Assembly: GCA_016720595.1 (NCBI GenBank)
Contig: JADKKI010000072.1
Span: forward strand, 372,001 to 436,000
Reading direction: 5' to 3'
DNA from: Myxococcales bacterium
GTDB lineage: Bacteria; Myxococcota_A; Polyangia; Haliangiales; Haliangiaceae
Length of the DNA: 64,000 nucleotides
Made by a program: the position numbers and the translations under genes
Shown here: piece after piece, positions 1 through 64,000 of the stretch
How positions within the stretch are numbered: position 1 is the first letter of the stretch
How the letters are laid out: each line of letters starts with the position of its first letter
Notes under the pieces: generated by a model
The model's database searches: none
Seen by the model: only the letters and a program-made list of their open reading frames with translations
Told to the model about the DNA's origin: nothing

Positions 1-279
1 GTACTGCTCGGCGCCGAACTCGGCATCCGCGAGCCGCAGCTCGGCGAGCACGGCGTACTTCGAGTACGGAAACCGGCTCTTGATGAAGCCGAAGTACTTG
101 GAGGCGGCGACCCAGTCCTTGCCGTCCAGCTCCTTCAGGCCCTTGTCGTAGTTCTTCTGCGCAGAGACCGAGTACTCGACCGCTCCGCCCCCACTCTTGC
201 CACCGCACGCGCTCGCGCCCAGGGCGACCGTCGCGGCGACGGCGAGGATGCAGGCATGGAGGAAGTTCTTCGAGATCAT
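1..279 (-). CDS. bamD: BamD-like outer membrane assembly lipoprotein (N-terminal part)
   Basis: Only the first 93 codons are in the window; the gene continues past base 1. The product starts with a lipoprotein signal (hydrophobic stretch, then a cysteine followed by GGKSGGG) and enters a TPR-like helical region (YDKGLKELDGKDW, then YFGFIKSRFPYSKYA). That is the usual N-terminus of BamD/YfiO lipoproteins, which form the beta-barrel assembly complex with BamA on the periplasmic face of the outer membrane. The ATG at 279-277 is the only reasonable start. No TAnnnT box or clear ribosome binding site was seen upstream. The gene diverges from the lipoprotein gene at 379. The family call rests on the first TPR only, so another TPR lipoprotein is possible. 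Confidence 0.7.
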   Translation of the reverse strand, partial: MISKNFLHACILAVAATVALGASACGGKSGGGAVEYSVSAQKNYDKGLKELDGKDWVAASKYFGFIKSRFPYSKYAVLAELRLADAEFGAEQY

Positions 280-366
280 TGCCAAATTCTTTGCCGAGGG
301 CCCGGGTGGGATCCTTAACATCGGTTGGACCCTGGCGCCAGCCACTAGGTTGCCCGTACCACGTGC

Positions 367-372
367 GATAAC
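367..372 (+). promoter_or_regulatory. putative -10 box of a leaderless transcript
   Basis: GATAAC matches TATAAT at 4 of 6 positions and ends 6 bases before the ATG at 379. No Shine-Dalgarno sequence is present. One of a family of similarly placed boxes in this window. Confidence 0.35.
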
Positions 373-378
373 CGCGAC

Positions 379-1131
379 ATGCGTACCGTGTTCGGCCTCG
401 TCCCTGGCCTGGGTGTCCTCGTGCTCGTCGGCTCGTGCTCCGGCGGGGGGCATCAGATCTCGATCGGCCCGGTGCCCGCACCGCGTACCACCGGCACGCT
501 CGCCGGCCCGCTCTGCGAGTACGACCACTGCACCTGCGCCGACGCCGAGCACGACCCGGGCGTCCCCGACAACGGCCGCAAGCGCTTCGAGTTCCGCCTC
601 AGCTCGGCGCAGCAGCTGTGGGTCTCGCTGCCGGGCGACACGGTCCTCTACAAGACGGTCGAGAAGCCGGAGGTCTGCTTCTACGTCGACCTCGGCGCCG
701 GGCAGCACCGGCTCTCGCTGCGTGCCTCGAACAAGGATGGCGTGTCGGCGCAGCTCGCCGTCCACGAGATCGGCACCAAGACCAAGAGCGCCTACGACAC
801 GTTCGCGTTCGAGTGCGGCAACCCGGGCGTGTGCTCGTTCGAGGAGCTCGATGCGCTCAAGGCCCGCTACGCCACCGTCAAGCGCGGCCTCCACGACCCG
901 TGCGGCTCGACCCGGATCAAGGACATCGGCTGGGACCACGGCAAGGCCCCGGACGGCACGCACCCGAGCGAGCTGGTGGTTCAGGCGACCCTCGATGTCT
1001 ACAAGTTCGCCCCGTGGAAGCCGCACGGCGACGGTGGCTGCGGCGAGGGCGGTGGGCGCAAGGATCCGGACGCCGGCGGCGGCTCGGGCGAGCCAGCACC
1101 CGAGGCGAGTGGTACTGATCCGGCCCCGTGA
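379..1131 (+). CDS. hypothetical lipoprotein
   Basis: The 250-residue product begins with a hydrophobic signal ending in a lipobox (LVGSC), so it should be lipid-anchored and exported. The mature part has eight or more cysteines (for example [10 protein letters not shown]) that may form disulfides, and it ends in a low-complexity Gly/Pro/Glu tail. I do not recognise a family. It lies upstream of mnmG, whose GTG start overlaps this stop codon (GTGA at 1128-1131), so the two genes are probably co-transcribed, although their functions look unrelated. Confidence 0.75.
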
Positions 1132-3080
1132 CGCCGTTTCTGTACCCAGATGACTACGACGTGATCGTCGTCGGTGCGGGCCACGCAGGTTGCGAGGCCT
1201 CGCTCGCGGCGGCGCGGCTCGGTGCGCGCGTGCTGGTGTTGACCGGCAGCCTCGAGATGGTCGCGCAGATGTCGTGCAACCCGGCGATCGGTGGCGTGGC
1301 GAAGGGCCACCTGGTCAAGGAGATCGACGCGCTCGGGGGCGAGATGGCGAGCGTGATCGACGCCACCGGGATCCAGTTCCGCCGGCTCAACGCCTCGAAG
1401 GGCCCGGCCGTGCGCTCGACCCGTGCGCAGGCCGACAAGCGCCGCTACCGCGACGAGATGCGGGGCCGGCTCGAGGTGCAAGCCAACCTCGCGCTCCGCC
1501 AGGGTGAGGTCGCGGAGCTCGGGATCATCGAGGAGGGGGCGCGCCATCGCGTGATGGGCGTGACCACCACGATGGGCGTGCGGTATCGCGGGCGCGCGGT
1601 GATCCTCACCACCGGCACGTTCCTGCGCGGGGCGATCTTCGTCGGCGAGGCGCGCGCGCAGGGTGGCCGCGCCGGCGAGGCGCCGTCGATCGGGCTCTCT
1701 CACTCGCTCGGCGCGCTGGGGTTTCCGCTCGCGCGCCTGAAGACGGGCACGCCGTGCCGGATCGATCGCAAGACCCTCGACGTGGCCGCGCTCGAGCTGC
1801 AGCATGGCGATGATCCTCCGCCGATGTTCCGGTGGAACCGCTCACCGCAGCGCCCACCGCTGCCGCAGCTGCCGTGCTGGATCACGTACACCAACGAGCG
1901 CACGCACGCGGTGATCCGCGAGGGCCTGCCGCGCTCGCCGCTGTACCGCAAGGACATCGAGGGCACCGGGCCCCGGTACTGCCCCAGCATCGAGGACAAG
2001 ATCGTCCGGTTCGCGGACAAGGACCGTCATCAGATCTATCTCGAGCCCGAGGGCATCGATTCGGCCGAGGTCTACCCGAACGGCATCTCCACCTCGCTGC
2101 CGTACGATGTGCAGCTCGCGTTCCTCCGCACGATCCCCGGCCTCGAGCGCGCCGAGATGACGCGCGCCGGGTACGCCGTGGAGTACGACTTCATCGACCC
2201 GCGCGAGGTGCTCCCCACGCTCGAGACCCGGCGGTGCGCGGGCCTCTATCACGCGGGACAGATCAACGGCACGAGTGGCTACGAGGAGGCCGCCGTCCAG
2301 GGCCTGCTCGCCGGGATCAACGCGGCGCTCGCCCTCGGCTTCGGGCCCGGCGATCGAGAGCCGCTGATCCTGCGTCGCGACCAGGCCTATGGCGGCGTGC
2401 TGATCGACGATCTGACCACGCAGGGCACCAAGGAGCCGTACCGGATGATGACCTCGCGCGCGGAGTTCCGGCTCATCCTGCGCGAGGACAACACCGTCGA
2501 TCGCCTGCTGCCGATCGGCCGCCGGCTCGGGCTCGTCGATGACGCGCGGTGGCGCGCCTACGAGGAATGGCAGATCGAGCTCGCCGCGGCGCACGACCGC
2601 GCCCAGCGCGCCTCGGTGCTCGGGAGCGAGGCCGTCAACGCGCTGCTCGCCACGTTCGGCTCGGCTCCGGTCGTCAACCGGCGGGCCACCCTCGCCGAGC
2701 TGCTGCGGCGGCCGGAGCTCGATTGGGCCGCGGTCGAGCAGATCGCCGCGGTCGGCGGCCTGACGGCGAGCGATGCGAGCCCGCAGGCGCTCGAGCGCCT
2801 CGAGGTGGAGCTGACCTATGCCGGGTACCTGCGGCGCCAGGAGGCCGAGGCGTCGCGGATGGTGCGCGCCGAGAACGTGCGGGTCCCCGAGGACATGGAG
2901 TTCCGCGGGATCCCGGGGCTGTCGAACGAGGTCATCGAGAAGCTCGAGACGATCAAGCCGCGATCGGTGGGGCAGGCGTCGAGGATCAGCGGGGTCACCC
3001 CGGCGGCCATCGCCATCTTGTTGACCCACATCGGGCTAGTCGAGCGCCGCAGGGCTGCGGTAGCTTCACGCCCGACATGA
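1128..3080 (+). CDS. mnmG: tRNA uridine-5-carboxymethylaminomethyl(34) synthesis enzyme MnmG
   Basis: MnmG (GidA) is the FAD-dependent partner of MnmE in modifying the wobble uridine of several tRNAs. The 650-residue product has the N-terminal dinucleotide-binding motif [12 protein letters not shown], the family signature [12 protein letters not shown], the central [21 protein letters not shown] stretch split across the FAD site, and a C-terminal helical domain that binds MnmE. Length fits the family (about 620-650). The GTG start overlaps the preceding stop by 4 bases and gives the correct N-terminus ([15 protein letters not shown]). The stop overlaps the next ATG (ATGA at 3077-3080). No mnmE or rsmG gene is adjacent here. 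Confidence 0.97.
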
Positions 3081-4699
3081 AGCTTCGTTCGCTCGCGATC
3101 ACGGTGGGTTCGGTCACGGTTCTCGGGGTTGGCATCGCACCGGCGCAGGCGGGTGGGCTCTACCTCCCGGGATCGGGAGCGGTGTCGACGTCGCGTGCAG
3201 GCGCCGCGGTCGCCTCGGCCGATGACGGCGAGGCGCTCTCGATCAACCCGGCCGGGCTCGCCAAGGCCAAGGGCACCACGATCACGCTCTCGATGGCGAT
3301 CATCGCGTACGCGATGGAGTTCTCGCGCCGCGGCACCTACGACCCGATCGACGCCGAGGCGCTGCCGTACGAGGGCCAGGCCTACCCGACCGTCCGCAAC
3401 GATCCGAGCCTCCCGCTCGGCATCGGCAAGTTCCAGCCGGTGCCGGTGTTCGCGGTGGTCTCCGACCTCGGCGGCAAGGTCAAGGGCCTGCACCTCGCGG
3501 CCGGGCTGTTCGCGCCCAACGCCTATCCGTTCCGCGACATGTGCACCGTCGGGTCGGGCGGCTGCCGGAAGTACGGCTTCAACGGCGACTTCAACGAGGC
3601 GCCGTCGCCCGTGCGCTACGACATCGTCAAGCAGGATGCCGCGGTGATCCTGCCGTCGATCGCGGCGAGCTACCGGATCATGGACAAGCTCGATGTCGGC
3701 GCGCGGTTCTCCGCCGGCTTCGCCACGCTCAAGTCGACCGTCACGATCTGGGGAAACCCTGCCAACACCGTCGAGTACGTCAAGGAGGACGCGCTGTTCT
3801 CCGTCGACGCGAAGGACAACTTCGTGCCGGGCTTCGGCCTCGGCGCCACGTTCCGGCCCACGCCGAACATCGAGGTGGCGGCGGCGTACAACTCCGAGCT
3901 GAGCCTCCTCGCCAAGGGCGATGCCACCAGCGAGACCGGCCCGAACGTCGGCCTCAACGGCACGCCGGTGACGATCGGCCCGAGCGACGACGTCCGCTGC
4001 GCGGCAGGCGGGACGCTCGAGAAGCAGAAGGTCTGCATCGAGCTCTCGCTGCCGATGACCGCCACGATCGGTGGCCGCTACAAGTTCCTCGCCGCCGATG
4101 GCACGCCGCGCGGCGACATCGAGCTCGATCTCGGCTGGGAGAACTGGAGCGCCACCCGCGCCACCGACTACCGGATCGTCGCCGATGCGCAGATCTACGT
4201 CGGCGGCAACCCGACGTTGGGCCTCAAGGACAACGTGGTCAGCCACGGCTTCAAGGACACGTACAACGCGCGCCTCGGCGGCAGCTACGACATCCCGATG
4301 AACGACAACACGCTCACCGTGCGCGGTGGCGTGGGCTACGACACGGCCGCGGCGAAGACGGGCTGGCTGCGCGCCGACATCGATGGCGCGGCGCGGACCA
4401 CGGTCACCGTCGGCGCCGGCTGGAAGGCCAAGCGCTGGAAGGTCGACATCGGTGGTGGCGCGATCCTCGAGGGTTCGCCGTCGAACGCCGGCACCTGCAA
4501 CCCCGTCGAGAAGGATGCGGCCAAGCTCGGGTGCAACGCGGATGGCGTCGAGCACGCGGTCGGCTCCGACGAGCGGCAGGGCCCCGATCCGATCAACCCG
4601 ATCGTGGTCCCCGAGAAGCAGATCGAGTCCCCGGTCAACAAGGGCAGCTTCTCGAGCCACTACGTCATGTTCATGCTCGGGTTCTCGACCTGGTTCTGA
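3077..4699 (+). CDS. FadL/OmpP1/TodX family outer membrane transporter (copy 1)
   Basis: FadL-type proteins are 14-stranded barrels that pass hydrophobic compounds such as fatty acids or aromatics across the outer membrane. The 540-residue product has a signal peptide ending AQA, then the characteristic N-terminus [21 protein letters not shown] and INPAGLA, which forms the luminal hatch. It ends in an aromatic (FSTWF), as outer membrane barrels do. The ATG overlaps the mnmG stop. A second copy follows after 35 bases and is similar along its length. The substrate cannot be told from sequence. Confidence 0.88.
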
Positions 4700-4721
4700 G
4701 CGGGTCCGGGCGGATCTGTTG

Positions 4722-4727
4722 TAGGTT
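4722..4727 (+). promoter_or_regulatory. putative -10 box of a leaderless transcript
   Basis: TAGGTT ends 7 bases before the ATG at 4735. It suggests that the second FadL gene has its own promoter besides read-through from the first. No Shine-Dalgarno sequence. Confidence 0.4.
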
Positions 4728-4734
4728 CCGCCGC

Positions 4735-6420
4735 ATGAAGCTTGGTGGGCTGATCGCAGGTGGCATCCTCGTCTCGCAGGCAGCCCACGCGGGTGGCCTG
4801 TTCCTCCCGGGCTCGGGGGCGACCTCGACCTCGCGCGCCGGCGCGGCGATCACCTCGGCCGATGATGGCGAGGCCCTCTCGGTCAACCCGGCGGGGCTGG
4901 CGAAGACCACGGGCTGGACGATCACGATCTCCACCGCGTTCATCCGCTACTTCATGGAGTTCACGCGGCGCGGGACCTATGACGACGCGTCGGACATCAC
5001 CAGCGCCTACGAGGGGCAGCCGTACGGCACCGTCGAGAACGACCCGAAGCCGCCGCTCGGCATCGGCAAGTTCCAGCCGATCCCGGTGGTCGCGGTGGTC
5101 TCGGATCTCGGCGGCAAGATCTGCAACCTGCGCGTGGCGGCCGGGCTCTATGCGCCGAGCGGCTATCCGTTCCGCGACATGAGCCAGGGCTACAAGTTCC
5201 CGAGCGCGGCCGACCCCGGCGATCCGGCGATCGCGCCGCCGCCGACCCGCTACGACATCCTCCAGCAGGAGTCCAAGCTGCTGCTCCCCACGGTCGCGGC
5301 GAGCTACCGGATCCTGCCCACGCTCGACGTCGGTGCGCGGTTCACCGCCGGCAACCTCGAGTCCAAGAGCGTGGTCGCGGTGTGGGGCACGCCGGTCAAC
5401 GTCACCGAGAGCGTGCGGCAGGACAGCCTGTTCACCGCCGAGGTCAAGGACAGCTTCATCCCCGCGTTCGGCATCGGCGTGAACTTCCGCCCCACGCCGA
5501 ACATCGAGGTTGGCGCGGTCTACAACTCGCCGTTCGTGATCCGCGCCAAGGGCACGGCGCAGAGCGTGAAGGGCCCCGGCGTCTCGACCAACACGTCGCT
5601 CGGGCCGGTGCCCGATGACATGGTGTCGTGCGCCACCGGTGGCACGTTCGAGAAGCAGAAGGCGTGCATCTCTCTCGAGCTGCCGCAGAACGCCACGATC
5701 GGCGCGCGTTACAAGTTCCTCGGCGCGAACGACACGCTGAAGGGCGACGTCGAGCTCAACGTCAACTGGGAGAACTGGGGCAGCTCGTGCGCCCACAACA
5801 AGAGCGATGGCTCGCTCGTGGATCCCGAGTGCACGAGCCCCACCCAGTACAAGATCGTGATCGATTCGGGGCTGTACATGAACGACGTCAACGGCAACCC
5901 GGACACGTTCTCGCAGCCGCTCGAGAAGAACTTCCTCAACTACGGGCTCAAGGACACGTTCTCGTTCCGCCTCGGCGGCAGCTATCACCTGCCGATCGGC
6001 CAGGGGCTGGCGCCCAACGAGGTGATCCTGCGCGCCGGGATCGCGTACGACACGCGCGCGGCGAAGACCGGCTGGCTGCGCACCAACCTCGATGGCGCGG
6101 CGCGGACGACGCTGGCGGTGGGTGGCGCGTACAAGGCCAAGCGGTTCCAGGTCAACGCCGGGTTCGGCGCGATCCTCGAGGGCTCGAACACCAACCCGGG
6201 TGCATCCTCGGACGGCACCGACTGCAACCCCACAGGGGCGCAGGGCGGGCCGGTGGGCTGCGGGGGGACGATGAAGGATCGGCCGATCGATCAGCGTCAG
6301 GGGCCCGATCCCACCAACCCGCTGCTCCAGCCGGCGTTCCAGACCGAGAACCCGTACAACCAGGGCACGATCAAGAGCCACTACATCCTGTTCATGCTCG
6401 GCTTCTCGACGTGGTTCTGA
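4735..6420 (+). CDS. FadL/OmpP1/TodX family outer membrane transporter (copy 2)
   Basis: The 561-residue product is a tandem paralogue of the preceding gene: signal peptide ending AAHA, then GGLFLPGSG, SRAGAAITSADD and VNPAGLA, the conserved GIGKFQPIPV segment, and a C-terminal FSTWF barrel signal identical to copy 1. It differs mainly by insertions in extracellular-loop-like regions, for example a Cys-containing stretch near residues 355-375. The start was set at the ATG 4735 because the signal peptide begins there; the open frame extends upstream but overlaps copy 1. Likely the same broad role with different substrate range. Confidence 0.88.
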   Translation: MKLGGLIAGGILVSQAAHAGGLFLPGSGATSTSRAGAAITSADDGEALSVNPAGLAKTTGWTITISTAFIRYFMEFTRRGTYDDASDITSAYEGQPYGTVENDPKPPLGIGKFQPIPVVAVVSDLGGKICNLRVAAGLYAPSGYPFRDMSQGYKFPSAADPGDPAIAPPPTRYDILQQESKLLLPTVAASYRILPTLDVGARFTAGNLESKSVVAVWGTPVNVTESVRQDSLFTAEVKDSFIPAFGIGVNFRPTPNIEVGAVYNSPFVIRAKGTAQSVKGPGVSTNTSLGPVPDDMVSCATGGTFEKQKACISLELPQNATIGARYKFLGANDTLKGDVELNVNWENWGSSCAHNKSDGSLVDPECTSPTQYKIVIDSGLYMNDVNGNPDTFSQPLEKNFLNYGLKDTFSFRLGGSYHLPIGQGLAPNEVILRAGIAYDTRAAKTGWLRTNLDGAARTTLAVGGAYKAKRFQVNAGFGAILEGSNTNPGASSDGTDCNPTGAQGGPVGCGGTMKDRPIDQRQGPDPTNPLLQPAFQTENPYNQGTIKSHYILFMLGFSTWF

Positions 6421-6432
6421 GGCAGTTGCCGC

Positions 6433-6447
6433 GAAACGTGTCATAGC
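6433..6447 (+). promoter_or_regulatory. promoter-like motif shared with 6665-6679
   Basis: The stretch GAAACGTGTCATAGC ends 6 bases before the ATG at 6454. A near-identical GAAACGTGGCATAAC sits at the same distance from the next gene. The CATAGC part would be the -10 box of a leaderless transcript. Confidence 0.4.
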
Positions 6448-6453
6448 TGCGCG

Positions 6454-6639
6454 ATGGCGTATCGCTGCGGTAACTGTGGCGGGTACTTCAGCCAGACCGA
6501 GGTCACCCACCGAAAGCCACCCCGGCACCCGTGGGCGCTGACGGTGAGCGGCCAGAAGGTCCTCACCGAGCTCGAGCAGATGGGCGGCGAGAGCTCGCAG
6601 TGCCCCGGCTGCGGGCAGCGGACGCTCGTGATCCGCTGA
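6454..6639 (+). CDS. small zinc-ribbon protein
   Basis: This 61-residue protein has two CxxC pairs (CGNCGGYF near residue 5 and CPGCGQRT near residue 50), the layout of a zinc ribbon. The linker is basic (THRKPPRHPW). Such proteins bind nucleic acid or act as zinc-dependent adaptors; the partner is unknown. The start codon is 6 bases after a -10-like box and no ribosome binding site is seen. The gene is 34 bases after the second FadL gene and 46 bases before another small gene that carries the same upstream motif, so the two may be co-regulated. Confidence 0.75.
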   Translation: MAYRCGNCGGYFSQTEVTHRKPPRHPWALTVSGQKVLTELEQMGGESSQCPGCGQRTLVIR

Positions 6640-6664
6640 GCCGGCCGGATCTCGACGCCACGCC

Positions 6665-6679
6665 GAAACGTGGCATAAC
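6665..6679 (+). promoter_or_regulatory. promoter-like motif shared with 6433-6447
   Basis: GAAACGTGGCATAAC, 13 of 15 positions identical to the motif in front of the zinc-ribbon gene, again ending exactly 6 bases before a start codon (6686). Confidence 0.4.
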
Positions 6680-6685
6680 CAGGTC

Positions 6686-6946
6686 ATGAGCAAGGCGCTG
6701 GTCCGGCGTGGGAGTGGCAACGGTAGCGGGGTGGTCCCCGCGATCTGCAGCGCCGTGATCCCGGGCGTCGGTCAGCTGGTGAACGGCGAGACCGACAAGG
6801 CGATCGGCGTGTTCGCCGTCGCGGTGATCGCGGGCTCGAGCTTCCTCGGTGCGCTCCCGATCCTCGGCTCGGCCGCGGCGCTGATCTACGGCGCGACCTG
6901 GCTGTACGGCGTGGCCGATGGCTACGTTCAGGGTCGCAAGAAGTAG
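6686..6946 (+). CDS. small two-helix membrane protein (TM2-like)
   Basis: The 86-residue protein has a basic N-terminus, then two hydrophobic segments (about residues 19-33 and 42-75) with the Gly-rich turn PGVGQLVNGE typical of small TM2-like inner membrane proteins, and a basic tail (GRKK). The TM2 family has no single established role. It probably lies in the inner membrane with both ends in the cytoplasm. It has its own promoter-like motif directly upstream. The family assignment is tentative because only the hairpin motif is visible. Confidence 0.65.
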   Translation: MSKALVRRGSGNGSGVVPAICSAVIPGVGQLVNGETDKAIGVFAVAVIAGSSFLGALPILGSAAALIYGATWLYGVADGYVQGRKK

Positions 6947-7000
6947 CCCCGGTCACGCACCGCGGGGCCGGCTGCCACGTCTTGCCACCTCGAGATCGCG

Positions 7001-7006
7001 TACCGT
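7001..7006 (+). promoter_or_regulatory. putative -10 box of a leaderless transcript
   Basis: TACCGT ends 6 bases before the ATG at 7013. No Shine-Dalgarno sequence precedes that start. Confidence 0.35.
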
Positions 7007-7012
7007 CGAGCG

Positions 7013-7711
7013 ATGCGCACGGTCGCCTTGCTCGCCCTCCTGATCCCCGCCGCCGTGTTCGCCGAGCCTGATCCGGGCGCTCCACAGCCGCCCGCGGATC
7101 CCGTCGAGCCGGCACCGGCGCTCGAGCCATCGCCCGTGCAGGCTCCGACGCCGCCGCCCGTGGCCGCCGCGCCGTACGCGACCGGCGTCGATCCGTACGG
7201 GCGTCCGCTGGCGCTCGCGCGGCCGACCGGCGCGGCGCTGCGCAAGGGCTTCACGTTCGAGGCGAACCTCGGGCTCGGCTGGATCCACTACTCGTCGGAC
7301 GCGGGGTCCGATACGTCCGACATCGGCCTCGCGGGTGCGGACCTCGGCGCGGGTGCGTTCGTCAGCCCGCGGCTCGCGATCACCGGCCGGATCGCCGGCG
7401 TGTCCCTGACCGAGAAGGGCGTACGGCTGACCAGCGGCGTGCTGGTGGTCGCCGCGCAGGTCTGGATCGACGATCACTTCTGGCTCGGCGGCGGCGCCGG
7501 TGTCGGCGTGCTCGCGCTCTCGGGAGACATCCCGAAGAACGACAGCGTGACCGGCCTCGGCCTCGACTTCCGCGCGGGCTACACGTTCACCACGGGAAAC
7601 GAGAACACGATCAACCTCTCGCTCGAGCTGACACCGACGTTCCTGGAGGACCAGGGCTCGAAGGCGAAGTACACGAGCATCGGGATCCTGTTCGGCTACC
7701 AGCACCTCTGA
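7013..7711 (+). CDS. secreted outer membrane beta-barrel protein
   Basis: The 232-residue product has a cleavable signal peptide (ALLALLIPAAVFA), a Pro/Ala-rich linker to about residue 65, and then alternating polar/hydrophobic strands starting FEANLGLGWIHYSSDAG and ending in an aromatic-rich strand (GILFGYQHL). This pattern fits a small eight-stranded outer membrane barrel of the OmpA/OmpW-like or OMP_b-brl type. Proline-rich linkers after the signal are common in myxobacterial envelope proteins. Function unknown. Confidence 0.65.
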   Translation: MRTVALLALLIPAAVFAEPDPGAPQPPADPVEPAPALEPSPVQAPTPPPVAAAPYATGVDPYGRPLALARPTGAALRKGFTFEANLGLGWIHYSSDAGSDTSDIGLAGADLGAGAFVSPRLAITGRIAGVSLTEKGVRLTSGVLVVAAQVWIDDHFWLGGGAGVGVLALSGDIPKNDSVTGLGLDFRAGYTFTTGNENTINLSLELTPTFLEDQGSKAKYTSIGILFGYQHL

Positions 7712-7721
7712 GGCGCCGCGG

Positions 7722-7946
7722 TCACCGCCGCATCATCGACATCATCATCACGAGGTTCATCGTCTCCTGCTGTTTGTTCGGCGCGGTCGACGCGGCCCGG
7801 GCGACGTCCTTCACGGACTCCTGCAAGGTCGTCAGCTGCGCCTTGAGGTTCTCGTCGTGGCGCGCGGTGTAGCGAACGATCTGACCTCCGGTGGCGGTCA
7901 CGAGATGTTCGGCGGCGATCGTGGTCAGCGGTGCGAGCAGGGACAT
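7722..7946 (-). CDS. small hypothetical protein with Met-rich tail
   Basis: A 74-residue product, mainly predicted helix (residues 28-58), ending in a run of methionines and arginines (NLVMMMSMMRR). I know no family for it. The start at 7946 is supported by one of the best Shine-Dalgarno sequences in the window (AAGGAG about 8 bases upstream). It converges with the barrel gene at 7711. The 264 bases on its other side (7947-8210) hold no recognisable gene. Confidence 0.6.
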   Translation of the reverse strand: MSLLAPLTTIAAEHLVTATGGQIVRYTARHDENLKAQLTTLQESVKDVARAASTAPNKQQETMNLVMMMSMMRR

Positions 7947-8173
7947 CGAGAGCTCCTTGGTTGGATGGCGAGTGATCCAGGTGCAGCGGCGATGCCAGCT
8001 GTCGCCTGTCGAGGGCGGGTGACACCTCGTCGACCACGGGTGACGGACGGCAGCGCCGAACTCCGCGGAACCTCGCGGTGCGCCCACGCGAGAGCACGAT
8101 GGCGACGCTGCGGAGGGGGCGACCACTGTCGTGGCCAGGCGACGGGACCTGCCTTCCCCGGTTTCCGTCAGGG

Positions 8174-8203
8174 CTGACCGTTTCTTCGAAAATGCGCTAA
8201 GGT
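8174..8203 (+). promoter_or_regulatory. putative promoter of the moxR-like gene
   Basis: CTGACC (8174-8179, -35-like) and TAAGGT (8198-8203, -10-like) are 18 bases apart. The -10 box ends 7 bases before the ATG at 8211, so the transcript would start at or next to the start codon. Confidence 0.45.
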
Positions 8204-8210
8204 CAGCGGG

Positions 8211-9038
8211 ATGTCCGACGCCTTCGACCAATTCCAGGGGACCGCGAGCTACATCGCCAGCGAGGATCTCAAGCACGCGGTGAACGTCGCCGTGGCGCTC
8301 GCGCGGCCGCTGCTCGTGCGCGGTGAGCCGGGCACCGGCAAGACGCTGCTCGCGGAGAACCTCGCGCTCTCCCTCGGGCTGCCCCTGATCCGCTGGCACG
8401 TGAAGTCGACCACCAAGGCCAAGGACGGCCTCTACGTCTACGACACGGTGGCGCGCCTCCACGACAGCCGGTTCGGGGATGCCTCGAACGTCCGCGACAT
8501 CGCGAAGTACATCAAGCTCGGGCCCCTGGGCGAGGCGCTCGCCGCGCCGTCGCGCGTGGTGCTGCTGATCGACGAGATCGACAAGGCCGACCTCGAGTTC
8601 CCGAACGATCTGCTCCACGAGCTCGATGCGATGAAGTTCCGGATCGACGAGACCGGCAAGGAGATCGCCGCCGCGGAGCGCCCGGTCGTGGTGATCACGT
8701 CGAACAACGAGAAGGAGCTGCCGGACGCGTTCCTGCGGCGCTGCGTGTTCCACTACATCCAGTTCCCGAACCGCGAGCTGATGGCCGAGATCGTCCGGGT
8801 CCACCACCCCGACATCACCGACAAGGTGCTCGACAACGCGCTCGAGGTGTTCTTCGGCCTGCGCGCCACGCCGAAGCTGCGCAAGAAGCCTTCGACGTCC
8901 GAGCTAGTCGATTGGATCCTCGCGCTCAAGAAGGCCAACGTCGATCTGTCGCGCGTCTCGGGAGGGATCCCGTTTCTCGGCACGCTGCTCAAGACCGAGC
9001 AGGACGTGGAGCTGCTCGGCAAGCGAGCGAAGGCCTGA
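8211..9038 (+). CDS. MoxR-family AAA+ ATPase
   Basis: MoxR ATPases act as chaperones that remodel partner complexes, usually together with a VWA-domain protein encoded next door. The 275-residue product has a Walker A motif (GEPGTGKT), Walker B (VVLLIDEIDKAD), a sensor 1 Asn (VVITSNNEKELP) and an arginine finger region (FLRRCVFHY). Length fits the short RavA/MoxR subgroup. The VWA gene follows after 3 bases, so the pair is certainly an operon. The target complex is not indicated by the neighbours. Confidence 0.92.
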   Translation: MSDAFDQFQGTASYIASEDLKHAVNVAVALARPLLVRGEPGTGKTLLAENLALSLGLPLIRWHVKSTTKAKDGLYVYDTVARLHDSRFGDASNVRDIAKYIKLGPLGEALAAPSRVVLLIDEIDKADLEFPNDLLHELDAMKFRIDETGKEIAAAERPVVVITSNNEKELPDAFLRRCVFHYIQFPNRELMAEIVRVHHPDITDKVLDNALEVFFGLRATPKLRKKPSTSELVDWILALKKANVDLSRVSGGIPFLGTLLKTEQDVELLGKRAKA

Positions 9039-9041
9039 CGC

Positions 9042-10550
<1,509 letters not shown>

Positions 10551-10586
10551 TAACCTCGTCGCTCGATTTCAACCGAGGACGAGCCC

Positions 10587-11030
10587 ATGTTCCGCACGTG
10601 CGTCGCGCCGACTGTTCTGCTCCTGACCATCCTCGCTGCCTGTGGTGGCGGCACCAAGAAGGGCTCGACCACGACGGCCGGACCGCTGAGCTGCGCCGAT
10701 CCCCGGGCGACTGGCGACGCCGAGCGGTTCGCGATCGTCACCAAGAACGAGTGGTGCGTGGCGACGCCACACGAGGGCACCGTCGTGAAGGCGCGCATCA
10801 CGTTCGGCACGGGCGGCCAGATCGGCTTCCACACCACCCAGGTCGACACGGGCGGCACCGAGAAGGAGGTCAGCAACATCAAGACCTGCTGGAAGCTCGA
10901 GGGCACCAAGATCTCGGCCCAGGAGGGCGACAGCTTCATTCCGGTCCCGGTCGAGCCCGTCACGGGCGCGGACGGTCGTATCGAGCTCGATGCGGGTAGC
11001 GCGGTCGCCCACTACCACGCTTGCCCGTGA
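10587..11030 (+). CDS. hypothetical lipoprotein
   Basis: A 147-residue product with a lipoprotein signal (LTILAAC, then GGGTKKG). The mature part is a single beta-rich domain with three cysteines (SCADP, EWCVAT, KTCWKLEG) that may pair, and it ends ACP-like only by chance (HYHACP). No family recognised. A weak ribosome binding site (GAGGACGAG) lies about 4-6 bases upstream of the ATG. It converges with the PilZ gene ending at 11060. Confidence 0.7.
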   Translation: MFRTCVAPTVLLLTILAACGGGTKKGSTTTAGPLSCADPRATGDAERFAIVTKNEWCVATPHEGTVVKARITFGTGGQIGFHTTQVDTGGTEKEVSNIKTCWKLEGTKISAQEGDSFIPVPVEPVTGADGRIELDAGSAVAHYHACP

Positions 11031-11059
11031 GTGCTGCGCGCTAACTCGGTCGCGCCGCC

Positions 11060-13321
11060 CTACGGGAGCTTCTTCACGAAGTCAGGCTCGGGCTCTTTCG
11101 GTCCGTCCTTGAGCGTCTGACCGCCCGACGGCGCCGCCGCGGAGCCGGCCGAGCCGGTGCCCGTGGGCGGCTTCGCGGCCGAACCGGTGCCCGCAGGCGC
11201 CGATCCGGAGCCCGTTCCGGTGGGCGGCTTCGTCGCGGAGCCCGTGCCCGTACCGGTGGGCGTGCTCGCCGAGCCCGAGGTGGTCCCCGCGGAGCCCGTG
11301 GTGGTGCCAGCCGAGCCGGTGGTGGTGCCGGCCGAGCCGGTGGTGGTGCCCGCGGAGCCCGTGGTGGTTCCGGCGGAGCCCGTGGTGGTGCCGGCCGAGC
11401 CGTTGGACCCGGTCTTCACGGTGGTGTTGTTGTTCGTCGTGTTGGTGTTCTGCACCACCGGCTGAACCGAGAGCTTCTCGTCGAGCTTGGTGATCATGGC
11501 CGTCGCGTCCTCGGTGTACTTGGTCGCGTCGATCACGCGCTCGACGGGCTTCCAGCCACTCTTGCGGATCAGGACACGCACGCTCTTGCGTGCGGCCTGG
11601 ACCTTGGACAGCTCGACATCGAACGGGGTGGAGTGACCGGTGGCGGCGCTGTCGATGAAGATCAGCGCGCCCGGGGGATCGCTCGCGACCGAGATGATGC
11701 GCGGCTTGGCCACCAGCTTGGCCTGGGCCGGGGCGCCACCCTTGACCTCGACCTCGAGGAGCGCGAAGCCGGGCGCCTGGACGCGCGCCTTGTAGGCCTT
11801 ACCCTTCTCGAGCTTGGCCTTGAGCGGGGCGGGGCCGGTCTGATCGGTGCCGAGCACCTCGACCGTCGCCTTGTCGGCACCGGCCGCGGAGATCAGCGTC
11901 TCGATCATCTCGGCGGCTGGCGCTGCGCTGCCCGCGCTGCCATTCGAGCCGGTCATCGCGACCGCGCTGCCCGCGCTGCCGTTCGAGCCGGTCATCGCGG
12001 TGGCGCTGCCCGCCGAACCTGCGGAGCCGTTCGATCCGCTCGGGTTCGTCATCGTTTCAGCGCTGCCGGCGCTGCCGGCGCTGCCACCCGAGCCATTGGT
12101 GACGGCGAGTGCCGAGCCTGCGGATCCGGAACCACCGGTGTCCGTCGTGGGCTTCGCGGTGGTGGTCTCCTCGGCCTTGGGCCGGATCACGAAGAACCAC
12201 ACGGCCGCGCCGCCGGCGGCGACCAGGAGGAGCAGGAGCAGCAGGAGCGGCGCGTTCGACTTCGGCTTGGCCTCGGGGAGCTTGGGCTCCGCGGCGACCG
12301 CCCGCATGCCGGTGGGCTTGGTGACCGCGTCCTTGGCGACCGGGCGCGACGAGGCCGACGCCGATGCCGACACGTTCGCCGGCGGGTTCGACGGGGTGGA
12401 CGCGCGATTGGCGAGCTTCGGTGGCTCCATCCCGAGGATGGTCTTCAGGCTGTCCGGGCTCGACGCGGACGCGAGCGCGGGCGAAGGATCGTTCCGCGGC
12501 GATGGCGTGGTGTCGAGCAGCCGCGGCTGGTTGCGCGCCTCCGGAGGGCTCGGCAGGCCAGGGGCCGAGTCGCGATCGACGACGGCGTGGCGGGGCGACG
12601 CCTCGGGCTCGGCGCGCGGAGGATCCGCGAGGGTCGAATCCGCGCGGGGCCGCCGGTCGGCGAGCTCGTCGCGGAGCGTGGTGGTCGAGGTGGCATCGGC
12701 GGTCTGGGCGATCAGCTCGTCGAGCGCGCGGACCTTGGTGGCCTCCTCGAACGCCTCCTCGGGGAACTCGTCGGCATCGGAGTGGAACGGCATCGGCCGC
12801 GGGAGCGGCGTGCCTTGATCCCCGAACGAGTCGGGGCGCTTCCGCTTGGGGCCGCCCGAGCCGCTGCTCTCGTTGCCGAGCAGCGCTTCCTGGACCGGCG
12901 CCGGTGCGACGCGGGTCGGGGTGTCCGTGAACATCGGCGGCTTGGTGGTCTCCGTCGGCGGGCGCTGCGGAGCCTGCTTGGCCTTCTCCGACAGGATCCG
13001 CTCGAGGACGCCCTGGCTCCCTTCGGCGAGGCGATCGAACCGCACGCCCATGCCGGGGGCGATCGCGGGACGGCTCGGATCGTTCTCTCGCGTCCACACC
13101 ACCGTGCCTTCGCCCGCGATCAGCGGCGAGGCATCGCGCAGCTGGAACTCGAACCGCATCTGGGTCCCGACCGCCAGCGGCTCCTTGGTCCGGATGAAGA
13201 TGCCGCCCTGGCTCACGTCCACGGCATAGCGCTCGATGAACTGCTCGAGCGTCTCGCTCTTGAACTTGATCTTGAGCGTGACCGGCGTGCGCTTTCCCTG
13301 TCGCGTATTTGGATCGGCCAA
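11060..13321 (-). CDS. PilZ-domain protein with membrane anchor and PEGA domain
   Basis: The 753-residue product starts with a PilZ-like domain (about residues 8-115) of the myxobacterial TIGR02266 type, with RYAVDVSQGGIFIRT matching the DxSxxG part of a cyclic-di-GMP binding site. The first RxxxR half is only partly present (GKRTPVTLKIKF). A long Pro/Glu-rich region follows, then one transmembrane helix (about 355-378), Gly-Ser-Ala repeats, a PEGA domain (about 540-605) and 7-residue GSAGTTT repeats. The TTG start is chosen because an in-frame stop lies just upstream and GGGAGA sits 8 bases before it. Topology suggests a cytoplasmic sensor with a periplasmic PEGA part. Confidence 0.8.
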   Translation of the reverse strand: MADPNTRQGKRTPVTLKIKFKSETLEQFIERYAVDVSQGGIFIRTKEPLAVGTQMRFEFQLRDASPLIAGEGTVVWTRENDPSRPAIAPGMGVRFDRLAEGSQGVLERILSEKAKQAPQRPPTETTKPPMFTDTPTRVAPAPVQEALLGNESSGSGGPKRKRPDSFGDQGTPLPRPMPFHSDADEFPEEAFEEATKVRALDELIAQTADATSTTTLRDELADRRPRADSTLADPPRAEPEASPRHAVVDRDSAPGLPSPPEARNQPRLLDTTPSPRNDPSPALASASSPDSLKTILGMEPPKLANRASTPSNPPANVSASASASSRPVAKDAVTKPTGMRAVAAEPKLPEAKPKSNAPLLLLLLLLVAAGGAAVWFFVIRPKAEETTTAKPTTDTGGSGSAGSALAVTNGSGGSAGSAGSAETMTNPSGSNGSAGSAGSATAMTGSNGSAGSAVAMTGSNGSAGSAAPAAEMIETLISAAGADKATVEVLGTDQTGPAPLKAKLEKGKAYKARVQAPGFALLEVEVKGGAPAQAKLVAKPRIISVASDPPGALIFIDSAATGHSTPFDVELSKVQAARKSVRVLIRKSGWKPVERVIDATKYTEDATAMITKLDEKLSVQPVVQNTNTTNNNTTVKTGSNGSAGTTTGSAGTTTGSAGTTTGSAGTTTGSAGTTTGSAGTTSGSASTPTGTGTGSATKPPTGTGSGSAPAGTGSAAKPPTGTGSAGSAAAPSGGQTLKDGPKEPEPDFVKKLP
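11255..11401 (-). repeat. seven 21-bp repeats coding for GSAGTTT units
   Basis: In-frame tandem repeats inside the PilZ/PEGA gene. Five units read GSAGTTT, one GSAGTTS and the last is diverged. A second imperfect Gly-Ser-Ala array lies at about 11926-12085 in the same gene. The unit length (a multiple of 3) lets copy number change without breaking the frame. Confidence 0.8.
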
Positions 13322-13469
13322 AGCGGTTCTCCCGATCGGTGTGCTCCTGACTCATCGCCAGGCGCAAGACACCGATTTGCCTAGATTCTATGGTGGGGGC
13401 GTGCGCAATGCAACGCGCGCCTGGGATTGTGCGCGGCGGGGGGACTTCCAGGGTTCGTGGCTGGGAGCG

Positions 13470-13475
13470 TATGGT
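13470..13475 (+). promoter_or_regulatory. putative -10 box upstream of biotin carboxylase
   Basis: TATGGT ends 8 bases before the ATG at 13484. A weak TTCCAG lies 18 bases further upstream (13446-13451). No Shine-Dalgarno sequence. Confidence 0.35.
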
Positions 13476-13483
13476 CGCGCCAG

Positions 13484-15031
13484 ATGTCTCTTACGATCCG
13501 CCCGATTCGCCGCGTTCTGGTCGCCAACCGGGGCGAGATCGCTGTACGCGTCATGCGCACTTGCAAGGAGCGCGGGCTCGGCACGGTGGCGGTCTACAGC
13601 GACGTCGATCGGCTCGCCCCTCACGTCCTCATGGCCGATGCCGCGGTGGGGCTCGGGCCCGCTGCGGCCTCCGAGAGCTACCTGGTGATCCAGAAGATCC
13701 TGGATGCATGTGCGCAGAGCGGCGCGGACGCCGTCCACCCGGGCTATGGGTTTCTGTCGGAGAACGAGGACTTCGCCGACGCTTGTACCGCCGCTGGCAT
13801 CACGTTCATCGGCCCGTCGTCCGAGGCGATGCGCAAGATGGGGAGCAAGACCGAGGCGCGCAAGACGGTCACGGCCGCAGGAACGCCCGTGGTGCCCGGC
13901 GACAACGGGCCGGGTGGCGAGGGCTTTCCGAACGCCGAGCTGGCGCTGATCGCCGCGAAGACGATCGGCTTCCCCGTGCTGATCAAGGCGGCCGCCGGTG
14001 GTGGCGGCAAGGGCATGCGTCTGGTCGCATCGGAGGCCGAGCTCGCTCCGGCGTTCGCGGGCGCGGTGCGCGAGGCGACCTCGTCGTTCGGCGACGGCAC
14101 GGTCTATCTCGAGAAGGCGATCCTCCAGCCGCGTCACATCGAGATCCAGGTGTTCGGCGATCAGCACGGCAACCTGGTCCACCTCGGTGAGCGCGACTGT
14201 TCGATCCAGCGCCGTCACCAGAAGGTGATCGAGGAGGCGCCCTCGCCGGTGGTGTCCGCCGAGCTCCGCGCGCGGATGGGGGCGGCGGCGGTGGCGGCCG
14301 CGAAGGCGGTCGACTACGTCGGCGCCGGGACCTGCGAGTTCTTGCTGTCCGCCGACGGCAGCTTCTACTTCCTCGAGATGAACACGCGGCTCCAGGTCGA
14401 GCACCCGGTGACCGAGATGATCTACGGCGTCGATCTGGTCGCCTGGCAGCTCGATGTCGCCGAGGGGCGCACGTTGCCGATGACGCAGGCCGAGCTCGAT
14501 GCGCGCCGGCGCGGCCACGCGGTCGAGTGCCGGATCTATGCCGAGGATCCCGTGAAGTTCCTGCCGTCACCGGGGCGGATCACGCACCTGCGGGTGCCCG
14601 ATGGCCCGTACATCCGCAACGACAGTGGCTGCTACGAGGGCGCCGAGATCCCCGTGCACTACGATCCGATGATCTCGAAGCTCGTGGTGTGGGGCGAGGA
14701 TCGCAAGACCGCGGTCGCCCGCATGCGCCGCGCGCTCGACGAGTACGCCGTCCGCGGCATCGAGACCAACCTCGCGTTCCACCGCCGGTGCCTGCGCCAC
14801 GAGGCGTTCATCGCGGGCGACTACGACACCGGCTTCATCGGCCGCAACGCGCAGCAGCTGGCCCCGCGCGCCGAGCCGGCAGAGCTGATCGCGGCGATCA
14901 TCGCGGTGGCGCTCGATCAGAGCCAGGGCGTCCACGCGCAGGCCCGTCCCGCGGCGGCGACCAATGGCGCCGCACTCGCACTCGCGCCTGCGTCGAGCGA
15001 GATCTCCGGCTGGCGCAGGCAGCTCCGGTAG
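13484..15031 (+). CDS. accC: biotin carboxylase subunit of an acyl-CoA carboxylase
   Basis: This subunit uses ATP and bicarbonate to carboxylate biotin, the first half-reaction of acetyl- or propionyl-CoA carboxylase. The 515-residue product has the N-terminal VLVANRGEIAVRVMRT, the PGYGFLSEN motif, the ATP-grasp glycine loop (AAAGGGGKGM) and the catalytic MNTRLQVEHPVTE. It is about 60 residues longer than E. coli AccC because of an Ala-rich C-terminal tail, but has no biotin-carrier domain (no AMKM-like motif). The ATG at 13484 gives the normal N-terminus; an upstream in-frame ATG (13427) would add 19 unlikely residues. The zinc-ribbon gene follows 2 bases later. No carboxyltransferase gene is nearby, so acetyl versus propionyl substrate is open. 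Confidence 0.9.
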   Translation: MSLTIRPIRRVLVANRGEIAVRVMRTCKERGLGTVAVYSDVDRLAPHVLMADAAVGLGPAAASESYLVIQKILDACAQSGADAVHPGYGFLSENEDFADACTAAGITFIGPSSEAMRKMGSKTEARKTVTAAGTPVVPGDNGPGGEGFPNAELALIAAKTIGFPVLIKAAAGGGGKGMRLVASEAELAPAFAGAVREATSSFGDGTVYLEKAILQPRHIEIQVFGDQHGNLVHLGERDCSIQRRHQKVIEEAPSPVVSAELRARMGAAAVAAAKAVDYVGAGTCEFLLSADGSFYFLEMNTRLQVEHPVTEMIYGVDLVAWQLDVAEGRTLPMTQAELDARRRGHAVECRIYAEDPVKFLPSPGRITHLRVPDGPYIRNDSGCYEGAEIPVHYDPMISKLVVWGEDRKTAVARMRRALDEYAVRGIETNLAFHRRCLRHEAFIAGDYDTGFIGRNAQQLAPRAEPAELIAAIIAVALDQSQGVHAQARPAAATNGAALALAPASSEISGWRRQLR

Positions 15032-15033
15032 CC

Positions 15034-15486
15034 ATGACGATGCGCGATAGCTTCGCGACCTGTCCGCGTTGCGACGGCGGCCTCGACGAGAAGGGCACGC
15101 GCCTCGTGTGCACCCAGTGCGAGGGCGTGCTGGTGCCCGAGCTCGATGTAATGAAGCTGGTCGCCGAGGTCCGCACCCTGAACGTGGGCGAGGCCGTGGA
15201 GCCGGTGCCGCTCGATCTCGAGACCACCGAGACCACCGAGCAAGCGCTGCGCTGTCCGCGCTGCCTGACCACGATGGCCAAGCGCGTGCTGTACGGCCTG
15301 ACCGTGGATCGGTGCGAGGCGCATGGCATCTGGTTCGATGGCAAGGAGCTCCAGGCCGCGCTCGATCACGCCGGCATCGCGCGCTTGAAGACCGCGCGCA
15401 CGCTCAGCACGGAGCGCAAGGTGGTCATCACGCTGACCACCGCGGCGTTCATCGCGCTCAACGTGATCAGGTTCATCTACTTCTGA
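15034..15486 (+). CDS. zinc-ribbon (TFIIB-like) membrane-tailed protein
   Basis: A 150-residue product with two CxxC ribbons: CPRCDGGLDEKGTRLVCTQC at the N-terminus and CPRCLTTMAKR followed by CEAHGIWFD, which matches the zf-TFIIB pattern (CPxC then CxxxxGxWxD). The C-terminus has one hydrophobic helix (about residues 130-148), so it may be tail-anchored. It is 2 bases after the biotin carboxylase gene and must be co-transcribed, though no functional link is known. Confidence 0.75.
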   Translation: MTMRDSFATCPRCDGGLDEKGTRLVCTQCEGVLVPELDVMKLVAEVRTLNVGEAVEPVPLDLETTETTEQALRCPRCLTTMAKRVLYGLTVDRCEAHGIWFDGKELQAALDHAGIARLKTARTLSTERKVVITLTTAAFIALNVIRFIYF

Positions 15487-15510
15487 TCGCCGTGGTGGCA
15501 TGATCGCCAC

Positions 15511-15885
15511 GTGCGCTGGTGCCTCATTTCGATCGTGCTCGCCGCGTGCGGTGGGGATCCCGTGTTCGGCGAGGACACCGGCTCGACCTGCCCGCCGACC
15601 GATCCGCCGACCTACGCGAGCTTCGGCCAGGGCTTCATGCAGACGTACTGCCTCGACTGCCATTCGCAGCTGCAGACGGGCGACGCTCGGCAGGGCGCCC
15701 CGGTGACGATCGACTTCGACACGCGGAGCCTCGTGCGCGAGAACACGAGCCGGATCGATCAGCAGGCGGCGTTCGGCCCCACGGCGCGCAATCGGCTGAT
15801 GCCGCTCGACGGCCATCTGCCGGTGCCGAGTGACGACGAGCGCGTGCGGCTCGGCGAGTACATCGCCTGCGAGATCGGCCGGTAG
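15511..15885 (+). CDS. small c-type cytochrome-like lipoprotein
   Basis: The 124-residue product has a short lipoprotein signal (VLAACGG) and one heme-c attachment motif CLDCH, with a possible distal methionine in RLMPLDGHLPVP. This is the layout of the monohaem domains common in myxobacterial exported proteins. It would be anchored in the envelope and carry one haem. The GTG start lies 6 bases after a CATGAT box (15499-15504). Confidence 0.75.
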   Translation: MRWCLISIVLAACGGDPVFGEDTGSTCPPTDPPTYASFGQGFMQTYCLDCHSQLQTGDARQGAPVTIDFDTRSLVRENTSRIDQQAAFGPTARNRLMPLDGHLPVPSDDERVRLGEYIACEIGR

Positions 15886-15948
15886 GGCTCGCGATCCGTC
15901 AGCGGGGATCTACGACCATACTCCGCTGGACAGATTGATCAACGGTGA

Positions 15949-17637
<1,689 letters not shown>

Positions 17638-17646
17638 CCGCGCGGG

Positions 17647-18195
17647 TCACTTCCGCGGGAGGTGCTTGCGCCAGTCCGGCTTCTCGACGTCGTCGGTCGC
17701 GACCAGGAACAAGGTCTCGCCCTTGGTGTTGGTCATGGTGACGCGGTCGCCGTCCTTGCCGAGCACGAAGTTGCCGGCGTCGAGGCTCGCGCTGCAGTTG
17801 GTGGTATCGGTGGTGACCTTCTCGGGCGTGAGATCCTTGAACGTCGTGAAGTCGGTGCGAGAGGCGAGGTTGGCCGCCACCGAGAAGCCCTTGCCCGTCC
17901 ACGTCAGCTTCGTGGTCGCGGCGGATGTGCAGGCGGTGTAGACGCCGGCCTTGCGCAGCAGGGCCTGGCTCCCGATGGTCACCCGATCCCCATCGAAGGT
18001 GAGGTAGATCCGGGCCCAGACCGCGTCCGGGATGGCCTTGGTCAGCATCGGGCCGATGGCCTGCTCCGGGGCGGTCTTGGTCTTGCCACCGGCGAGCTCG
18101 AAGCTGCCGGCCAGGCCGGGCTTGGGTGCAGCGACCGCCGCACGGGCAAACAGCGTGAGGGAGATCAGGAGGAGGGCGGAGGTGAGGCGGGTCAT
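17647..18195 (-). CDS. secreted hypothetical protein
   Basis: A 182-residue product with a clear signal peptide (ending ARAAVAAPK). The mature part looks beta-rich with two or three cysteines (YTACTSA, TTNCSAS) and ends with WRKHLPRK. No family recognised; the repeated phrasing GDRVTI/GDRVTM suggests two related lipocalin-like strands. It converges with pyrG (9 bases between stops) and diverges from rpoN. GAGAGGG just before the ATG serves as ribosome binding site. Confidence 0.65.
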   Translation of the reverse strand: MTRLTSALLLISLTLFARAAVAAPKPGLAGSFELAGGKTKTAPEQAIGPMLTKAIPDAVWARIYLTFDGDRVTIGSQALLRKAGVYTACTSAATTKLTWTGKGFSVAANLASRTDFTTFKDLTPEKVTTDTTNCSASLDAGNFVLGKDGDRVTMTNTKGETLFLVATDDVEKPDWRKHLPRK

Positions 18196-18342
18196 CCCTC
18201 TCTAGATCGCTGCAACGTTGGGCTAAAGCAAGAGCCGGACCAATCGGCCTTTACAGTGCTCTGGTTTGTGCGTACGCTTCCTTCAAGCCTTATACCAGGG
18301 CGCGTCGTGAACCGTCGGCTGAGCTAACCAGTCGGAATCGCA

Positions 18343-18348
18343 AAGGAG
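18343..18348 (+). promoter_or_regulatory. ribosome binding site of rpoN
   Basis: AAGGAG, 6 bases before the ATG at 18355. It fixes the rpoN start and shows that this gene, unlike many neighbours, has a leadered mRNA. Confidence 0.7.
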
Positions 18349-18354
18349 TCCTCC

Positions 18355-19848
18355 ATGGGTATGGAGATGCGCCAGGAACTGAAGCTGTCGCAGCAGCTGG
18401 TGATGACACCGCAGCTGCAACAGGCGATCCGACTCCTCCAGCTATCCCGGATGGAGCTGGCCGAGCTCGTGCACGACGAGATGCTCGAGAACCCCATCCT
18501 CGACGACGAGATGGATCTCGACAACGAGCGGACCCGCGAGCGGGACGAGATGGGCGGGGACGAGCAGGCCCTCCACCAGCTCGAGGGTGCCGGATCCACG
18601 GAGACCCCGATCGATGGCTCGGTCGTCGACGGCGTGGCCCAGACCGAGATCAAGGGCGATGCGGCGGCGGTCAACGAGATCGACTGGGAGAACTACCTCG
18701 ACAACTACTCGATGGGCCCGCCGATGCCCGCGTTCCGCGGCGATGGCGAGGAGATGCCCTCCCTCGAGCAGACGCTGACCAAGCCGGCGAGCCTGCACGA
18801 TCACCTCGCGTGGCAGCTGAAGATGACCAACCTGCCGCAGGAGCAGCTCGAGGTCGGGCTCGAGATCCTCGGCAACATCGACGCGGACGGCTACTTCAAG
18901 GAGCCCTCGATCGAGGAGCTCGCCGGTGACATGGGCGTCGATCCCGTGATCTGCGAGCTGGTGCTCGAGAAGATCCAGAGCTTCGATCCCACGGGCGTCG
19001 GGGCGCGCTCGCTCGCCGAGTGCATGCTGATCCAGTGCATCGCGGCAGGTCAGGACGATGACCTGTGCGTGAAGATGATCAAGAGCCACCTCGGCAACCT
19101 GGAGAAGAAGAACTACCAGGCGATCGCGCGTGACCTGAAGCAGCCGCTCGACGAGATCTACGAGGCGGCCAAGGTCATCATGGACTTCGACCCGCGCCCG
19201 GGTCGCCAGTACAACACCGACGATCCGCACTACGTCACGCCGGACGTCTACATCCACAAGGTCGGCGACAAGTACTTCGTCGTCCCGAACGACGATGGTC
19301 TGCCGAAGCTGAAGATCAGCGGCTTCTACAAGAACGCGATGGGCAACTCGGCCGCGTCCAAGGACTACGTCCAGGACAAGCTGCGCTCGGCGCAGTGGCT
19401 GATCCGCTCGATCCAGCAGCGCCAGCGCACGATCATCAAGGTCGCCGAGTCGATCCTGAAGTTCCAGCGCGAGTTCTTCGACAAGGGCATCGCCCACCTG
19501 AAGCCGCTGATCCTCCGCGACATCGCCGAGGACATCGGCATGCACGAGTCGACCGTGTCGCGCGTGACGACGAGCAAGTACGTCCACACGCCGCAGGGGA
19601 TCTACGAGCTCAAGTTCTTCTTCAACAGCGGCATCTCGCGCACCAACGGCGAGGACCTCGCGTCACAGGCCGTGAAGTCGAAGATCAAGGAGCTCGTGAC
19701 CGCCGAGGATCCGAAGCGTCCGCACTCGGATCAGAAGATCGTCGAGCTGCTCAAGAAGGGCGGCATCGACATCGCCCGCCGCACCGTCGCGAAGTATCGC
19801 GAGCAGCTGGGCATCCTCAGCTCGAGCAAGCGCAAGCAAGTGTTCTGA
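18355..19848 (+). CDS. rpoN: RNA polymerase sigma-54 factor RpoN
   Basis: Sigma-54 directs RNA polymerase to -24/-12 promoters that need AAA+ activators. The 497-residue product has the Gln/Leu-rich region I (LKLSQQLVMTPQLQQAIRLL), an acidic region II, the core-binding region, the helix-turn-helix (HESTVSRVTTSKY) and the C-terminal RpoN box (ARRTVAKYRE). Length fits. It heads the classic rpoN-hpf-ptsN neighbourhood, here interrupted by one gene on the other strand. No lptB precedes it. Confidence 0.97.
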   Translation: MGMEMRQELKLSQQLVMTPQLQQAIRLLQLSRMELAELVHDEMLENPILDDEMDLDNERTRERDEMGGDEQALHQLEGAGSTETPIDGSVVDGVAQTEIKGDAAAVNEIDWENYLDNYSMGPPMPAFRGDGEEMPSLEQTLTKPASLHDHLAWQLKMTNLPQEQLEVGLEILGNIDADGYFKEPSIEELAGDMGVDPVICELVLEKIQSFDPTGVGARSLAECMLIQCIAAGQDDDLCVKMIKSHLGNLEKKNYQAIARDLKQPLDEIYEAAKVIMDFDPRPGRQYNTDDPHYVTPDVYIHKVGDKYFVVPNDDGLPKLKISGFYKNAMGNSAASKDYVQDKLRSAQWLIRSIQQRQRTIIKVAESILKFQREFFDKGIAHLKPLILRDIAEDIGMHESTVSRVTTSKYVHTPQGIYELKFFFNSGISRTNGEDLASQAVKSKIKELVTAEDPKRPHSDQKIVELLKKGGIDIARRTVAKYREQLGILSSSKRKQVF

Positions 19849-19880
19849 GCGCTCGCGACGAGCTGCAGTGATCCGGCTCG

Positions 19881-20951
19881 TCAGGGAGGCGTGATCGGCG
19901 CGCTGCACAGCCGCAACGGGATGTGCTTCTCGACCTTCGAGATCGCAGCGTCGAACATCGCGATCCCGGCGGAGAACTCGAGCAGCCGACCGGCCGGGGT
20001 CCGGGTGAGCGGCGAACCGGGGCCCGTCATGTCGGTGGGGCCGCAGTAGGGGCAGGACGCGGGCGGGAACTGCGGCGTGGTCGCGATCGCGCTGGTCACC
20101 TTGCCCGTCGCGACATCGACGATGGCGACGCCGTTGCCGCCACGGCCGGCGATCGCCCAGCGGTCTCCGTCGAGAGCGTACGGATCGCTGAACTCGACAT
20201 TGACGGCATTGATGGCATCGACGGTGCCGAGCAGCTTGCCGTCCTTCGAGAACAGCCACGCCTTGGCCTTGAGGTCGTTGCAGACAGAAGCGGTGACGTA
20301 GACCGAGTTGCCGAGGAACCGCGCCGTCCCGGGGCAGCTGTACTCGCCGTCCCCGACGGTGACCTTCGCGACCTGCTTGCCCGTGGCCAGATCGAAGATC
20401 ACCACCGGCTTCTTGGGGCCCTCGGTCAACGGGACCGTGGCGATTGCGCGGGTGCCATCCGCGGAGACATCGACGTGGTAGCCCTCACGGGGCTCGTCCA
20501 CGAGGTTCGGCAGGGGCTTCAGCGCCAGCCGGCGGCAGGCCTTCGGAGGCGCGCACACCTGCACGAGCTTGCTGGTGTCGGTGACGGTGAACCGCGCCGG
20601 TGGTGGGGCCGGTGGGGCGGGCGGGCTCGTCAGATCGGCGTGCGCGCCGGTCGCGAGGTCGATGCTCACGCACCGGGTCTCGTCCTTGCGTCCTCCACCC
20701 ACCACGAGGCGCCGGAGGCAGACCACGGCACGATGATCGTCGGCGGTGAAGGTCTCGACCGCGCCACCGAAATCCGGAGGGATGCAGTCCTTGGTGATCG
20801 GAGCGGCGGGGGCGGCCGGGGGGGCCAAGGGGGGAATGGCATCGCTCGGGTGGGATGTGGGCGTGGGTGCGGGGATAGGCAGCGGCGGCTGCGTCTGCTT
20901 GGTCTCACCGCCGCAGCCGGCCACCATCACGAACGCGATCCACCTGCGCAT
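19881..20951 (-). CDS. lipoprotein with beta-propeller-like repeats
   Basis: The 356-residue product has a lipoprotein signal (VMVAGCGG), a Pro-rich spacer, and then repeats of the form VVIFDLATGKQVAKV and VAIVDVATGKVTSAI, typical of YVTN/WD40-like propeller blades. Cysteines occur in a CPYCG pair near residue 310. It should sit in the envelope. It is inserted antiparallel between rpoN and hpf, splitting the usual operon. TACGAA (20958-20963) 6 bases upstream of the ATG is a possible -10 box. Confidence 0.65.
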   Translation of the reverse strand: MRRWIAFVMVAGCGGETKQTQPPLPIPAPTPTSHPSDAIPPLAPPAAPAAPITKDCIPPDFGGAVETFTADDHRAVVCLRRLVVGGGRKDETRCVSIDLATGAHADLTSPPAPPAPPPARFTVTDTSKLVQVCAPPKACRRLALKPLPNLVDEPREGYHVDVSADGTRAIATVPLTEGPKKPVVIFDLATGKQVAKVTVGDGEYSCPGTARFLGNSVYVTASVCNDLKAKAWLFSKDGKLLGTVDAINAVNVEFSDPYALDGDRWAIAGRGGNGVAIVDVATGKVTSAIATTPQFPPASCPYCGPTDMTGPGSPLTRTPAGRLLEFSAGIAMFDAAISKVEKHIPLRLCSAPITPP

Positions 20952-21001
20952 CCCAAATTCGTATCACGCGGGTGTACACTGCGCGCGAGCCGCAGAATTT
21001 C

Positions 21002-21026
21002 CCGTCGACGATCGGATGATCGACGG
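21002..21026. promoter_or_regulatory. inverted repeat in the hpf upstream region
   Basis: CCGTCGA and TCGACGG are perfect 7-base arms separated by 11 bases, about 50 bases before the hpf start and between two divergent genes. It could be an operator or a small hairpin in the leader. Confidence 0.35.
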
Positions 21027-21075
21027 TCGAGATCAGGCGTAGGATCGATCCCGAACCACTCAGGGAGACCACTCG

Positions 21076-21690
21076 ATGCAATTCGCGGTGACGTTCCGTC
21101 ACATGGAACCGACCGATGCCTTGAAGTCCTACGCAAAAGAGCGAATGGAGCGCGTTCGCAAGTACCTGCCGGATCCCATCTCCTGTCACGTCGTCCTCAG
21201 TACCGAACGTCACAATCACCGCATCGACGTCACGTTCCAGCTGCACAACGGTCTCGCGGTCGCGGGGCACGAGACCACCGAGAACATGTACTCGTCGATC
21301 GACCTCTGCATCGCGAAGATCGAGCGCCAGGTCCGCAAGTACAAGGGCAAGCTGGAGGGCATGAAGGCCCGCCCGCACCACGTGCAGGCGCTCCCCTGGT
21401 CGCACTCGATCGTCTCGGAGGCCTTCAACGGGGTCGGAGGCGAGGGCAACGGGCACTCCGTCCCGACCTCCGCCCACGATGCGAACTCCCCGACCCCGGA
21501 CTTCCAGGTCATGAAGACCGAGAAGTTCCACGCCCAGCCGATGTCGGTGGCCGACGCCATCGTCCAGATGAATCTTCTACACGAGGCGTTCCTCGTGTTC
21601 CGCCACGACAATGGCCAGGTGGCCGTGGTCTACAAGCGCGAGGACGGCGGGTACGGGTTGATCGAGACGGGCGCCACAGCGACCGCCTGA
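21076..21690 (+). CDS. hpf: ribosome hibernation promoting factor, long form
   Basis: HPF binds the 30S subunit and makes inactive 100S dimers in resting cells. The 204-residue product has the N-terminal S30AE domain (residues 1-105, FRHMEPTDALKSYAKERMERV) and, after a linker of about 40 residues, the C-terminal dimerisation domain (FHAQPMSVADAIVQMNLLHEAFLVF split at about residue 155). The long form dimerises ribosomes without RMF. GGGAG lies 8-12 bases before the ATG. Gene order with ptsN and hprK is the conserved proteobacterial rpoN cluster. Confidence 0.93.
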   Translation: MQFAVTFRHMEPTDALKSYAKERMERVRKYLPDPISCHVVLSTERHNHRIDVTFQLHNGLAVAGHETTENMYSSIDLCIAKIERQVRKYKGKLEGMKARPHHVQALPWSHSIVSEAFNGVGGEGNGHSVPTSAHDANSPTPDFQVMKTEKFHAQPMSVADAIVQMNLLHEAFLVFRHDNGQVAVVYKREDGGYGLIETGATATA

Positions 21691-21737
21691 CCGCCCGAAA
21701 CTCGTACGAAAGATGGTAGCTTGAGCCGCGTCCACCG

Positions 21738-22199
21738 ATGAAGATCGTCGACCTCATCAAGCGCGACATGGTCGTTCCCGCGCTGCAGGCGACCGACAAG
21801 CGCGGCATCCTCGAAGAGCTCGCCGCGTACATGGCGGGCAAGCAGCCGCGCATCGATCGCGCGACCTTGGCCCGCGTGCTGATCGAGCGCGAGCAGCTCG
21901 CCTCCACCGCGATCGGTGAGGGCGTGGCGATCCCGCACGGCAAGCTCGGCACGGTCAACGAGATCGTGGCGTGCCTCGGTCGTGGCTGGGACGGCATCGA
22001 GTTCGATTCGATGGACGGGCAGCCGACGTATCTGTTCTTTGTCCTGGTGGCCCCGGAGTCTTCGACCGGTGCTCACCTGAAAGCGCTCGCGCGGATCAGC
22101 CGCGTGTTCAAGGACCCGGAGTTTCGGCGCAGGCTGCTCGCCGCACCCGACGCCGAGGCGATGTACACCGTCGTAGCGGAAGAGGACGCCAAGTACTGA
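21738..22199 (+). CDS. ptsN: PTS-Ntr EIIA protein (PtsN)
   Basis: PtsN accepts phosphate from HPr in the regulatory phosphotransferase branch and controls transporters, kinases and stress genes rather than carrying sugars. The 153-residue product has the EIIA fold with the phosphorylated histidine in IGEGVAIPHGK (His67). It ends directly before hprK (stop 22197-22199, next ATG 22200), so translation is coupled. TAGCTT at 21718-21723 is a weak promoter candidate; otherwise it is read from hpf. Confidence 0.93.
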   Translation: MKIVDLIKRDMVVPALQATDKRGILEELAAYMAGKQPRIDRATLARVLIEREQLASTAIGEGVAIPHGKLGTVNEIVACLGRGWDGIEFDSMDGQPTYLFFVLVAPESSTGAHLKALARISRVFKDPEFRRRLLAAPDAEAMYTVVAEEDAKY

Positions 22200-23180
<981 letters not shown>

Positions 23181-23183
23181 CCG

Positions 23184-24020
23184 ATGCAGATCGTGATCGT
23201 CACGGGGCTGTCGGGCGCGGGGAAGAGCACCGCGCTGCGCGCGCTCGAGGACATCGAGTTCTACTGCGTCGACAACCTCCCGGTGCCGCTGCTCCCGCAG
23301 CTCGTGGAGCACCTGGCGCACGAGGGCGATCGCGACAAGCTCGCCCTCGCGATCGATTCACGCCAGCGGCGCAACCTCGCGGCGTGGCAGACCGCGCTCG
23401 CGAAGCTCCGCGGCGCGGGCCACCGCCTCGAGGTGATGTTCCTCGACGCGAGTGACGAGGTGCTGCTGCGGCGGTTCAGCGAGACCCGCCGTCGCCATCC
23501 GCTCTCCGGCGACGACCTGCTCGATGGCGTGCGCCGAGACCGCGAGCTGATGACCGAGCTCCGTCAGGGCTCCGCCGTCGTCGATACCTCGAACCTCAAC
23601 ATGCACCAGCTCAAAGCGATCATCCAGGATCGCTACGGCGGCACCGGCAAGCTCGCCGTGACGCTGGTGTCGTTCGGGTTCAAGCACGGCCTCCCGCTCG
23701 AGTTCAACCTGGTGTTCGACGTGCGGTTCCTCGCGAACCCGTACTTCGAGCCCACGCTGACCCACCTGGATGGTCGCGATCCGGAGGTCGCCAGGTTCGT
23801 CCTCGGCGCCGACGGGCTCGAGCTCACGCGGCAGGTCGAGGGTCTGCTGCGGTTCACGCTTCCTCACTTCCAGAAGGAGGGGAAGCTCTACGTCACGATC
23901 TGCGTCGGCTGTACGGGTGGTCGACATCGTTCGGTGGCGATCGTGGAGGAGCTGCGCCGGCGGCTCGGTGGGGAATGGGACATCCTGGTCAGGCATCGTG
24001 ATGTCGAGAGGGGTTCGTGA
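23184..24020 (+). CDS. rapZ: RNase adapter protein RapZ
   Basis: RapZ-type proteins bind nucleotides and, in enterobacteria, guide small RNAs that control glucosamine-6-phosphate synthase to RNase E. The 278-residue product has the Walker A motif GLSGAGKS, the VDNLPVPLLP segment, and the family C-terminal block (SFGFKHGLP, DVRFLANPYF, CVGCTGGRHRSV). It begins 3 bases after hprK and its stop overlaps the ptsH start. The partner in this phylum is unknown. Confidence 0.95.
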   Translation: MQIVIVTGLSGAGKSTALRALEDIEFYCVDNLPVPLLPQLVEHLAHEGDRDKLALAIDSRQRRNLAAWQTALAKLRGAGHRLEVMFLDASDEVLLRRFSETRRRHPLSGDDLLDGVRRDRELMTELRQGSAVVDTSNLNMHQLKAIIQDRYGGTGKLAVTLVSFGFKHGLPLEFNLVFDVRFLANPYFEPTLTHLDGRDPEVARFVLGADGLELTRQVEGLLRFTLPHFQKEGKLYVTICVGCTGGRHRSVAIVEELRRRLGGEWDILVRHRDVERGS

Positions 24021-24310
24021 TGGGAGCGCAGGGAGACGATCGCGCGGAGAAGACGTTGCTCATCCAGAACGAGCTGGGGTTGCACGCACGTGCGGCCACC
24101 AAGCTGGTGCAGACAGCGTCGAAGTTCCCGTGCGAGGTCACGGTGACCAAGGACGGTCACGAGGTCAACGGCAAGAGCATCATGGGCGTCCTCATGCTCG
24201 TCGCGAGCAAGGGCACCACGGTCACGGTGAAGGCGAAAGGGGAGAAGTCCGCCGAGGCGGTCGCGGCGATCTGTGCGTTGATCGACGACAAGTTCGGCGA
24301 GGGCAAGTGA
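24020..24310 (+). CDS. ptsH: phosphocarrier protein HPr
   Basis: HPr passes phosphate from EI to EIIA proteins. The 96-residue product has the active histidine in LGLHARAA (His22) and the HprK target serine in NGKSIMGVL (Ser53). An N-terminal extension of about 10 residues precedes the normal start. The ATG at 24020 overlaps the rapZ stop by one base; a GTG one codon upstream is also possible. Keeping both phosphorylation sites links it to both EI and HprK in the same operon. Confidence 0.93.
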   Translation: MGAQGDDRAEKTLLIQNELGLHARAATKLVQTASKFPCEVTVTKDGHEVNGKSIMGVLMLVASKGTTVTVKAKGEKSAEAVAAICALIDDKFGEGK

Positions 24311-24326
24311 TCCGGAGGAGTGTCCG

Positions 24327-26099
24327 ATGACGGGCGATCGGCCGGAGCTGCGGCGGCAGGGCCTGGGCGTCTCGGCGGGCATCGCGTTCGGGCGCGCCTA
24401 CCTGATCGGTCGCGACACGCTGAAGGCACCGCGCCACCACATCGAGGCCGACGACGTCGATACCGAGATCGCGCGCCTGTACAAGGCGATCTCCGCCTCC
24501 GACAAGCAGCTCGCGAAGATCAAGGAGAAGCTCGCGAGCGAGAACGAGAGCGACTACCACATCATCACCGCCCACCAGATGATGCTCCACGACGAGCACC
24601 TGGTCGGCGCCGCGGTCGGGTACATCCGCGAGGAGCTGATCAACGCCGAGTGGGGCCTCCGCAAGGCCGTCGACGACATCGCCGGCGTGTTCGATCAGAT
24701 CGAGGATGCGTACCTCCGCGAGCGCAAGACCGACGTCGAGTTCGTGTTCGAGCGCGCGCTCCGCAACCTCCTCGGCCGTGACACCGGGCCGCTGTCACCG
24801 CCGCCCGATGCGATCGTGGTCGCGTACGACCTGTCGCCGGCCGACACGGCGCAGCTGCACAAGGCCGCGGTGTCGGGCCTGGTCACCGACGCCGGCGGCA
24901 AGACCTCGCACACCGCCATCATCGCGCGCGCTCACGAGATCCCCGCCGTCGTCGGGCTCGAGAACATCACCGAGATGATCGAGACCGATGACCTCGTGCT
25001 GATCGATGGCGCGGCGGGCATCGTGATCGTCAACCCCACGGCCACCACGGTCGCCGAGTTCCGCGAGGAGCAGCGGCGCCAGGTCGCGGCGAACTCGGTG
25101 CTGCACTCGATGCGCGACCTGCCGGGGCGCACGCGAGACGACGTCGACATTCGCCTGTACTGCAACATCGATGGCCCGGACGAGCTCGACGACGCGCTCG
25201 ACTACGGCGCGATGGGCGTGGGCCTGTTCCGCACCGAGTACCTGTTCATGGGGCAGGACAAGCTCCCCGACGAGGAGCTGCACTACACGACCGCGGTCAA
25301 GTGCCTCGATCGGCTCGGCGGGCTGCCCGCCACGATCCGCACGTTCGACCTCGGCGCCGACAAGCTCGCCGGGTTCCTCGAGGACGCACGGCTCGAAGAG
25401 GCGAACCCGGCGCTCGGGCTGCGCTCGATCCGCCTGTGCCTGTCGGAGATCGGGCGTGACCTGTTCAAGGCCCAGCTCCGCGGCCTGCTCCGTGCCTCGG
25501 CGCACGGCCCCTTGAAGATCATGTTCCCGATGATCTCCGGGGTCTCGGAGCTGCGCGCCGCGAAGGCCGTGGTCGCGGAGGTCAAGGCCGAGCTCACCGC
25601 CGAGAGCATCGCGTTCGACGAGCACGTCAAGCTCGGCATCATGATCGAGATGCCGTCCGCGGCGCTGACCGCGGATCTGCTCGCGAAGGAATCGGACTTC
25701 TTCTCGATCGGCACCAACGATCTGATCCAGTACACGATGGCCGTGGATCGCGTGAACGAGTACGTCTCGTACCTCTACGAGCCCCTGCATCCCTCGCTCC
25801 TGCGCCTGATCGAGACGGTGGCGAAGGCGGCCAAGGCGGAGGGGATCCCGGTCACGGTGTGCGGCGAGATGGCGGGCGAGCCGATGATCGCGCCGATCCT
25901 GATCGGCCTCGGGATCCGCGAGTTCTCGATGAGCGCGGTCTCGGTGCCCGAGGTCAAGGCCACGATCCGCGCGATGACGGTGAGCGAGGCCGAGCTCCTG
26001 ATCAGCCGCGTGCGCTCGCTGGCGACGGCCGCGGAGGTCCGCGCGATGGTCTCCGAGTACGTGTTCAGCCTCGCGGGGCAGCGGAAGGGCCGCGCATGA
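24327..26099 (+). CDS. ptsI: phosphoenolpyruvate-protein phosphotransferase (enzyme I)
   Basis: Enzyme I takes phosphate from PEP and gives it to HPr. The 590-residue product has the HPr-binding N-terminal domain, the active histidine in GGKTSHTAIIAR (about residue 195), and the PEP-binding barrel with GLFRTEYLFMG and FFSIGTNDLIQYTMA. It has no GAF domain, so it is PtsI-like in architecture rather than PtsP. GGAGGAG lies 9 bases before the ATG. Its stop overlaps the next gene (ATGA). No sugar-specific EIIBC is present in the window. Confidence 0.94.
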   Translation: MTGDRPELRRQGLGVSAGIAFGRAYLIGRDTLKAPRHHIEADDVDTEIARLYKAISASDKQLAKIKEKLASENESDYHIITAHQMMLHDEHLVGAAVGYIREELINAEWGLRKAVDDIAGVFDQIEDAYLRERKTDVEFVFERALRNLLGRDTGPLSPPPDAIVVAYDLSPADTAQLHKAAVSGLVTDAGGKTSHTAIIARAHEIPAVVGLENITEMIETDDLVLIDGAAGIVIVNPTATTVAEFREEQRRQVAANSVLHSMRDLPGRTRDDVDIRLYCNIDGPDELDDALDYGAMGVGLFRTEYLFMGQDKLPDEELHYTTAVKCLDRLGGLPATIRTFDLGADKLAGFLEDARLEEANPALGLRSIRLCLSEIGRDLFKAQLRGLLRASAHGPLKIMFPMISGVSELRAAKAVVAEVKAELTAESIAFDEHVKLGIMIEMPSAALTADLLAKESDFFSIGTNDLIQYTMAVDRVNEYVSYLYEPLHPSLLRLIETVAKAAKAEGIPVTVCGEMAGEPMIAPILIGLGIREFSMSAVSVPEVKATIRAMTVSEAELLISRVRSLATAAEVRAMVSEYVFSLAGQRKGRA

Positions 26100-28981
26100 T
26101 CCGTGGCCTGGTCGCGGCGGCCCTGGTGCTCGCCGCGACCGCCCCGGCCCGCGCCGGTGATCCGCGGCGCGAGTACCGCACGATCGAGAGCGATCACTTC
26201 GTCGTCCACTACTACGCGCCGCTCGATGACGTGGCCCGCCGGATCGCCGTGGTGGCCGAGCGCGCCCATCGCACGCTGGTGCCGGCGCTCGACCACGTGC
26301 CCACGGAGAAGACGATCATCGTGGTCGTCGACGACACCGACGGCGCGAACGGGTTCGCGGGGGTGCTGCCCCGCAACGCGATCACCCTGTACGCCACCGG
26401 GCCGTCGAGCTTCACCGAGCTCGACGATCACGACGACTGGCTCTACGGCCTGACCGCCCACGAGTACACGCACATCCTCCACCTCGACACGATGTCGGGG
26501 CTGCCGAACATCTACAACCGGATCTTCGGCAAGACCTGGGCGCCGAACCAGATCATGCCGCGCTGGGTGATCGAGGGCGTGGCGGTCTACGAGGAGTCCA
26601 AGCGCTCGGCGGGCGGCCGCAATCGCGGCACGCGGTTCGATCAGTTCATCCGGATCGCGCGCCACGAGAACCGCGATCTCCGGATCGACGAGGTCAGCGG
26701 CGCGCCGCGCCAGTACCCGCGCGGCAACGCGGCCTACGTCTACGGCTCGCACTTCCTGCGCTACGTGTTCGATCGGTTCGGCGACGACACGCTCCGCAAG
26801 ATGGGCCACACCTCCGGTGGCTTCGCGCCGCCGTTCGCGCTCAACCGCCAGATCGCCAAGGTCGTGGGGCAGCCCTTCACCGAGCTGTTCGATGACTGGA
26901 AGGGCTACCTGCGCGATCGGTACGGGATGCAGGAGATGGGCGCCGAGCGGCGCGGGGTGGTGACGGGGCGGCGGCTGACCACCAGCGCCGAGGGCAACCT
27001 GTGGGCGCAGTACACGGCCGATGGTCGCGAGCTGGTGTGGCTCCAGTACGATGGCTACTCGAACCCGGTGGTCCGGGCGATGCCAGTGGGCGGCGACGTC
27101 ACGCAGGCTCGCGACCTCGTGCAGATCGATGCGATGGGCCCGTTCACCCTCGAGACCGATGGCTCGATCGTCTACGAGCAGGGCCGGCAGTATCGCCGCG
27201 AGTACTCGTGGCAGGACGTGTTCCGGTGGGACGCGCGCACCCATCAGGTCACGCGGCTGACCACGGGGCAGCGCGCGCGCGATCCGGCGGTCTCGAAGGA
27301 CGGGCGGCGCGTGGCGTTCTCGATGAACCAGCACGCCGAGAGCGTGTTGGCCGTGATCGATGCGGTGCCCAACGCCACGCCCGTGATCGCGTGGAAGGGC
27401 GAGCGCTTCGATCAGGCCTATCAACCGTCGTGGTCGCCCGATGGCACGCGGATCGCGTTCTCGGCGTGGCGCAAGGATGGCTATCGCGACATCTTGGTGG
27501 TCGAGCTGGCGACGGGGAAGGTCGAGGAGATCACGCGCGATCGCGCGGTGGACATGGCCCCGTCGTGGTCCGCCGACGGCCGCTGGATCTACTTCGACAG
27601 CGATCGCACGAGCATCGCGAACGTCTATGCGTTCGACACCCGCGACAAGACCACCTGGCAGGTGACGAACGTGCTCGGTGGGGCGTTCCAGCCCAAGGCC
27701 TCGCCGGATGGGAAGCGCCTGGTCTACTTCTCCGCGGTCGCCAAGGGCGGCTTCGATCTGTTCGAGCTCGCGATCGATCCGAGCACGTGGCTGCCGGCGC
27801 ACGAGATGGTGGATGACCGGCCACCCCCGGTGCAGGTCCGCGATGACGAGGCCAAGGTCTCGGCACCGCGCGCGTATCGCCCGATCGAGACCCTCGCGCC
27901 CCAGACCTGGACGGGCACCTTGCAGATGGGCGATGCGCCAAGCGCCACGCTGCAGACCGGCGGCTCGGACGCGATCGGCCTCCACTACTACAACCTCTCG
28001 CTGGGCACCACGCTCGACGACGGCCACACCAACATCGGTGCCTCGTACGGCTACACCGGCCTGCGGTTCCCGGTGCGGTTCGCGATGGCGCGCACCGTGT
28101 TCGATCGCGGCGGGTATCGGATCGATGGCATCAACAAGACGTTCCGCGAGGAGGACTGGAGCGCGACCCTGTCGTCGAGCATCCCGTTCGAGTCGCGCCC
28201 GGGCACCAGCTGGACCTTGTCGTTCGACTACGACGTCGACTGGTACCGGCAGGTCGCGCCGCCGATGTTCGTGCTCGATCCGAACCAGCGCGTGCCCGGC
28301 ATCCCGAACACGGACTACGTCCAGTCCGGCGTGGGCACGCGCATGGCGTTCTCGACGATCAAGAACGTGACCTATGGCATCGGTGCGCAGAGCGGGTTCG
28401 ACGCCGCCGTGGCCCTCCGCCTCGATCACCCGGCGCTCGGCGCGACCTATCGCAACGTCACCGTCAGCTACTCGACGAGCCTCGCGCGCCGGCTGTGGGG
28501 CGCCACGCCGGTGATCGCGGCGCGGCTCGCCGGCTCGCTGCGCGCGGGCGATCTGGTCCGCACGGGCTCGTTCGGCCTCGGTGGCATCCCGCCGCAAGAC
28601 GTGGCGATGTCGATCGTCAACAGCACACGCACCGGCGTCACCGGGTACCTGCGCGGCTATCCGAGCCGCACCATCGTCGGCAACCAGTACCACCTGCTCA
28701 ACCTCGAGTACCGCCAGGAGCTGTTCCGCATCGAGCACGGGCTCGCCACGCTGCCCGTGTACTTTCGCCGCGTGCACATGGCACTGCTGTCCGACACGGG
28801 CGTGGCGTTCGACGTGCGGTTCGATCCGGCGCGCAACCTCCGCACCTCGGTCGGCGCCGCGCTGCGCGTGGATGCGTTCTTCGGCTACTTCGTCCCGGGC
28901 ACGTTCGAGCTCGGCTACGCGAAGGGCGTGAACTCGGGCGGCGTGGGCGAGAGCTGGTTCCTGCTGACGGGCAGCCTGTGA
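26096..28981 (+). CDS. exported metallopeptidase-like protein with TolB-type propeller and C-terminal barrel
   Basis: The 961-residue product has a signal peptide (ending PARAG), then a peptidase-MA-like zinc domain with HEYTH (about residue 120) and a downstream EGVAVYEE glutamate. Next come four or five PD40/TolB-like propeller blades (for example AQYTADGRELVWLQY, YQPSWSPDGTRIAFS, PSWSADGRWIYFDS), and a C-terminal region of alternating strands ending in LTGSL that resembles the BamA/surface-antigen barrel. The ATG overlaps the ptsI stop. It probably lies in the outer membrane; substrate unknown. The three-part architecture occurs in Myxococcota and Bacteroidota relatives (recollection, not searched). 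Confidence 0.8.
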   Translation: MIRGLVAAALVLAATAPARAGDPRREYRTIESDHFVVHYYAPLDDVARRIAVVAERAHRTLVPALDHVPTEKTIIVVVDDTDGANGFAGVLPRNAITLYATGPSSFTELDDHDDWLYGLTAHEYTHILHLDTMSGLPNIYNRIFGKTWAPNQIMPRWVIEGVAVYEESKRSAGGRNRGTRFDQFIRIARHENRDLRIDEVSGAPRQYPRGNAAYVYGSHFLRYVFDRFGDDTLRKMGHTSGGFAPPFALNRQIAKVVGQPFTELFDDWKGYLRDRYGMQEMGAERRGVVTGRRLTTSAEGNLWAQYTADGRELVWLQYDGYSNPVVRAMPVGGDVTQARDLVQIDAMGPFTLETDGSIVYEQGRQYRREYSWQDVFRWDARTHQVTRLTTGQRARDPAVSKDGRRVAFSMNQHAESVLAVIDAVPNATPVIAWKGERFDQAYQPSWSPDGTRIAFSAWRKDGYRDILVVELATGKVEEITRDRAVDMAPSWSADGRWIYFDSDRTSIANVYAFDTRDKTTWQVTNVLGGAFQPKASPDGKRLVYFSAVAKGGFDLFELAIDPSTWLPAHEMVDDRPPPVQVRDDEAKVSAPRAYRPIETLAPQTWTGTLQMGDAPSATLQTGGSDAIGLHYYNLSLGTTLDDGHTNIGASYGYTGLRFPVRFAMARTVFDRGGYRIDGINKTFREEDWSATLSSSIPFESRPGTSWTLSFDYDVDWYRQVAPPMFVLDPNQRVPGIPNTDYVQSGVGTRMAFSTIKNVTYGIGAQSGFDAAVALRLDHPALGATYRNVTVSYSTSLARRLWGATPVIAARLAGSLRAGDLVRTGSFGLGGIPPQDVAMSIVNSTRTGVTGYLRGYPSRTIVGNQYHLLNLEYRQELFRIEHGLATLPVYFRRVHMALLSDTGVAFDVRFDPARNLRTSVGAALRVDAFFGYFVPGTFELGYAKGVNSGGVGESWFLLTGSL

Positions 28982-29649
28982 CCGACGACCCGCGAACACC
29001 GGTGGCCGGCGAGGTGGCGATCGAGATCGCGCGCCAGCTCGCCGATCCGGTGCGCGGGCTGCGCGATCGCCTCGCGCTCGTCGTCGATCACCTCGAGCGC
29101 CACGTGGCGCACTCCACGGGCCCGACCCCGTATCCGTGGCGCTCGCTCCAGACCCTGCGCCAGGATCTCGCCGCGGCCTACCTCGAGGCCACGACGCTCG
29201 CGCGCCGCCTCGACGAGCTCGATCGCGCCCTCGACGACGATCCGCCGGGCTGGTTCGATCTCCCCGCGGCCGTGGAGCTCGGCCTGCGCCTCGCGGGGCA
29301 CCACCTCGGTGCGGGCATCGAGCTGCTGATCGATCTCGCCGCCACGCCGCCGGTGCGCGGCACGCCCGGCACGCTCGCGCTGCTCGTGGCGCACCTCGTG
29401 GCGATCAGCGCGCACAGCGCACGCGCACTCGCGGGCAGCACGCTGTCGATCCGCGTCACCGCCGAGGACGGCTGGGCGCTCGTCCTGATCGCCGACAACG
29501 GCACCGGCAGCGCGGACGCGACGGCGCACGGCGACACGGCGCGCGCGGTGCTGCTGCCGTGGGGCGCGACGATCGATGCGGCCTCCGAGGCGGGGCAGGG
29601 CACGTCGTTCGAGCTGCGGCTGATCACCGGCGTTCCTACGCCGGGCTAG
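28978..29649 (+). CDS. degenerate histidine-kinase-like ATPase protein
   Basis: A 223-residue cytoplasmic protein. The C-terminal half resembles a GHKL ATPase domain, with a G1-box-like LIADNGTGSAD and a last strand GTSFELRL, as in histidine kinases (GTxFxLxLP). No clear phospho-accepting H-box is seen in the N-terminal helices, and the N-box asparagine is missing (LVAHLVAISAHSA), so it may not bind ATP or autophosphorylate. GTG start overlaps the preceding stop (GTGA). It could be a pseudo-kinase regulator of the neighbouring exported protein. Confidence 0.6.
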   Translation: MTDDPRTPVAGEVAIEIARQLADPVRGLRDRLALVVDHLERHVAHSTGPTPYPWRSLQTLRQDLAAAYLEATTLARRLDELDRALDDDPPGWFDLPAAVELGLRLAGHHLGAGIELLIDLAATPPVRGTPGTLALLVAHLVAISAHSARALAGSTLSIRVTAEDGWALVLIADNGTGSADATAHGDTARAVLLPWGATIDAASEAGQGTSFELRLITGVPTPG

Positions 29650-29650
29650 G

Positions 29651-30436
29651 TCAGCGCCCCGCGGTGTGCCCGGACCACGACTCGTAGTCCGCGATCCGCT
29701 TCGCCAGGATCTGCACGTCCTCGCCGGCCTTGGCGCGGCCATCGGCGGCCACCACGAGCAGGCCCATCGCGGCCTGGAGCAGGCGCCCGCCGGTCAGCGG
29801 GAGGTTCGCGCCGCGCAGCGCGTACTCGCGGACCTCGGAGATCTTGAACGCGACCTGGCCGACCTGCAGGTAGTCCCCGCGGAGGAACACCACGTCGGCG
29901 CCGACGAGCAGCGCGTTCTCGATCTCGCGCATCGCCGACGCCTCGCCCTTGCCCTCGGCCTGCGCGCGCATCCGGCGCTTCGCATCCTCGTAGACCTCGG
30001 GGCGCGTGATCGGTGCATCGCGCGTGTACGGCGCGAGCTGCTCGGAGATGCCCTTCGCGGCCTCGGGCCCATCGGCCACGTGGAGCGCCACCTCGAGATC
30101 GCCCAGGGCGAGCAGGAGATCGCGGCTGCGCGAGCGGCGGCGCGCCTCGCTGAAGCGTTCGTGCGCGAGGTACGCGAGGCCGGCGCACGCGAACACGCCA
30201 CCGGGGACGATCGAGAGCGCGGCCGCGGCGACGCCCGCGGTGGCCACGCCGGACCACACGAGCGGGCCGGTGGGCGAGCGACCGATCAGCTCCACGCGAT
30301 CGAGCAGACGCGCATCGAGGCGGATGATCGGATTGCCCGGAGGCGCGATCACGAGCCACGCGCCGTCCACGCCGATGCCACTGCGGGGCAGGAGGCGCTG
30401 GCGATCGATCGCGGTGGTGGGGAGAGCGGATTCCAT
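29651..30436 (-). CDS. hypothetical membrane protein
   Basis: The 261-residue product has a cytoplasmic N-terminus of about 55 residues, a hydrophobic hairpin (about 55-88, GVATAGVAAAALSIVPGGVFACAG split), and a long soluble C-terminal domain rich in Arg/Ala/Glu. No family recognised. It follows the DUF4388 gene after 2 bases on the same strand, so both are surely co-transcribed and possibly work together. It converges with the kinase-like gene (1 base between stops). Confidence 0.6.
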   Translation of the reverse strand: MESALPTTAIDRQRLLPRSGIGVDGAWLVIAPPGNPIIRLDARLLDRVELIGRSPTGPLVWSGVATAGVAAAALSIVPGGVFACAGLAYLAHERFSEARRRSRSRDLLLALGDLEVALHVADGPEAAKGISEQLAPYTRDAPITRPEVYEDAKRRMRAQAEGKGEASAMREIENALLVGADVVFLRGDYLQVGQVAFKISEVREYALRGANLPLTGGRLLQAAMGLLVVAADGRAKAGEDVQILAKRIADYESWSGHTAGR

Positions 30437-30438
30437 GA

Positions 30439-31557
30439 TCACCCGAGGTCGACGACTCCAACCTCGGCGAGGCGCGAGAAGGCGAGCAGCGCCTCGGCCT
30501 CGCGCACGCTCGCGGACTTGATCAGAGATAGCAGGTCCCAGCGGCCGTCGACGCGCTCCGCGAGCTCGATCTCCGCGTCGGTCAGCTGGAGCTCGGGTGG
30601 CGCGAACGTGACGTCCATCAGCCTGCGCGGCACGCGGTGGCGCGACAGCAGCTGCTTGGCGACCTCGGCCACACGGGCGCGCTCGATCTGCGAGAACGTC
30701 TTGCGCACCTCGGAGTCGCTCGGATCCTGGTGCAGGGCCTGGGTGGCCATCGCGAGGGCCCCAGCGCGATCGCCCGCGCGCAGCCGTCCGCGTGCACCGG
30801 CGGCGAGCTCGACCGCCGAGTTGGTGCGCTCGCGGTGACGCCGATCCACGGTCAGGCGCTCGGACTCGACCATCTTGACGAGGGCATCGTAGGTGCCGAA
30901 CCGCTCGCCGGCGAAGGCGGCGGCGATGTCGGCGGCGGTGTGGCGATCGCCGGCGAGGGCCCAGATCCGCTGGTGATCGAGCACCGAGCCATCCTCCCCG
31001 GCGGGCGGGGTGGCGCTCGGCGGGACATAGAACGTGACGTCGTCCGCGCCGAGGATCCCCATGATCTCGTTCATCCGGGCGGAGCGGCGCCGGGCGACGG
31101 TGAGGCAGATGTCGATCGCGAGCTGGGCCACGACGCCGGTCGCGGGTGGTTGCACCTTGGGAATAACGTCGAAGGTCCCATCGGTCCACGTCACGATGTC
31201 CGTCACCGCTTCGCGGATCTTGTTCGCCAGGATGTCCACCAGGTCGATCTCCGTGATCAGGCCCGACATCAGCAGCACCTTGCCGAGGGGCACCCCGGTC
31301 TCGGCGCGGGTCTCGAGCGCATCGGCGAGCGCACGCTCGGCCACCAGGCCGCTGCGGACCAGGATCACCCCGAGCTGTTCGTCGCGGCGGTTCGAGCTGG
31401 CCCACACGATCTGGCCGTGCTCGACGACGAGGCTGCGCGCGAGGCCCCGCCGATCGAACGTGATCGGGCCCGAGAGCTTGCGCCGGGCGACCCATTCGAG
31501 GACGTCTTCGGCGGGCATGGTGCTGAGCGCGCCGCGCACCGACATGCCTTTGAGCAT
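30439..31557 (-). CDS. DUF4388 (PATAN-like) domain protein
   Basis: The 372-residue product has an N-terminal DUF4388 domain (about 1-130; SVRGALSTMPAEDVLEWV, LVVEHGQIVWASS, then the LGVILVRSGLV and LLMSGLI helices), a domain common in delta-proteobacterial and myxobacterial signalling proteins with receivers. The rest is helical with TPR-like character (AGALAMATQALHQDP). ATG 31557 is chosen, giving MLKGMSVRG; ATG 31545 is equally possible. It diverges from the thioredoxin gene with only 27 bases between starts, so promoters must overlap. Confidence 0.7.
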   Translation of the reverse strand: MLKGMSVRGALSTMPAEDVLEWVARRKLSGPITFDRRGLARSLVVEHGQIVWASSNRRDEQLGVILVRSGLVAERALADALETRAETGVPLGKVLLMSGLITEIDLVDILANKIREAVTDIVTWTDGTFDVIPKVQPPATGVVAQLAIDICLTVARRRSARMNEIMGILGADDVTFYVPPSATPPAGEDGSVLDHQRIWALAGDRHTAADIAAAFAGERFGTYDALVKMVESERLTVDRRHRERTNSAVELAAGARGRLRAGDRAGALAMATQALHQDPSDSEVRKTFSQIERARVAEVAKQLLSRHRVPRRLMDVTFAPPELQLTDAEIELAERVDGRWDLLSLIKSASVREAEALLAFSRLAEVGVVDLG

Positions 31558-31577
31558 AGCGGAGAATCGGCTAAGGT
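31550..31577 (+). promoter_or_regulatory. putative promoter of the TlpA-like gene
   Basis: TTGAGC (31550-31555) and TAAGGT (31572-31577) are 16 bases apart; the -10 box ends 7 bases before the ATG at 31585. The -35 box lies at the 5' end of the divergent DUF4388 gene. Confidence 0.45.
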
Positions 31578-31584
31578 GTGGGTG

Positions 31585-32322
31585 ATGGCCGAGACGTCGC
31601 CGCCTGCCAAGGGCATCGTCATTCACCCGCAGCTGATCCTGGTCGGCGCCGGGATCGCCGTGCTCGGCCTGATCATGGCCGGCGCGTTCTTCTGGATGGT
31701 GCCGAACGCCGCCGCGCGCGAGACCAAGGCCGCCTGTCGGGGGCTGCGCGCGGATCAGCCGCTGAACGCCGCTCTGTGTGGCGGTGCCGCGTCTTGCAAC
31801 CTGCCGGTTCGTGCGCCGGACTTCACCGCCGTCGATCATCAGGGCAAGCCGGTCAAGCTGTCGGACTTCCGCGGCAAGGTCGTGCTCCTGAACTTCTGGG
31901 CGTCGTGGTGCGGGGTCTGCAAGACCGAGAAGCCCGCCCTGCGTGCGATGGCCGACGAGATGGCGAGCGATGACTTCGTGGTCCTCGCGCTCGCCTCGGA
32001 TCACACCTGGAGCGAGGTCCTGGTCGCGCTCGTCGAGGGGCTCGCGCCCACGTTCCGCCTGCCCGAGGGCGCGCTCGATCTCGCGGCGGCGCTCAAGGCC
32101 TACAGCCAGGCGCTCCCCAGCGGCATCCCGTTCAAGGTCCTCCTCGATCCACCCGCCGGCGACGGCAACATCGGCCAGATCACCGCGTCGTGGGGCATCA
32201 AGGCGGTGCCCGAGAGCGCGCTGATCGACCGCGACGGCACGATCCGCGCGTACTTCGTCAACAAGCGGGACTGGGAGTCCCCGGTGGCGAAAACCTGCCT
32301 GCGCTCCGTCCTCGACGAGTGA
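31585..32322 (+). CDS. TlpA/ResA-type membrane-anchored thioredoxin
   Basis: The 245-residue protein has one N-terminal transmembrane anchor (about residues 16-38) and a periplasmic thioredoxin fold with the redox motif WCGVC (residues 108-112) and the cis-Pro region AVPESALIDRDG. The order LNFWASWCGVC, then a long helix, matches the TlpA/ResA group that reduces or oxidises disulfides, often for cytochrome c or copper maturation. An extra pair of cysteines precedes the domain (about 65 and 71). Partner unknown. Confidence 0.88.
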   Translation: MAETSPPAKGIVIHPQLILVGAGIAVLGLIMAGAFFWMVPNAAARETKAACRGLRADQPLNAALCGGAASCNLPVRAPDFTAVDHQGKPVKLSDFRGKVVLLNFWASWCGVCKTEKPALRAMADEMASDDFVVLALASDHTWSEVLVALVEGLAPTFRLPEGALDLAAALKAYSQALPSGIPFKVLLDPPAGDGNIGQITASWGIKAVPESALIDRDGTIRAYFVNKRDWESPVAKTCLRSVLDE

Positions 32323-32330
32323 GCCCGGGG

Positions 32331-32336
32331 TAGGCT
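32331..32336 (+). promoter_or_regulatory. putative -10 box of a leaderless transcript
   Basis: TAGGCT lies in the 20-base gap behind the thioredoxin gene and ends 6 bases before the ATG at 32343. Confidence 0.35.
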
Positions 32337-32342
32337 GCCTGC

Positions 32343-32708
32343 ATGGCACGGGTGCTGGTGATCGACGACGAACCGGATGTGGTTCGCCTGATCGTCAAGG
32401 TGCTGTCGGGCCGCGGCCACGTGGTCCAGGTCGCCCGTGATGGAGCGAGTGCGCTGGCGCGGGTCAAGCACGAGCCGCCCGACGTGATCCTGCTCGATTC
32501 CGATCTGCCGAAGATCGATGGCGCCGAGGTGTGCCGCCGGATCAAGGGCGACAAGGGCACGGAGGCGATCCCGGTCGTGATGATGACGTCCTCGTACATC
32601 GATATCTACGACGTCGGCGCCGACGGTGGTCCCGAGGCCTTCGTGGTGCGCCCGTTCGTGCGCGAGGTGCTCGCGAACGTCGTCGAGCGCGTCCTGTTCC
32701 GCCGCTAG
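32343..32708 (+). CDS. single-domain response regulator receiver
   Basis: A 121-residue stand-alone receiver domain with acidic pocket D8/D9, phospho-accepting D52 (VILLDSDLP) and the switch threonine in VVMMTSS. The nearly invariant lysine before proline is arginine here (VVRPF), which may change its signalling. No output domain and no sensor kinase next to it. It is followed after 11 bases by the CobW-like GTPase gene. Confidence 0.9.
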   Translation: MARVLVIDDEPDVVRLIVKVLSGRGHVVQVARDGASALARVKHEPPDVILLDSDLPKIDGAEVCRRIKGDKGTEAIPVVMMTSSYIDIYDVGADGGPEAFVVRPFVREVLANVVERVLFRR

Positions 32709-32719
32709 CCGGTCGCGCC

Positions 32720-33700
32720 ATGCCGATCGATCGCGTCCCGTTCACGATCCTCACCGGCTGGCTCGGCGCCGGCAAGACCACCGCGCTGAACCGGATGCTC
32801 GCGGCGCAGCACGGCAAGAAGATCGCGGTCCTGATCAACGAGCTCGGCCGGATCTCGATCGACACCCAGCTGATCATCGGCCGCGGCGGCGACGTGCTCG
32901 AGCTCGCAGGCGGCTGCGTGTGCTGCAAGGTCGACATCAAGAACGACCTGTGGGACGGGATCGGCGACATCATCGCCCGCAGCGCGCCGGATCACGTGGT
33001 GCTCGAGACCACCGGCATCGCCGAGCCGGCCGCGATCCTCGAGGGCCTGGTCCGGGTGCCGGAGAAGGTGCGTGACCGCGTGATGCCCGCCGGCGTGGTC
33101 TGCGTGGTCGATGCCGAGGCCGGAGGTGCCGCGCTGACCACCCGCGAGGAGGCGCGCGAGCAGGTGATGTCCGCCGATCGCGTGCTGCTCGCGAAGCTCG
33201 ACGTCGCCAGCATCGATGCCGTGCGCGCCACCCACGCGCTGCTCGACCAGCTCGCGCCCCACGCCGAGCGGGCGAGCTTCCCCACCGACGATGCCGGGGC
33301 GCGCGCGATGACCTCGTGGATCGTCGAGCCGCGCAAGCTCCGCGCGTGGTCACAGCCGTCGCGCCACGCCGAGCACGATCACGCGCACGCACCGCACGCC
33401 CACGCCAACCAGATCGTCGCGGTGACGTTCACCGACGATGCACCGCTGCTCGGTGATCGCGTGCTCGCCGCGCTCGATGCGCTCGGGGACCGGCTGCTCC
33501 GCGCCAAGGGCTTCCTGAACGTGGCGGGCGACGATCGCCGCGGCTTCGTGGAGCGGGCGGGGATCCGCACCGAGCTCCGGTATCTGGAGCCGTGGGGGGA
33601 GGGGCCGCGCAAGACCGAGCTGGTGCTGATCGGGGACGGGCTCGACGAGGCGGCGATCCACCGCGCCCTGTGGGCCTGCCGGTCCGGCCTGTTCGGCTGA
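32720..33700 (+). CDS. CobW/COG0523-family GTPase (metal chaperone-like)
   Basis: The 326-residue protein has the G1 motif GWLGAGKTT, the family metal-binding signature GGCVCC (about residues 58-63), the switch ETTGIAEPA, and a His-rich linker (HAEHDHAHAPHAHA, about 215-228) before the C-terminal CobW domain. These proteins deliver metals such as zinc, cobalt or iron to target enzymes using GTP. No cobalamin or zinc-uptake gene is nearby, so the metal is undetermined. Confidence 0.92.
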   Translation: MPIDRVPFTILTGWLGAGKTTALNRMLAAQHGKKIAVLINELGRISIDTQLIIGRGGDVLELAGGCVCCKVDIKNDLWDGIGDIIARSAPDHVVLETTGIAEPAAILEGLVRVPEKVRDRVMPAGVVCVVDAEAGGAALTTREEAREQVMSADRVLLAKLDVASIDAVRATHALLDQLAPHAERASFPTDDAGARAMTSWIVEPRKLRAWSQPSRHAEHDHAHAPHAHANQIVAVTFTDDAPLLGDRVLAALDALGDRLLRAKGFLNVAGDDRRGFVERAGIRTELRYLEPWGEGPRKTELVLIGDGLDEAAIHRALWACRSGLFG

Positions 33701-33777
33701 TCTGGCGGCATCCGGCTGCATCCAGATCGCCCGGCCGGACGAACAACTCTGGTACCTAAGCACCTGGAGGAAGTCTG

Positions 33778-34221
33778 ATGCGCCATGTCCTGACGATCGG
33801 TTTCGCAGTCGCGCTCGCTGCATGCGGTGGCAAGAGCAAGGGTTCGGAGCAGCCCACCGGCCCTGACAAGCCCCTGTTCGAGCGCCTCGGAGGCCAGCCC
33901 GCGATCAACGCCGTGGTCCACGAGTTCGTGGCGACGACCGGCGCGGATCCGCGGATCAACATGTTCTTCACGAACGTCGACATCCCGAAGCTCGAGAAGG
34001 CGATGGACGATCACATCTGCTCGATCACGGGTGGAGGCTGCACGTACGCGGGCAAGTCGATGCTCGACGCGCACACCAACATGAAGGTCCTGCAGAAGGA
34101 CTTCGACGCCTTCATGGACGACCTCGAGAAGACCCTGACCAAGCTGAACGTCCCCGCCCGCGAGAAGGGCGAGGTGCTCGGCGCATTCCGCGGGATGGCG
34201 GCCGACGTCGTCGGTCACTGA
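33778..34221 (+). CDS. lipoprotein with truncated haemoglobin domain
   Basis: The 147-residue product has a lipoprotein signal (VALAAC, Cys16) and then a group 1 truncated globin domain: LFERLGGQPAINAVVHEFV, DPRINMFF, the Gly-Gly turn (GGGCTYAG), and the proximal histidine in SMLDAHTNM (His99). Globins are normally cytoplasmic; here the domain should be tethered outside the inner membrane. GGAGGAAG lies about 5-10 bases upstream of the ATG. Possible role in NO or O2 chemistry (inference). Confidence 0.85.
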   Translation: MRHVLTIGFAVALAACGGKSKGSEQPTGPDKPLFERLGGQPAINAVVHEFVATTGADPRINMFFTNVDIPKLEKAMDDHICSITGGGCTYAGKSMLDAHTNMKVLQKDFDAFMDDLEKTLTKLNVPAREKGEVLGAFRGMAADVVGH

Positions 34222-34230
34222 CCGGCGCGT

Positions 34231-35472
34231 TCACAACCAGACGGCGGCGCGGACCTGGGTCAGCGCCGCCTCGCCCGCGATCAGGCCCGCGTCGTCCGCG
34301 TCGTGGATCGCGAGGCCGATCAGGTCACCACCGGCGGGCGCCGCACCGAACGCAGCGTCGACGGCGATCCAGGCGCGCCCCGTCCACGACACCGCCCAGC
34401 GATGGCGGAACAGGTGATCTCCGTCGATCCGGAGGCCGGTGACGACGCGCGTGGGGATCCCTGCGCGCGTGGCGACCGCGGCGTAGGCGAGGGCGAACGT
34501 GGTGCAATCGCCGGCGGTGGCGTTGGCCGCATCGCGAGGCGTGGGCGCTCCTGCGCGGAGATCGGGGGAGATCCGCGCGCGCACGGCAGCGACGAGGTCC
34601 GTGATGTCGCGGCTCCGATCGGTGCCCGCGGGGCCCGGCGGGAGATCGCCGGGCAGGGAGGCGCCGAGGTCGAGCTCGAGGCTCGCATCGGCGATGTGCG
34701 CGGTCTGCGCGGGCACCGCGGGGAGGGCGAGGTCCCCGATCAGCGCGAGCCGGTGGCCGCGGATCCGCGTGCCGGTGAGCGGCACCGAGGTCGCGGCGAT
34801 CAGATCGACGAGCGGGAACGGCTGCGTGGCCTGAGCCTGGGTGGCGCGCATCGCGATCACGCCCTCGCCATCGACCACGCGGACCGGCGATCCATCGGTC
34901 CCGAGATCGATGGTGGCCTCGACGATCGGCCCGGCATCGAGCGCGAGCCGGGCGATCAGCCGGGCGGGAGCCGCCTGGGTGATGTGTCCCGAGCCCGCCA
35001 CGAACCCGCGTGCCGGGAGGAACACGGCGCCGGTGAACTGGCCGTCCCGGCGCAGCACGAGAGGCACCAGCTCGGCGGGCAGCGCCGCGGCCGGGAGCGT
35101 CCGGCGGGTCCCGTCGAGCGTGACGTGCCAGCCACCGGCGTCGCGGCGAGCCTCGCCATGGCGCTCTCCGATCCCGAGCTCGGTCCAGCGGACGAACGAG
35201 GGGACGAGCTGCGCCGACGCGTGGATCTCGATCGTCGTGGTCAGCGCCACGGGCGCGTTGCCGCGCAGGAACTGGAGCGCCTCGGTGCGGCGGAGGATCA
35301 CGCCAGTGTGCGACCAGGTCTCGGCCTCGACCGCCGTCCCGACCTGCGCACCACCGAGCCAGATCGTGTACCGCCGCTGCTGATCGGCGGGCTGGACGTC
35401 GGGCGCATCACCCGCCGGGTGAACGGGGGGTGGCGTGCACGCCGCGAGGATCAAGAGGACTGCACGGCGCAC
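34231..35472 (-). CDS. lipoprotein with C-terminal transglutaminase-like domain
   Basis: The 413-residue product has a lipoprotein signal (LLILAACTPPP). The C-terminal 130 residues form a transglutaminase-core domain with the catalytic Cys in AGDCTTFALAYAAVA, His in LFRHRWAVSW and Asp in WIAVDAAFG. The N-terminal beta-rich half resembles domains that accompany bacterial transglutaminase-like proteins. Such proteins act as proteases or crosslinkers in the envelope. GTG start, 8 bases downstream of a TACGAT box. Confidence 0.8.
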   Translation of the reverse strand: MRRAVLLILAACTPPPVHPAGDAPDVQPADQQRRYTIWLGGAQVGTAVEAETWSHTGVILRRTEALQFLRGNAPVALTTTIEIHASAQLVPSFVRWTELGIGERHGEARRDAGGWHVTLDGTRRTLPAAALPAELVPLVLRRDGQFTGAVFLPARGFVAGSGHITQAAPARLIARLALDAGPIVEATIDLGTDGSPVRVVDGEGVIAMRATQAQATQPFPLVDLIAATSVPLTGTRIRGHRLALIGDLALPAVPAQTAHIADASLELDLGASLPGDLPPGPAGTDRSRDITDLVAAVRARISPDLRAGAPTPRDAANATAGDCTTFALAYAAVATRAGIPTRVVTGLRIDGDHLFRHRWAVSWTGRAWIAVDAAFGAAPAGGDLIGLAIHDADDAGLIAGEAALTQVRAAVWL

Positions 35473-35523
35473 GGAAAATGATCGTAGCCAGCGTCAGACC
35501 ACCAGCGCAAACTCGCTGCCCGA

Positions 35524-36363
35524 ATGTCTCCGTCTGTGCCCTGGATCCTGATCGGCTGCGGCTACACCGGATCGCGCCTGGCGCGCGTCCTGGTGGGGCA
35601 GGGCGTCGATCTGACGATCACCCGGCGCCGCGCCGCCGATGCCGAGGCCATGGCCGTGCAGATCGGGGCCCGTGGCGTGGCGGTGGACCTCGGGGACCCG
35701 GCGACGCTCACCGGCATCATCCCGCCCGGCGCGATCGTGGTGTGCCTGGCGCCGCCGGGGCCCGCACCGGGTGCCGAGCTGCGCGGGTTGATCGCCGCGG
35801 CCGAACACGCACGCCGGATCGTCTACGTCGGCTCGACGGGCGTGTATGCGGCGGGCGGAGGCGCGTGGGTGGACGAGCAGTGGCCGATCGCGCCGATCAC
35901 GCCGTCAGGCGCGGCGCGGGTCGCCGCCGAGGCCGCACTCGCGGAGGCCAAGGTCTCGCATGTCGTGCTGCGGGTCGCGGGGATCCACGGCCCGGGTCGC
36001 GGGCTCGTCGATCGGCTGCGCGCGGGCACCTACCGGATCGTCGGCGATGGTAGCTCCCACGTCAGCAGGATCCACGTCGTCGATCTGGTCGAGGCGATCG
36101 TGCGCGCCGGCCACTCCACGATCACCGGTGCGGTGAACCTCGCCGATGATGATCCCGCACCGATCGGCCTCGTCGCCGATACGCTCGCCGCGCAGCTCGG
36201 CGTGCCCATGCCGCCGCGGGTCCCGGTGGACAGCGTGCCGCCCGAGGTCGCCGGCATGCTGACGGCGGATCGCCGGATCGCGAACCGCCGCATGAAGGAG
36301 GAGCTCGGCGTGGTGCTGCGCTATCCGAGCTGGCGCGACGCTGTCGATCCCGACGCGGCGTAG
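35524..36363 (+). CDS. extended short-chain dehydrogenase/epimerase-like protein
   Basis: The 279-residue protein has the nucleotide-binding motif GCGYTGSRLA, the VYVGSTGVYA strand, and C-terminal conservation of atypical extended SDRs related to YeeZ (GIHGPGRGLVDRL, SRIHVVDLVEAI). The usual YxxxK catalytic pair is not evident (TPSGAARVAAE at that place), so it may not be a typical epimerase. Single gene, ending before a strong inverted repeat. Confidence 0.75.
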   Translation: MSPSVPWILIGCGYTGSRLARVLVGQGVDLTITRRRAADAEAMAVQIGARGVAVDLGDPATLTGIIPPGAIVVCLAPPGPAPGAELRGLIAAAEHARRIVYVGSTGVYAAGGGAWVDEQWPIAPITPSGAARVAAEAALAEAKVSHVVLRVAGIHGPGRGLVDRLRAGTYRIVGDGSSHVSRIHVVDLVEAIVRAGHSTITGAVNLADDDPAPIGLVADTLAAQLGVPMPPRVPVDSVPPEVAGMLTADRRIANRRMKEELGVVLRYPSWRDAVDPDAA

Positions 36364-36390
36364 TCCGACGGGGTGCAGCCCACCTGATCA

Positions 36391-36480
36391 GAGATCAAAC
36401 CCAGGAAGCAGGGAAGCAAGGCAGCGGACTTGGAAAAAAAATCCTCCGACCTTGGTTCCTGGCTTCCTGGCTTTGATCTC
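36391..36480. terminator. 31-bp inverted repeat between convergent genes, probable bidirectional terminator
   Basis: Arms at 36391-36421 and 36450-36480 match at 27 of 31 positions (GAGATCAAAnCCAGGAAGC, then AAGG at the inner end). The 28-base loop contains a run of eight A. The stretch is clearly lower in GC than its surroundings and lies between the stops at 36363 (+) and 36512 (-). It could act as a terminator for both genes, or be a copy of a dispersed intergenic repeat. Confidence 0.6.
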
Positions 36481-36511
36481 CGCTGGCTACGGGTGGGCCG
36501 CCGACAGGAAG

Positions 36512-37861
36512 CTAGCGCGCGCGCCGGCGGCGCAGCATCACCGCGCCGGCGAGCGCCGACAGCGCGAGCGCTCCACCCGGCGATCCGGTGCCGGTCTCGC
36601 AGCAGCCGCTGCCGTTCTTGACCGCGGGCGTCGGCAGATCCACCACCTCCAGATCCGCGAGCGCACCACAGGTGCCGGGGCCGGTGGCGCCGAACTGCTG
36701 TTGCAGCGAGGGCCACAGCGGCGCGCACATGTCCTGGCTCGTGGTGCCGGCGGCGCACTCGGCAGGTCCTGCAAGCTCGACGAACCGGAACAGCTTCTGC
36801 CACGCGAGCGGGTTACTCGCGCGCCCCACGGCCATGTAGTCGGGCTGCCAGTTCGCCCCGCAGCCGACGAGCGTGCCGTCCGGCTTCTGCGCGAGGCAGC
36901 CGAGCAGCGGCGGCCGCGCGTCCTGCGCGTTCGGCTTGACCATCCCGAGCCGCGCGAACGCACCATCGGCCGCGGCCGATTCGAAGGTGCCGCCGTTGAT
37001 CGTGGCGATCAGCGCGGTGCCGTTCGAGCGCACGATGATGTCGCGCACCGGATCGGTGGTGGCGGCGACCTCGGTGAACGTGGTGCCGCCATCGTGCGAG
37101 CGATACACGCGATCGCCCGCGGGAGGGTTGGCGCCCAGCGAGGTCAGGTAGAGGTGATCCGGATCCGCGGGATCGACGGCGGTGACGTGGACGATCGGCG
37201 TGGAGCCGAACAGGACGTTCGTGGGGAGAGGAAGCTCGGTCCAGATGCCGCCGCCGTTGGTCGAGCGCTCGAGGTGCGCCTGCGCGGTGCCGGCGACCTG
37301 ATAGCCGGTGACGTAGACGCGCTGCGGATCGGACTTCGCGACCTTGATGCTCTTCCACCACACGACCGGCGAGCTGAGGCCCTGCGAGGTGAACGTCACG
37401 CCGTTGTCCGTGGAGCGAAACACGTCGTTGGGCTTGGCGCTCTCGGCGGTGGCCACCCAGACGTCGCCGGTCGGGCTGATGTCGAGCGCGTCGATCCAGA
37501 TGTCGGCGATCCGGCCCGGATCTCCGGGCGGCTTCTCCGAGGTCGCGGTGGTCCACGTGCAGCCGTTGTCGCGGCTGACGCGCAGGCCGGTGAACGTCGT
37601 GGCGAAGATCGCGCCATCCGTCGCGATCGCGTACTTCGGATCGAACTCGCCGCCGTAGCCGATCGCCTTCTCGCAGATCCAGCGGAAGGTGCAGCCGTCG
37701 TCGTGACTGACCAGGAGGCCAAAGGTCGTGCGCACGTAGAGCGAGTGATCGTCGCCCGGCCGCAGGAAGATGCCGTTGGTCAGCGGCGCGCGCCCGTTCG
37801 CCATCGCCGCGGCGGGCGCCCAGAGGGCGAGGCAGGCGGCAAACACCAGGGCGCGGCGCAC
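36512..37861 (-). CDS. BNR/sialidase-type propeller protein with MYXO-CTERM-like tail
   Basis: The 449-residue product has a signal peptide (ending AAAMA), then BNR/sortilin-like repeats (LLVSHDDGCTFRW, LRVSRDNGCTWTT, VFRSTDNGVTFTS, VYRSHDGGTTFTE) forming a propeller. It ends with a CC pair, a Gly-rich hydrophobic helix and RRRRAR, which is like the MYXO-CTERM surface-sorting tail. It should be exported and processed by a rhombo-/exosortase-type enzyme. GTG start placed 2 bases after the xth stop; a TATAGT box sits 6 bases upstream. Confidence 0.75.
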   Translation of the reverse strand: MRRALVFAACLALWAPAAAMANGRAPLTNGIFLRPGDDHSLYVRTTFGLLVSHDDGCTFRWICEKAIGYGGEFDPKYAIATDGAIFATTFTGLRVSRDNGCTWTTATSEKPPGDPGRIADIWIDALDISPTGDVWVATAESAKPNDVFRSTDNGVTFTSQGLSSPVVWWKSIKVAKSDPQRVYVTGYQVAGTAQAHLERSTNGGGIWTELPLPTNVLFGSTPIVHVTAVDPADPDHLYLTSLGANPPAGDRVYRSHDGGTTFTEVAATTDPVRDIIVRSNGTALIATINGGTFESAAADGAFARLGMVKPNAQDARPPLLGCLAQKPDGTLVGCGANWQPDYMAVGRASNPLAWQKLFRFVELAGPAECAAGTTSQDMCAPLWPSLQQQFGATGPGTCGALADLEVVDLPTPAVKNGSGCCETGTGSPGGALALSALAGAVMLRRRRAR

Positions 37862-37863
37862 GC

Positions 37864-38640
37864 TCAGACTATAGTCCCAAAGGTCGCCGTCACCGGAGCA
37901 TGATCGCTCGCGTCCTGGCCCTTCCGGGCGTTGCGGTCGATCGTGCACGCCGTGCACCGCGCGGTCATCGATGCGCTGGTCAGGATGTGGTCGATCCGCA
38001 GGCCCTGGTTCTTGAAGAACGAGACCCCGCGGTAGTCCCACCACGACCACACGCCGCCCGCGGGCGTCAGCACGCGGAACACGTCGTCGAGCCCCCACGC
38101 GCGGACCTCCGCGAGCGCGGCGCGCTCGGGCTGGCTGCAGTGGATCTGATCCTTCCAGGTGGCCGGCGCCCACACGTCCTGATCGTCGGCGGTGACGTTC
38201 ATGTCGCCGCACACGACCAGTGCCCGATCGGGAGCGCTGGTGCGCGTGAGGAACGCTCGCAGCCGGCCGAACCACGCGAGCTTGTACGGATAGCGATCGG
38301 AGTCGAGGGCCTGGCCGTTCGGCACGTACAGGTTGACCACCCGTACACCGTGCGTGGTCGCGGCGATCACCCGCGCCTCGTCGTCGGGCACGTCATCGCC
38401 AAAGCCGCGCGTCACGTCCTCGAGCGGCTGCGTCGACAGGATCGCGACGCCGTTGTAGCTGGCCTGCCCGAACATCGCGACCTGGTACCCGGCCTTGGTC
38501 ACCGCCTCGAGGGGGAACTTCGCGTCCTCGGTCTTGGTCTCCTGCAGGCACACCACGTCGGGGCGCTCTGCTTCGAGCCAGGCGATCAGGCGAGCCGTCC
38601 GCGCGCGGATCGAGTTGATGTTCCAGGTGACGAGCTTCAT
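37864..38640 (-). CDS. xth: exodeoxyribonuclease III
   Basis: An AP endonuclease and 3'-5' exonuclease for base excision repair. The 258-residue protein has the full EEP-fold motif set: LVTWNINSIRAR, CLQETKTED (metal-binding Glu), YVPNG, GDMNV (Asp/Asn), RIDHILTS and SDHAPV. The ATG at 38640 gives the standard N-terminus; GGGAG lies 3-7 bases upstream. It is followed by the BNR protein gene after 2 bases. Confidence 0.95.
   Translation of the reverse strand: MKLVTWNINSIRARTARLIAWLEAERPDVVCLQETKTEDAKFPLEAVTKAGYQVAMFGQASYNGVAILSTQPLEDVTRGFGDDVPDDEARVIAATTHGVRVVNLYVPNGQALDSDRYPYKLAWFGRLRAFLTRTSAPDRALVVCGDMNVTADDQDVWAPATWKDQIHCSQPERAALAEVRAWGLDDVFRVLTPAGGVWSWWDYRGVSFFKNQGLRIDHILTSASMTARCTACTIDRNARKGQDASDHAPVTATFGTIV
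37868..37873 (-). promoter_or_regulatory. putative -10 box for the BNR protein gene
   Basis: TATAGT on the minus strand, 5 of 6 matches to the consensus, ending 6 bases before the GTG at 37861. It lies inside the last codons of xth, so the downstream gene may be expressed on its own. Confidence 0.4.
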
Positions 38641-38777
38641 CTCCCGAGAACCTACATCACCGTACCGGGCGAGAAGCGTGCCAGGGCGCAACTCGCGTAG
38701 GCGGCTCTTGTCTCACGGGAATGAGGGGTGTGGGGCAGGGGTTAGACCAACAACGGCCGTCGCGCGTGGAGAACATC

Positions 38778-38915
38778 ATGAAGGCACCGAATGACCTGTC
38801 CATCTGGAGCATCATCGAGCGCCTGCAGCGCCGGCTCGAACGTCAGGGCATGAGCGCCGCCGCGGCCGATAAAGCCGTCGCGATCGCTGTGCGCCAGCTC
38901 GCCACCGCGCGTTAG
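38778..38915 (+). CDS. small basic helical protein
   Basis: A 45-residue, all-helical, basic protein (LSIWSIIERLQRRLERQG, then an Ala-rich helix). No family recognised. ATG 38778 is chosen because GGAG lies about 7 bases upstream; the open frame extends to 38721. It is in the gap between two genes on the other strand. Amphipathic helices of this kind may bind nucleic acids or other proteins, but that is only a guess. Confidence 0.45.
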   Translation: MKAPNDLSIWSIIERLQRRLERQGMSAAAADKAVAIAVRQLATAR

Positions 38916-38922
38916 CCGTTCG

Positions 38923-39231
38923 CTAGTCTTTGGGGAGATCGGCGAGCGCGATCTTCGGGTCGAGATACTTCGCGAGCTTGCTCTGGATGTAGTCCTTCGC
39001 GCGACCGCGCAGGAGGAACCCAGGGTCTTCGCCCTTGAACACCGCGTGGCTGCTGCCGAGCGAGAGCTCGCCTTCGATCTTCACGAGCAGGTACTTGCCC
39101 GAGAACCGAGCGCGCTTCTCATCGACCCAGGTCACCTTGATGCCGTGCTTGTTCATCAAGTACTGACCAAGGACATCGAGCCGTGCGCGAGCCTCCTGAT
39201 CGGAGAGGACGTACTGAAAGTCGATCTCCAT
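38923..39231 (-). CDS. polyhydroxyalkanoic acid system-like protein
   Basis: The 102-residue protein shows the pattern of the small TIGR02610-type family (SDQEARARLDVL, VTWVDEKRARFSGKYLLVKIEG split, then a C-terminal amphipathic helix ending LAKYLDP). Members are often found with polyhydroxyalkanoate genes; none are visible here, so the name is by family only. The ATG at 39231 has GGAG 6 bases upstream. Confidence 0.6.
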   Translation of the reverse strand: MEIDFQYVLSDQEARARLDVLGQYLMNKHGIKVTWVDEKRARFSGKYLLVKIEGELSLGSSHAVFKGEDPGFLLRGRAKDYIQSKLAKYLDPKIALADLPKD

Positions 39232-39262
39232 CGCTAGCTCCGATCGTGTACCACGGAACGCG

Positions 39263-39619
39263 TCACTTGGAATCGCCCTCGGACGGTTCGCCACGGGCGG
39301 CGCGATCGAGGGCCTGGCGCTGGGGATCCGTCAGCTGCTGCTCGCAGGCCTCGAACGCCACGCGATCATTCGCGGCGACCAGGCAGGTCCGGACCGCGCC
39401 GCTCCACTTCGAGTCGGTACAGACGTGGCCGATCGAGTCGCGCATCGCCGGCAGCTGAGCCTCCACGGCCCGCCGCATCGCGTCGTCGACGGTCTTGTGC
39501 TCCAGGTCGTCCTTGGCGAGCACCATGAACTTCGCTCCGACCGCACCGCAGGGCGGCCCGTCGGAGGCGCCACGGCTGCACCCCGCGAGGGCCAGGGCGA
39601 ACAGCAGGGCACGAACCAT
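39263..39619 (-). CDS. hypothetical lipoprotein
   Basis: A 118-residue product with a lipoprotein signal (ALALAGCSRG). The mature part is helical with four spaced cysteines (PPCGAVG, HVCTDSK, RTCLVAAN, EACEQQL) that could form two disulfides. It ends in a charged tail. No family recognised. It diverges from the membrane protein gene at 39673. Confidence 0.6.
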   Translation of the reverse strand: MVRALLFALALAGCSRGASDGPPCGAVGAKFMVLAKDDLEHKTVDDAMRRAVEAQLPAMRDSIGHVCTDSKWSGAVRTCLVAANDRVAFEACEQQLTDPQRQALDRAARGEPSEGDSK

Positions 39620-39660
39620 CTCGTGGTTTTCGACTCGCACTGCGCGCGTGTCAAGGCCGG

Positions 39661-39666
39661 TATAGT
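39661..39666 (+). promoter_or_regulatory. putative -10 box of a leaderless transcript
   Basis: TATAGT, 5 of 6 matches to TATAAT, ends exactly 6 bases before the GTG at 39673. The clearest leaderless candidate in the window; no good -35 box is seen. Confidence 0.5.
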
Positions 39667-39672
39667 CGCGAC

Positions 39673-41838
39673 GTGACGTCCCCGCGATCACTTCCGCTGG
39701 TCGCGCTGGCCCTTGCTGTCGCGGTGCTGGTGGTGCAGGCGCGCGTGATCGCGGGCGGCAAGACCTGGGACGATCTCCGCTACCACACCGAGATCGCCCC
39801 GCCGCGCCTCGCCGCCGCGGAGCAGATCCACAGCGGCACGCTCCCGGCCTGGTGGGATGGCTCGGGCCTCGGCGTGCCGCTCGTCGCCGAGCCGCAGCAC
39901 GGTGCGATGTATCCCCCGCTGTGGCTCGCACAGACGCCGCGCGCGCTCGATCTGATGATCCTCCTCCACCTCGCCTGGGCCGCCCTCGGCGTGGCGGTGT
40001 GGGCTCGGCGCGAGCAGGTCGCGAGCAAGCAAGCCGCGAGCGATCCGGCCGCGCTCGTCGTCGGGATGCTGGTGCTCACCACCGGGATCCTCGGCAGCGC
40101 CGGGCTGCGCGGCGCGTTGCCCGCACTCGCACATCTCCCGTGGCTCGCGGTCGCGGCGCTGGCGTTGCGCGAGGGCGCCGATCGCCGCGCTCGTGCGCGC
40201 GCCGCGATCGCGATCGCGGGCTTGCTCGGGCTCGTGGGGCTGGTCGGCGAGCTCGCGGTGCTGGTGGATGCGCTCGCGTTCGTCGTCGTACTCGCCGGGC
40301 GGCGAGCGCGCATGGGCTGGATCGCCGCGGCCATCGGTGGCGGCCTCGCGATCGCGGCAGCACAGTGGATCCCCGCGGCGCTCGCCCTCGTCGCTGGTGA
40401 CCACGCCGGAGCCATCCAGGCGGGACTGCCCCTGGGGAGGCTCGTCGAGCTGATCGTCCCCGGCAGCTTCGGATCGGTGGATCCCGATCGCGCGATCAGT
40501 GCGATCGCGGGGACCACGCCGTGGGCGCCGAGCGTGTTCGTGGGTGTGCCGCTGCTCGCGATGGCCTGTGTCGTCACGCCCGCGCGCCGCGTGCTCGGGC
40601 TGATCCTGGGGCTGTGCGGCCTCGCGCTCGTGACCGGGCGCGGCGGCTGGCCCGCGTGGCTCGGTGCGCCCGAGATCCACCTCGGTGCGCTCGTGCTCGT
40701 GCTCGCCGCGCACGCCGGTGCCGGGCTCGATGCGCTCCTCGCGGGCAAGCGACGTGCGGTCCTGGCGCTGGCCGTCGGCGCGGGGTGCAGCGTGCTGGCG
40801 CTCGGCGCGCTGGGGGCGCTGCGCTCGCGGCATCCCGAGGCGTCTCCCGCGATCGATCGCGCGCTCCTCGACGGAGGTTTCGGGGTCGGATGCCTCGCCG
40901 TGGTGATCGGCCTCGCGTGGCGTGCGCCCGGCAAGGCGATGCCGTTCGTGCTCGCCTTGCTCGTGCTCCCGGGCGTGGGCGCGTTGCCTTCCGTGATGCC
41001 GGTCGCGCCACGCGCGCTGGTCACCGAGCCGCCGCCGTGGGCCAGCCTCGCCGAGAGCGCGCCTCGCCCCGCGCGCGTGTTCCGCCCGGTGATCCTCCCC
41101 GAGGTGCCCGACACGCTGGCCGACGTGATGGCCACGCTCGGGGGCGCATCGCCGTGGCGCTGGGGGCTCGCCGCGGGGCGCAGCGAGGATCCGGCGCGGC
41201 TGCCCGATCACGATCAGGTGTGGCTGTCGGCGGCCCGCGAGGGCGGGGCGCTCCTCGATCGGTTCGGGATCGAGCTCGCGATCCTGCCGACCACCGTCGT
41301 GACCGGGAACAAGATGACCGAGCTCGGCAGTCGCGGGCGGTGGTCGCTGGTGTCGCTGCCGGTGGCGCCGGTGGCCGCGGTGCTCCGTGGCTGGCAGTGG
41401 GCGCAGGCGCCGCGCGATGCGATGGACCTGATGTTCGCGCCGGGTGGAGGCACCAACGTGCTGCGCGGGACGGTGGTGCTGAAGGGCAGCGGCGCCTCGC
41501 GCGGCGATCGCGGACCGCCGATCCCGTGCAGCGTGACCACGTGGGACGAGGGAGACATCGATCTGGTGTGCACGCCCGACGCCCTTGGCTATGCGGTGGT
41601 CTCGTCCTCACCGGCCGCCGGCTGGACCGTCACCGTCGATGGTCATGCCGCAGACTGGTTGACCGCCGACGTGCTCCGCCGCGCGGTGGCGATAGGTCCC
41701 GGCATGCACCACGTGCACTGGCGCTATGCGGCGCCAGGCGCACGGCTCGGGCTCGTGCTCGCGCTGGTCGGGCTGCTCGGCCTCGTGGCGCTGTGGCTCG
41801 GGACGCGCAAGGTCCCGCCGCCCGTCGACGTCAACTGA
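39673..41838 (+). CDS. YfhO-like polytopic membrane protein
   Basis: The 721-residue product has about ten to twelve predicted membrane helices and the N-terminal GT-C-like layout of YfhO-type proteins (first helix, then TWDDLRYHTEIAPPRLAAAEQ and WWDGSGLGVPLVAEPQHGAMYPP in a large periplasmic loop, followed by helices). The soluble C-terminal part (about 420-690) precedes a last helix, also as in that family. These are suspected lipid-linked-sugar glycosyltransferases. It overlaps the convergent panE-like gene by 8 bases. Confidence 0.7.
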   Translation: MTSPRSLPLVALALAVAVLVVQARVIAGGKTWDDLRYHTEIAPPRLAAAEQIHSGTLPAWWDGSGLGVPLVAEPQHGAMYPPLWLAQTPRALDLMILLHLAWAALGVAVWARREQVASKQAASDPAALVVGMLVLTTGILGSAGLRGALPALAHLPWLAVAALALREGADRRARARAAIAIAGLLGLVGLVGELAVLVDALAFVVVLAGRRARMGWIAAAIGGGLAIAAAQWIPAALALVAGDHAGAIQAGLPLGRLVELIVPGSFGSVDPDRAISAIAGTTPWAPSVFVGVPLLAMACVVTPARRVLGLILGLCGLALVTGRGGWPAWLGAPEIHLGALVLVLAAHAGAGLDALLAGKRRAVLALAVGAGCSVLALGALGALRSRHPEASPAIDRALLDGGFGVGCLAVVIGLAWRAPGKAMPFVLALLVLPGVGALPSVMPVAPRALVTEPPPWASLAESAPRPARVFRPVILPEVPDTLADVMATLGGASPWRWGLAAGRSEDPARLPDHDQVWLSAAREGGALLDRFGIELAILPTTVVTGNKMTELGSRGRWSLVSLPVAPVAAVLRGWQWAQAPRDAMDLMFAPGGGTNVLRGTVVLKGSGASRGDRGPPIPCSVTTWDEGDIDLVCTPDALGYAVVSSSPAAGWTVTVDGHAADWLTADVLRRAVAIGPGMHHVHWRYAAPGARLGLVLALVGLLGLVALWLGTRKVPPPVDVN

Positions 41839-42892
41839 TCGCGGCGCTGCTCGGGCGATCGTCGGGGCCGCACACCTTGTCGAGCGTCTCGCGCGAGGAC
41901 TTCTGGGTGCCGTTCGCGATGCCCCACACGGTCTCGACGACGCGCTCGTTCCACGGCGTGGCGATGCCATGGGTCTTGCCGCGCGTGACGATCTCGCCGT
42001 TCAGGAAGTCGATCGCCGGCGTCCGGCCACGCTCGATCGCGGCGAGCATCGACGAGCGCATCCGGCGATAGCGCAGGCCCACCGCGAGGAGCAACGCGTG
42101 CTTGGCGGTCAGACTCATCGAGACCGTCGCCGAGCGATCCGCATCGGTGAGCGCGACCCACTCGAGATCGAGCGTGCCGGCGACCTTCTCGAGCGCGATC
42201 CCCTCGGCCTTCGCGACCGCCACGCACTCCGTCATGATCTCGAGGGCGAGCCGCCGATAGCGGCGCTGCCGCACGAGCGGACCGAGCCGATCACCGGCGA
42301 TCGTGCCCAGCGCCGAGACCGCGCAGTTGAGCGCGAGCTTGCTCCAGCGTGCGCCTCGCAGGTTCTTCGACAGGGTGACCGGTCCCACCGCCTCGAGCAG
42401 CTCGCCGATCCGGCGCACGTCGCCGTCGATCTCGCCCGACAGGCGCCCGAGCTGAAATCCGCCGGCGGCCGTACGCTCGTAGCGTCCGGGCTCGGGCATC
42501 GAGGCGCCCCACGCGACGATGCCGCCGATCACCCGCTCGGCGCCGACGATCGCGGCGATCCGCTCCTCGCACAGGCCATTCTGGAGCACCACCACCTGGG
42601 CGTCGTCGACCAGGTGCGGCAGCGCCGTTCGGGCGGCCTCCTCGACGTTGGGCGGCTGGGTGGCGAGGATCGCGAGGTCGTACTTGCCCTCGGGGGCCGG
42701 GGAGACCCAGCCGCGGACGGTGCGCTCCTCGCCATCGTCGACGACGCGAAAGCCTGCCTTGTCGACCGCCGCGCGGATCAACGCGTTGGTGGACACGGCC
42801 GTGACCGCGGAGCCGACCTCCATCAGCGTGGACGCGACGATGCCGCCGATCCCACCGGCGCCCATTACGAGGATCCTTGGCTGCGGATTCAT
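41831..42892 (-). CDS. ketopantoate reductase (ApbA/PanE)-family protein
   Basis: The family reduces 2-dehydropantoate to pantoate with NADPH in coenzyme A synthesis. The 353-residue product has the N-terminal GAGGIGG nucleotide motif, LQNGL, and the C-terminal helical domain with SKLALNCAVSALG (family Lys/Asn) and RTPAIDFLNGEIV. It is about 50 residues longer than E. coli PanE, so a related ketoacid substrate is possible. ATG at 42892; TAGCGA box 7 bases upstream. Confidence 0.8.
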   Translation of the reverse strand: MNPQPRILVMGAGGIGGIVASTLMEVGSAVTAVSTNALIRAAVDKAGFRVVDDGEERTVRGWVSPAPEGKYDLAILATQPPNVEEAARTALPHLVDDAQVVVLQNGLCEERIAAIVGAERVIGGIVAWGASMPEPGRYERTAAGGFQLGRLSGEIDGDVRRIGELLEAVGPVTLSKNLRGARWSKLALNCAVSALGTIAGDRLGPLVRQRRYRRLALEIMTECVAVAKAEGIALEKVAGTLDLEWVALTDADRSATVSMSLTAKHALLLAVGLRYRRMRSSMLAAIERGRTPAIDFLNGEIVTRGKTHGIATPWNERVVETVWGIANGTQKSSRETLDKVCGPDDRPSSAAIS

Positions 42893-42924
42893 GAGTGCTT
42901 CGCTAACGATATCCCGGGGCGACT

Positions 42925-42953
42925 TTGGGGAAATCGTCGGGAGGGGATACAAT
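42925..42953 (+). promoter_or_regulatory. promoter for the metallo-hydrolase pair
   Basis: TTGGGG (42925-42930) and TACAAT (42948-42953) are 17 bases apart, close to a sigma-70 consensus. The -10 box ends 11 bases before the ATG at 42965, so the leader would be only about 4-5 bases long. Confidence 0.55.
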
Positions 42954-42964
42954 TCTCCCCGTCA

Positions 42965-43911
<947 letters not shown>

Positions 43912-43915
<4 letters not shown>

Positions 43916-44751
43916 AGATTCGGTTCTGGGGCGTGCGGGGATCGTTCGCGATGTCCGGTCGCGACTTCCTTCGCTACGGTGGCAACACGACCTCGGTCGA
44001 GCTGGTCACCAATGCGGGCAATCGCCTGCTGATCGATCTCGGCACCGGCGCCACGGAGCTCGCGAAGCAGCTGATGGGGGGCGAGTTCGGCAAGGGGCAG
44101 GGCAGGTTGCCGATCCTGCTCTCGCACACCCACCTCGATCACATCCAGGGGCTGCCGTTCTTCACGCCGTTCTTCATCAAGGGCAACGAGATCCGGATCC
44201 TCGGCGCGAAGCCGACCAGCGGCAACTCCCTCGAGGGCACGATCCAGAACCAGCTCGCGCCGCACTACTCGCCGCTCAACGGGCTCGAGAACCTGGCCGC
44301 GGGCGTCTCGATCGACGAGATCACGCCGGGCCAGCGGATCGCGCTGCCCGGCTTCGAGGTGAAGACCATCGCCGTGCCGCACGGCAGCATGTGGACCACC
44401 GCGTACCGGATCAAGGGCGACGGCAAGGTCGTCACGTACCTGTCCGACGTCGAGTACCCGGACCTCGATTCGCCGCTCCAGGATGCGATCGATCTCGCGC
44501 AGGACGCCGACCTCCTGATCCACGATGCGATGCACGCCGACCACGACTACGATCTCCGCCGCGGCTGGGGCCACTCGCCGGCGCGCGCTGGCGTGGTGGT
44601 GGCCGAGCGCGCTGGCGCGAAGAAGCTGGCGCTATTTCATCACAGCCCCGACGCGACCGACGCCATGATCGACGAGGTCGTGCAACGAACCTCCACGCAA
44701 ACCGCGGTCCCTGTGTTCGCAGCCGCTGAAGGAAGCTACCTGGACGTATGA
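43912..44751 (+). CDS. MBL-fold metallo-hydrolase (second of tandem pair)
   Basis: The 279-residue paralogue of the gene before: FWGVRGSFAMSG, RYGGNTTSVE, SHTHLDHIQGLPFF, YLSDVEYPD, HDAMHADHDYD and LFHHSPDATD supply the metal ligands. GTG start overlaps the preceding stop and its own stop overlaps the next ATG (ATGA), so three genes are tightly coupled. Substrates unknown. Having two homologues encoded together suggests a heterodimer or linked steps (inference). Confidence 0.85.
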
Positions 44752-45326
44752 CGGAGACAACTGGCATGAGCGAGCGACCCGATCCCGAATCCCTGCGCGA
44801 GCTCGGTGAGGGCTCCACCAATGTGGCCAACGCATGGGCCGGCGCCGACGAGTACCTCTCGCAGGGCCTCGTCGCCTGGGCGCGCCGGCAGCTCGCCGGC
44901 GATCAGAAGGCCTCGGTCAAGGCGGCGCTCGCCGCCTGCCGCCTCGTCGTCGACAAGTACCCCACCGATGGTGCCGATGCGCAGGCCCCGAAGCAGTACG
45001 TCGACGACATGCTGGCGAAGATCCATCGCTGGGTCGACAACCCGTCGAACAACAACAAGGAGGCGGTGCGGTCGTCGATCGATACGACCCGCCAGCTCCA
45101 CGCCTGGCAGGGCCACGCGGACAGCGCGCACTTCTGGATCCTCGAGGCCGTCGACCACGCATCTCTCGCGGTGTGGGCCGGCGAGCGCAGCTCGTACATC
45201 GTGCCGCTCGACTTCAGCACCTGCGCCGCACGCTCGATCGCCTGCGTGCTGCATGCGCTCCTCCTGCACGGCACCGCCGAGGCCGCGGCGATCGATCAGC
45301 TGACCCGCGTCACGACCGCCGACTGA
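44748..45326 (+). CDS. hypothetical protein coupled to the metallo-hydrolases
   Basis: A 192-residue, mostly helical cytoplasmic protein without a signal peptide. Visible features are an acidic N-terminus and Ala-rich helices with conserved-looking HRWVDNPSNNNKE and HFWILEAVDHAS segments. No family recognised. Its ATG overlaps the stop of the second hydrolase, so it is translated with it and may be a regulator or partner. Confidence 0.6.
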   Translation: MTETTGMSERPDPESLRELGEGSTNVANAWAGADEYLSQGLVAWARRQLAGDQKASVKAALAACRLVVDKYPTDGADAQAPKQYVDDMLAKIHRWVDNPSNNNKEAVRSSIDTTRQLHAWQGHADSAHFWILEAVDHASLAVWAGERSSYIVPLDFSTCAARSIACVLHALLLHGTAEAAAIDQLTRVTTAD

Positions 45327-45348
45327 CCGGCGGCCGACTCGCTTCAGC

Positions 45349-46026
45349 TCAGCCGGGGAACAGCGCGCGCTCGACGAAGTCCGCGAGGGCCTTCTTCGCG
45401 CGGTCGGGCCCGATCGGGGCGGGGCCCACGTGCTCGGCGAGGCCGTACGCGCACTGCATCGCGCTGCCGTAGAGCACCCACGCGGTCGCCTCGGGATCCG
45501 GCACCACGGTGCGCGGCACGATCGCCGTGATCAGCTCGGTCAACCGCCGGACCGAGACCTCGTCGAACGCGCGGCGGAGCTCGGCGACCTCGGGATCGCG
45601 CAGCGACATCTCGGAGAAGCTGCGTGACAGGTGGGGCCGCGTCAGCACGTGGTCGAACAGCAGCGCGATCGTGTGCGTGATCGTCTCGCGGCGAGCGAGG
45701 CCGACGAACCGTGCGGGCGTGAGGCCGTCGATCGTCTCGGTGTACGCGGCGACCATCGAGCGGCGCGCGATCTCGAGGTAGACCTCGTGCTTGTCGTCGA
45801 AGTACCGGTAGAACGTCCCGACCGAGACCCCGGCGCGCTGCGCGATCTCGGGCGTGCCCACGCTGTCGTACCCCTGCTTGCCGAACAGCTCGGTGGCGGC
45901 CTCGATCAGCGCCAGGTAGCTCCGGCGGGAGCGCTCCTGACGGAAATCGGGCTCCTTGGTCACCCGGAGGATCACCTCCGGAGTCCGGGGCGCTCCCGTA
46001 CGCGCCTTGGGTCGTGACGCCGCCAT
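45349..46026 (-). CDS. TetR-family transcriptional regulator
   Basis: The 225-residue protein has a typical N-terminal TetR helix-turn-helix (LIEAATELFGKQGYDSVGTP, EIAQRAGVSVGTFYRYFDDK) after a basic, disordered N-terminal tail of about 30 residues, and a helical ligand-binding domain. It diverges from the diiron protein gene with 75 bases between starts; a palindrome at 46066-46092 is a likely operator. It probably represses that gene and itself (inference from layout). Confidence 0.9.
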   Translation of the reverse strand: MAASRPKARTGAPRTPEVILRVTKEPDFRQERSRRSYLALIEAATELFGKQGYDSVGTPEIAQRAGVSVGTFYRYFDDKHEVYLEIARRSMVAAYTETIDGLTPARFVGLARRETITHTIALLFDHVLTRPHLSRSFSEMSLRDPEVAELRRAFDEVSVRRLTELITAIVPRTVVPDPEATAWVLYGSAMQCAYGLAEHVGPAPIGPDRAKKALADFVERALFPG

Positions 46027-46065
46027 GCCCTCCACAATGCGCTTGACCTGGCTGGCGATGCCAGT

Positions 46066-46092
46066 CCAAAATGAAATCAGTTTCAGTTTTGG
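46066..46092. promoter_or_regulatory. probable TetR-type operator palindrome
   Basis: CCAAAAnTGAAA occurs in both orientations around a 4-base centre (CCAAAA-TGAAA, then TTTCA-G-TTTTGG; one arm has an extra base). It is an AT-rich island between divergent TetR and diiron genes, and touches the GGAGGGG ribosome binding site of the latter, so binding would block expression. Confidence 0.55.
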
Positions 46093-46101
46093 AGGGGTCC
46101 C

Positions 46102-47136
46102 ATGGTTGCCACTGCTGCGCCGTCCCTTGCTGGTCCGTCGATCGAGACGCTCGAGACGTTGCTCGACGTGACGTACACGTGGGGCTACACCGAGACCCGA
46201 CAGAAGCTGCGTGACCTCTATGACAAGGCGGTCCGCGGGCAGTGGATCTCCGACGACGTGCTGCCGTGGGCAGCGGACGTCGACCTCGAGAACCCGAACA
46301 TGGGGCCCGAGCAGCTGATGCCGCTGTTCGGATCGGACATCTACAACCGGATGACCCAGAAGGAGAAGACCTCGATCAAGGTCGAGACCTTCGCGTGGAC
46401 GTTGTCGCAGTTCCTCCACGGCGAGCAGGGCGCGCTGCTCGCCACCGCGCAGCTCGTCGACTCGGTCCAGGATCTCGACTCGAAGCTCTATGCGGCGAGC
46501 CAGGTCGTCGACGAGGCGCGCCACGTCGATGTCTACAACCGCTATGTCCACACCAAGGTCGGGTTCAGCTACCCGGTCAATCCGCACCTGAAGACGCTGC
46601 TCGACATGATCCTCAAGGACTCTCGCTGGGACATGAAGTTCCTCGGGATGCAGATCATGGTCGAGGGCCTCGCGCTCGCCGCGTTCGGGATGATCCGTGC
46701 GAACACCCAGGAGCCGCTGCTCCGTGATCTCACGGCGTACGTGATGGGCGACGAGGCTCGCCACGTGGCGTTCGGCGTGCTCTCGCTGCGTGACTACTAT
46801 CGCGATCAGCCCGAGGCGGTGAAGCGCGAGCGTGAGGACTTCGTCTACGAGGCGGCGCGTCTGATGCGCGACCGGTTCCTGTTCCAGGAAGTGTGGGAGA
46901 AGGCCGGCCTGCCCGCGAAGCAGTGCATGGAGATCGCGCTCAACAACCAGGGCCAGGTCATGTTCCGGCAGATGCTGTTCGCGAAGATCGTCCCGGCGAT
47001 CAAGAAGATGGACCTGCTGTCGGATCGTCAGCGCGAGCGGTTCGCGGAGCTCGGCATCCTGCAGTTCGAGAACTGGGAGGATCCGGTGGCGGGCATGTCG
47101 CAGTCCCCCACGGGCGGGACCTCCGCTCGCCTCTGA
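46102..47136 (+). CDS. ferritin-like diiron protein (AurF/R2-like)
   Basis: The 344-residue protein is all-helical and has two DEARH motifs (about residues 138-142 and 215-219) with further glutamates in HGEQGAL and MVEGLALAAF, giving the four-Glu/two-His diiron site of ferritin-like oxidases and N-oxygenases related to AurF. It may oxidise an amine, fatty acid or aromatic compound. GGAGGGG ribosome binding site; divergent TetR gene and operator suggest induction by a small molecule. The cupredoxin lipoprotein gene follows after 27 bases. Confidence 0.8.
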   Translation: MVATAAPSLAGPSIETLETLLDVTYTWGYTETRQKLRDLYDKAVRGQWISDDVLPWAADVDLENPNMGPEQLMPLFGSDIYNRMTQKEKTSIKVETFAWTLSQFLHGEQGALLATAQLVDSVQDLDSKLYAASQVVDEARHVDVYNRYVHTKVGFSYPVNPHLKTLLDMILKDSRWDMKFLGMQIMVEGLALAAFGMIRANTQEPLLRDLTAYVMGDEARHVAFGVLSLRDYYRDQPEAVKREREDFVYEAARLMRDRFLFQEVWEKAGLPAKQCMEIALNNQGQVMFRQMLFAKIVPAIKKMDLLSDRQRERFAELGILQFENWEDPVAGMSQSPTGGTSARL

Positions 47137-47163
47137 CCCCCGGGCGCGCTATCGTGCCCGCAC

Positions 47164-47589
47164 ATGCGCGCCTCGACCACCACGCTCGCTCGATCACGGA
47201 TTCAAGTCCTCGCCCTCGGCTTCGGGGTCGTCCTCGGCCTCGGCCTGGGGGGCTGCAGCAAGAAGGACAGCGATCAGGCGGCCAAGCCCGCGCCCGCGCC
47301 GACCACGGTCAGCGCGGATGGCGTGCGCACGGTCCCGATCGAGGCGGGCAAGGACGGCTACGTCCCCGACAAGATCCCCGGCAAGCCCGGCGAGAAGCTC
47401 AAGCTCGTGTTCACGCGAACCGTGGACGCCGATTGCCTCGCGCAGGTGAAGGTCGCGGGCGGCCAGCCGGTGGACCTCCCGAAGGGCAAGCCGATCGAGA
47501 TCAGCATCACCGTGCCCGCGACCGGTCAGCTGACGTTCGCGTGCGGCATGGACATGTACACGGGCGTGATCGTCGCCGACAAGTCGTAG
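47164..47589 (+). CDS. cupredoxin-like lipoprotein
   Basis: The 141-residue product has a lipoprotein signal (LGLGGCSKK) and a cupredoxin-type domain (GYVPDKIPGKPGEKLKLVF split) with the metal-ligand set DADCLAQV and FACGMDMYTG, as in cupredoxin_1 copper or electron-carrier domains. It would be anchored in the envelope. A TATCGT box lies 8 bases upstream; the preceding diiron gene may also drive it. Confidence 0.8.
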   Translation: MRASTTTLARSRIQVLALGFGVVLGLGLGGCSKKDSDQAAKPAPAPTTVSADGVRTVPIEAGKDGYVPDKIPGKPGEKLKLVFTRTVDADCLAQVKVAGGQPVDLPKGKPIEISITVPATGQLTFACGMDMYTGVIVADKS

Positions 47590-47949
47590 CTACGGCGCGG
47601 GCTGCCAGCGACGATCCGCGGCGCGTGCGGCGCGGCAGCGGGTCACGCGACTCGCGCCATACTGCGACGCCACCAGGAACACGACGCCGACGGCGATCGC
47701 CGGCAACGTGATCGCGTAGGTCGGCGTGCCGGTGGTGCCGTCGTCCTGGATCCTGCGATCCCAGTACGCGACGGCGAGCCCGCTCGCCACGGCCACGCTG
47801 CCAGTGACCAGGTCCGCGATCGGCGCTGCGCGGCTCACGGTGCACTCGAGGTACTTGCCCGGCGTGGACCGGGGTCCCTTCACCGTCGCGAACGAGCATG
47901 CGGTGAGCGTCACCAGCGCGAGCATCACGACCTGTATCCCCGCCTTCAT
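47590..47949 (-). CDS. small lipoprotein with two membrane helices
   Basis: A 119-residue product with a lipoprotein-type signal (LVTLTACSF), two further hydrophobic stretches (about 45-65 and 78-98) and an Arg-rich C-terminus (RCRAARAADRR). No family recognised. Its stop directly abuts the stop of the convergent cupredoxin gene. TAGCTC lies 7 bases before the ATG. Confidence 0.55.
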   Translation of the reverse strand: MKAGIQVVMLALVTLTACSFATVKGPRSTPGKYLECTVSRAAPIADLVTGSVAVASGLAVAYWDRRIQDDGTTGTPTYAITLPAIAVGVVFLVASQYGASRVTRCRAARAADRRWQPAP

Positions 47950-48020
47950 ACGCCTTGAGCTAACCACGACTCGCGGCCCGACTTCTCGTTTTCGGACCTC
48001 CCCGAACGGGAGGTGTCGGA

Positions 48021-51000
48021 TCACTTTACGCGGAAGCTGATCGCGAAGCAGGCCGGTGTCGGAACGCCTGACTGCTTGTAGGGGGCGTACTGCCAGGTGC
48101 GGATCGCTCCGGCGAGATCCTCGGCGGCGCGCCGCTCGATCTTCGTGATCATGTCTGCGGCGGTCACGCGCCCGGTCGCGTCGATGCAGACCTTGGCCGC
48201 GACCACCGACGGGAGATCGATGTTCTTGGACTTCCCGATCTCGGGCGTGGTGCCCGAGAGCTTGGTGACCGCGCTCGGCGGAACCGTGACCGGCCCCTTG
48301 CCGGCGGGCGGTGCGGTCGGTGGGAGGGGGTTCGCCTGCGCCACGGTCGGGGTGGCGGGCGCGGGCTTGGCGACCTCCGCTGGCGTCGGGACGGGTGGCG
48401 TCTTGGGCTCCTCGGCCGGCGTGGTCTTGGGCGCCTCGATCGGGGTGGTGGCTGCACCGGGGTTGGCTGCAGGCACCACGGGGGCGGGGGCGATCGGTGC
48501 GGGCGCCGGGTCGTCCGCCGTAGGCGCGGGCTGGACGCGGGCATCCTTCTTCGGCTGGGCGCGCTTTGCGCGCTCGCGCTGGTGCTCCGCATCCATCGCT
48601 GGCGAGAACTCGTAGACGGCGGCGGCCTTGGCCACGAGGTCCTGGCGCCACACCTCGACGCCATCCTGTTGCAGGACGATCGAGTGTGGCCCCACCGCGA
48701 GCGGCATCTTGATCGGCGTCTTGGTCGGGAGCAGCTTGCCGTCGAGGATCGCGTCGAGGCCGGCCGGGGTGGTGCGCAACGCGAGCGTCGCGTCGACGAC
48801 CAACGCCGCTGTCCCGATCGGCTCGAGCACCACGCGGAGCGTCTGGGTCTCGTGGGCGGTGAGCTCGATCGAGGTCAGCCACGATTTGTGGCCCTTGGTC
48901 TCGAGCTGGAGCTGATGCACGCCGGCCTCGAGCTCGGTGACCCACGGCGAGCCGGTGTGCACGAGCTTGCCGTCGATCGTGATGTTGGCGTCGGCGGGCT
49001 CGGTGTCGAACTTGACGGTGCCGACGGTGCGCGGGGCGACCCTCGGCGCTGGTTCCTCGTTGACCGCGGTCACCGTGTCCTGGCCGCGCGTGATGTACAG
49101 CGTGATCGCCGTGGCGCACGCACCCGCGGACAGGATGCCGGCGATGATCACCAACGTCCTGCGCGGTCCCTTGCGATCGGCTCCGACCACCCCCGTGCCG
49201 ACCGGCGGTGGTGAGGTGGTCTTCGGGCGAAGTCGCTGCGATGTGACCCGTGGCGGATCAGCCGGCGGCGCCGAGGTGGCCGCCTTCGCGGGGGAGTAGC
49301 CGGGCTTGGTGCGGACGCTCTTGACGGGGATCCCGACCGGGATCTGGACCGGGGTCTGGATCGGCTTGGCCACGGGCTTGGTGGCGGGCTGGATCGTCGA
49401 CGGCTTGAAGCGAACCGTGGGCTCTCGCGGCACCGCGGCGATCATCGGGGACGTGCTGCTCGCCTGCAGGTCGGTCAGCGTGGCGTCCGCGCCTTCCATG
49501 ACCAGGTCATCGAGTGACTTGCCGTCGGGATCTGTCGTGAGCGCATCCCGGCGCCCGCTCGGCCGGTTCGACGGTGGTGCGGGCGTGTGCCCGGGCTCGG
49601 TGCCGCGGCGCGAGCGCAATGGATTGGAGCCCCGCTGCGAGCCAACCGCAGACCCACCGCCCGAGCCGCCATACGAGCCGGGGCTCGATCCGTTGCCCGA
49701 TCCCCCCGGCAGCCTGGCCTCGTTGACCGGCGGGAACGACAGGCTCGAGTCGGCCTGCGTGGGCAGCTCGCGTGACCGCGATCGCGAGCCGTGCGACGGG
49801 GCCGGCGTGGGGATGTCGTCATCCGGCTCGGCGGCATCGGGGTCCGCATAGGTCGGCTGCGAGTACCCTTTGTGCTTCTCGGAGACGTCGGGGATGTCGT
49901 CGAGGACGACCGGGCCTGCATCGACGTCTTCTTCGCCGCCGCCGCCCCACGCGATCTCCACTGCATCGTCTTCTTCGGCGCGCGCCGAGGGCTTCGGGGT
50001 CTTGTGGCGCGACGGACGCACGTCGGCGACGTCGACGACGTCCGAGTGCTGCGTGGTGTCGAGCGTGTGCTGGCCCGAGAACCCGGCCGTCGGGATCTCG
50101 AGCGAGAACGCCCAGTCGATCCACTGGGTGATGTCGCGGTAGCCGGTCTGCAGGTTGTACTGCCGGCGCATCTCGATCAGGTCGTCGCGCAGCTCGGAGG
50201 CGCTGGAGAACCGCTGATCGGGGTCACGTGCGAGCGCGCGCAGCACGATCGCGTCGAGCTCGGGTGGGCACGCCTGGTTGAACGTCGACGGCGGCATGAT
50301 GTCGCCGCGCTGGACCTTGAGGAGCGTCTGGTACTCGTTCTTGCTCGCGAACAGCGGCCGCGCCGTGAGCAGCTCGTGCGCGATCACACCGACGGCGAAC
50401 AGGTCCGAGCGCGCGTCGAGCTCCTTGCCGGTGATCGCCTCCGGCGCCATGTACGCGAGCTTTCCCTTGATCCGGCCGGTCTGCGTGCGCAGCGCCGAGG
50501 ACTGCGCCTTGGCGATGCCGAAGTCGATGACCTTGACGTGCCCTGCGCTCGTCACCAGGATGTTCGACGGCGAGACATCGCGATGCACGAGCTTGAGCGG
50601 CTGGCCCTCCTCGTCGCCCTTGTTGTGCGCGTAGTCGAGCGCCTCGCAGAGCTGGATCAGGATCCCGACCGTGATGTGCACGGGCGGCGGGCCCGTGACC
50701 TTGCGCGCGTGACGGAGGATGCGACGGATGTCGCGCCCGTCGAGGTACTCCATCGAGATGAAGTACTCGGTGCCCACCCGCCCGAGCTCGAAGATCTGGA
50801 CGATGTTGACGTGGTTCAGGAGCGACGCGAGCTTGGCCTCCCGCACGAACGACTTGATGAAGCTCGCATCCTCCGCGAGGTGGGGCAGCAGCCGCTTGAG
50901 CGCGACCATGCGCTCGAAGCCTTCGATCCCGCGCTCGAGCGCGCGATGCACGGTGGCCATTCCGCCCACGCCGAGGCGTTCGTACACGAGGTACGGACCG

Positions 51001-51035
51001 AACTGCTCCTCCGCCTGATCGAGCTCGGCGACCAT
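48021..51035 (-). CDS. Hanks-type Ser/Thr kinase with PEGA domains and TonB-like C-terminus
   Basis: The 1004-residue protein has an N-terminal kinase domain (about 14-280) with the Gly loop LGVGGMATVH, Lys47 (MVALKRL), HRDVSPSN (151-158) and VIDFG (171-173); all catalytic residues are present. A long low-complexity, Ser/Pro/Gly-rich region follows to about 620, then one transmembrane helix, two PEGA repeats (about 660-740 and 745-820), a Pro/Ala-rich linker and a C-terminal TonB/AgmX-like domain (KVCIDATGRVTAADM, WQYAPYKQSGVPTPACF). The open frame continues upstream into bolA without a stop, but the ATG at 51035 gives a complete kinase. It would link cytoplasmic phosphorylation to the periplasm. 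Confidence 0.85.
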   Translation of the reverse strand: MVAELDQAEEQFGPYLVYERLGVGGMATVHRALERGIEGFERMVALKRLLPHLAEDASFIKSFVREAKLASLLNHVNIVQIFELGRVGTEYFISMEYLDGRDIRRILRHARKVTGPPPVHITVGILIQLCEALDYAHNKGDEEGQPLKLVHRDVSPSNILVTSAGHVKVIDFGIAKAQSSALRTQTGRIKGKLAYMAPEAITGKELDARSDLFAVGVIAHELLTARPLFASKNEYQTLLKVQRGDIMPPSTFNQACPPELDAIVLRALARDPDQRFSSASELRDDLIEMRRQYNLQTGYRDITQWIDWAFSLEIPTAGFSGQHTLDTTQHSDVVDVADVRPSRHKTPKPSARAEEDDAVEIAWGGGGEEDVDAGPVVLDDIPDVSEKHKGYSQPTYADPDAAEPDDDIPTPAPSHGSRSRSRELPTQADSSLSFPPVNEARLPGGSGNGSSPGSYGGSGGGSAVGSQRGSNPLRSRRGTEPGHTPAPPSNRPSGRRDALTTDPDGKSLDDLVMEGADATLTDLQASSTSPMIAAVPREPTVRFKPSTIQPATKPVAKPIQTPVQIPVGIPVKSVRTKPGYSPAKAATSAPPADPPRVTSQRLRPKTTSPPPVGTGVVGADRKGPRRTLVIIAGILSAGACATAITLYITRGQDTVTAVNEEPAPRVAPRTVGTVKFDTEPADANITIDGKLVHTGSPWVTELEAGVHQLQLETKGHKSWLTSIELTAHETQTLRVVLEPIGTAALVVDATLALRTTPAGLDAILDGKLLPTKTPIKMPLAVGPHSIVLQQDGVEVWRQDLVAKAAAVYEFSPAMDAEHQRERAKRAQPKKDARVQPAPTADDPAPAPIAPAPVVPAANPGAATTPIEAPKTTPAEEPKTPPVPTPAEVAKPAPATPTVAQANPLPPTAPPAGKGPVTVPPSAVTKLSGTTPEIGKSKNIDLPSVVAAKVCIDATGRVTAADMITKIERRAAEDLAGAIRTWQYAPYKQSGVPTPACFAISFRVK

Positions 51036-51120
51036 TTCCGTCGTCAGCCCAAGGATCGCACGGCGGAGACCCGGGCGACATGCCGAAACAGCGCTTTTGT
51101 TCCGGGTAGTTCCGAGGCGA

Positions 51121-51350
51121 TCACTCGTCCGGGGTCTTGAGGTCGAGGTCAACGCGTGGATCGGGCCCTTCATCTCCTCGGCGAGGGCCGCCATCACCAG
51201 CCGATGGCGCTGGAGGAGCGACATCCCGGCGAACCCGGCCGAGACGATCGAGGCCTGCCAGTGGTCGGCGGTCCCGGTCAGGTCCTTCATGTCGACCCGC
51301 GCATCGGGGAGGGCCAGGCGGAGCTTGGCGATGATGTCCTCGGCCTTCAT
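51121..51350 (-). CDS. bolA: BolA-family protein, apparently frameshifted near its end
   Basis: BolA proteins work with monothiol glutaredoxins in iron-sulfur handling. The product starts [22 protein letters not shown] and continues through [24 protein letters not shown] to KGPIHAL. In the given sequence the frame then runs on into the kinase gene. Adding one C on the plus strand next to the CAA at 51150-51152 (one G on the coding strand) restores LDLKTPDE and a stop at 51121-51123, giving a normal 76-residue BolA. So a one-base deletion, natural or from sequencing, is likely. The ATG overlaps the kbl stop (ATGA). Confidence 0.75.
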
Positions 51351-52543
51351 GCCTGGGCCCCGAGCACGCCGAGCTCTCCGCCCACGATCCGGAACGCCTC
51401 GATCGCTCGATCGACGTCGTCGAACGAGTGCGCGGCCGAGAGCTGGACCCGGATCCGGGCCTGGCCGCGGGGCACCACGGGGAACGCGAACCCGATCACG
51501 TAGATGCCGTGCGCGAGCATCCGCTGCGCCATCTCGACGGCGAGCTTGGCATCGCCCAGCATCACCGGCGCGATCGCGTGGGTGCCGGGCCGGATCGCGA
51601 GCCCGGCGGCGGTCATGCCGGTGCGGAACCGCTGCGTGTTGGCCTCGAGCTTGTCGCGCAGCGCCGTCGACTCGCTGACGATCGAGATCGCCTCGATCGA
51701 TCCAGCGACGATCGGCGGCGCGAGCGTGTTCGAGAACAGGTATGGCCGCGAGCGGTTGCGGAGGAGGTCGATGATCTCGCGCTTGCCCGAGGTGAACCCG
51801 CCGGAGGCGCCGCCGAGCGCCTTCCCGAGCGTCGAGGTGTAGACATCGACGCGATCCATGCACCCGCGGAGCTCGGCGGAGCCGCGGCCCGTCTTGCCGA
51901 CGAAGCCCGTGGCGTGGCTGTCGTCCACCATCACGAGCGCGCCGTACTTGTCGGCGAGATCGCAGATCGCATCGATCCGCGCGATGTCGCCGTCCATCGA
52001 GAACACGCCGTCGGTGGCGATCATCCGCAGCCGCTTGCCCGCGGTGGCGACGAGCTTGGCCTCGAGATCGTTCAGGTCGTCGTGCTCGTAGCGGTGGCGC
52101 TCGGCCTTGCACAGCCGGATGCCGTCGATGATCGACGCGTGGTTGAGCGCGTCGGAGATGATCGCGTCGTCCTCGCCGAGCAGGGTCTCGAACAGGCCGC
52201 CGTTGGCGTCGAAGCACGAGCCGTACAGGATCGTGTCCTCGGTGCCGAGGAACTTCGAGACGCTGGCCTCGAGCTCCTTGTGCTTGTCCTGCGTGCCGCA
52301 GATGAACCGCACGCTCGACAGGCCGTACCCGCGATCCTCGAGCGCCTGGCGCGCCGCCGCGATCACGCGCGGGTGGCTCGAGAGGCCGAGGTAGTTGTTG
52401 GCGCAGAAGTTCACGACCTCCTTGCCGTTGGTGCGGATGTGCGCGGCCTGCGGCGAGGTGATCGTGCGCTCGTGCTTCCACAGGCCGGCGCTCTCGATCT
52501 CGGCGAGCGTCGACGCGAACACGGACTTGGCTTGCGTGTACAT
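51347..52543 (-). CDS. kbl: glycine C-acetyltransferase (2-amino-3-ketobutyrate CoA ligase)
   Basis: Kbl cleaves 2-amino-3-ketobutyrate with CoA to glycine and acetyl-CoA, the second step of threonine breakdown. The 398-residue PLP enzyme has [23 protein letters not shown], the PLP-binding [10 protein letters not shown] and the Schiff-base lysine in [12 protein letters not shown]. Length and motifs fit Kbl closely; other alpha-oxoamine synthases are less likely. GAGGGG precedes the ATG. It partners with the threonine dehydrogenase gene at 56875-57849. Confidence 0.95.
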
Positions 52544-52581
52544 GCGGACCCCTCGGATATCACATCGTGACCACGCTGAAC

Positions 52582-52587
52582 TATCCT
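52582..52587 (+). promoter_or_regulatory. putative -10 box of a leaderless transcript
   Basis: TATCCT ends 7 bases before the ATG at 52595, within the 51-base gap to the divergent kbl gene. Confidence 0.4.
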
Positions 52588-52594
52588 CCCTCGC

Positions 52595-54103
52595 ATGCGC
52601 TGGTGGATCCCGCTCGTGCTCGCCCTCTCGGTGACGGGGGCGGCGTGCAAGAAGCCTCCGGATCCCGAGCAGCAGCTCGCCGAGGCCCTCGCCGTGAGCT
52701 CGGACGTCCTGGTTCGGGTCGACGCGCCAGGGCTGGGGCTCTCCGAGATCGAGCAGAGGATCGCGGTCCCTCTGGAGCAGGCGCTCGTGGGGATCGCGAA
52801 GGTCGAGGCGATCGACACCCGCATCCGCGCCGGCCACCTGGAGGTCGTGTTGAGGGTGGCGGCGGGGGAGGATGCTCGCTCGATCGCACTCGAGGTCGCC
52901 ATGCGGTCGAGCGCCGCGGCGAAGCTGCTGGCCTCGTCCGCGTCGCGACCGGTGGTGGCGCTCGAGCCGAGATCGGGGGGCGTGATGCGGTTCGAATCGA
53001 TGTCCGAGCGTCCTCAGCCGATCGACATGCCAGGGGTGCAGCGCATGCAGATCTGCGGTCCCGCGCTTGGCCGTGAGGTGGTGATCGATCCCGCAAAGCT
53101 CGTCCAGGCCAGCGTGGCGATCGACGACGTGCTCGCCGCCCTCGACACGCGTCCGGTGCGGCTCGCCGACGCGCCGTTGCCCGGCGGCCATCGGCTCGGC
53201 GACGTCGCGAGCATCGGCGAGGTGGATGGCTCGGACTGCCATGTCGTGAGCGGCGCGACCCACCTCGCGAGCCTGCACCACACCAGCTGGAGCGTGGAGA
53301 TGTACGACGCGTTGAGCCGAGCGGGATGGAGGCCCACGAAGCTGCTGGGAGGGCAGGTGGAGGTGCTGATCGGGTTCGATGGTGCCGGGACGGAGCTCGT
53401 CGCGCGCGTGGCCCGGAACCTCCAGGGACAGCCGGGCATCGACGGTGCGATCGCGATGGAGGAGCGCGGTCCGCCGCACGTGGGCCGCATCATCTTTCAT
53501 CCGTCGTGGGACGCGAAGGTCCGCGAGGCCGTGCGCGCGTCGGTGGCGGCGGTGCCCGGGGTGCACGTGATCGAGCTGATCGAGGCGAGTGGACAGCGCG
53601 CGGAGGCGATCGTGACCGGACCAGATCGCCGCGCCTTGATCGAGGGTACGCGCACGGCGCTGCTCGAGCTCGGGAAGGTGGATCCCGAAGGTGGGGCTGG
53701 CTGTGTTGGATGTGACCTCGTCGCGCAGCTCGAGCTCCAGCTCGCAGAGAGCGCCAGCCCGCTCGCTCGGCGCCTCCCGGGGCTGTTGCGTCGCGAGGGG
53801 ATCGAGGTGAGCTCGAGCGGCGGTTCGCCACTGCGTGTCCGGATCGATCAGGGGATCGAGCTGTCGCCTCAGGTGGTGGCCGAGGTGCCGGTTCGCACCA
53901 GCGCCGGGACAACCGCACCGCTGTCGTCCGTCGCCGCGCTGGCGATCACGGAGCGACCCGCGATGCTGCTCCGCCACGACGGCCAGGCCGCGGTGATCGT
54001 GTGGAAGCGGCCGTGGAAGGCGACGATCTACGGCGCGAAGGAGACGCTGCAGAAGGCGTTCCCGGGTGCGCCGGTCCGCGAGGCCTACTCCGCGTTGTGG
54101 TGA
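52595..54103 (+). CDS. lipoprotein resembling RND efflux porter domains without membrane segments
   Basis: The 502-residue product has a lipoprotein signal (VTGAACKK, Cys18). The mature part reads like the periplasmic porter domains of RND (AcrB/CusA) pumps: [21 protein letters not shown] and [15 protein letters not shown] at the start, then [12 protein letters not shown], and near the end [19 protein letters not shown] and [20 protein letters not shown]. None of the twelve membrane helices of a real RND pump is present. It is therefore a stand-alone, lipid-anchored relative. No membrane-fusion protein or TolC gene is adjacent. The homology is judged by eye and needs a profile search. Confidence 0.6.
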
Positions 54104-54165
54104 GCCCGACGTGATCTGGGGGCGAAACCCTGTCACGCGAGGCCGGGGTCTGCGTTGATCCCAGC

Positions 54166-56871
54166 GTGAAGTCCAGCACCCGGCTCGGCGTCGTCGTCCT
54201 CTCGCTCGCGGTCGTGGCCGTCGTGGTCACCCGTCTCCTCGGCCTGTGGGGCGGCGGGACCACGACGCCGCCCGTGGCGAAGGCACCACCCACCGCGCCT
54301 GGCCCGACCACCACCGCACCTCCGCCGGCCGCACCTGCGAGCTCGGGCGGGGCGATGCAGCGGCGCCCCGAGCTGGCCTACGACGATGACCCTGCCGGCA
54401 CGATCCGGCTCGAGGGCCAGGTGATCGATGACAAGGACCAGCCGGTCGCCGGGGCCCGGGTCGCGATCGACGCGAACCCGACCAAGACCGTGGTGACCGA
54501 GGCCGACGGCGGCTTCACGTTCGAGGGGCTGATCGCGCGCGACTACCGCGTCGAGGCGACCGCGGCGGATGGCTACGCCGGGCCCGCGCGCGTGCGGCTG
54601 ACCGCGACGCCGGAGCCGGTGACGTTGCGCCTGCACCAGGCCGGGCAGGTCGAGGTGGTGGTCACCGGGCCCGATGGTGCGGCGATCAAGGACGCGGCGG
54701 TCGAGCTGCGATCGACCCTGCTGTGGACGGCCACGACGGGCGCCGATGGTGTGGCCACGCTGCGCGGCGTGGGCGCGGTGTGGGCGCCGCTCGCGGTCCG
54801 CGCGACGGGCTTCGCACCGGCGGCGATGATGCTCTCGACCACCGGAGATCCGGCGGCAGCGACGCGGATCGCGATCACGCTCGGCAAGGGCGCGGCGATC
54901 GCCGGCAAGGTGCTCGACGAGGCAGGCAAGCCGGTGGCCGGCGCGCGCGTGGTCGCGACGGCAATGTCGGAGCCGTTCCCGGTCGTCGATCCGCGGCGCG
55001 ACGGCGTGGAATCTTCCGCCGATGGCTCGTTCTCGATCCCCGCCCTCGCGGCCGGTACCTGGCGCCTCACCGCGACGCACGCGGATCGCGCGCCCGGCAT
55101 GAGCACGCCGATCACGATCGACGGGATCCACGAGCGCACCGGCGTCCAGCTCGTGCTCGAAGCCGGCGCGGTGCTGCGCGGCGTGGTCAAGGATCCCAAG
55201 GGCGCGCCGGTGGCCTCGGCCGACGTGCGGATCGTGGTGCGCGGGCACACGTTCTGGCGCGCGCGGCGCGAGGCGTTCACCGGCGCCGATGGCACGTTCA
55301 CGATCCGCGGGCTGCCGCGTCGCGCCGTCGACGTCGTGGCCTCGCACGAGCGTGGCGCCTCGCCGATCGTCGCGGCGGATCTCGCGGCCAAGCTCGAGCT
55401 CGAGGTCACGCTCACGCTCGACGTCGTCGGTGCGCTCGAGGGCACGGTGGTCGACAGCACCGGGCAGCCGATCGGCGATGCACAGGTGATCGCGGAGCCG
55501 GTGTGGAGCGGTGGCACGGCCGATCGCGAGGCGTGGAGCGTGCGCGGCGAGCACCAGACCGTGACCGATCAGGCGGGCGCGTTCCGGTTCGCGGGGCTGC
55601 CCGAGGCCTCGTACCGCGTTCGCGCGGCGCGCCCGGGTGCCTCCGAGGCCGCGCTCGAGCTCGCGCAGACGCATGTCGCCAAGCCCGGTGATCCGAAGCT
55701 GCGGATCGTCCTTGGCGCCGATGGCCGCGTCACCGGCAAGGTCGTGTTCGCCGATGGCAAGGTCCCGGCCTCGTTCACGGTGGCACTCGGTGCGAGCCCG
55801 CCCACCCCGTTCGCGACCAAGGACGGCGCGTTCAGCATCCCCGCGGTCGCCGGCACCCACGCGCTCGTCGTCGATGGTCGCGGCTTCCTCGCCTCGAAGG
55901 CGAAGGACGTGGTGATCGTCGAGGGCAAGGCCACCGATGCGGGCACGATCACCGTGCTCCCGGGGCGCTCGATCTCCGGCCGCGTACTCGACGCATCGGG
56001 GGTGCCGGTCGCCAAGGCGAAGGTCGCGGCGGGGATGCTGCTCACCGGCGGTGGCGCGGAGCTCTACATCCCCGACGAGAGCATCGGCGCGAAGGACACC
56101 GAGACCGACGCCGAGGGCAGGTTCACGCTCGAGGGGTTCCCGCCCGCAGCGGTGACCGTGATCGCCGGCAAGGCGGAGGTCGGGCGGAGCTCCAGTGTCC
56201 GGATCCCCGCGGGCCCCGACAGCGCGCGGCTCGAGCTCGTGCTGCAGGCCACGGCGGGCCTCGCCGGCACCGTCACGCGCGAGGGCAAGCCGCTCGGTGA
56301 CACGGTGGTGATCGCGAACCCGATCGGCGCCTCGAGCGCCTCGTTCTTCGTGACCACCGGGGCCGACGGGACGTTCGCTCTCGACGCGCTCGCTCCCGGC
56401 CCGTACCTCGTCTATCCGATGATCGGCGGTGGCGGGAATCGGCCGAAGGACATGTACATCCGCAAGGTCGAGGTGGTGATCGGAACCCGCACCAACGTGA
56501 CGATCGATGCCACGCCGGGGCCGGTGACGCTGAGCCTCACCGTGAAGACCACGGCGGGTGCCAAGGTGCCGATGGCCCAGGTGTTCGCGGTCCAGGCCAC
56601 CGTCACGCCGCACACGGTGAGCGAGCTGCGCGACATCGACCAGCTGCCGGTGTTCGGCGACACGCCGCTGCCGGTGTACATCCGCGGCGCGATGGACGGA
56701 GCCGCGGAGATCCCGGGCATGCGGCCGGGCAAGCACACGATCTGCATCGTGCCGATGACCGGACCGCCGCCCGACGACCTCGATACGCTGCCGCTGACCT
56801 GCGTGCCGGCCACGCTCGGCTCCGCGCCCAAGGCGAAGCTCGACGTCGTGGTGCCGGCGCCGAAGCCCTAG
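54166..56871 (+). CDS. membrane-anchored protein with tandem carboxypeptidase-regulatory-like domains
   Basis: The 901-residue product has an N-terminal signal or anchor helix (about 7-25), a Pro/Thr-rich spacer and then about eight Ig-like repeats of the carboxypeptidase-regulatory type, each with a phrase like [18 protein letters not shown]...GGFTFEGL (for example [51 protein letters not shown]). Such domains are common in large adhesins and secreted proteins of Myxococcota. GTG start. It follows the RND-like lipoprotein gene by 62 bases. Confidence 0.8.
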
Positions 56872-56874
56872 CGC

Positions 56875-57849
56875 TCAGTGCGACGACAGGATCGCGCCGA
56901 GCTCGAGCATCCGGCGCACGCGCGGGATCAGATCGTCGGACATCCCGTCGAGGTCGTACTTCGGCTTCCAGCCCCAGTCGTTGCGCGCGGCCGTGTCGTC
57001 GAGAGACTTCGGCCACGAATCGAGGATCGCCTGGCGCCGCGGATCCGGCGAGTAGCTGAACTTCGCATCGGGGAGCACGCGCTGCACCGACGTGGCGATC
57101 TGGTCCGCGCGTGGTGAGAACGCGGCGATGTTGTAGATGCTCCGCGTGAGCTTGCTGCGATCGGCCATCGAGAGCTCGAGCAGCGCGCGCACACCATCGG
57201 GCATGTACATCAACGGGATCCGCGTATCGGCGCGCGCGAACGCCTCGTAGCCGCCCTTGCGCACGCCGTCGACGTACATGAACAGCGCATAGTCGCTCGA
57301 GCCGCCGCCGGGCATCGCCGCGGAGATCAGGCCAGGGAACCGCACGCCGCGACAGTCGACATCGAACTTCTTCGTGTAGTACGCGCACAGCAGCTCGCCG
57401 GCGACCTTGGTGACGCCGTACATCGTGGTGGGGTGGAGCGCGACGTCATCGGGCGTGGGATCCGGCAACGGGCCGCTCGGCGGGGGGCCGAACACCGCGA
57501 TGCTCGACGTGAAGATCAGCCGCTTGACCGCGGTCTTGCGGCAGGCCTCGAGCACGTTCCAGGTCCCCGTCTGGTTGACGTCGTAGGCGAGCTTGGGATC
57601 CTTCTCGCCGCGCGCCGAGAGGATCGCCGCGAGGTGGAACACCAGCTCGGGCTTCACCTTCTCGAACATCCGCTCGGTGGCCGGCCCGTCGGTGACATCC
57701 AGGCGCTGCCAGGACTCGCCGCCCGCGTGGGCGTGGCTCGGCGGGCGTGGGGCGAGATCGGTGGAGGTGACTTCGTGGCCGCCGGCGACGAGCGCGCCGA
57801 TCAGGTCGTGACCGATCTGGCCACCGGCACCGGTGAGGAGGATCTTCAT
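56875..57849 (-). CDS. tdh: L-threonine 3-dehydrogenase (epimerase-type)
   Basis: This short-chain-type enzyme oxidises threonine to 2-amino-3-ketobutyrate with NAD, supplying Kbl. The 324-residue protein has GAGGQIGHDLI, FHLAAILSARGE, the SSIAVFGP strand, the YGVTK catalytic pair (about 143-147) and GVRFPGLIS, as in epimerase-like threonine dehydrogenases. This differs from the zinc-dependent Tdh of E. coli. Kbl is encoded about 4 kb away on the same strand, separated by two genes on the other strand. GC-rich, no clear ribosome binding site. Confidence 0.85.
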   Translation of the reverse strand: MKILLTGAGGQIGHDLIGALVAGGHEVTSTDLAPRPPSHAHAGGESWQRLDVTDGPATERMFEKVKPELVFHLAAILSARGEKDPKLAYDVNQTGTWNVLEACRKTAVKRLIFTSSIAVFGPPPSGPLPDPTPDDVALHPTTMYGVTKVAGELLCAYYTKKFDVDCRGVRFPGLISAAMPGGGSSDYALFMYVDGVRKGGYEAFARADTRIPLMYMPDGVRALLELSMADRSKLTRSIYNIAAFSPRADQIATSVQRVLPDAKFSYSPDPRRQAILDSWPKSLDDTAARNDWGWKPKYDLDGMSDDLIPRVRRMLELGAILSSH

Positions 57850-57888
57850 GCGCCGCGCATCATGCCACCGCGGCCGCCAGTCAGGCCA

Positions 57889-58713
57889 TCAGTCGGGGCA
57901 GTCCTGCTTGATCGGCAGCTTGCCGGACCACAGCGACGTCCCGGCCGCGCGGACCTCACCGGTCACGGTGAAGTTCGAGCACGCCTGGTAGACGTCCTCC
58001 TCGAACTGCGCGTCGAAGAACGGGGCGCCGGCCTCGTCGTGCTCGAAGTCGCCCTTCTTGGGCGTGCCCTTGCCCGCGATCCCGAGGCTGACCTCGTACT
58101 TCACGCCGGTCTCTGACTTCGGCGCGACGATGCTGCAGTAGAACGTGGTCTCCATCCGGGGCTTCAGCTTGGCTCCGTTCCCCGGCCACTTGAGGAGCGT
58201 GCCGTCCTGCGCGGAGTAGTGGCAGCGGAGCGTGCCGGCGATCTTCTTCGGCTTGGGGCAGGTCGCCGCGACCTTGAAGGTCTCGCTCCACACCGTCATG
58301 TCCTCGGCGCTGAGCGACTCGTCGTCGAGCGACGCGCCGATCGTGAACGGCTCGCACGTCTTGTAGTCGACGTTGACCGCGAACGGCTTGTCGAGCCGGA
58401 ACTCGACGCCATCCTGCGTGTCGGCGAGCGGGCCGAACCTGGCCTCGGGCTGGGTCGACAGCGTGGAGCTCTGGGTGATGTGCGGCAACAGATGGCCCTT
58501 GAGCTCTGCCGCCTTGTACTTGCCGAGGCTGTCGACGCGGATCGTGCACCACAGCTCCTCGGTGAGCTTGGCTGCCTTCCCGGACTTGATCGGCAGCCCC
58601 GACATGCACTCGACGTGCGCCTTGACCTTGCCGCCCGCGTGCGCGGGACTCGCGACCAGCATCCCTGCGAGCACGCCACCGACCACCACCAGCGATCCAG
58701 AGCGATAGACCAT
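57889..58713 (-). CDS. secreted hypothetical protein (paralogue of 58873 product)
   Basis: A 274-residue secreted protein (signal ending PAHAG). It contains two or three copies of a beta-rich module with the pattern CEPFTIGASLDD ... VWSETFKVAATCPKPK and CSNFTVTGEVRAAG ... KLPIKQDCPD. The first module matches CESFDITGTVTDA ... VVFSKTLKVVQTCPK in the divergent neighbour, so the two genes are head-to-head paralogues. GGGAGG lies upstream of the ATG at 58713. Function unknown. Confidence 0.65.
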   Translation of the reverse strand: MVYRSGSLVVVGGVLAGMLVASPAHAGGKVKAHVECMSGLPIKSGKAAKLTEELWCTIRVDSLGKYKAAELKGHLLPHITQSSTLSTQPEARFGPLADTQDGVEFRLDKPFAVNVDYKTCEPFTIGASLDDESLSAEDMTVWSETFKVAATCPKPKKIAGTLRCHYSAQDGTLLKWPGNGAKLKPRMETTFYCSIVAPKSETGVKYEVSLGIAGKGTPKKGDFEHDEAGAPFFDAQFEEDVYQACSNFTVTGEVRAAGTSLWSGKLPIKQDCPD

Positions 58714-58872
58714 GATTGCCTCCCTGCCCCCAGACGATCGAGGGCCCGCGTTGTTCACGTCAAGCGTTGGCGGGCCGTTCTCGATCGACTACATGTGCGC
58801 CGTGGATTCTCGCCCCCGCGTTGAACAAGGCGGCGGCGGCCTCGGTCTACGATGGTCGAGGAGGTTCGAGCG

Positions 58873-60027
58873 ATGAACTATCGTGTGCTCGCGTCGATGA
58901 CGCTCGCGGTGTCCACCATCGGTGCAGCCCCGGCGCTGGCCGGCAAGCCCAAGGTCGAGCTGCTGTGCGGTGTGTTCGTGAAGGATGCGATCACGGACAT
59001 CGTTCCCAACCCGAAGAACCCGAAGATCGATCAGCCGGTGGCGTGCGCGCTCCACCTGCCCGATGCCGTCAAGGGCGTGTTCAAGGGCGTGATCACCACG
59101 CGTCGCCACCTGGTCAATCCGACCACGGGTGATCGCGCCGACGTGGAGGTCATGGGCGAGGGCGGTGAGCTCTCGCACAAGCCGGGCGCCGAGGCCGTGG
59201 ATGTCGAGGTGGTGATGACGCCCAGCAAGGAGAACAGCCAGGGCGAGATCCCGTTCGAGCCGTGCGAGAGCTTCGACATCACCGGCACGGTGACCGACGC
59301 CAGTGGCGTCGTGTTCTCGAAGACGCTCAAGGTCGTGCAGACCTGCCCCAAGGCGAAGGCTGCACCACCGCCCGCCCCCGAGCGGCGCGCGCCTCCGCCA
59401 CCCCCGCCGAGGCCGGCGCCGTCGGGTGGTGGTGCGGGCAATCCGGTCGCGGATGATCTGTTCACGTTCCGCGAGAAGGAGACCTGGACCGCGTACGACC
59501 TGCAGCTCGACGATGGCCTCGGCTACGTGATCGGGAGCTGCTTCGATCCGGGCACGAACCGCGCGTGCTTCGCGCAGGTGTTCACCCAGAAGGGCAAGGA
59601 GCTGGCGAAGGTCGACGTCACCGACATCAGCGGCGAGGGCGGCGATGGCGTCGACCAGGGCAAGATCGCAGGGGCGCGCGGGGAGCTCGCGAAGGCGCTC
59701 AAGGGCGCCAGCGGGAACAAGCTCGTCGAGCACGTGATGGGGGCCAAGAAGGTCAGCTACGACCAGCTCGGCTTCACGTGGGACAAGAAGAAGGGCGTGC
59801 TGACGGTCCTGGACGGCAAGAAGACGTTCAAGAAGCACGACATCAAGAAGCTGCTCGGCAAGAACAACGCGGTGAGCGCGCTCTCCGTGTACTTCTTCGA
59901 GGCGGGGAGCCCGCCCGCGGCGATCATCGCGATCGAGTACGCGTTCACCGGCGGCGAGTACGACGCCATCCAGAGCGAGCACAAGTTCCTCGTCGTGCCG
60001 CTCCCCGAGGCGATGAGCGGGGATTGA
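58873..60027 (+). CDS. secreted hypothetical protein (paralogue of 57889 product)
   Basis: A 384-residue secreted protein (signal ending APALAG). N-terminal half carries the same Cys-containing beta module as the divergent gene (CESFDITG ... VQTCPKAK); a Pro-rich hinge (about 178-200) leads to a second domain of about 190 residues without recognised family. The start at 58873 is chosen for its strong GAGGAGG site 8 bases upstream rather than the in-frame ATG at 58852. It converges with the copper monooxygenase-like gene. Confidence 0.65.
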   Translation: MNYRVLASMTLAVSTIGAAPALAGKPKVELLCGVFVKDAITDIVPNPKNPKIDQPVACALHLPDAVKGVFKGVITTRRHLVNPTTGDRADVEVMGEGGELSHKPGAEAVDVEVVMTPSKENSQGEIPFEPCESFDITGTVTDASGVVFSKTLKVVQTCPKAKAAPPPAPERRAPPPPPPRPAPSGGGAGNPVADDLFTFREKETWTAYDLQLDDGLGYVIGSCFDPGTNRACFAQVFTQKGKELAKVDVTDISGEGGDGVDQGKIAGARGELAKALKGASGNKLVEHVMGAKKVSYDQLGFTWDKKKGVLTVLDGKKTFKKHDIKKLLGKNNAVSALSVYFFEAGSPPAAIIAIEYAFTGGEYDAIQSEHKFLVVPLPEAMSGD

Positions 60028-60033
60028 GTCGGT

Positions 60034-61077
60034 TCAGCGCGAGGCGTCGCTCGCGTAGAGCGAGCACGGGTTCTGGTACGTCATCATGTTGCCCACCATC
60101 TGCGGGTTCTCCGGCGTCCCCTGCTCGAGCACGCCGCCGCCCCAGTTGTAGGTGGAGTCGGAGAACGCGAGGAACACGCACATCTCCTGGTCTCCGACGC
60201 CCCAGCCGACGACGCTGTCACGCGGGTTGAAGAACTCGCAGCTCATGCGGAGCTTCGAGTACCCGACCATCGAGAACTTCGGATCGATCGGGCCGCCGAG
60301 GACATCGCCGACGTTGTGCTCGGTCGAATAGACCATCGTGGCCTCCCCCGTGGGCTTGATCGCCTCGAGGCTGAGGCGCGTGCCCAGCGTGTGGTAGTGC
60401 GCGAGCGCGTAGTAGATGTTGAAGTCCGGCGCGCGGCCGAACAGCTGCTGGTGCTTGGTGGCGATGTCGCACTCGACGGTGAACCGCGACTGCATGTGCG
60501 CGGGGAGTGCGAGCGCTTGATCCTCGAACGAGACGCCGGCGAGCGTGGTGGTGACGTCGGCGTCGAGGATCGGCTTGATCGCGATCTTCGGCGTGATCTC
60601 GAGCGCCGCGTCGTTGGGGTTCAGGAGATGGATCTGACTGACGATCTTCGAGTGCGGCGGCACCTTGATCACCACGCCCTCGGGGAACTGCTGGATCTCG
60701 TGCGGCGCCTGGGTGGACTGCGCGAACAGGACGCCGCCAAAGATCGCCGCGGCGGGCTCGTTGAAGTTGCGGTCCGCGCAGGCGTACGTGCCGTCCTCGC
60801 CGGCGAACGTGGTCTCCGGCACGAAGAACCAGTTCGAGTGATGAAACCCGGGGCCGGTGGTCAGCTCCACCGAGTTGATGAACAGGGTGTCCTCGTTGTG
60901 CAGCGAGATCTGCACGCAGCTCCGAGTGACCTCCTCACCACCCTGCAGCGTGTACGGGCCGAACTCGAACGTCTGCAGCGCCGTGGGATCGACGGTGCCG
61001 GTGTCGCTGGCGCAGGCACCGAGGAGCGAGCCAACGAGCAAACCGCCGAGCGACAGTGAAGAGCTGAACGTTCGCAT
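60034..61077 (-). CDS. lipoprotein related to copper type II monooxygenases (PHM/DBM-like)
   Basis: The 347-residue product has a lipoprotein signal (SLLGACAS, Cys22). It contains the full ligand set known from peptidylglycine and dopamine monooxygenases: HH pair in GPGFHHSN (79-80), His in SQIHLLN (150) for one copper; HxH in ALAHYHTLG (227-229) and Met in DQEMCVFL (299) for the other. Two-domain spacing is preserved. It would act in the envelope on an unknown substrate. TATGAC lies 7 bases before the ATG (61085-61090). Confidence 0.8.
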   Translation of the reverse strand: MRTFSSSLSLGGLLVGSLLGACASDTGTVDPTALQTFEFGPYTLQGGEEVTRSCVQISLHNEDTLFINSVELTTGPGFHHSNWFFVPETTFAGEDGTYACADRNFNEPAAAIFGGVLFAQSTQAPHEIQQFPEGVVIKVPPHSKIVSQIHLLNPNDAALEITPKIAIKPILDADVTTTLAGVSFEDQALALPAHMQSRFTVECDIATKHQQLFGRAPDFNIYYALAHYHTLGTRLSLEAIKPTGEATMVYSTEHNVGDVLGGPIDPKFSMVGYSKLRMSCEFFNPRDSVVGWGVGDQEMCVFLAFSDSTYNWGGGVLEQGTPENPQMVGNMMTYQNPCSLYASDASR

Positions 61078-61145
61078 GGCGGCTGTCATAACAGTGCGGG
61101 ATTGGTCCAGCCAATCCTGCACGGTGTCACATCTGAATGACAGCG

Positions 61146-61865
61146 TTAGCTACGAGCCGGGAGCGTGGCGGGAAGCGTGGCCGGAAGGGTGATCGACCGG
61201 GCGGCGAACCGAGGACGGTAGTCCTTCTCGATAGTTCGGCCGAGGATCTCGGCGTAGTCCCGTGGCGGCGCGAGCCCCCAGGCGCGGTCCTCGACGGTCA
61301 TCGACCCTTCGTCGTTGGCGACCACGACGTTGTCCCGGCCGTACGTGTAGTCGAGCTCGGCGAACATGCCGGGCAGGGCGCGCATCACGAGGTCCGGGAC
61401 CTGGTCGGCGAGCGGCGTCGACAGCAGCCAGTCGAGCAGGTCCCAGCCGAAATCGCGGTGGCGGACCTCGTCACGCAGGATGCGATCGAGAGCGTCACGC
61501 GCGATCTCCTCGGTGCAGCCCTCGCGGAGGTGACTGAACAGCGGCACCGCCACGGTCTCGCCGAGGCAGAACACGCGGACGCAGATCCGCAGGATATCGA
61601 GCTCGAGCTGCTCGGACTGGCGCGCGAGCCCGAGCTGCTCGCGCTCGATCGCGGGTGGCTCGGTGCCGCCGGCGGCGACGTAGACCGCGTGGCTCATCTG
61701 CGAGTGGACGAGCTCGTCGGCGACGATCGCCAGCCCGGCCTCGATCAGATCCGGCGGCGCGCCGGCCTGGATCAGCCACAACGTCAGGTGCTGCGTGATC
61801 GCGGCGGACGTGTACTCCGCGGCGATCCGCGCGCGCCACTCCTGGCGGACGCGCGGCGTGGTCAC
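61146..61865 (-). CDS. ferritin-like diiron protein
   Basis: A 239-residue, all-helical cytoplasmic protein with iron-ligand motifs AAEYTSAAI, ADELVHSQMS, GETVAVPLF and RDEVRHRDFG, that is a four-helix diiron site with two (D)ExxH motifs. GTG start overlaps the stop of the Cys/Pro-repeat lipoprotein gene upstream (GTGA at 61865-61862), so the pair is translationally coupled. Possible oxidase or hydroxylase; substrate unknown. Confidence 0.75.
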   Translation of the reverse strand: MTTPRVRQEWRARIAAEYTSAAITQHLTLWLIQAGAPPDLIEAGLAIVADELVHSQMSHAVYVAAGGTEPPAIEREQLGLARQSEQLELDILRICVRVFCLGETVAVPLFSHLREGCTEEIARDALDRILRDEVRHRDFGWDLLDWLLSTPLADQVPDLVMRALPGMFAELDYTYGRDNVVVANDEGSMTVEDRAWGLAPPRDYAEILGRTIEKDYRPRFAARSITLPATLPATLPARS

Positions 61866-62404
61866 TGCGGGCAGGCCACGCGCGTCGGCGGGGGCGGGTT
61901 GCACATCACGTTCGGCGGGCACTCCATCGGCGCGGTCTCGACCTGGCAGAACTCCGCGCCGACGTACTGGACGATCTTGAGCGGCGTGGTCGGCGTGATC
62001 TCCGGCGTGCACGCATAGGCGCGCGGCGGCGGTGGATTGCACATCGCGTTGGGCGGGCAGCTGACCTTCACGAACGCCTGGCACTTGTCGCCCTGCTTCA
62101 TCACGGTCCAGTGGGACTCCGTGGTCGCCTTGACGGCACCCGTCGGTCGCGGCGGGTTGGAGATCACCGTCGGCGGCGGGGTGGTGGGCCCGACCTCGAC
62201 GGGGCGCTGCGGCATCCCATTCGGATCGCTTGGCGGACCATTGGGATCGGTCGGCTGCGGCTGCGCGACGCTCGGGCCGGGCGTCATCTGGTTCGGATTG
62301 CCAGCGCGCGGCGGCGCTGACTGCACCATGCACGCAGCAGGGATCGCGGCGAGGGTGATGACGAACGGGCTCGCAAAGGTTCGACGCAGCTGGCGCACGC
62401 TCAT
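61862..62404 (-). CDS. Cys/Pro-repeat lipoprotein coupled to a diiron gene
   Basis: A 180-residue product with a lipoprotein signal (AIPAACMV), a Pro/Asn-rich spacer and two copies of a 17-residue motif, CPPNAMCNPPPPRAYAC and CPPNVMCNPPPPTRVAC, separated by 26 residues that contain one more Cys (AEFCQVE). The motif could bind metal or be a modified peptide segment. No family recognised. TAGGTT at 62412-62417 ends 7 bases upstream of the ATG. The diiron gene follows by a 4-base overlap. Confidence 0.7.
   Translation of the reverse strand: MSVRQLRRTFASPFVITLAAIPAACMVQSAPPRAGNPNQMTPGPSVAQPQPTDPNGPPSDPNGMPQRPVEVGPTTPPPTVISNPPRPTGAVKATTESHWTVMKQGDKCQAFVKVSCPPNAMCNPPPPRAYACTPEITPTTPLKIVQYVGAEFCQVETAPMECPPNVMCNPPPPTRVACPQ
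61871..62059 (-). repeat. two 51-bp in-frame repeats coding for Cys/Pro motifs
   Basis: Units at 62009-62059 and 61871-61921, each 51 bp, encode the CPPNxMCNPPPP motif of the lipoprotein at 61862-62404. 13 of 17 residues agree. Confidence 0.8.
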
Positions 62405-62411
62405 GCGAGCG

Positions 62412-62417
62412 AACCTA
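62412..62417 (-). promoter_or_regulatory. putative -10 box of a leaderless transcript
   Basis: TAGGTT on the minus strand, ending 7 bases before the ATG at 62404. It would drive the lipoprotein/diiron pair. Confidence 0.4.
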
Positions 62418-62471
62418 ACACGGCGGCCACGTTCGCGACGCGGAGCTCGCGGCGTCCACGAGTTTGAATGT

Positions 62472-62477
62472 TACCGT
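62472..62477 (+). promoter_or_regulatory. putative -10 box of a leaderless transcript
   Basis: TACCGT ends 7 bases before the ATG at 62485 (same hexamer as at 7001). The 80-base gap to the divergent lipoprotein gene holds both promoters. Confidence 0.4.
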
Positions 62478-62484
62478 CGAGGGA

Positions 62485-64000
62485 ATGGGGGCCCGGTCGT
62501 TCGTCCTCGCGTCCGCACTCGCGGGCGCGCTCGCCGGCTGCCAGGATTCGTCGTGCCTCGAGGGGCAGTGCGGTACGCCGTGCGCCGAGCTCGCGTTCTC
62601 GTGCACCCCGCAGGCCCTGTACGTCGGCCCGGTCTCCCGTGCCCCGGCGGCGTACCGGCTCCGGCTCGGCGATGCGGCGGAGAATGATCTCCTGATCTCG
62701 AACGGTGTCGTCACCGGCGTGATCTCCGCGCTCGATTCGCCGAACGATCTCGCGCCCACCGGCGGCAACCTGATCGACTTCGGCCCGGCGGGCGGCACCG
62801 ATGATCTGACCATCGTGTACCAGCTCGCGGGGATCCTCCCCGACGATGCGTTCGCGTACCGCTCGGTCGAGGTCGCCGAGATCGGCGGCTCGGTCGCGGT
62901 CACGGTCCGCGGCACGCTCGATGGCCGGCCCGAGGTCACGGTGGTCACGCACTACGAGCTCCGCGCCTGCGATCCTGGGCTGCGGGTGCGCTCCGAGCTG
63001 TTCAACGGGAGCGTCGACGTCGAAGCGTTCATGGTCGCGGACGCCTCGCACTGGGGGAAGCGGCGCGTCGTGCCGTTCGTGCCGGCGAAGCAGCAGGGCT
63101 ATCAGCAGCCCGAGCTCGATCTGCTCGAGCTGAGCGCGCTGTGGAAGGGCACGGACTATGTCGCCGGCGCCACCCCCGACGCGCAGGGCCCGGGCTATGC
63201 GGCCGTGGCGTGTGATCGGCGGACGATCGCGGGCGTCAACGATCTGGAGATCTCCGCCCTCGGCACCCCGATCACGTTCGTCGAGCCCGGCGACACCGTG
63301 GTGCACGAGCGCCTGCTCGTCACCCAGGGCGCGGGCGAGGGCCCGGCCCCGGCGATCGACGCTGCGCTGGCGGCGCGTGCGCAGCTGTTCGCCACACCGA
63401 CCCGCCGGGTGTTCGGACGCCTCGTGCCTGCCGGGGACACCCTGAATGCGGGCTTCGGTGGCGACGTGCGACGCGCCTCGGTGCTGATCTCGGTCGGCGG
63501 TCATCCGGCGACCGCGGTGGTGCCCGGGGCCGATGGCGAGTTCTCGGTGACGATCTCCGGGACCGGTCCGGTGACCACGGAGGTGTGGTCGTTCGGGCGC
63601 AAGGTGGTGGAGGAGGTCTCGGAGGTCAACGGCGACATCGCGCTCGGCAGCCTGGCGGTCGTCCCACCGGCGACGGTCGATCTCGAGGTCACCGAAGGTG
63701 GTGTCGGCATCTGGGCGCTGGTCGCGTTCCAGCCGGCCGACGCCGCGACGGAGGGCGTGGTCTCCGGCTCGTTCCACGGGCGGTTGCAGGTGTGCGCGCC
63801 GTGGCTCGGTCCCCCGAATGGCGCGTCGCCGGCGTGCAACCAGGTGCTGGTCGCGCCGGCCGGGACCTCGCTCGACGTTCCGGCGGGCCGTTACACGGTC
63901 TATGCGACGGCGGGGCCCGATCACACGCTCGCGCGCGCCGACGTCGAGCTGCGCCCGGGCGTGCCCGCGCAGGTCGCGCTCGCGCTCCAGCACCTCGACG
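62485..64000 (+). CDS. large lipoprotein, C-terminus outside the window
   Basis: At least 505 residues; the frame is open to the window end. It has a lipoprotein signal (GALAGCQDSS), a short Cys-rich segment (six Cys within the first 45 residues), then a beta-rich domain (about 50-310, with DASHWGKRRVVPF) and further Ig-like domains. The layout resembles the N-terminal part of myxobacterial CehA/McbA-type metallohydrolases, whose catalytic PHP domain would be beyond the window, but this is uncertain. It diverges from the Cys/Pro lipoprotein gene. Confidence 0.6.
   Translation, partial: MGARSFVLASALAGALAGCQDSSCLEGQCGTPCAELAFSCTPQALYVGPVSRAPAAYRLRLGDAAENDLLISNGVVTGVISALDSPNDLAPTGGNLIDFGPAGGTDDLTIVYQLAGILPDDAFAYRSVEVAEIGGSVAVTVRGTLDGRPEVTVVTHYELRACDPGLRVRSELFNGSVDVEAFMVADASHWGKRRVVPFVPAKQQGYQQPELDLLELSALWKGTDYVAGATPDAQGPGYAAVACDRRTIAGVNDLEISALGTPITFVEPGDTVVHERLLVTQGAGEGPAPAIDAALAARAQLFATPTRRVFGRLVPAGDTLNAGFGGDVRRASVLISVGGHPATAVVPGADGEFSVTISGTGPVTTEVWSFGRKVVEEVSEVNGDIALGSLAVVPPATVDLEVTEGGVGIWALVAFQPADAATEGVVSGSFHGRLQVCAPWLGPPNGASPACNQVLVAPAGTSLDVPAGRYTVYATAGPDHTLARADVELRPGVPAQVALALQHLD

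Follow-up and report, generated by a model that had tools for sequence, protein, structure and literature searches.

Leaderless genes have mostly been studied in Actinobacteria and Deinococcus, to which the case described here would add a Gram-negative lineage. In Actinobacteria, about 20% of genes are leaderless according to Zheng et al. (2011, PMC3160421), and leaderless genes with a TANNNT -10 element are known from Mycobacterium tuberculosis and Streptomyces (see also PMC3898074). In Deinococcus-Thermus, a -10 element located a few bp before the ORF drives leaderless mRNA at ~30% of ORFs on average, as stated by Zhong et al. (2025, PMC12340547), whose cross-phylum survey (Fig S7) is on complete genomes. 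GeneMarkS-2 analysis places 21.6% of bacterial species in its predicted leaderless group (Lomsadze 2018, cited through PMC9581028). Closer to the present locus, 8 of the 33 genomes of delta-proteobacteria in the survey of Zheng et al. contain leaderless genes (15.8% (5.7, 20.6)); the main text names no delta-proteobacterial species, and our guess is that the eight are largely myxobacteria. The TA-led genes of these bacteria carry the same signal as the boxes reported below. The statement of the earlier note on this DNA that no systematic description was known in the lineage is therefore too strong for the old class of delta-proteobacteria, even if our literature search, judged by titles, abstract openings, and some passages, returned no paper on myxobacterial leaderless genes.

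The window, that is, the whole 64-kb stretch of DNA analyzed here, resembles the actinobacterial case in that TANNNT hexamers lie shortly upstream of start codons, with Shine-Dalgarno (SD)-led genes alongside. It differs in belonging to the Gram-negative Myxococcota and, as compared with the -10-adjacent ORFs of Deinococcus-Thermus that were tested with reporters (PMC12340547), in that the boxes of this Kofleriaceae-type DNA are known from sequence only. The boxes are as follows, the gap being counted to the start codon.

4722..4727, plus strand: TAGGTT, -10-like box, gap 7 nt to ATG 4735; FadL/OMPP1-type outer membrane protein
6674..6679, plus strand: CATAAC (not TANNNT), gap 6 nt to ATG 6686; GTGn stands before the box, resembling an extended -10
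7001..7006, plus strand: TACCGT, gap 6 nt to ATG 7013; outer-membrane beta-barrel protein
8198..8203, plus strand: TAAGGT, gap 7 nt to ATG 8211; AAA ATPase, MoxR-like in our reading
13470..13475, plus strand: TATGGT, gap 8 nt to ATG 13484; biotin carboxylase-type protein
31553..31558, minus strand: TATGCT, gap 7 nt to ATG 31545; DUF4388 protein, absent from the earlier note
31572..31577, plus strand: TAAGGT, gap 7 nt to ATG 31585; thioredoxin-like/AhpC-TSA protein
32331..32336, plus strand: TAGGCT, gap 6 nt to ATG 32343; response regulator, upstream gene 20 nt away
35481..35486, minus strand: TACGAT, gap 8 nt to GTG 35472; transglutaminase-fold protein, absent from the earlier note
37868..37873, minus strand: TATAGT, gap 6 nt to GTG 37861; upstream gene 2 nt away
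38649..38654, minus strand: TAGGTT, gap 8 nt to ATG 38640; endonuclease/exonuclease/phosphatase-family protein, absent from the earlier note
39661..39666, plus strand: TATAGT, gap 6 nt to GTG 39673; YfhO membrane protein (weak match)
47150..47155, plus strand: TATCGT, gap 8 nt to ATG 47164; cupredoxin-like protein, upstream gene 27 nt away
52582..52587, plus strand: TATCCT, gap 7 nt to ATG 52595; 502-aa protein with a partial AcrB-type match
62412..62417, minus strand: TAGGTT, gap 7 nt to ATG 62404
62472..62477, plus strand: TACCGT, gap 7 nt to ATG 62485

The box of 31585 (plus) stands back-to-back with that of 31545 (minus).

TANNNT is scarce in the window: it occurs 71 times over the two strands, while shuffled sequences average 172. 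Of the 71, 15 are placed 6-8 nt ahead of a start codon that is in frame with one of the 59 genes called. The gene caller was home-made and used coding potential only. As the earlier note had proposed, the boxed starts do without a Shine-Dalgarno sequence: none of the 15 has an SD-like match, although one of the 15 genes has such a match at another candidate start. With all candidate starts considered, an SD-like match is present in 1/15 boxed versus 19/44 unboxed genes (Fisher p 0.011). The window's first genes have 75 candidate starts between -60 and +30 of the start called. TANNNT occurs at 6-8 nt before 8 of these, compared with 1.1 for other spacings (Poisson p 1.8e-5); 200 dinucleotide shuffles give an expectation of 0.9 and a maximum of 6. 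In the wider range -90..+60, the box is found in 10 of 31 first genes, control spacings giving 1, 4, and 2, and out-of-frame starts 1 and 0.

The earlier note had presented 19 hexamers as a TAnnnT-type class preceding first genes. All 19 hexamers and gaps agree with the sequence letter for letter, and 12 fit TANNNT. The other seven, GATAAC (379), CATAGC (6454), CATAAC (6686), and CATGAT (15511), together with TACGAA (20951), TAGCTC (47949), and TATGAC (61077) on the minus strand, do not, and find no support as a class. A genome-wide scan with non-TANNNT patterns (TANNNC, TGn-CAT, TGn-GAT, and others) reports no clear spacing peak for the patterns tried, and a second class of hexamers was dropped on that ground. 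The site at 6686 is the sole one of the seven with local support: of nine related loci, five have G(T/A)GnCATA ahead of the start and three have CATGA (two of them identical), locus L251 having neither. Conversely, three TANNNT boxes at 7-8 nt had been overlooked, those of 31545, 35472, and 38640, all on the minus strand. The designation as first genes has to be corrected for 4735, 6454, 15511, 32343, 37861, and 47164, which have a same-strand neighbor no more than 40 nt away, while 7013, 47949, and 61077 have such a neighbor within 66-71 nt (distances between claimed starts and called gene ends). The start at 6454 opens a 61-codon ORF that the gene caller rejected. At 9 of the 18 remaining claimed sites, the caller preferred another in-frame start, located downstream in eight of the nine (for example 13553 for 13484, and 39724 for 39673).

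The signal was followed in Kofleriaceae-type sets comprising the window and stretches of four related genomes (G001, G003, G004, and G005). For the closest relative, the G001a contigs were picked for hits, and G001b is an unbiased sample. Among 1616 in-frame first-gene start codons (G001a included), TANNNT occurs 9, 5, 4, 5, 2, 13, 84, 49, 42, 22, and 17 times at spacings of 0 to 10 nt. Out-of-frame start codons return 3, 1, and 2 at spacings 6, 7, and 8, which amounts to 175 matches/1616 in frame versus 6/1345 out of frame. The box is therefore frame-locked to the gene, and the start codon belongs to the signal. When G001a is left out, 135 of 1248 starts are boxed versus 16.8 at other spacings (Poisson p 4e-73), and 200 shuffles give an expectation of 11.6 and a maximum of 22. 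The positional enrichment over shuffled sequences that the earlier note had called for thus takes the form of a sharp peak at 6-8 nt, in the window and its relatives alike. Spacings of 9-10 nt, which would correspond to leaders of 1-4 nt, are enriched too. A control on E. coli K-12, small with its 54 starts, returned 1, 0, and 0 at spacings 6, 7, and 8.

Ranking of all hexamers at 6-8 nt puts TANNNT members at the top (TACCGT, TAGGCT, TACGCT, TAGGAT, etc.), with T1, A2, and T6 fixed and free, GC-rich middles, followed by SD pieces and shifted overlaps. In the logo, G at -2 reaches 0.59, as in an extended -10 (TGn), but T at -3 reaches only 0.23 versus a background of 0.16; T at -23 is faint (0.29), and there is no strong -35 element. 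An SD-like match accompanies 7 of 147 TANNNT starts versus 149 of 1558 other candidate starts, a contrast that is weak since many of the latter are not real starts.

Conservation in orthologues (matches at >= 45% identity, box counted at 6-10 nt) points in the same direction. For six boxed sites, 39 of the 52 matched starts retain TANNNT, versus 2 of 114 for eight unboxed starts in seven genes, the control spacing giving 2/52 and 4/114, respectively. The box is retained at 7 of 8 counted related starts for 4735 (6 of 14 loci dropped), 7 of 8 orthologous starts for 8211 (2 of 10 dropped), and 10 of 11 for 13484 (2 of 13 dropped). The flanks of these three sites (-45..-21) are 42%, 46%, and 40% identical, respectively, which is the level of random identity (41%). 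The boxes of 31545 (7 of 8 orthologous starts) and 31585 (6 of 6 counted, 5 of 11 loci dropped) are kept as well, yet their flanks are also 70% and 81% identical. The box of 32343 is lost beyond close relatives, being present at 6-10 nt in 2 of 11 orthologues (L234 and L235) and at 5 nt in L236. No orthologue of 7013 or 52595 was found among the related loci compared. The box-adjacent start codon itself recurs in orthologues.

Leaderless mRNAs transcribed from sigma-70-type -10 elements are very probably the best explanation of these boxes, as suggested by the spacing peak, the lack of a comparable out-of-frame peak, and the conservation in orthologues, in agreement with the proposal of the earlier note. 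What can be read in the sequence is that TANNNT stands at a fixed distance from a start codon in the frame of the gene, is almost never accompanied by an SD, and is kept in orthologues. From this we infer that the boxes act as promoters, where exactly the mRNA begins, which type of sigma factor is used, and how the ribosome binds. The boxes would be -10 elements positioned so that transcription begins on the start codon, and the resulting mRNA would be translated without a Shine-Dalgarno sequence. At a leaderless start, the 5′-terminal AUG or GUG is most likely recognized by the 70S ribosome or by a preloaded initiation complex. As other genes have SD-led starts, the organism would be a mixed system.

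Three other explanations have to be weighed. The boxes may be real -10 elements of leadered mRNAs, the true start codon lying downstream or transcription starting elsewhere with the box merely close by. The downstream placement of eight claimed starts by the coding-potential caller and the enrichment at 9-10 nt speak for this reading, which we nonetheless hold to be improbable: a leadered promoter needs no in-frame start at a fixed distance, yet the in-frame excess is 175 to 6, and orthologues repeat the start codon beside the box. Less probable still, the box may not be a promoter at all, and may instead help translation to initiate or simply follow from base composition and codon phase. In sorting genes, Zheng et al. 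treat the TA-like and the SD-like signal as parallel classes (PMC3160421), so that sequence alone cannot separate the two functions. However, hexamers with fixed T1, A2, and T6 around GC-rich middles match the -10 signals described for high-GC genomes rather than AT-rich tracts, the enrichment is reproduced neither by dinucleotide shuffles nor at the phase-matched spacing 12, and the pooled box frequency is higher at divergent than at internal starts. Finally, TA-rich hexamers at free spacing might be findable anywhere and the initial list a product of chance, as the seven of 19 hexamers outside TANNNT, with no clear genome-wide peak for the patterns tried, would indicate. We give this last account next to no credence overall: the 12 listed and three overlooked TANNNT cases are far above expectation, and the peak reappears in related genomes outside the sequence of the earlier note. 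For the TANNNT cases taken together it is already refuted; for most of the other seven hexamers it still holds.

Under the leaderless reading, boxes were predicted to be more frequent at first genes than at operon-internal ones. With transcription units guessed from gene spacing (internal, gap of 40 nt or less), the pooled frequencies follow the predicted direction, with 99 of 326 divergent, 47 of 249 same-strand-distant, and 41 of 304 internal genes boxed (187/879 for the three classes together, background not subtracted, beside the roughly 20% of genes in Actinobacteria). The contrast is incomplete, and it is not seen in G001b, the closest relative's unbiased sample, where 13 of 92 first and 12 of 62 internal genes are boxed. 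The TA of an internal box is rarely an upstream stop codon (5 of 41), and many boxed internal genes therefore have their own promoter, or the operon rule is crude. It would seem that in Kofleriaceae a fifth to a quarter of the genes heading transcription units are read from an mRNA beginning at the start codon. A preference for divergent leaderless pairs was rejected, both boxes being present in 24 of 220 divergent pairs versus 21.3 expected if independent.

Counted without gene calls, TANNNT is more common at spacing 6 than at spacing 12 in all 30 family genomes searched (29 at p<1e-6), with a median ratio of 3.1. Across 112 genomes of the phylum, this ratio ranges from 0.91 to 8.35, with four below 1. 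It remains that the ratio carries a small upward bias or that weak use is widespread, the weakest family genomes (1.22-1.34) lying close to the possible bias. Spacing 3 had been too low a control, since TANNNT is scarce next to the start, and had flattered the ratio; spacing 12 was adopted instead. The pattern TANNNT-N6-ATG-N8-GC was also compared with its reversed form over ten whole genomes. It is in clear excess in G004 (62 vs 16) and G005 (90 vs 22), and not in G001 (68 vs 57) or G003 (69 vs 86), which taken by itself speaks against the leaderless reading; little or no excess is seen in G002 (28 vs 31), G006 (90 vs 93), G007 (99 vs 82), G008 (36 vs 47), G009 (13 vs 14), and G010 (28 vs 40). 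Reversed-pattern counts themselves vary with spacing and were judged a poor control, hence the use of phase-matched spacings.

Anaeromyxobacter provides a contrast within the phylum: SD is present at 49 of 96 of its divergent first genes versus 76 of 326 in the Kofleriaceae-type sets, and TANNNT at 11 of 96 versus 99 of 326. Internal genes also use SD less in the Kofleriaceae-type sets (103 of 304 versus 62 of 106). A simple trade-off, the box taking the place of SD at first genes only, was therefore rejected, as such an exchange is not demonstrated at the level of individual genes. Whether leaderless initiation is a major mode of expression throughout Kofleriaceae, at a level similar to that of Actinobacteria, and has repeatedly arisen, vanished, or shifted in weight relative to SD within the phylum, is in our estimate evenly balanced. 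The leaderless kind itself is already known, and what is new here is the family-wide case and the contrast inside the phylum. If leaderless use has indeed shifted repeatedly in this way, Myxococcota would be a natural test bed for switching between leaderless and SD modes, the uneven spread, with SD rarer where the box is common, giving a handle on why lineages adopt or drop leaderless genes. Gene finders that expect an SD can misplace starts in genomes of this kind, and the N-termini and signal peptides of Kofleriaceae proteins may thus often be wrong. A hint from the window that boxed genes mainly encode secreted proteins or lipoproteins found no support (G001a included): a hydrophobic N-terminus is present in 79 of 180 boxed first genes and in 34 of 97 with an SD (p 0.16). 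Boxed versus all other first genes give p 0.0003, but the latter include the genes with neither box nor SD, a class that probably contains miscalled starts.

The window has a GC content of ~69%, and a home-made codon-based caller assigned it 59 genes. The RpoN sequence shares 96% identity with its counterpart in JACCRC010000112.1, a Deltaproteobacteria MAG, and 80-95% with those of several MAGs titled Kofleriaceae or Myxococcales; from these titles, we infer that its lineage is Kofleriaceae, Myxococcota. All 19 hexamers proposed in the earlier note as -10-like boxes were found in the sequence, each with its reported gap to the start codon. Their attribution to a TAnnnT type stands for 12 of them, while the other seven do not fit TANNNT and lack genome-wide support. 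TANNNT is scarce in the window (71 occurrences vs a shuffle mean of 172), and 15 of the 71 sit 6-8 nt ahead of the in-frame start of a called gene, comprising the 12 already claimed and three that had been missed:

31545, minus strand, TANNNT 6-8 nt before an in-frame start
35472, minus strand, TANNNT 6-8 nt before an in-frame start
38640, minus strand, TANNNT 6-8 nt before an in-frame start

None of these 15 boxed starts carries a Shine-Dalgarno (SD)-like match. Among the first genes of the window, the box is present at 8 of 75 candidate starts (1.1 expected). Of 18 claimed sites, 9 were given another start by the caller. The start codons of the divergent pair 31545(-)/31585(+) are 39 bp apart with TANNNT at 7 nt on each, and this short intergenic stretch thus holds two back-to-back -10 elements. 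Boxes on both sides occur in 24 of 220 divergent pairs (start-to-start 20-199 bp) of the Kofleriaceae-type sets, which group the window and its relatives and here include G001a, a biased set of contigs picked for hits.

The genome-wide tests were performed on relatives of the window, namely G001 (L001), G003 (L006), G004 (L011), and G005 (L018), with RpoN identities to the window of 96%, 91%, 80%, and 77%, respectively; Paraliomyxa (G008) and Anaeromyxobacter oryzae (G009) served as farther comparison genomes. Alignment of upstream regions in the pooled sets bears out the predicted TANNNT peak at a fixed distance from first-gene in-frame starts. With G001a included, the box lies at 6, 7, and 8 nt from 84, 49, and 42 of 1616 in-frame start codons, with just 4-12 TANNNT per spacing beyond 10 nt, and it precedes 190 of 743 first genes. 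In the same regions, TANNNT stands at these distances from only 3, 1, and 2 of 1345 out-of-frame start codons (also with G001a). Without G001a, 135 of 1248 starts are boxed vs 16.8 at other spacings, and 200 dinucleotide shuffles yield 11.6 (sd 3.5, maximum 22). No single argument for a leaderless reading is stronger than this frame lock, because the promoter of a leadered message could do without a start codon placed in frame at a set distance.

The top-ranked hexamers at 6-8 nt are TACCGT, TAGGCT, TACGCT, TAGGAT, and similar ones, followed by SD pieces and shifted overlaps, in agreement with the TAnnnT signal assigned to high-GC groups in section 7 of Zheng et al. 2011 (PMC3160421). In the hexamer-aligned sequences, position -2 is G at a frequency of 0.59, which hints weakly at an extended -10; T is faintly favoured at -23 (0.29), and a strong -35 is missing. 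Start codons at 192 box matches are 114 ATG, 69 GTG, and 9 TTG. Ahead of the small protein gene 6686, a GTGnCATA motif (window 6674-6679; L246-L255), which is not TANNNT, recurs in 5 of 9 related loci; it may represent a -10 variant extended by TGn, or a site for another sigma factor.

Six boxed window starts (4735, 8211, 13484, 31545, 31585, and 32343) were traced in related loci, 15 further loci being dropped for a late alignment begin, no start codon in reach, or duplicate sequence; the boxed starts 7013 and 52595 have no orthologue in the compared loci. TANNNT occurs at 6-10 nt in 40 of the 54 matched starts and at 16-20 nt in 3. Once two 32%-identity matches at 32343, which are other response regulators, are left out, the box is kept in 39/52 vs 2/52 for the control. 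The eight unboxed starts compared, which belong to seven genes (one with two alternatives; 11 loci dropped), give counts of 2/114 for the box and 4/114 for the control. Flank identity (-45 to -21) at 4735, 8211, and 13484 is 42%, 46%, and 40%, the level of random sequence (41%), so that the box stands out as kept. The box recurs in 7/8 counted orthologues of 31545 and 6/6 of 31585, where retention says less since the flanks are themselves conserved (70% and 81%). The exception is 32343, with the box kept in 2/11 orthologues; one further orthologue has it at 5 nt. In L001, L002, L003, L006, L007, and L009, ATGCAACG is present upstream of the 13484 orthologue, a biotin carboxylase-type gene, and is possibly a -35 or a regulator site.

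A preference of the box for first genes over operon-internal ones, the comparison proposed in the earlier note, is seen as a graded trend in the pooled sets but not in every sample. Without G001a, it is carried by 99/326 divergent genes (control spacings 8, 14, 10; out of frame 7, 3), 47/249 same-strand-distant genes (4, 6, 4; 2, 1), and 41/304 operon-internal genes (3, 6, 4; 3, 0), whereas in G001b, an unbiased sample of the closest relative, it is no commoner at first (13/92) than at internal genes (12/62). Boxed internal genes in the Kofleriaceae-type sets may have promoters lying in the final part of the gene before them, or the operons may be more fragmented than gene spacing implies.

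An initial whole-genome test of ten genomes with a reversed-pattern control returned an excess in G004 and G005 only. Counts of TANNNT-N6-ATG vs TANNNT-N12-ATG, which are independent of gene calls, give N6 > N12 in 30/30 genomes of the G001 family (p<1e-6 in 29), with a median ratio of 3.1 (range 1.22-6.27). The 112 phylum genomes, among them G001, span ratios of 0.91-8.35 (median 1.38), with values >2 in 29, <=1.1 in 19, and <1 in only 4; the ratio drops with high background, hence does not measure the proportion of genes involved, and may have a small upward bias. Anaeromyxobacter displays a weaker peak (17/353 starts vs 4.0) and more SD sequences than the Kofleriaceae-type sets, at divergent first genes (49/96 vs 76/326) and likewise at internal genes (62/106 vs 103/304).

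What the sequences display is a -10-type element at a fixed start-codon distance, kept in orthologues and seldom alongside an SD. RNA polymerase with a sigma-70-type factor would begin transcription on the codon's first base, leaving the ribosome to take up the 5'-terminal AUG or GUG. Leaderless expression of this kind is well known from Actinobacteria and Deinococcus-Thermus, and bacteria-wide surveys of it include Zheng 2011 (PMC3160421), Zhong 2025 (PMC12340547), and GeneMarkS-2, as reported in PMC9581028. For delta-proteobacteria, Zheng 2011 gives 8/33 genomes, 15.8%, and the entry in PMC10783764 is a row of an anti-SD table. Among titles and abstract starts of openly available papers for Haliangium, Myxococcus, Myxococcota, Anaeromyxobacter, Deltaproteobacteria, and Sorangium, no paper on leaderless genes in myxobacteria was found. 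The probable leaderless starts of Kofleriaceae thus belong to an already known kind, and the within-phylum contrast is the more interesting part.

At rpoN (18355), the kept signal is the SD, with GGAG shortly before the start in 20/22 loci. The gene opens a single run (18355-26099) with those of the ribosome hibernation factor (S30AE), EIIA, HPr kinase, rapZ, HPr, and PEP-utilising enzyme I, interrupted after rpoN by one opposite-strand gene (19881-20930). ARAGORN reports a tRNA-Ala (ggc) at 55175-55271 (+) within the gene of a 901-aa protein (54166-56871, same strand), which is probably a false call.
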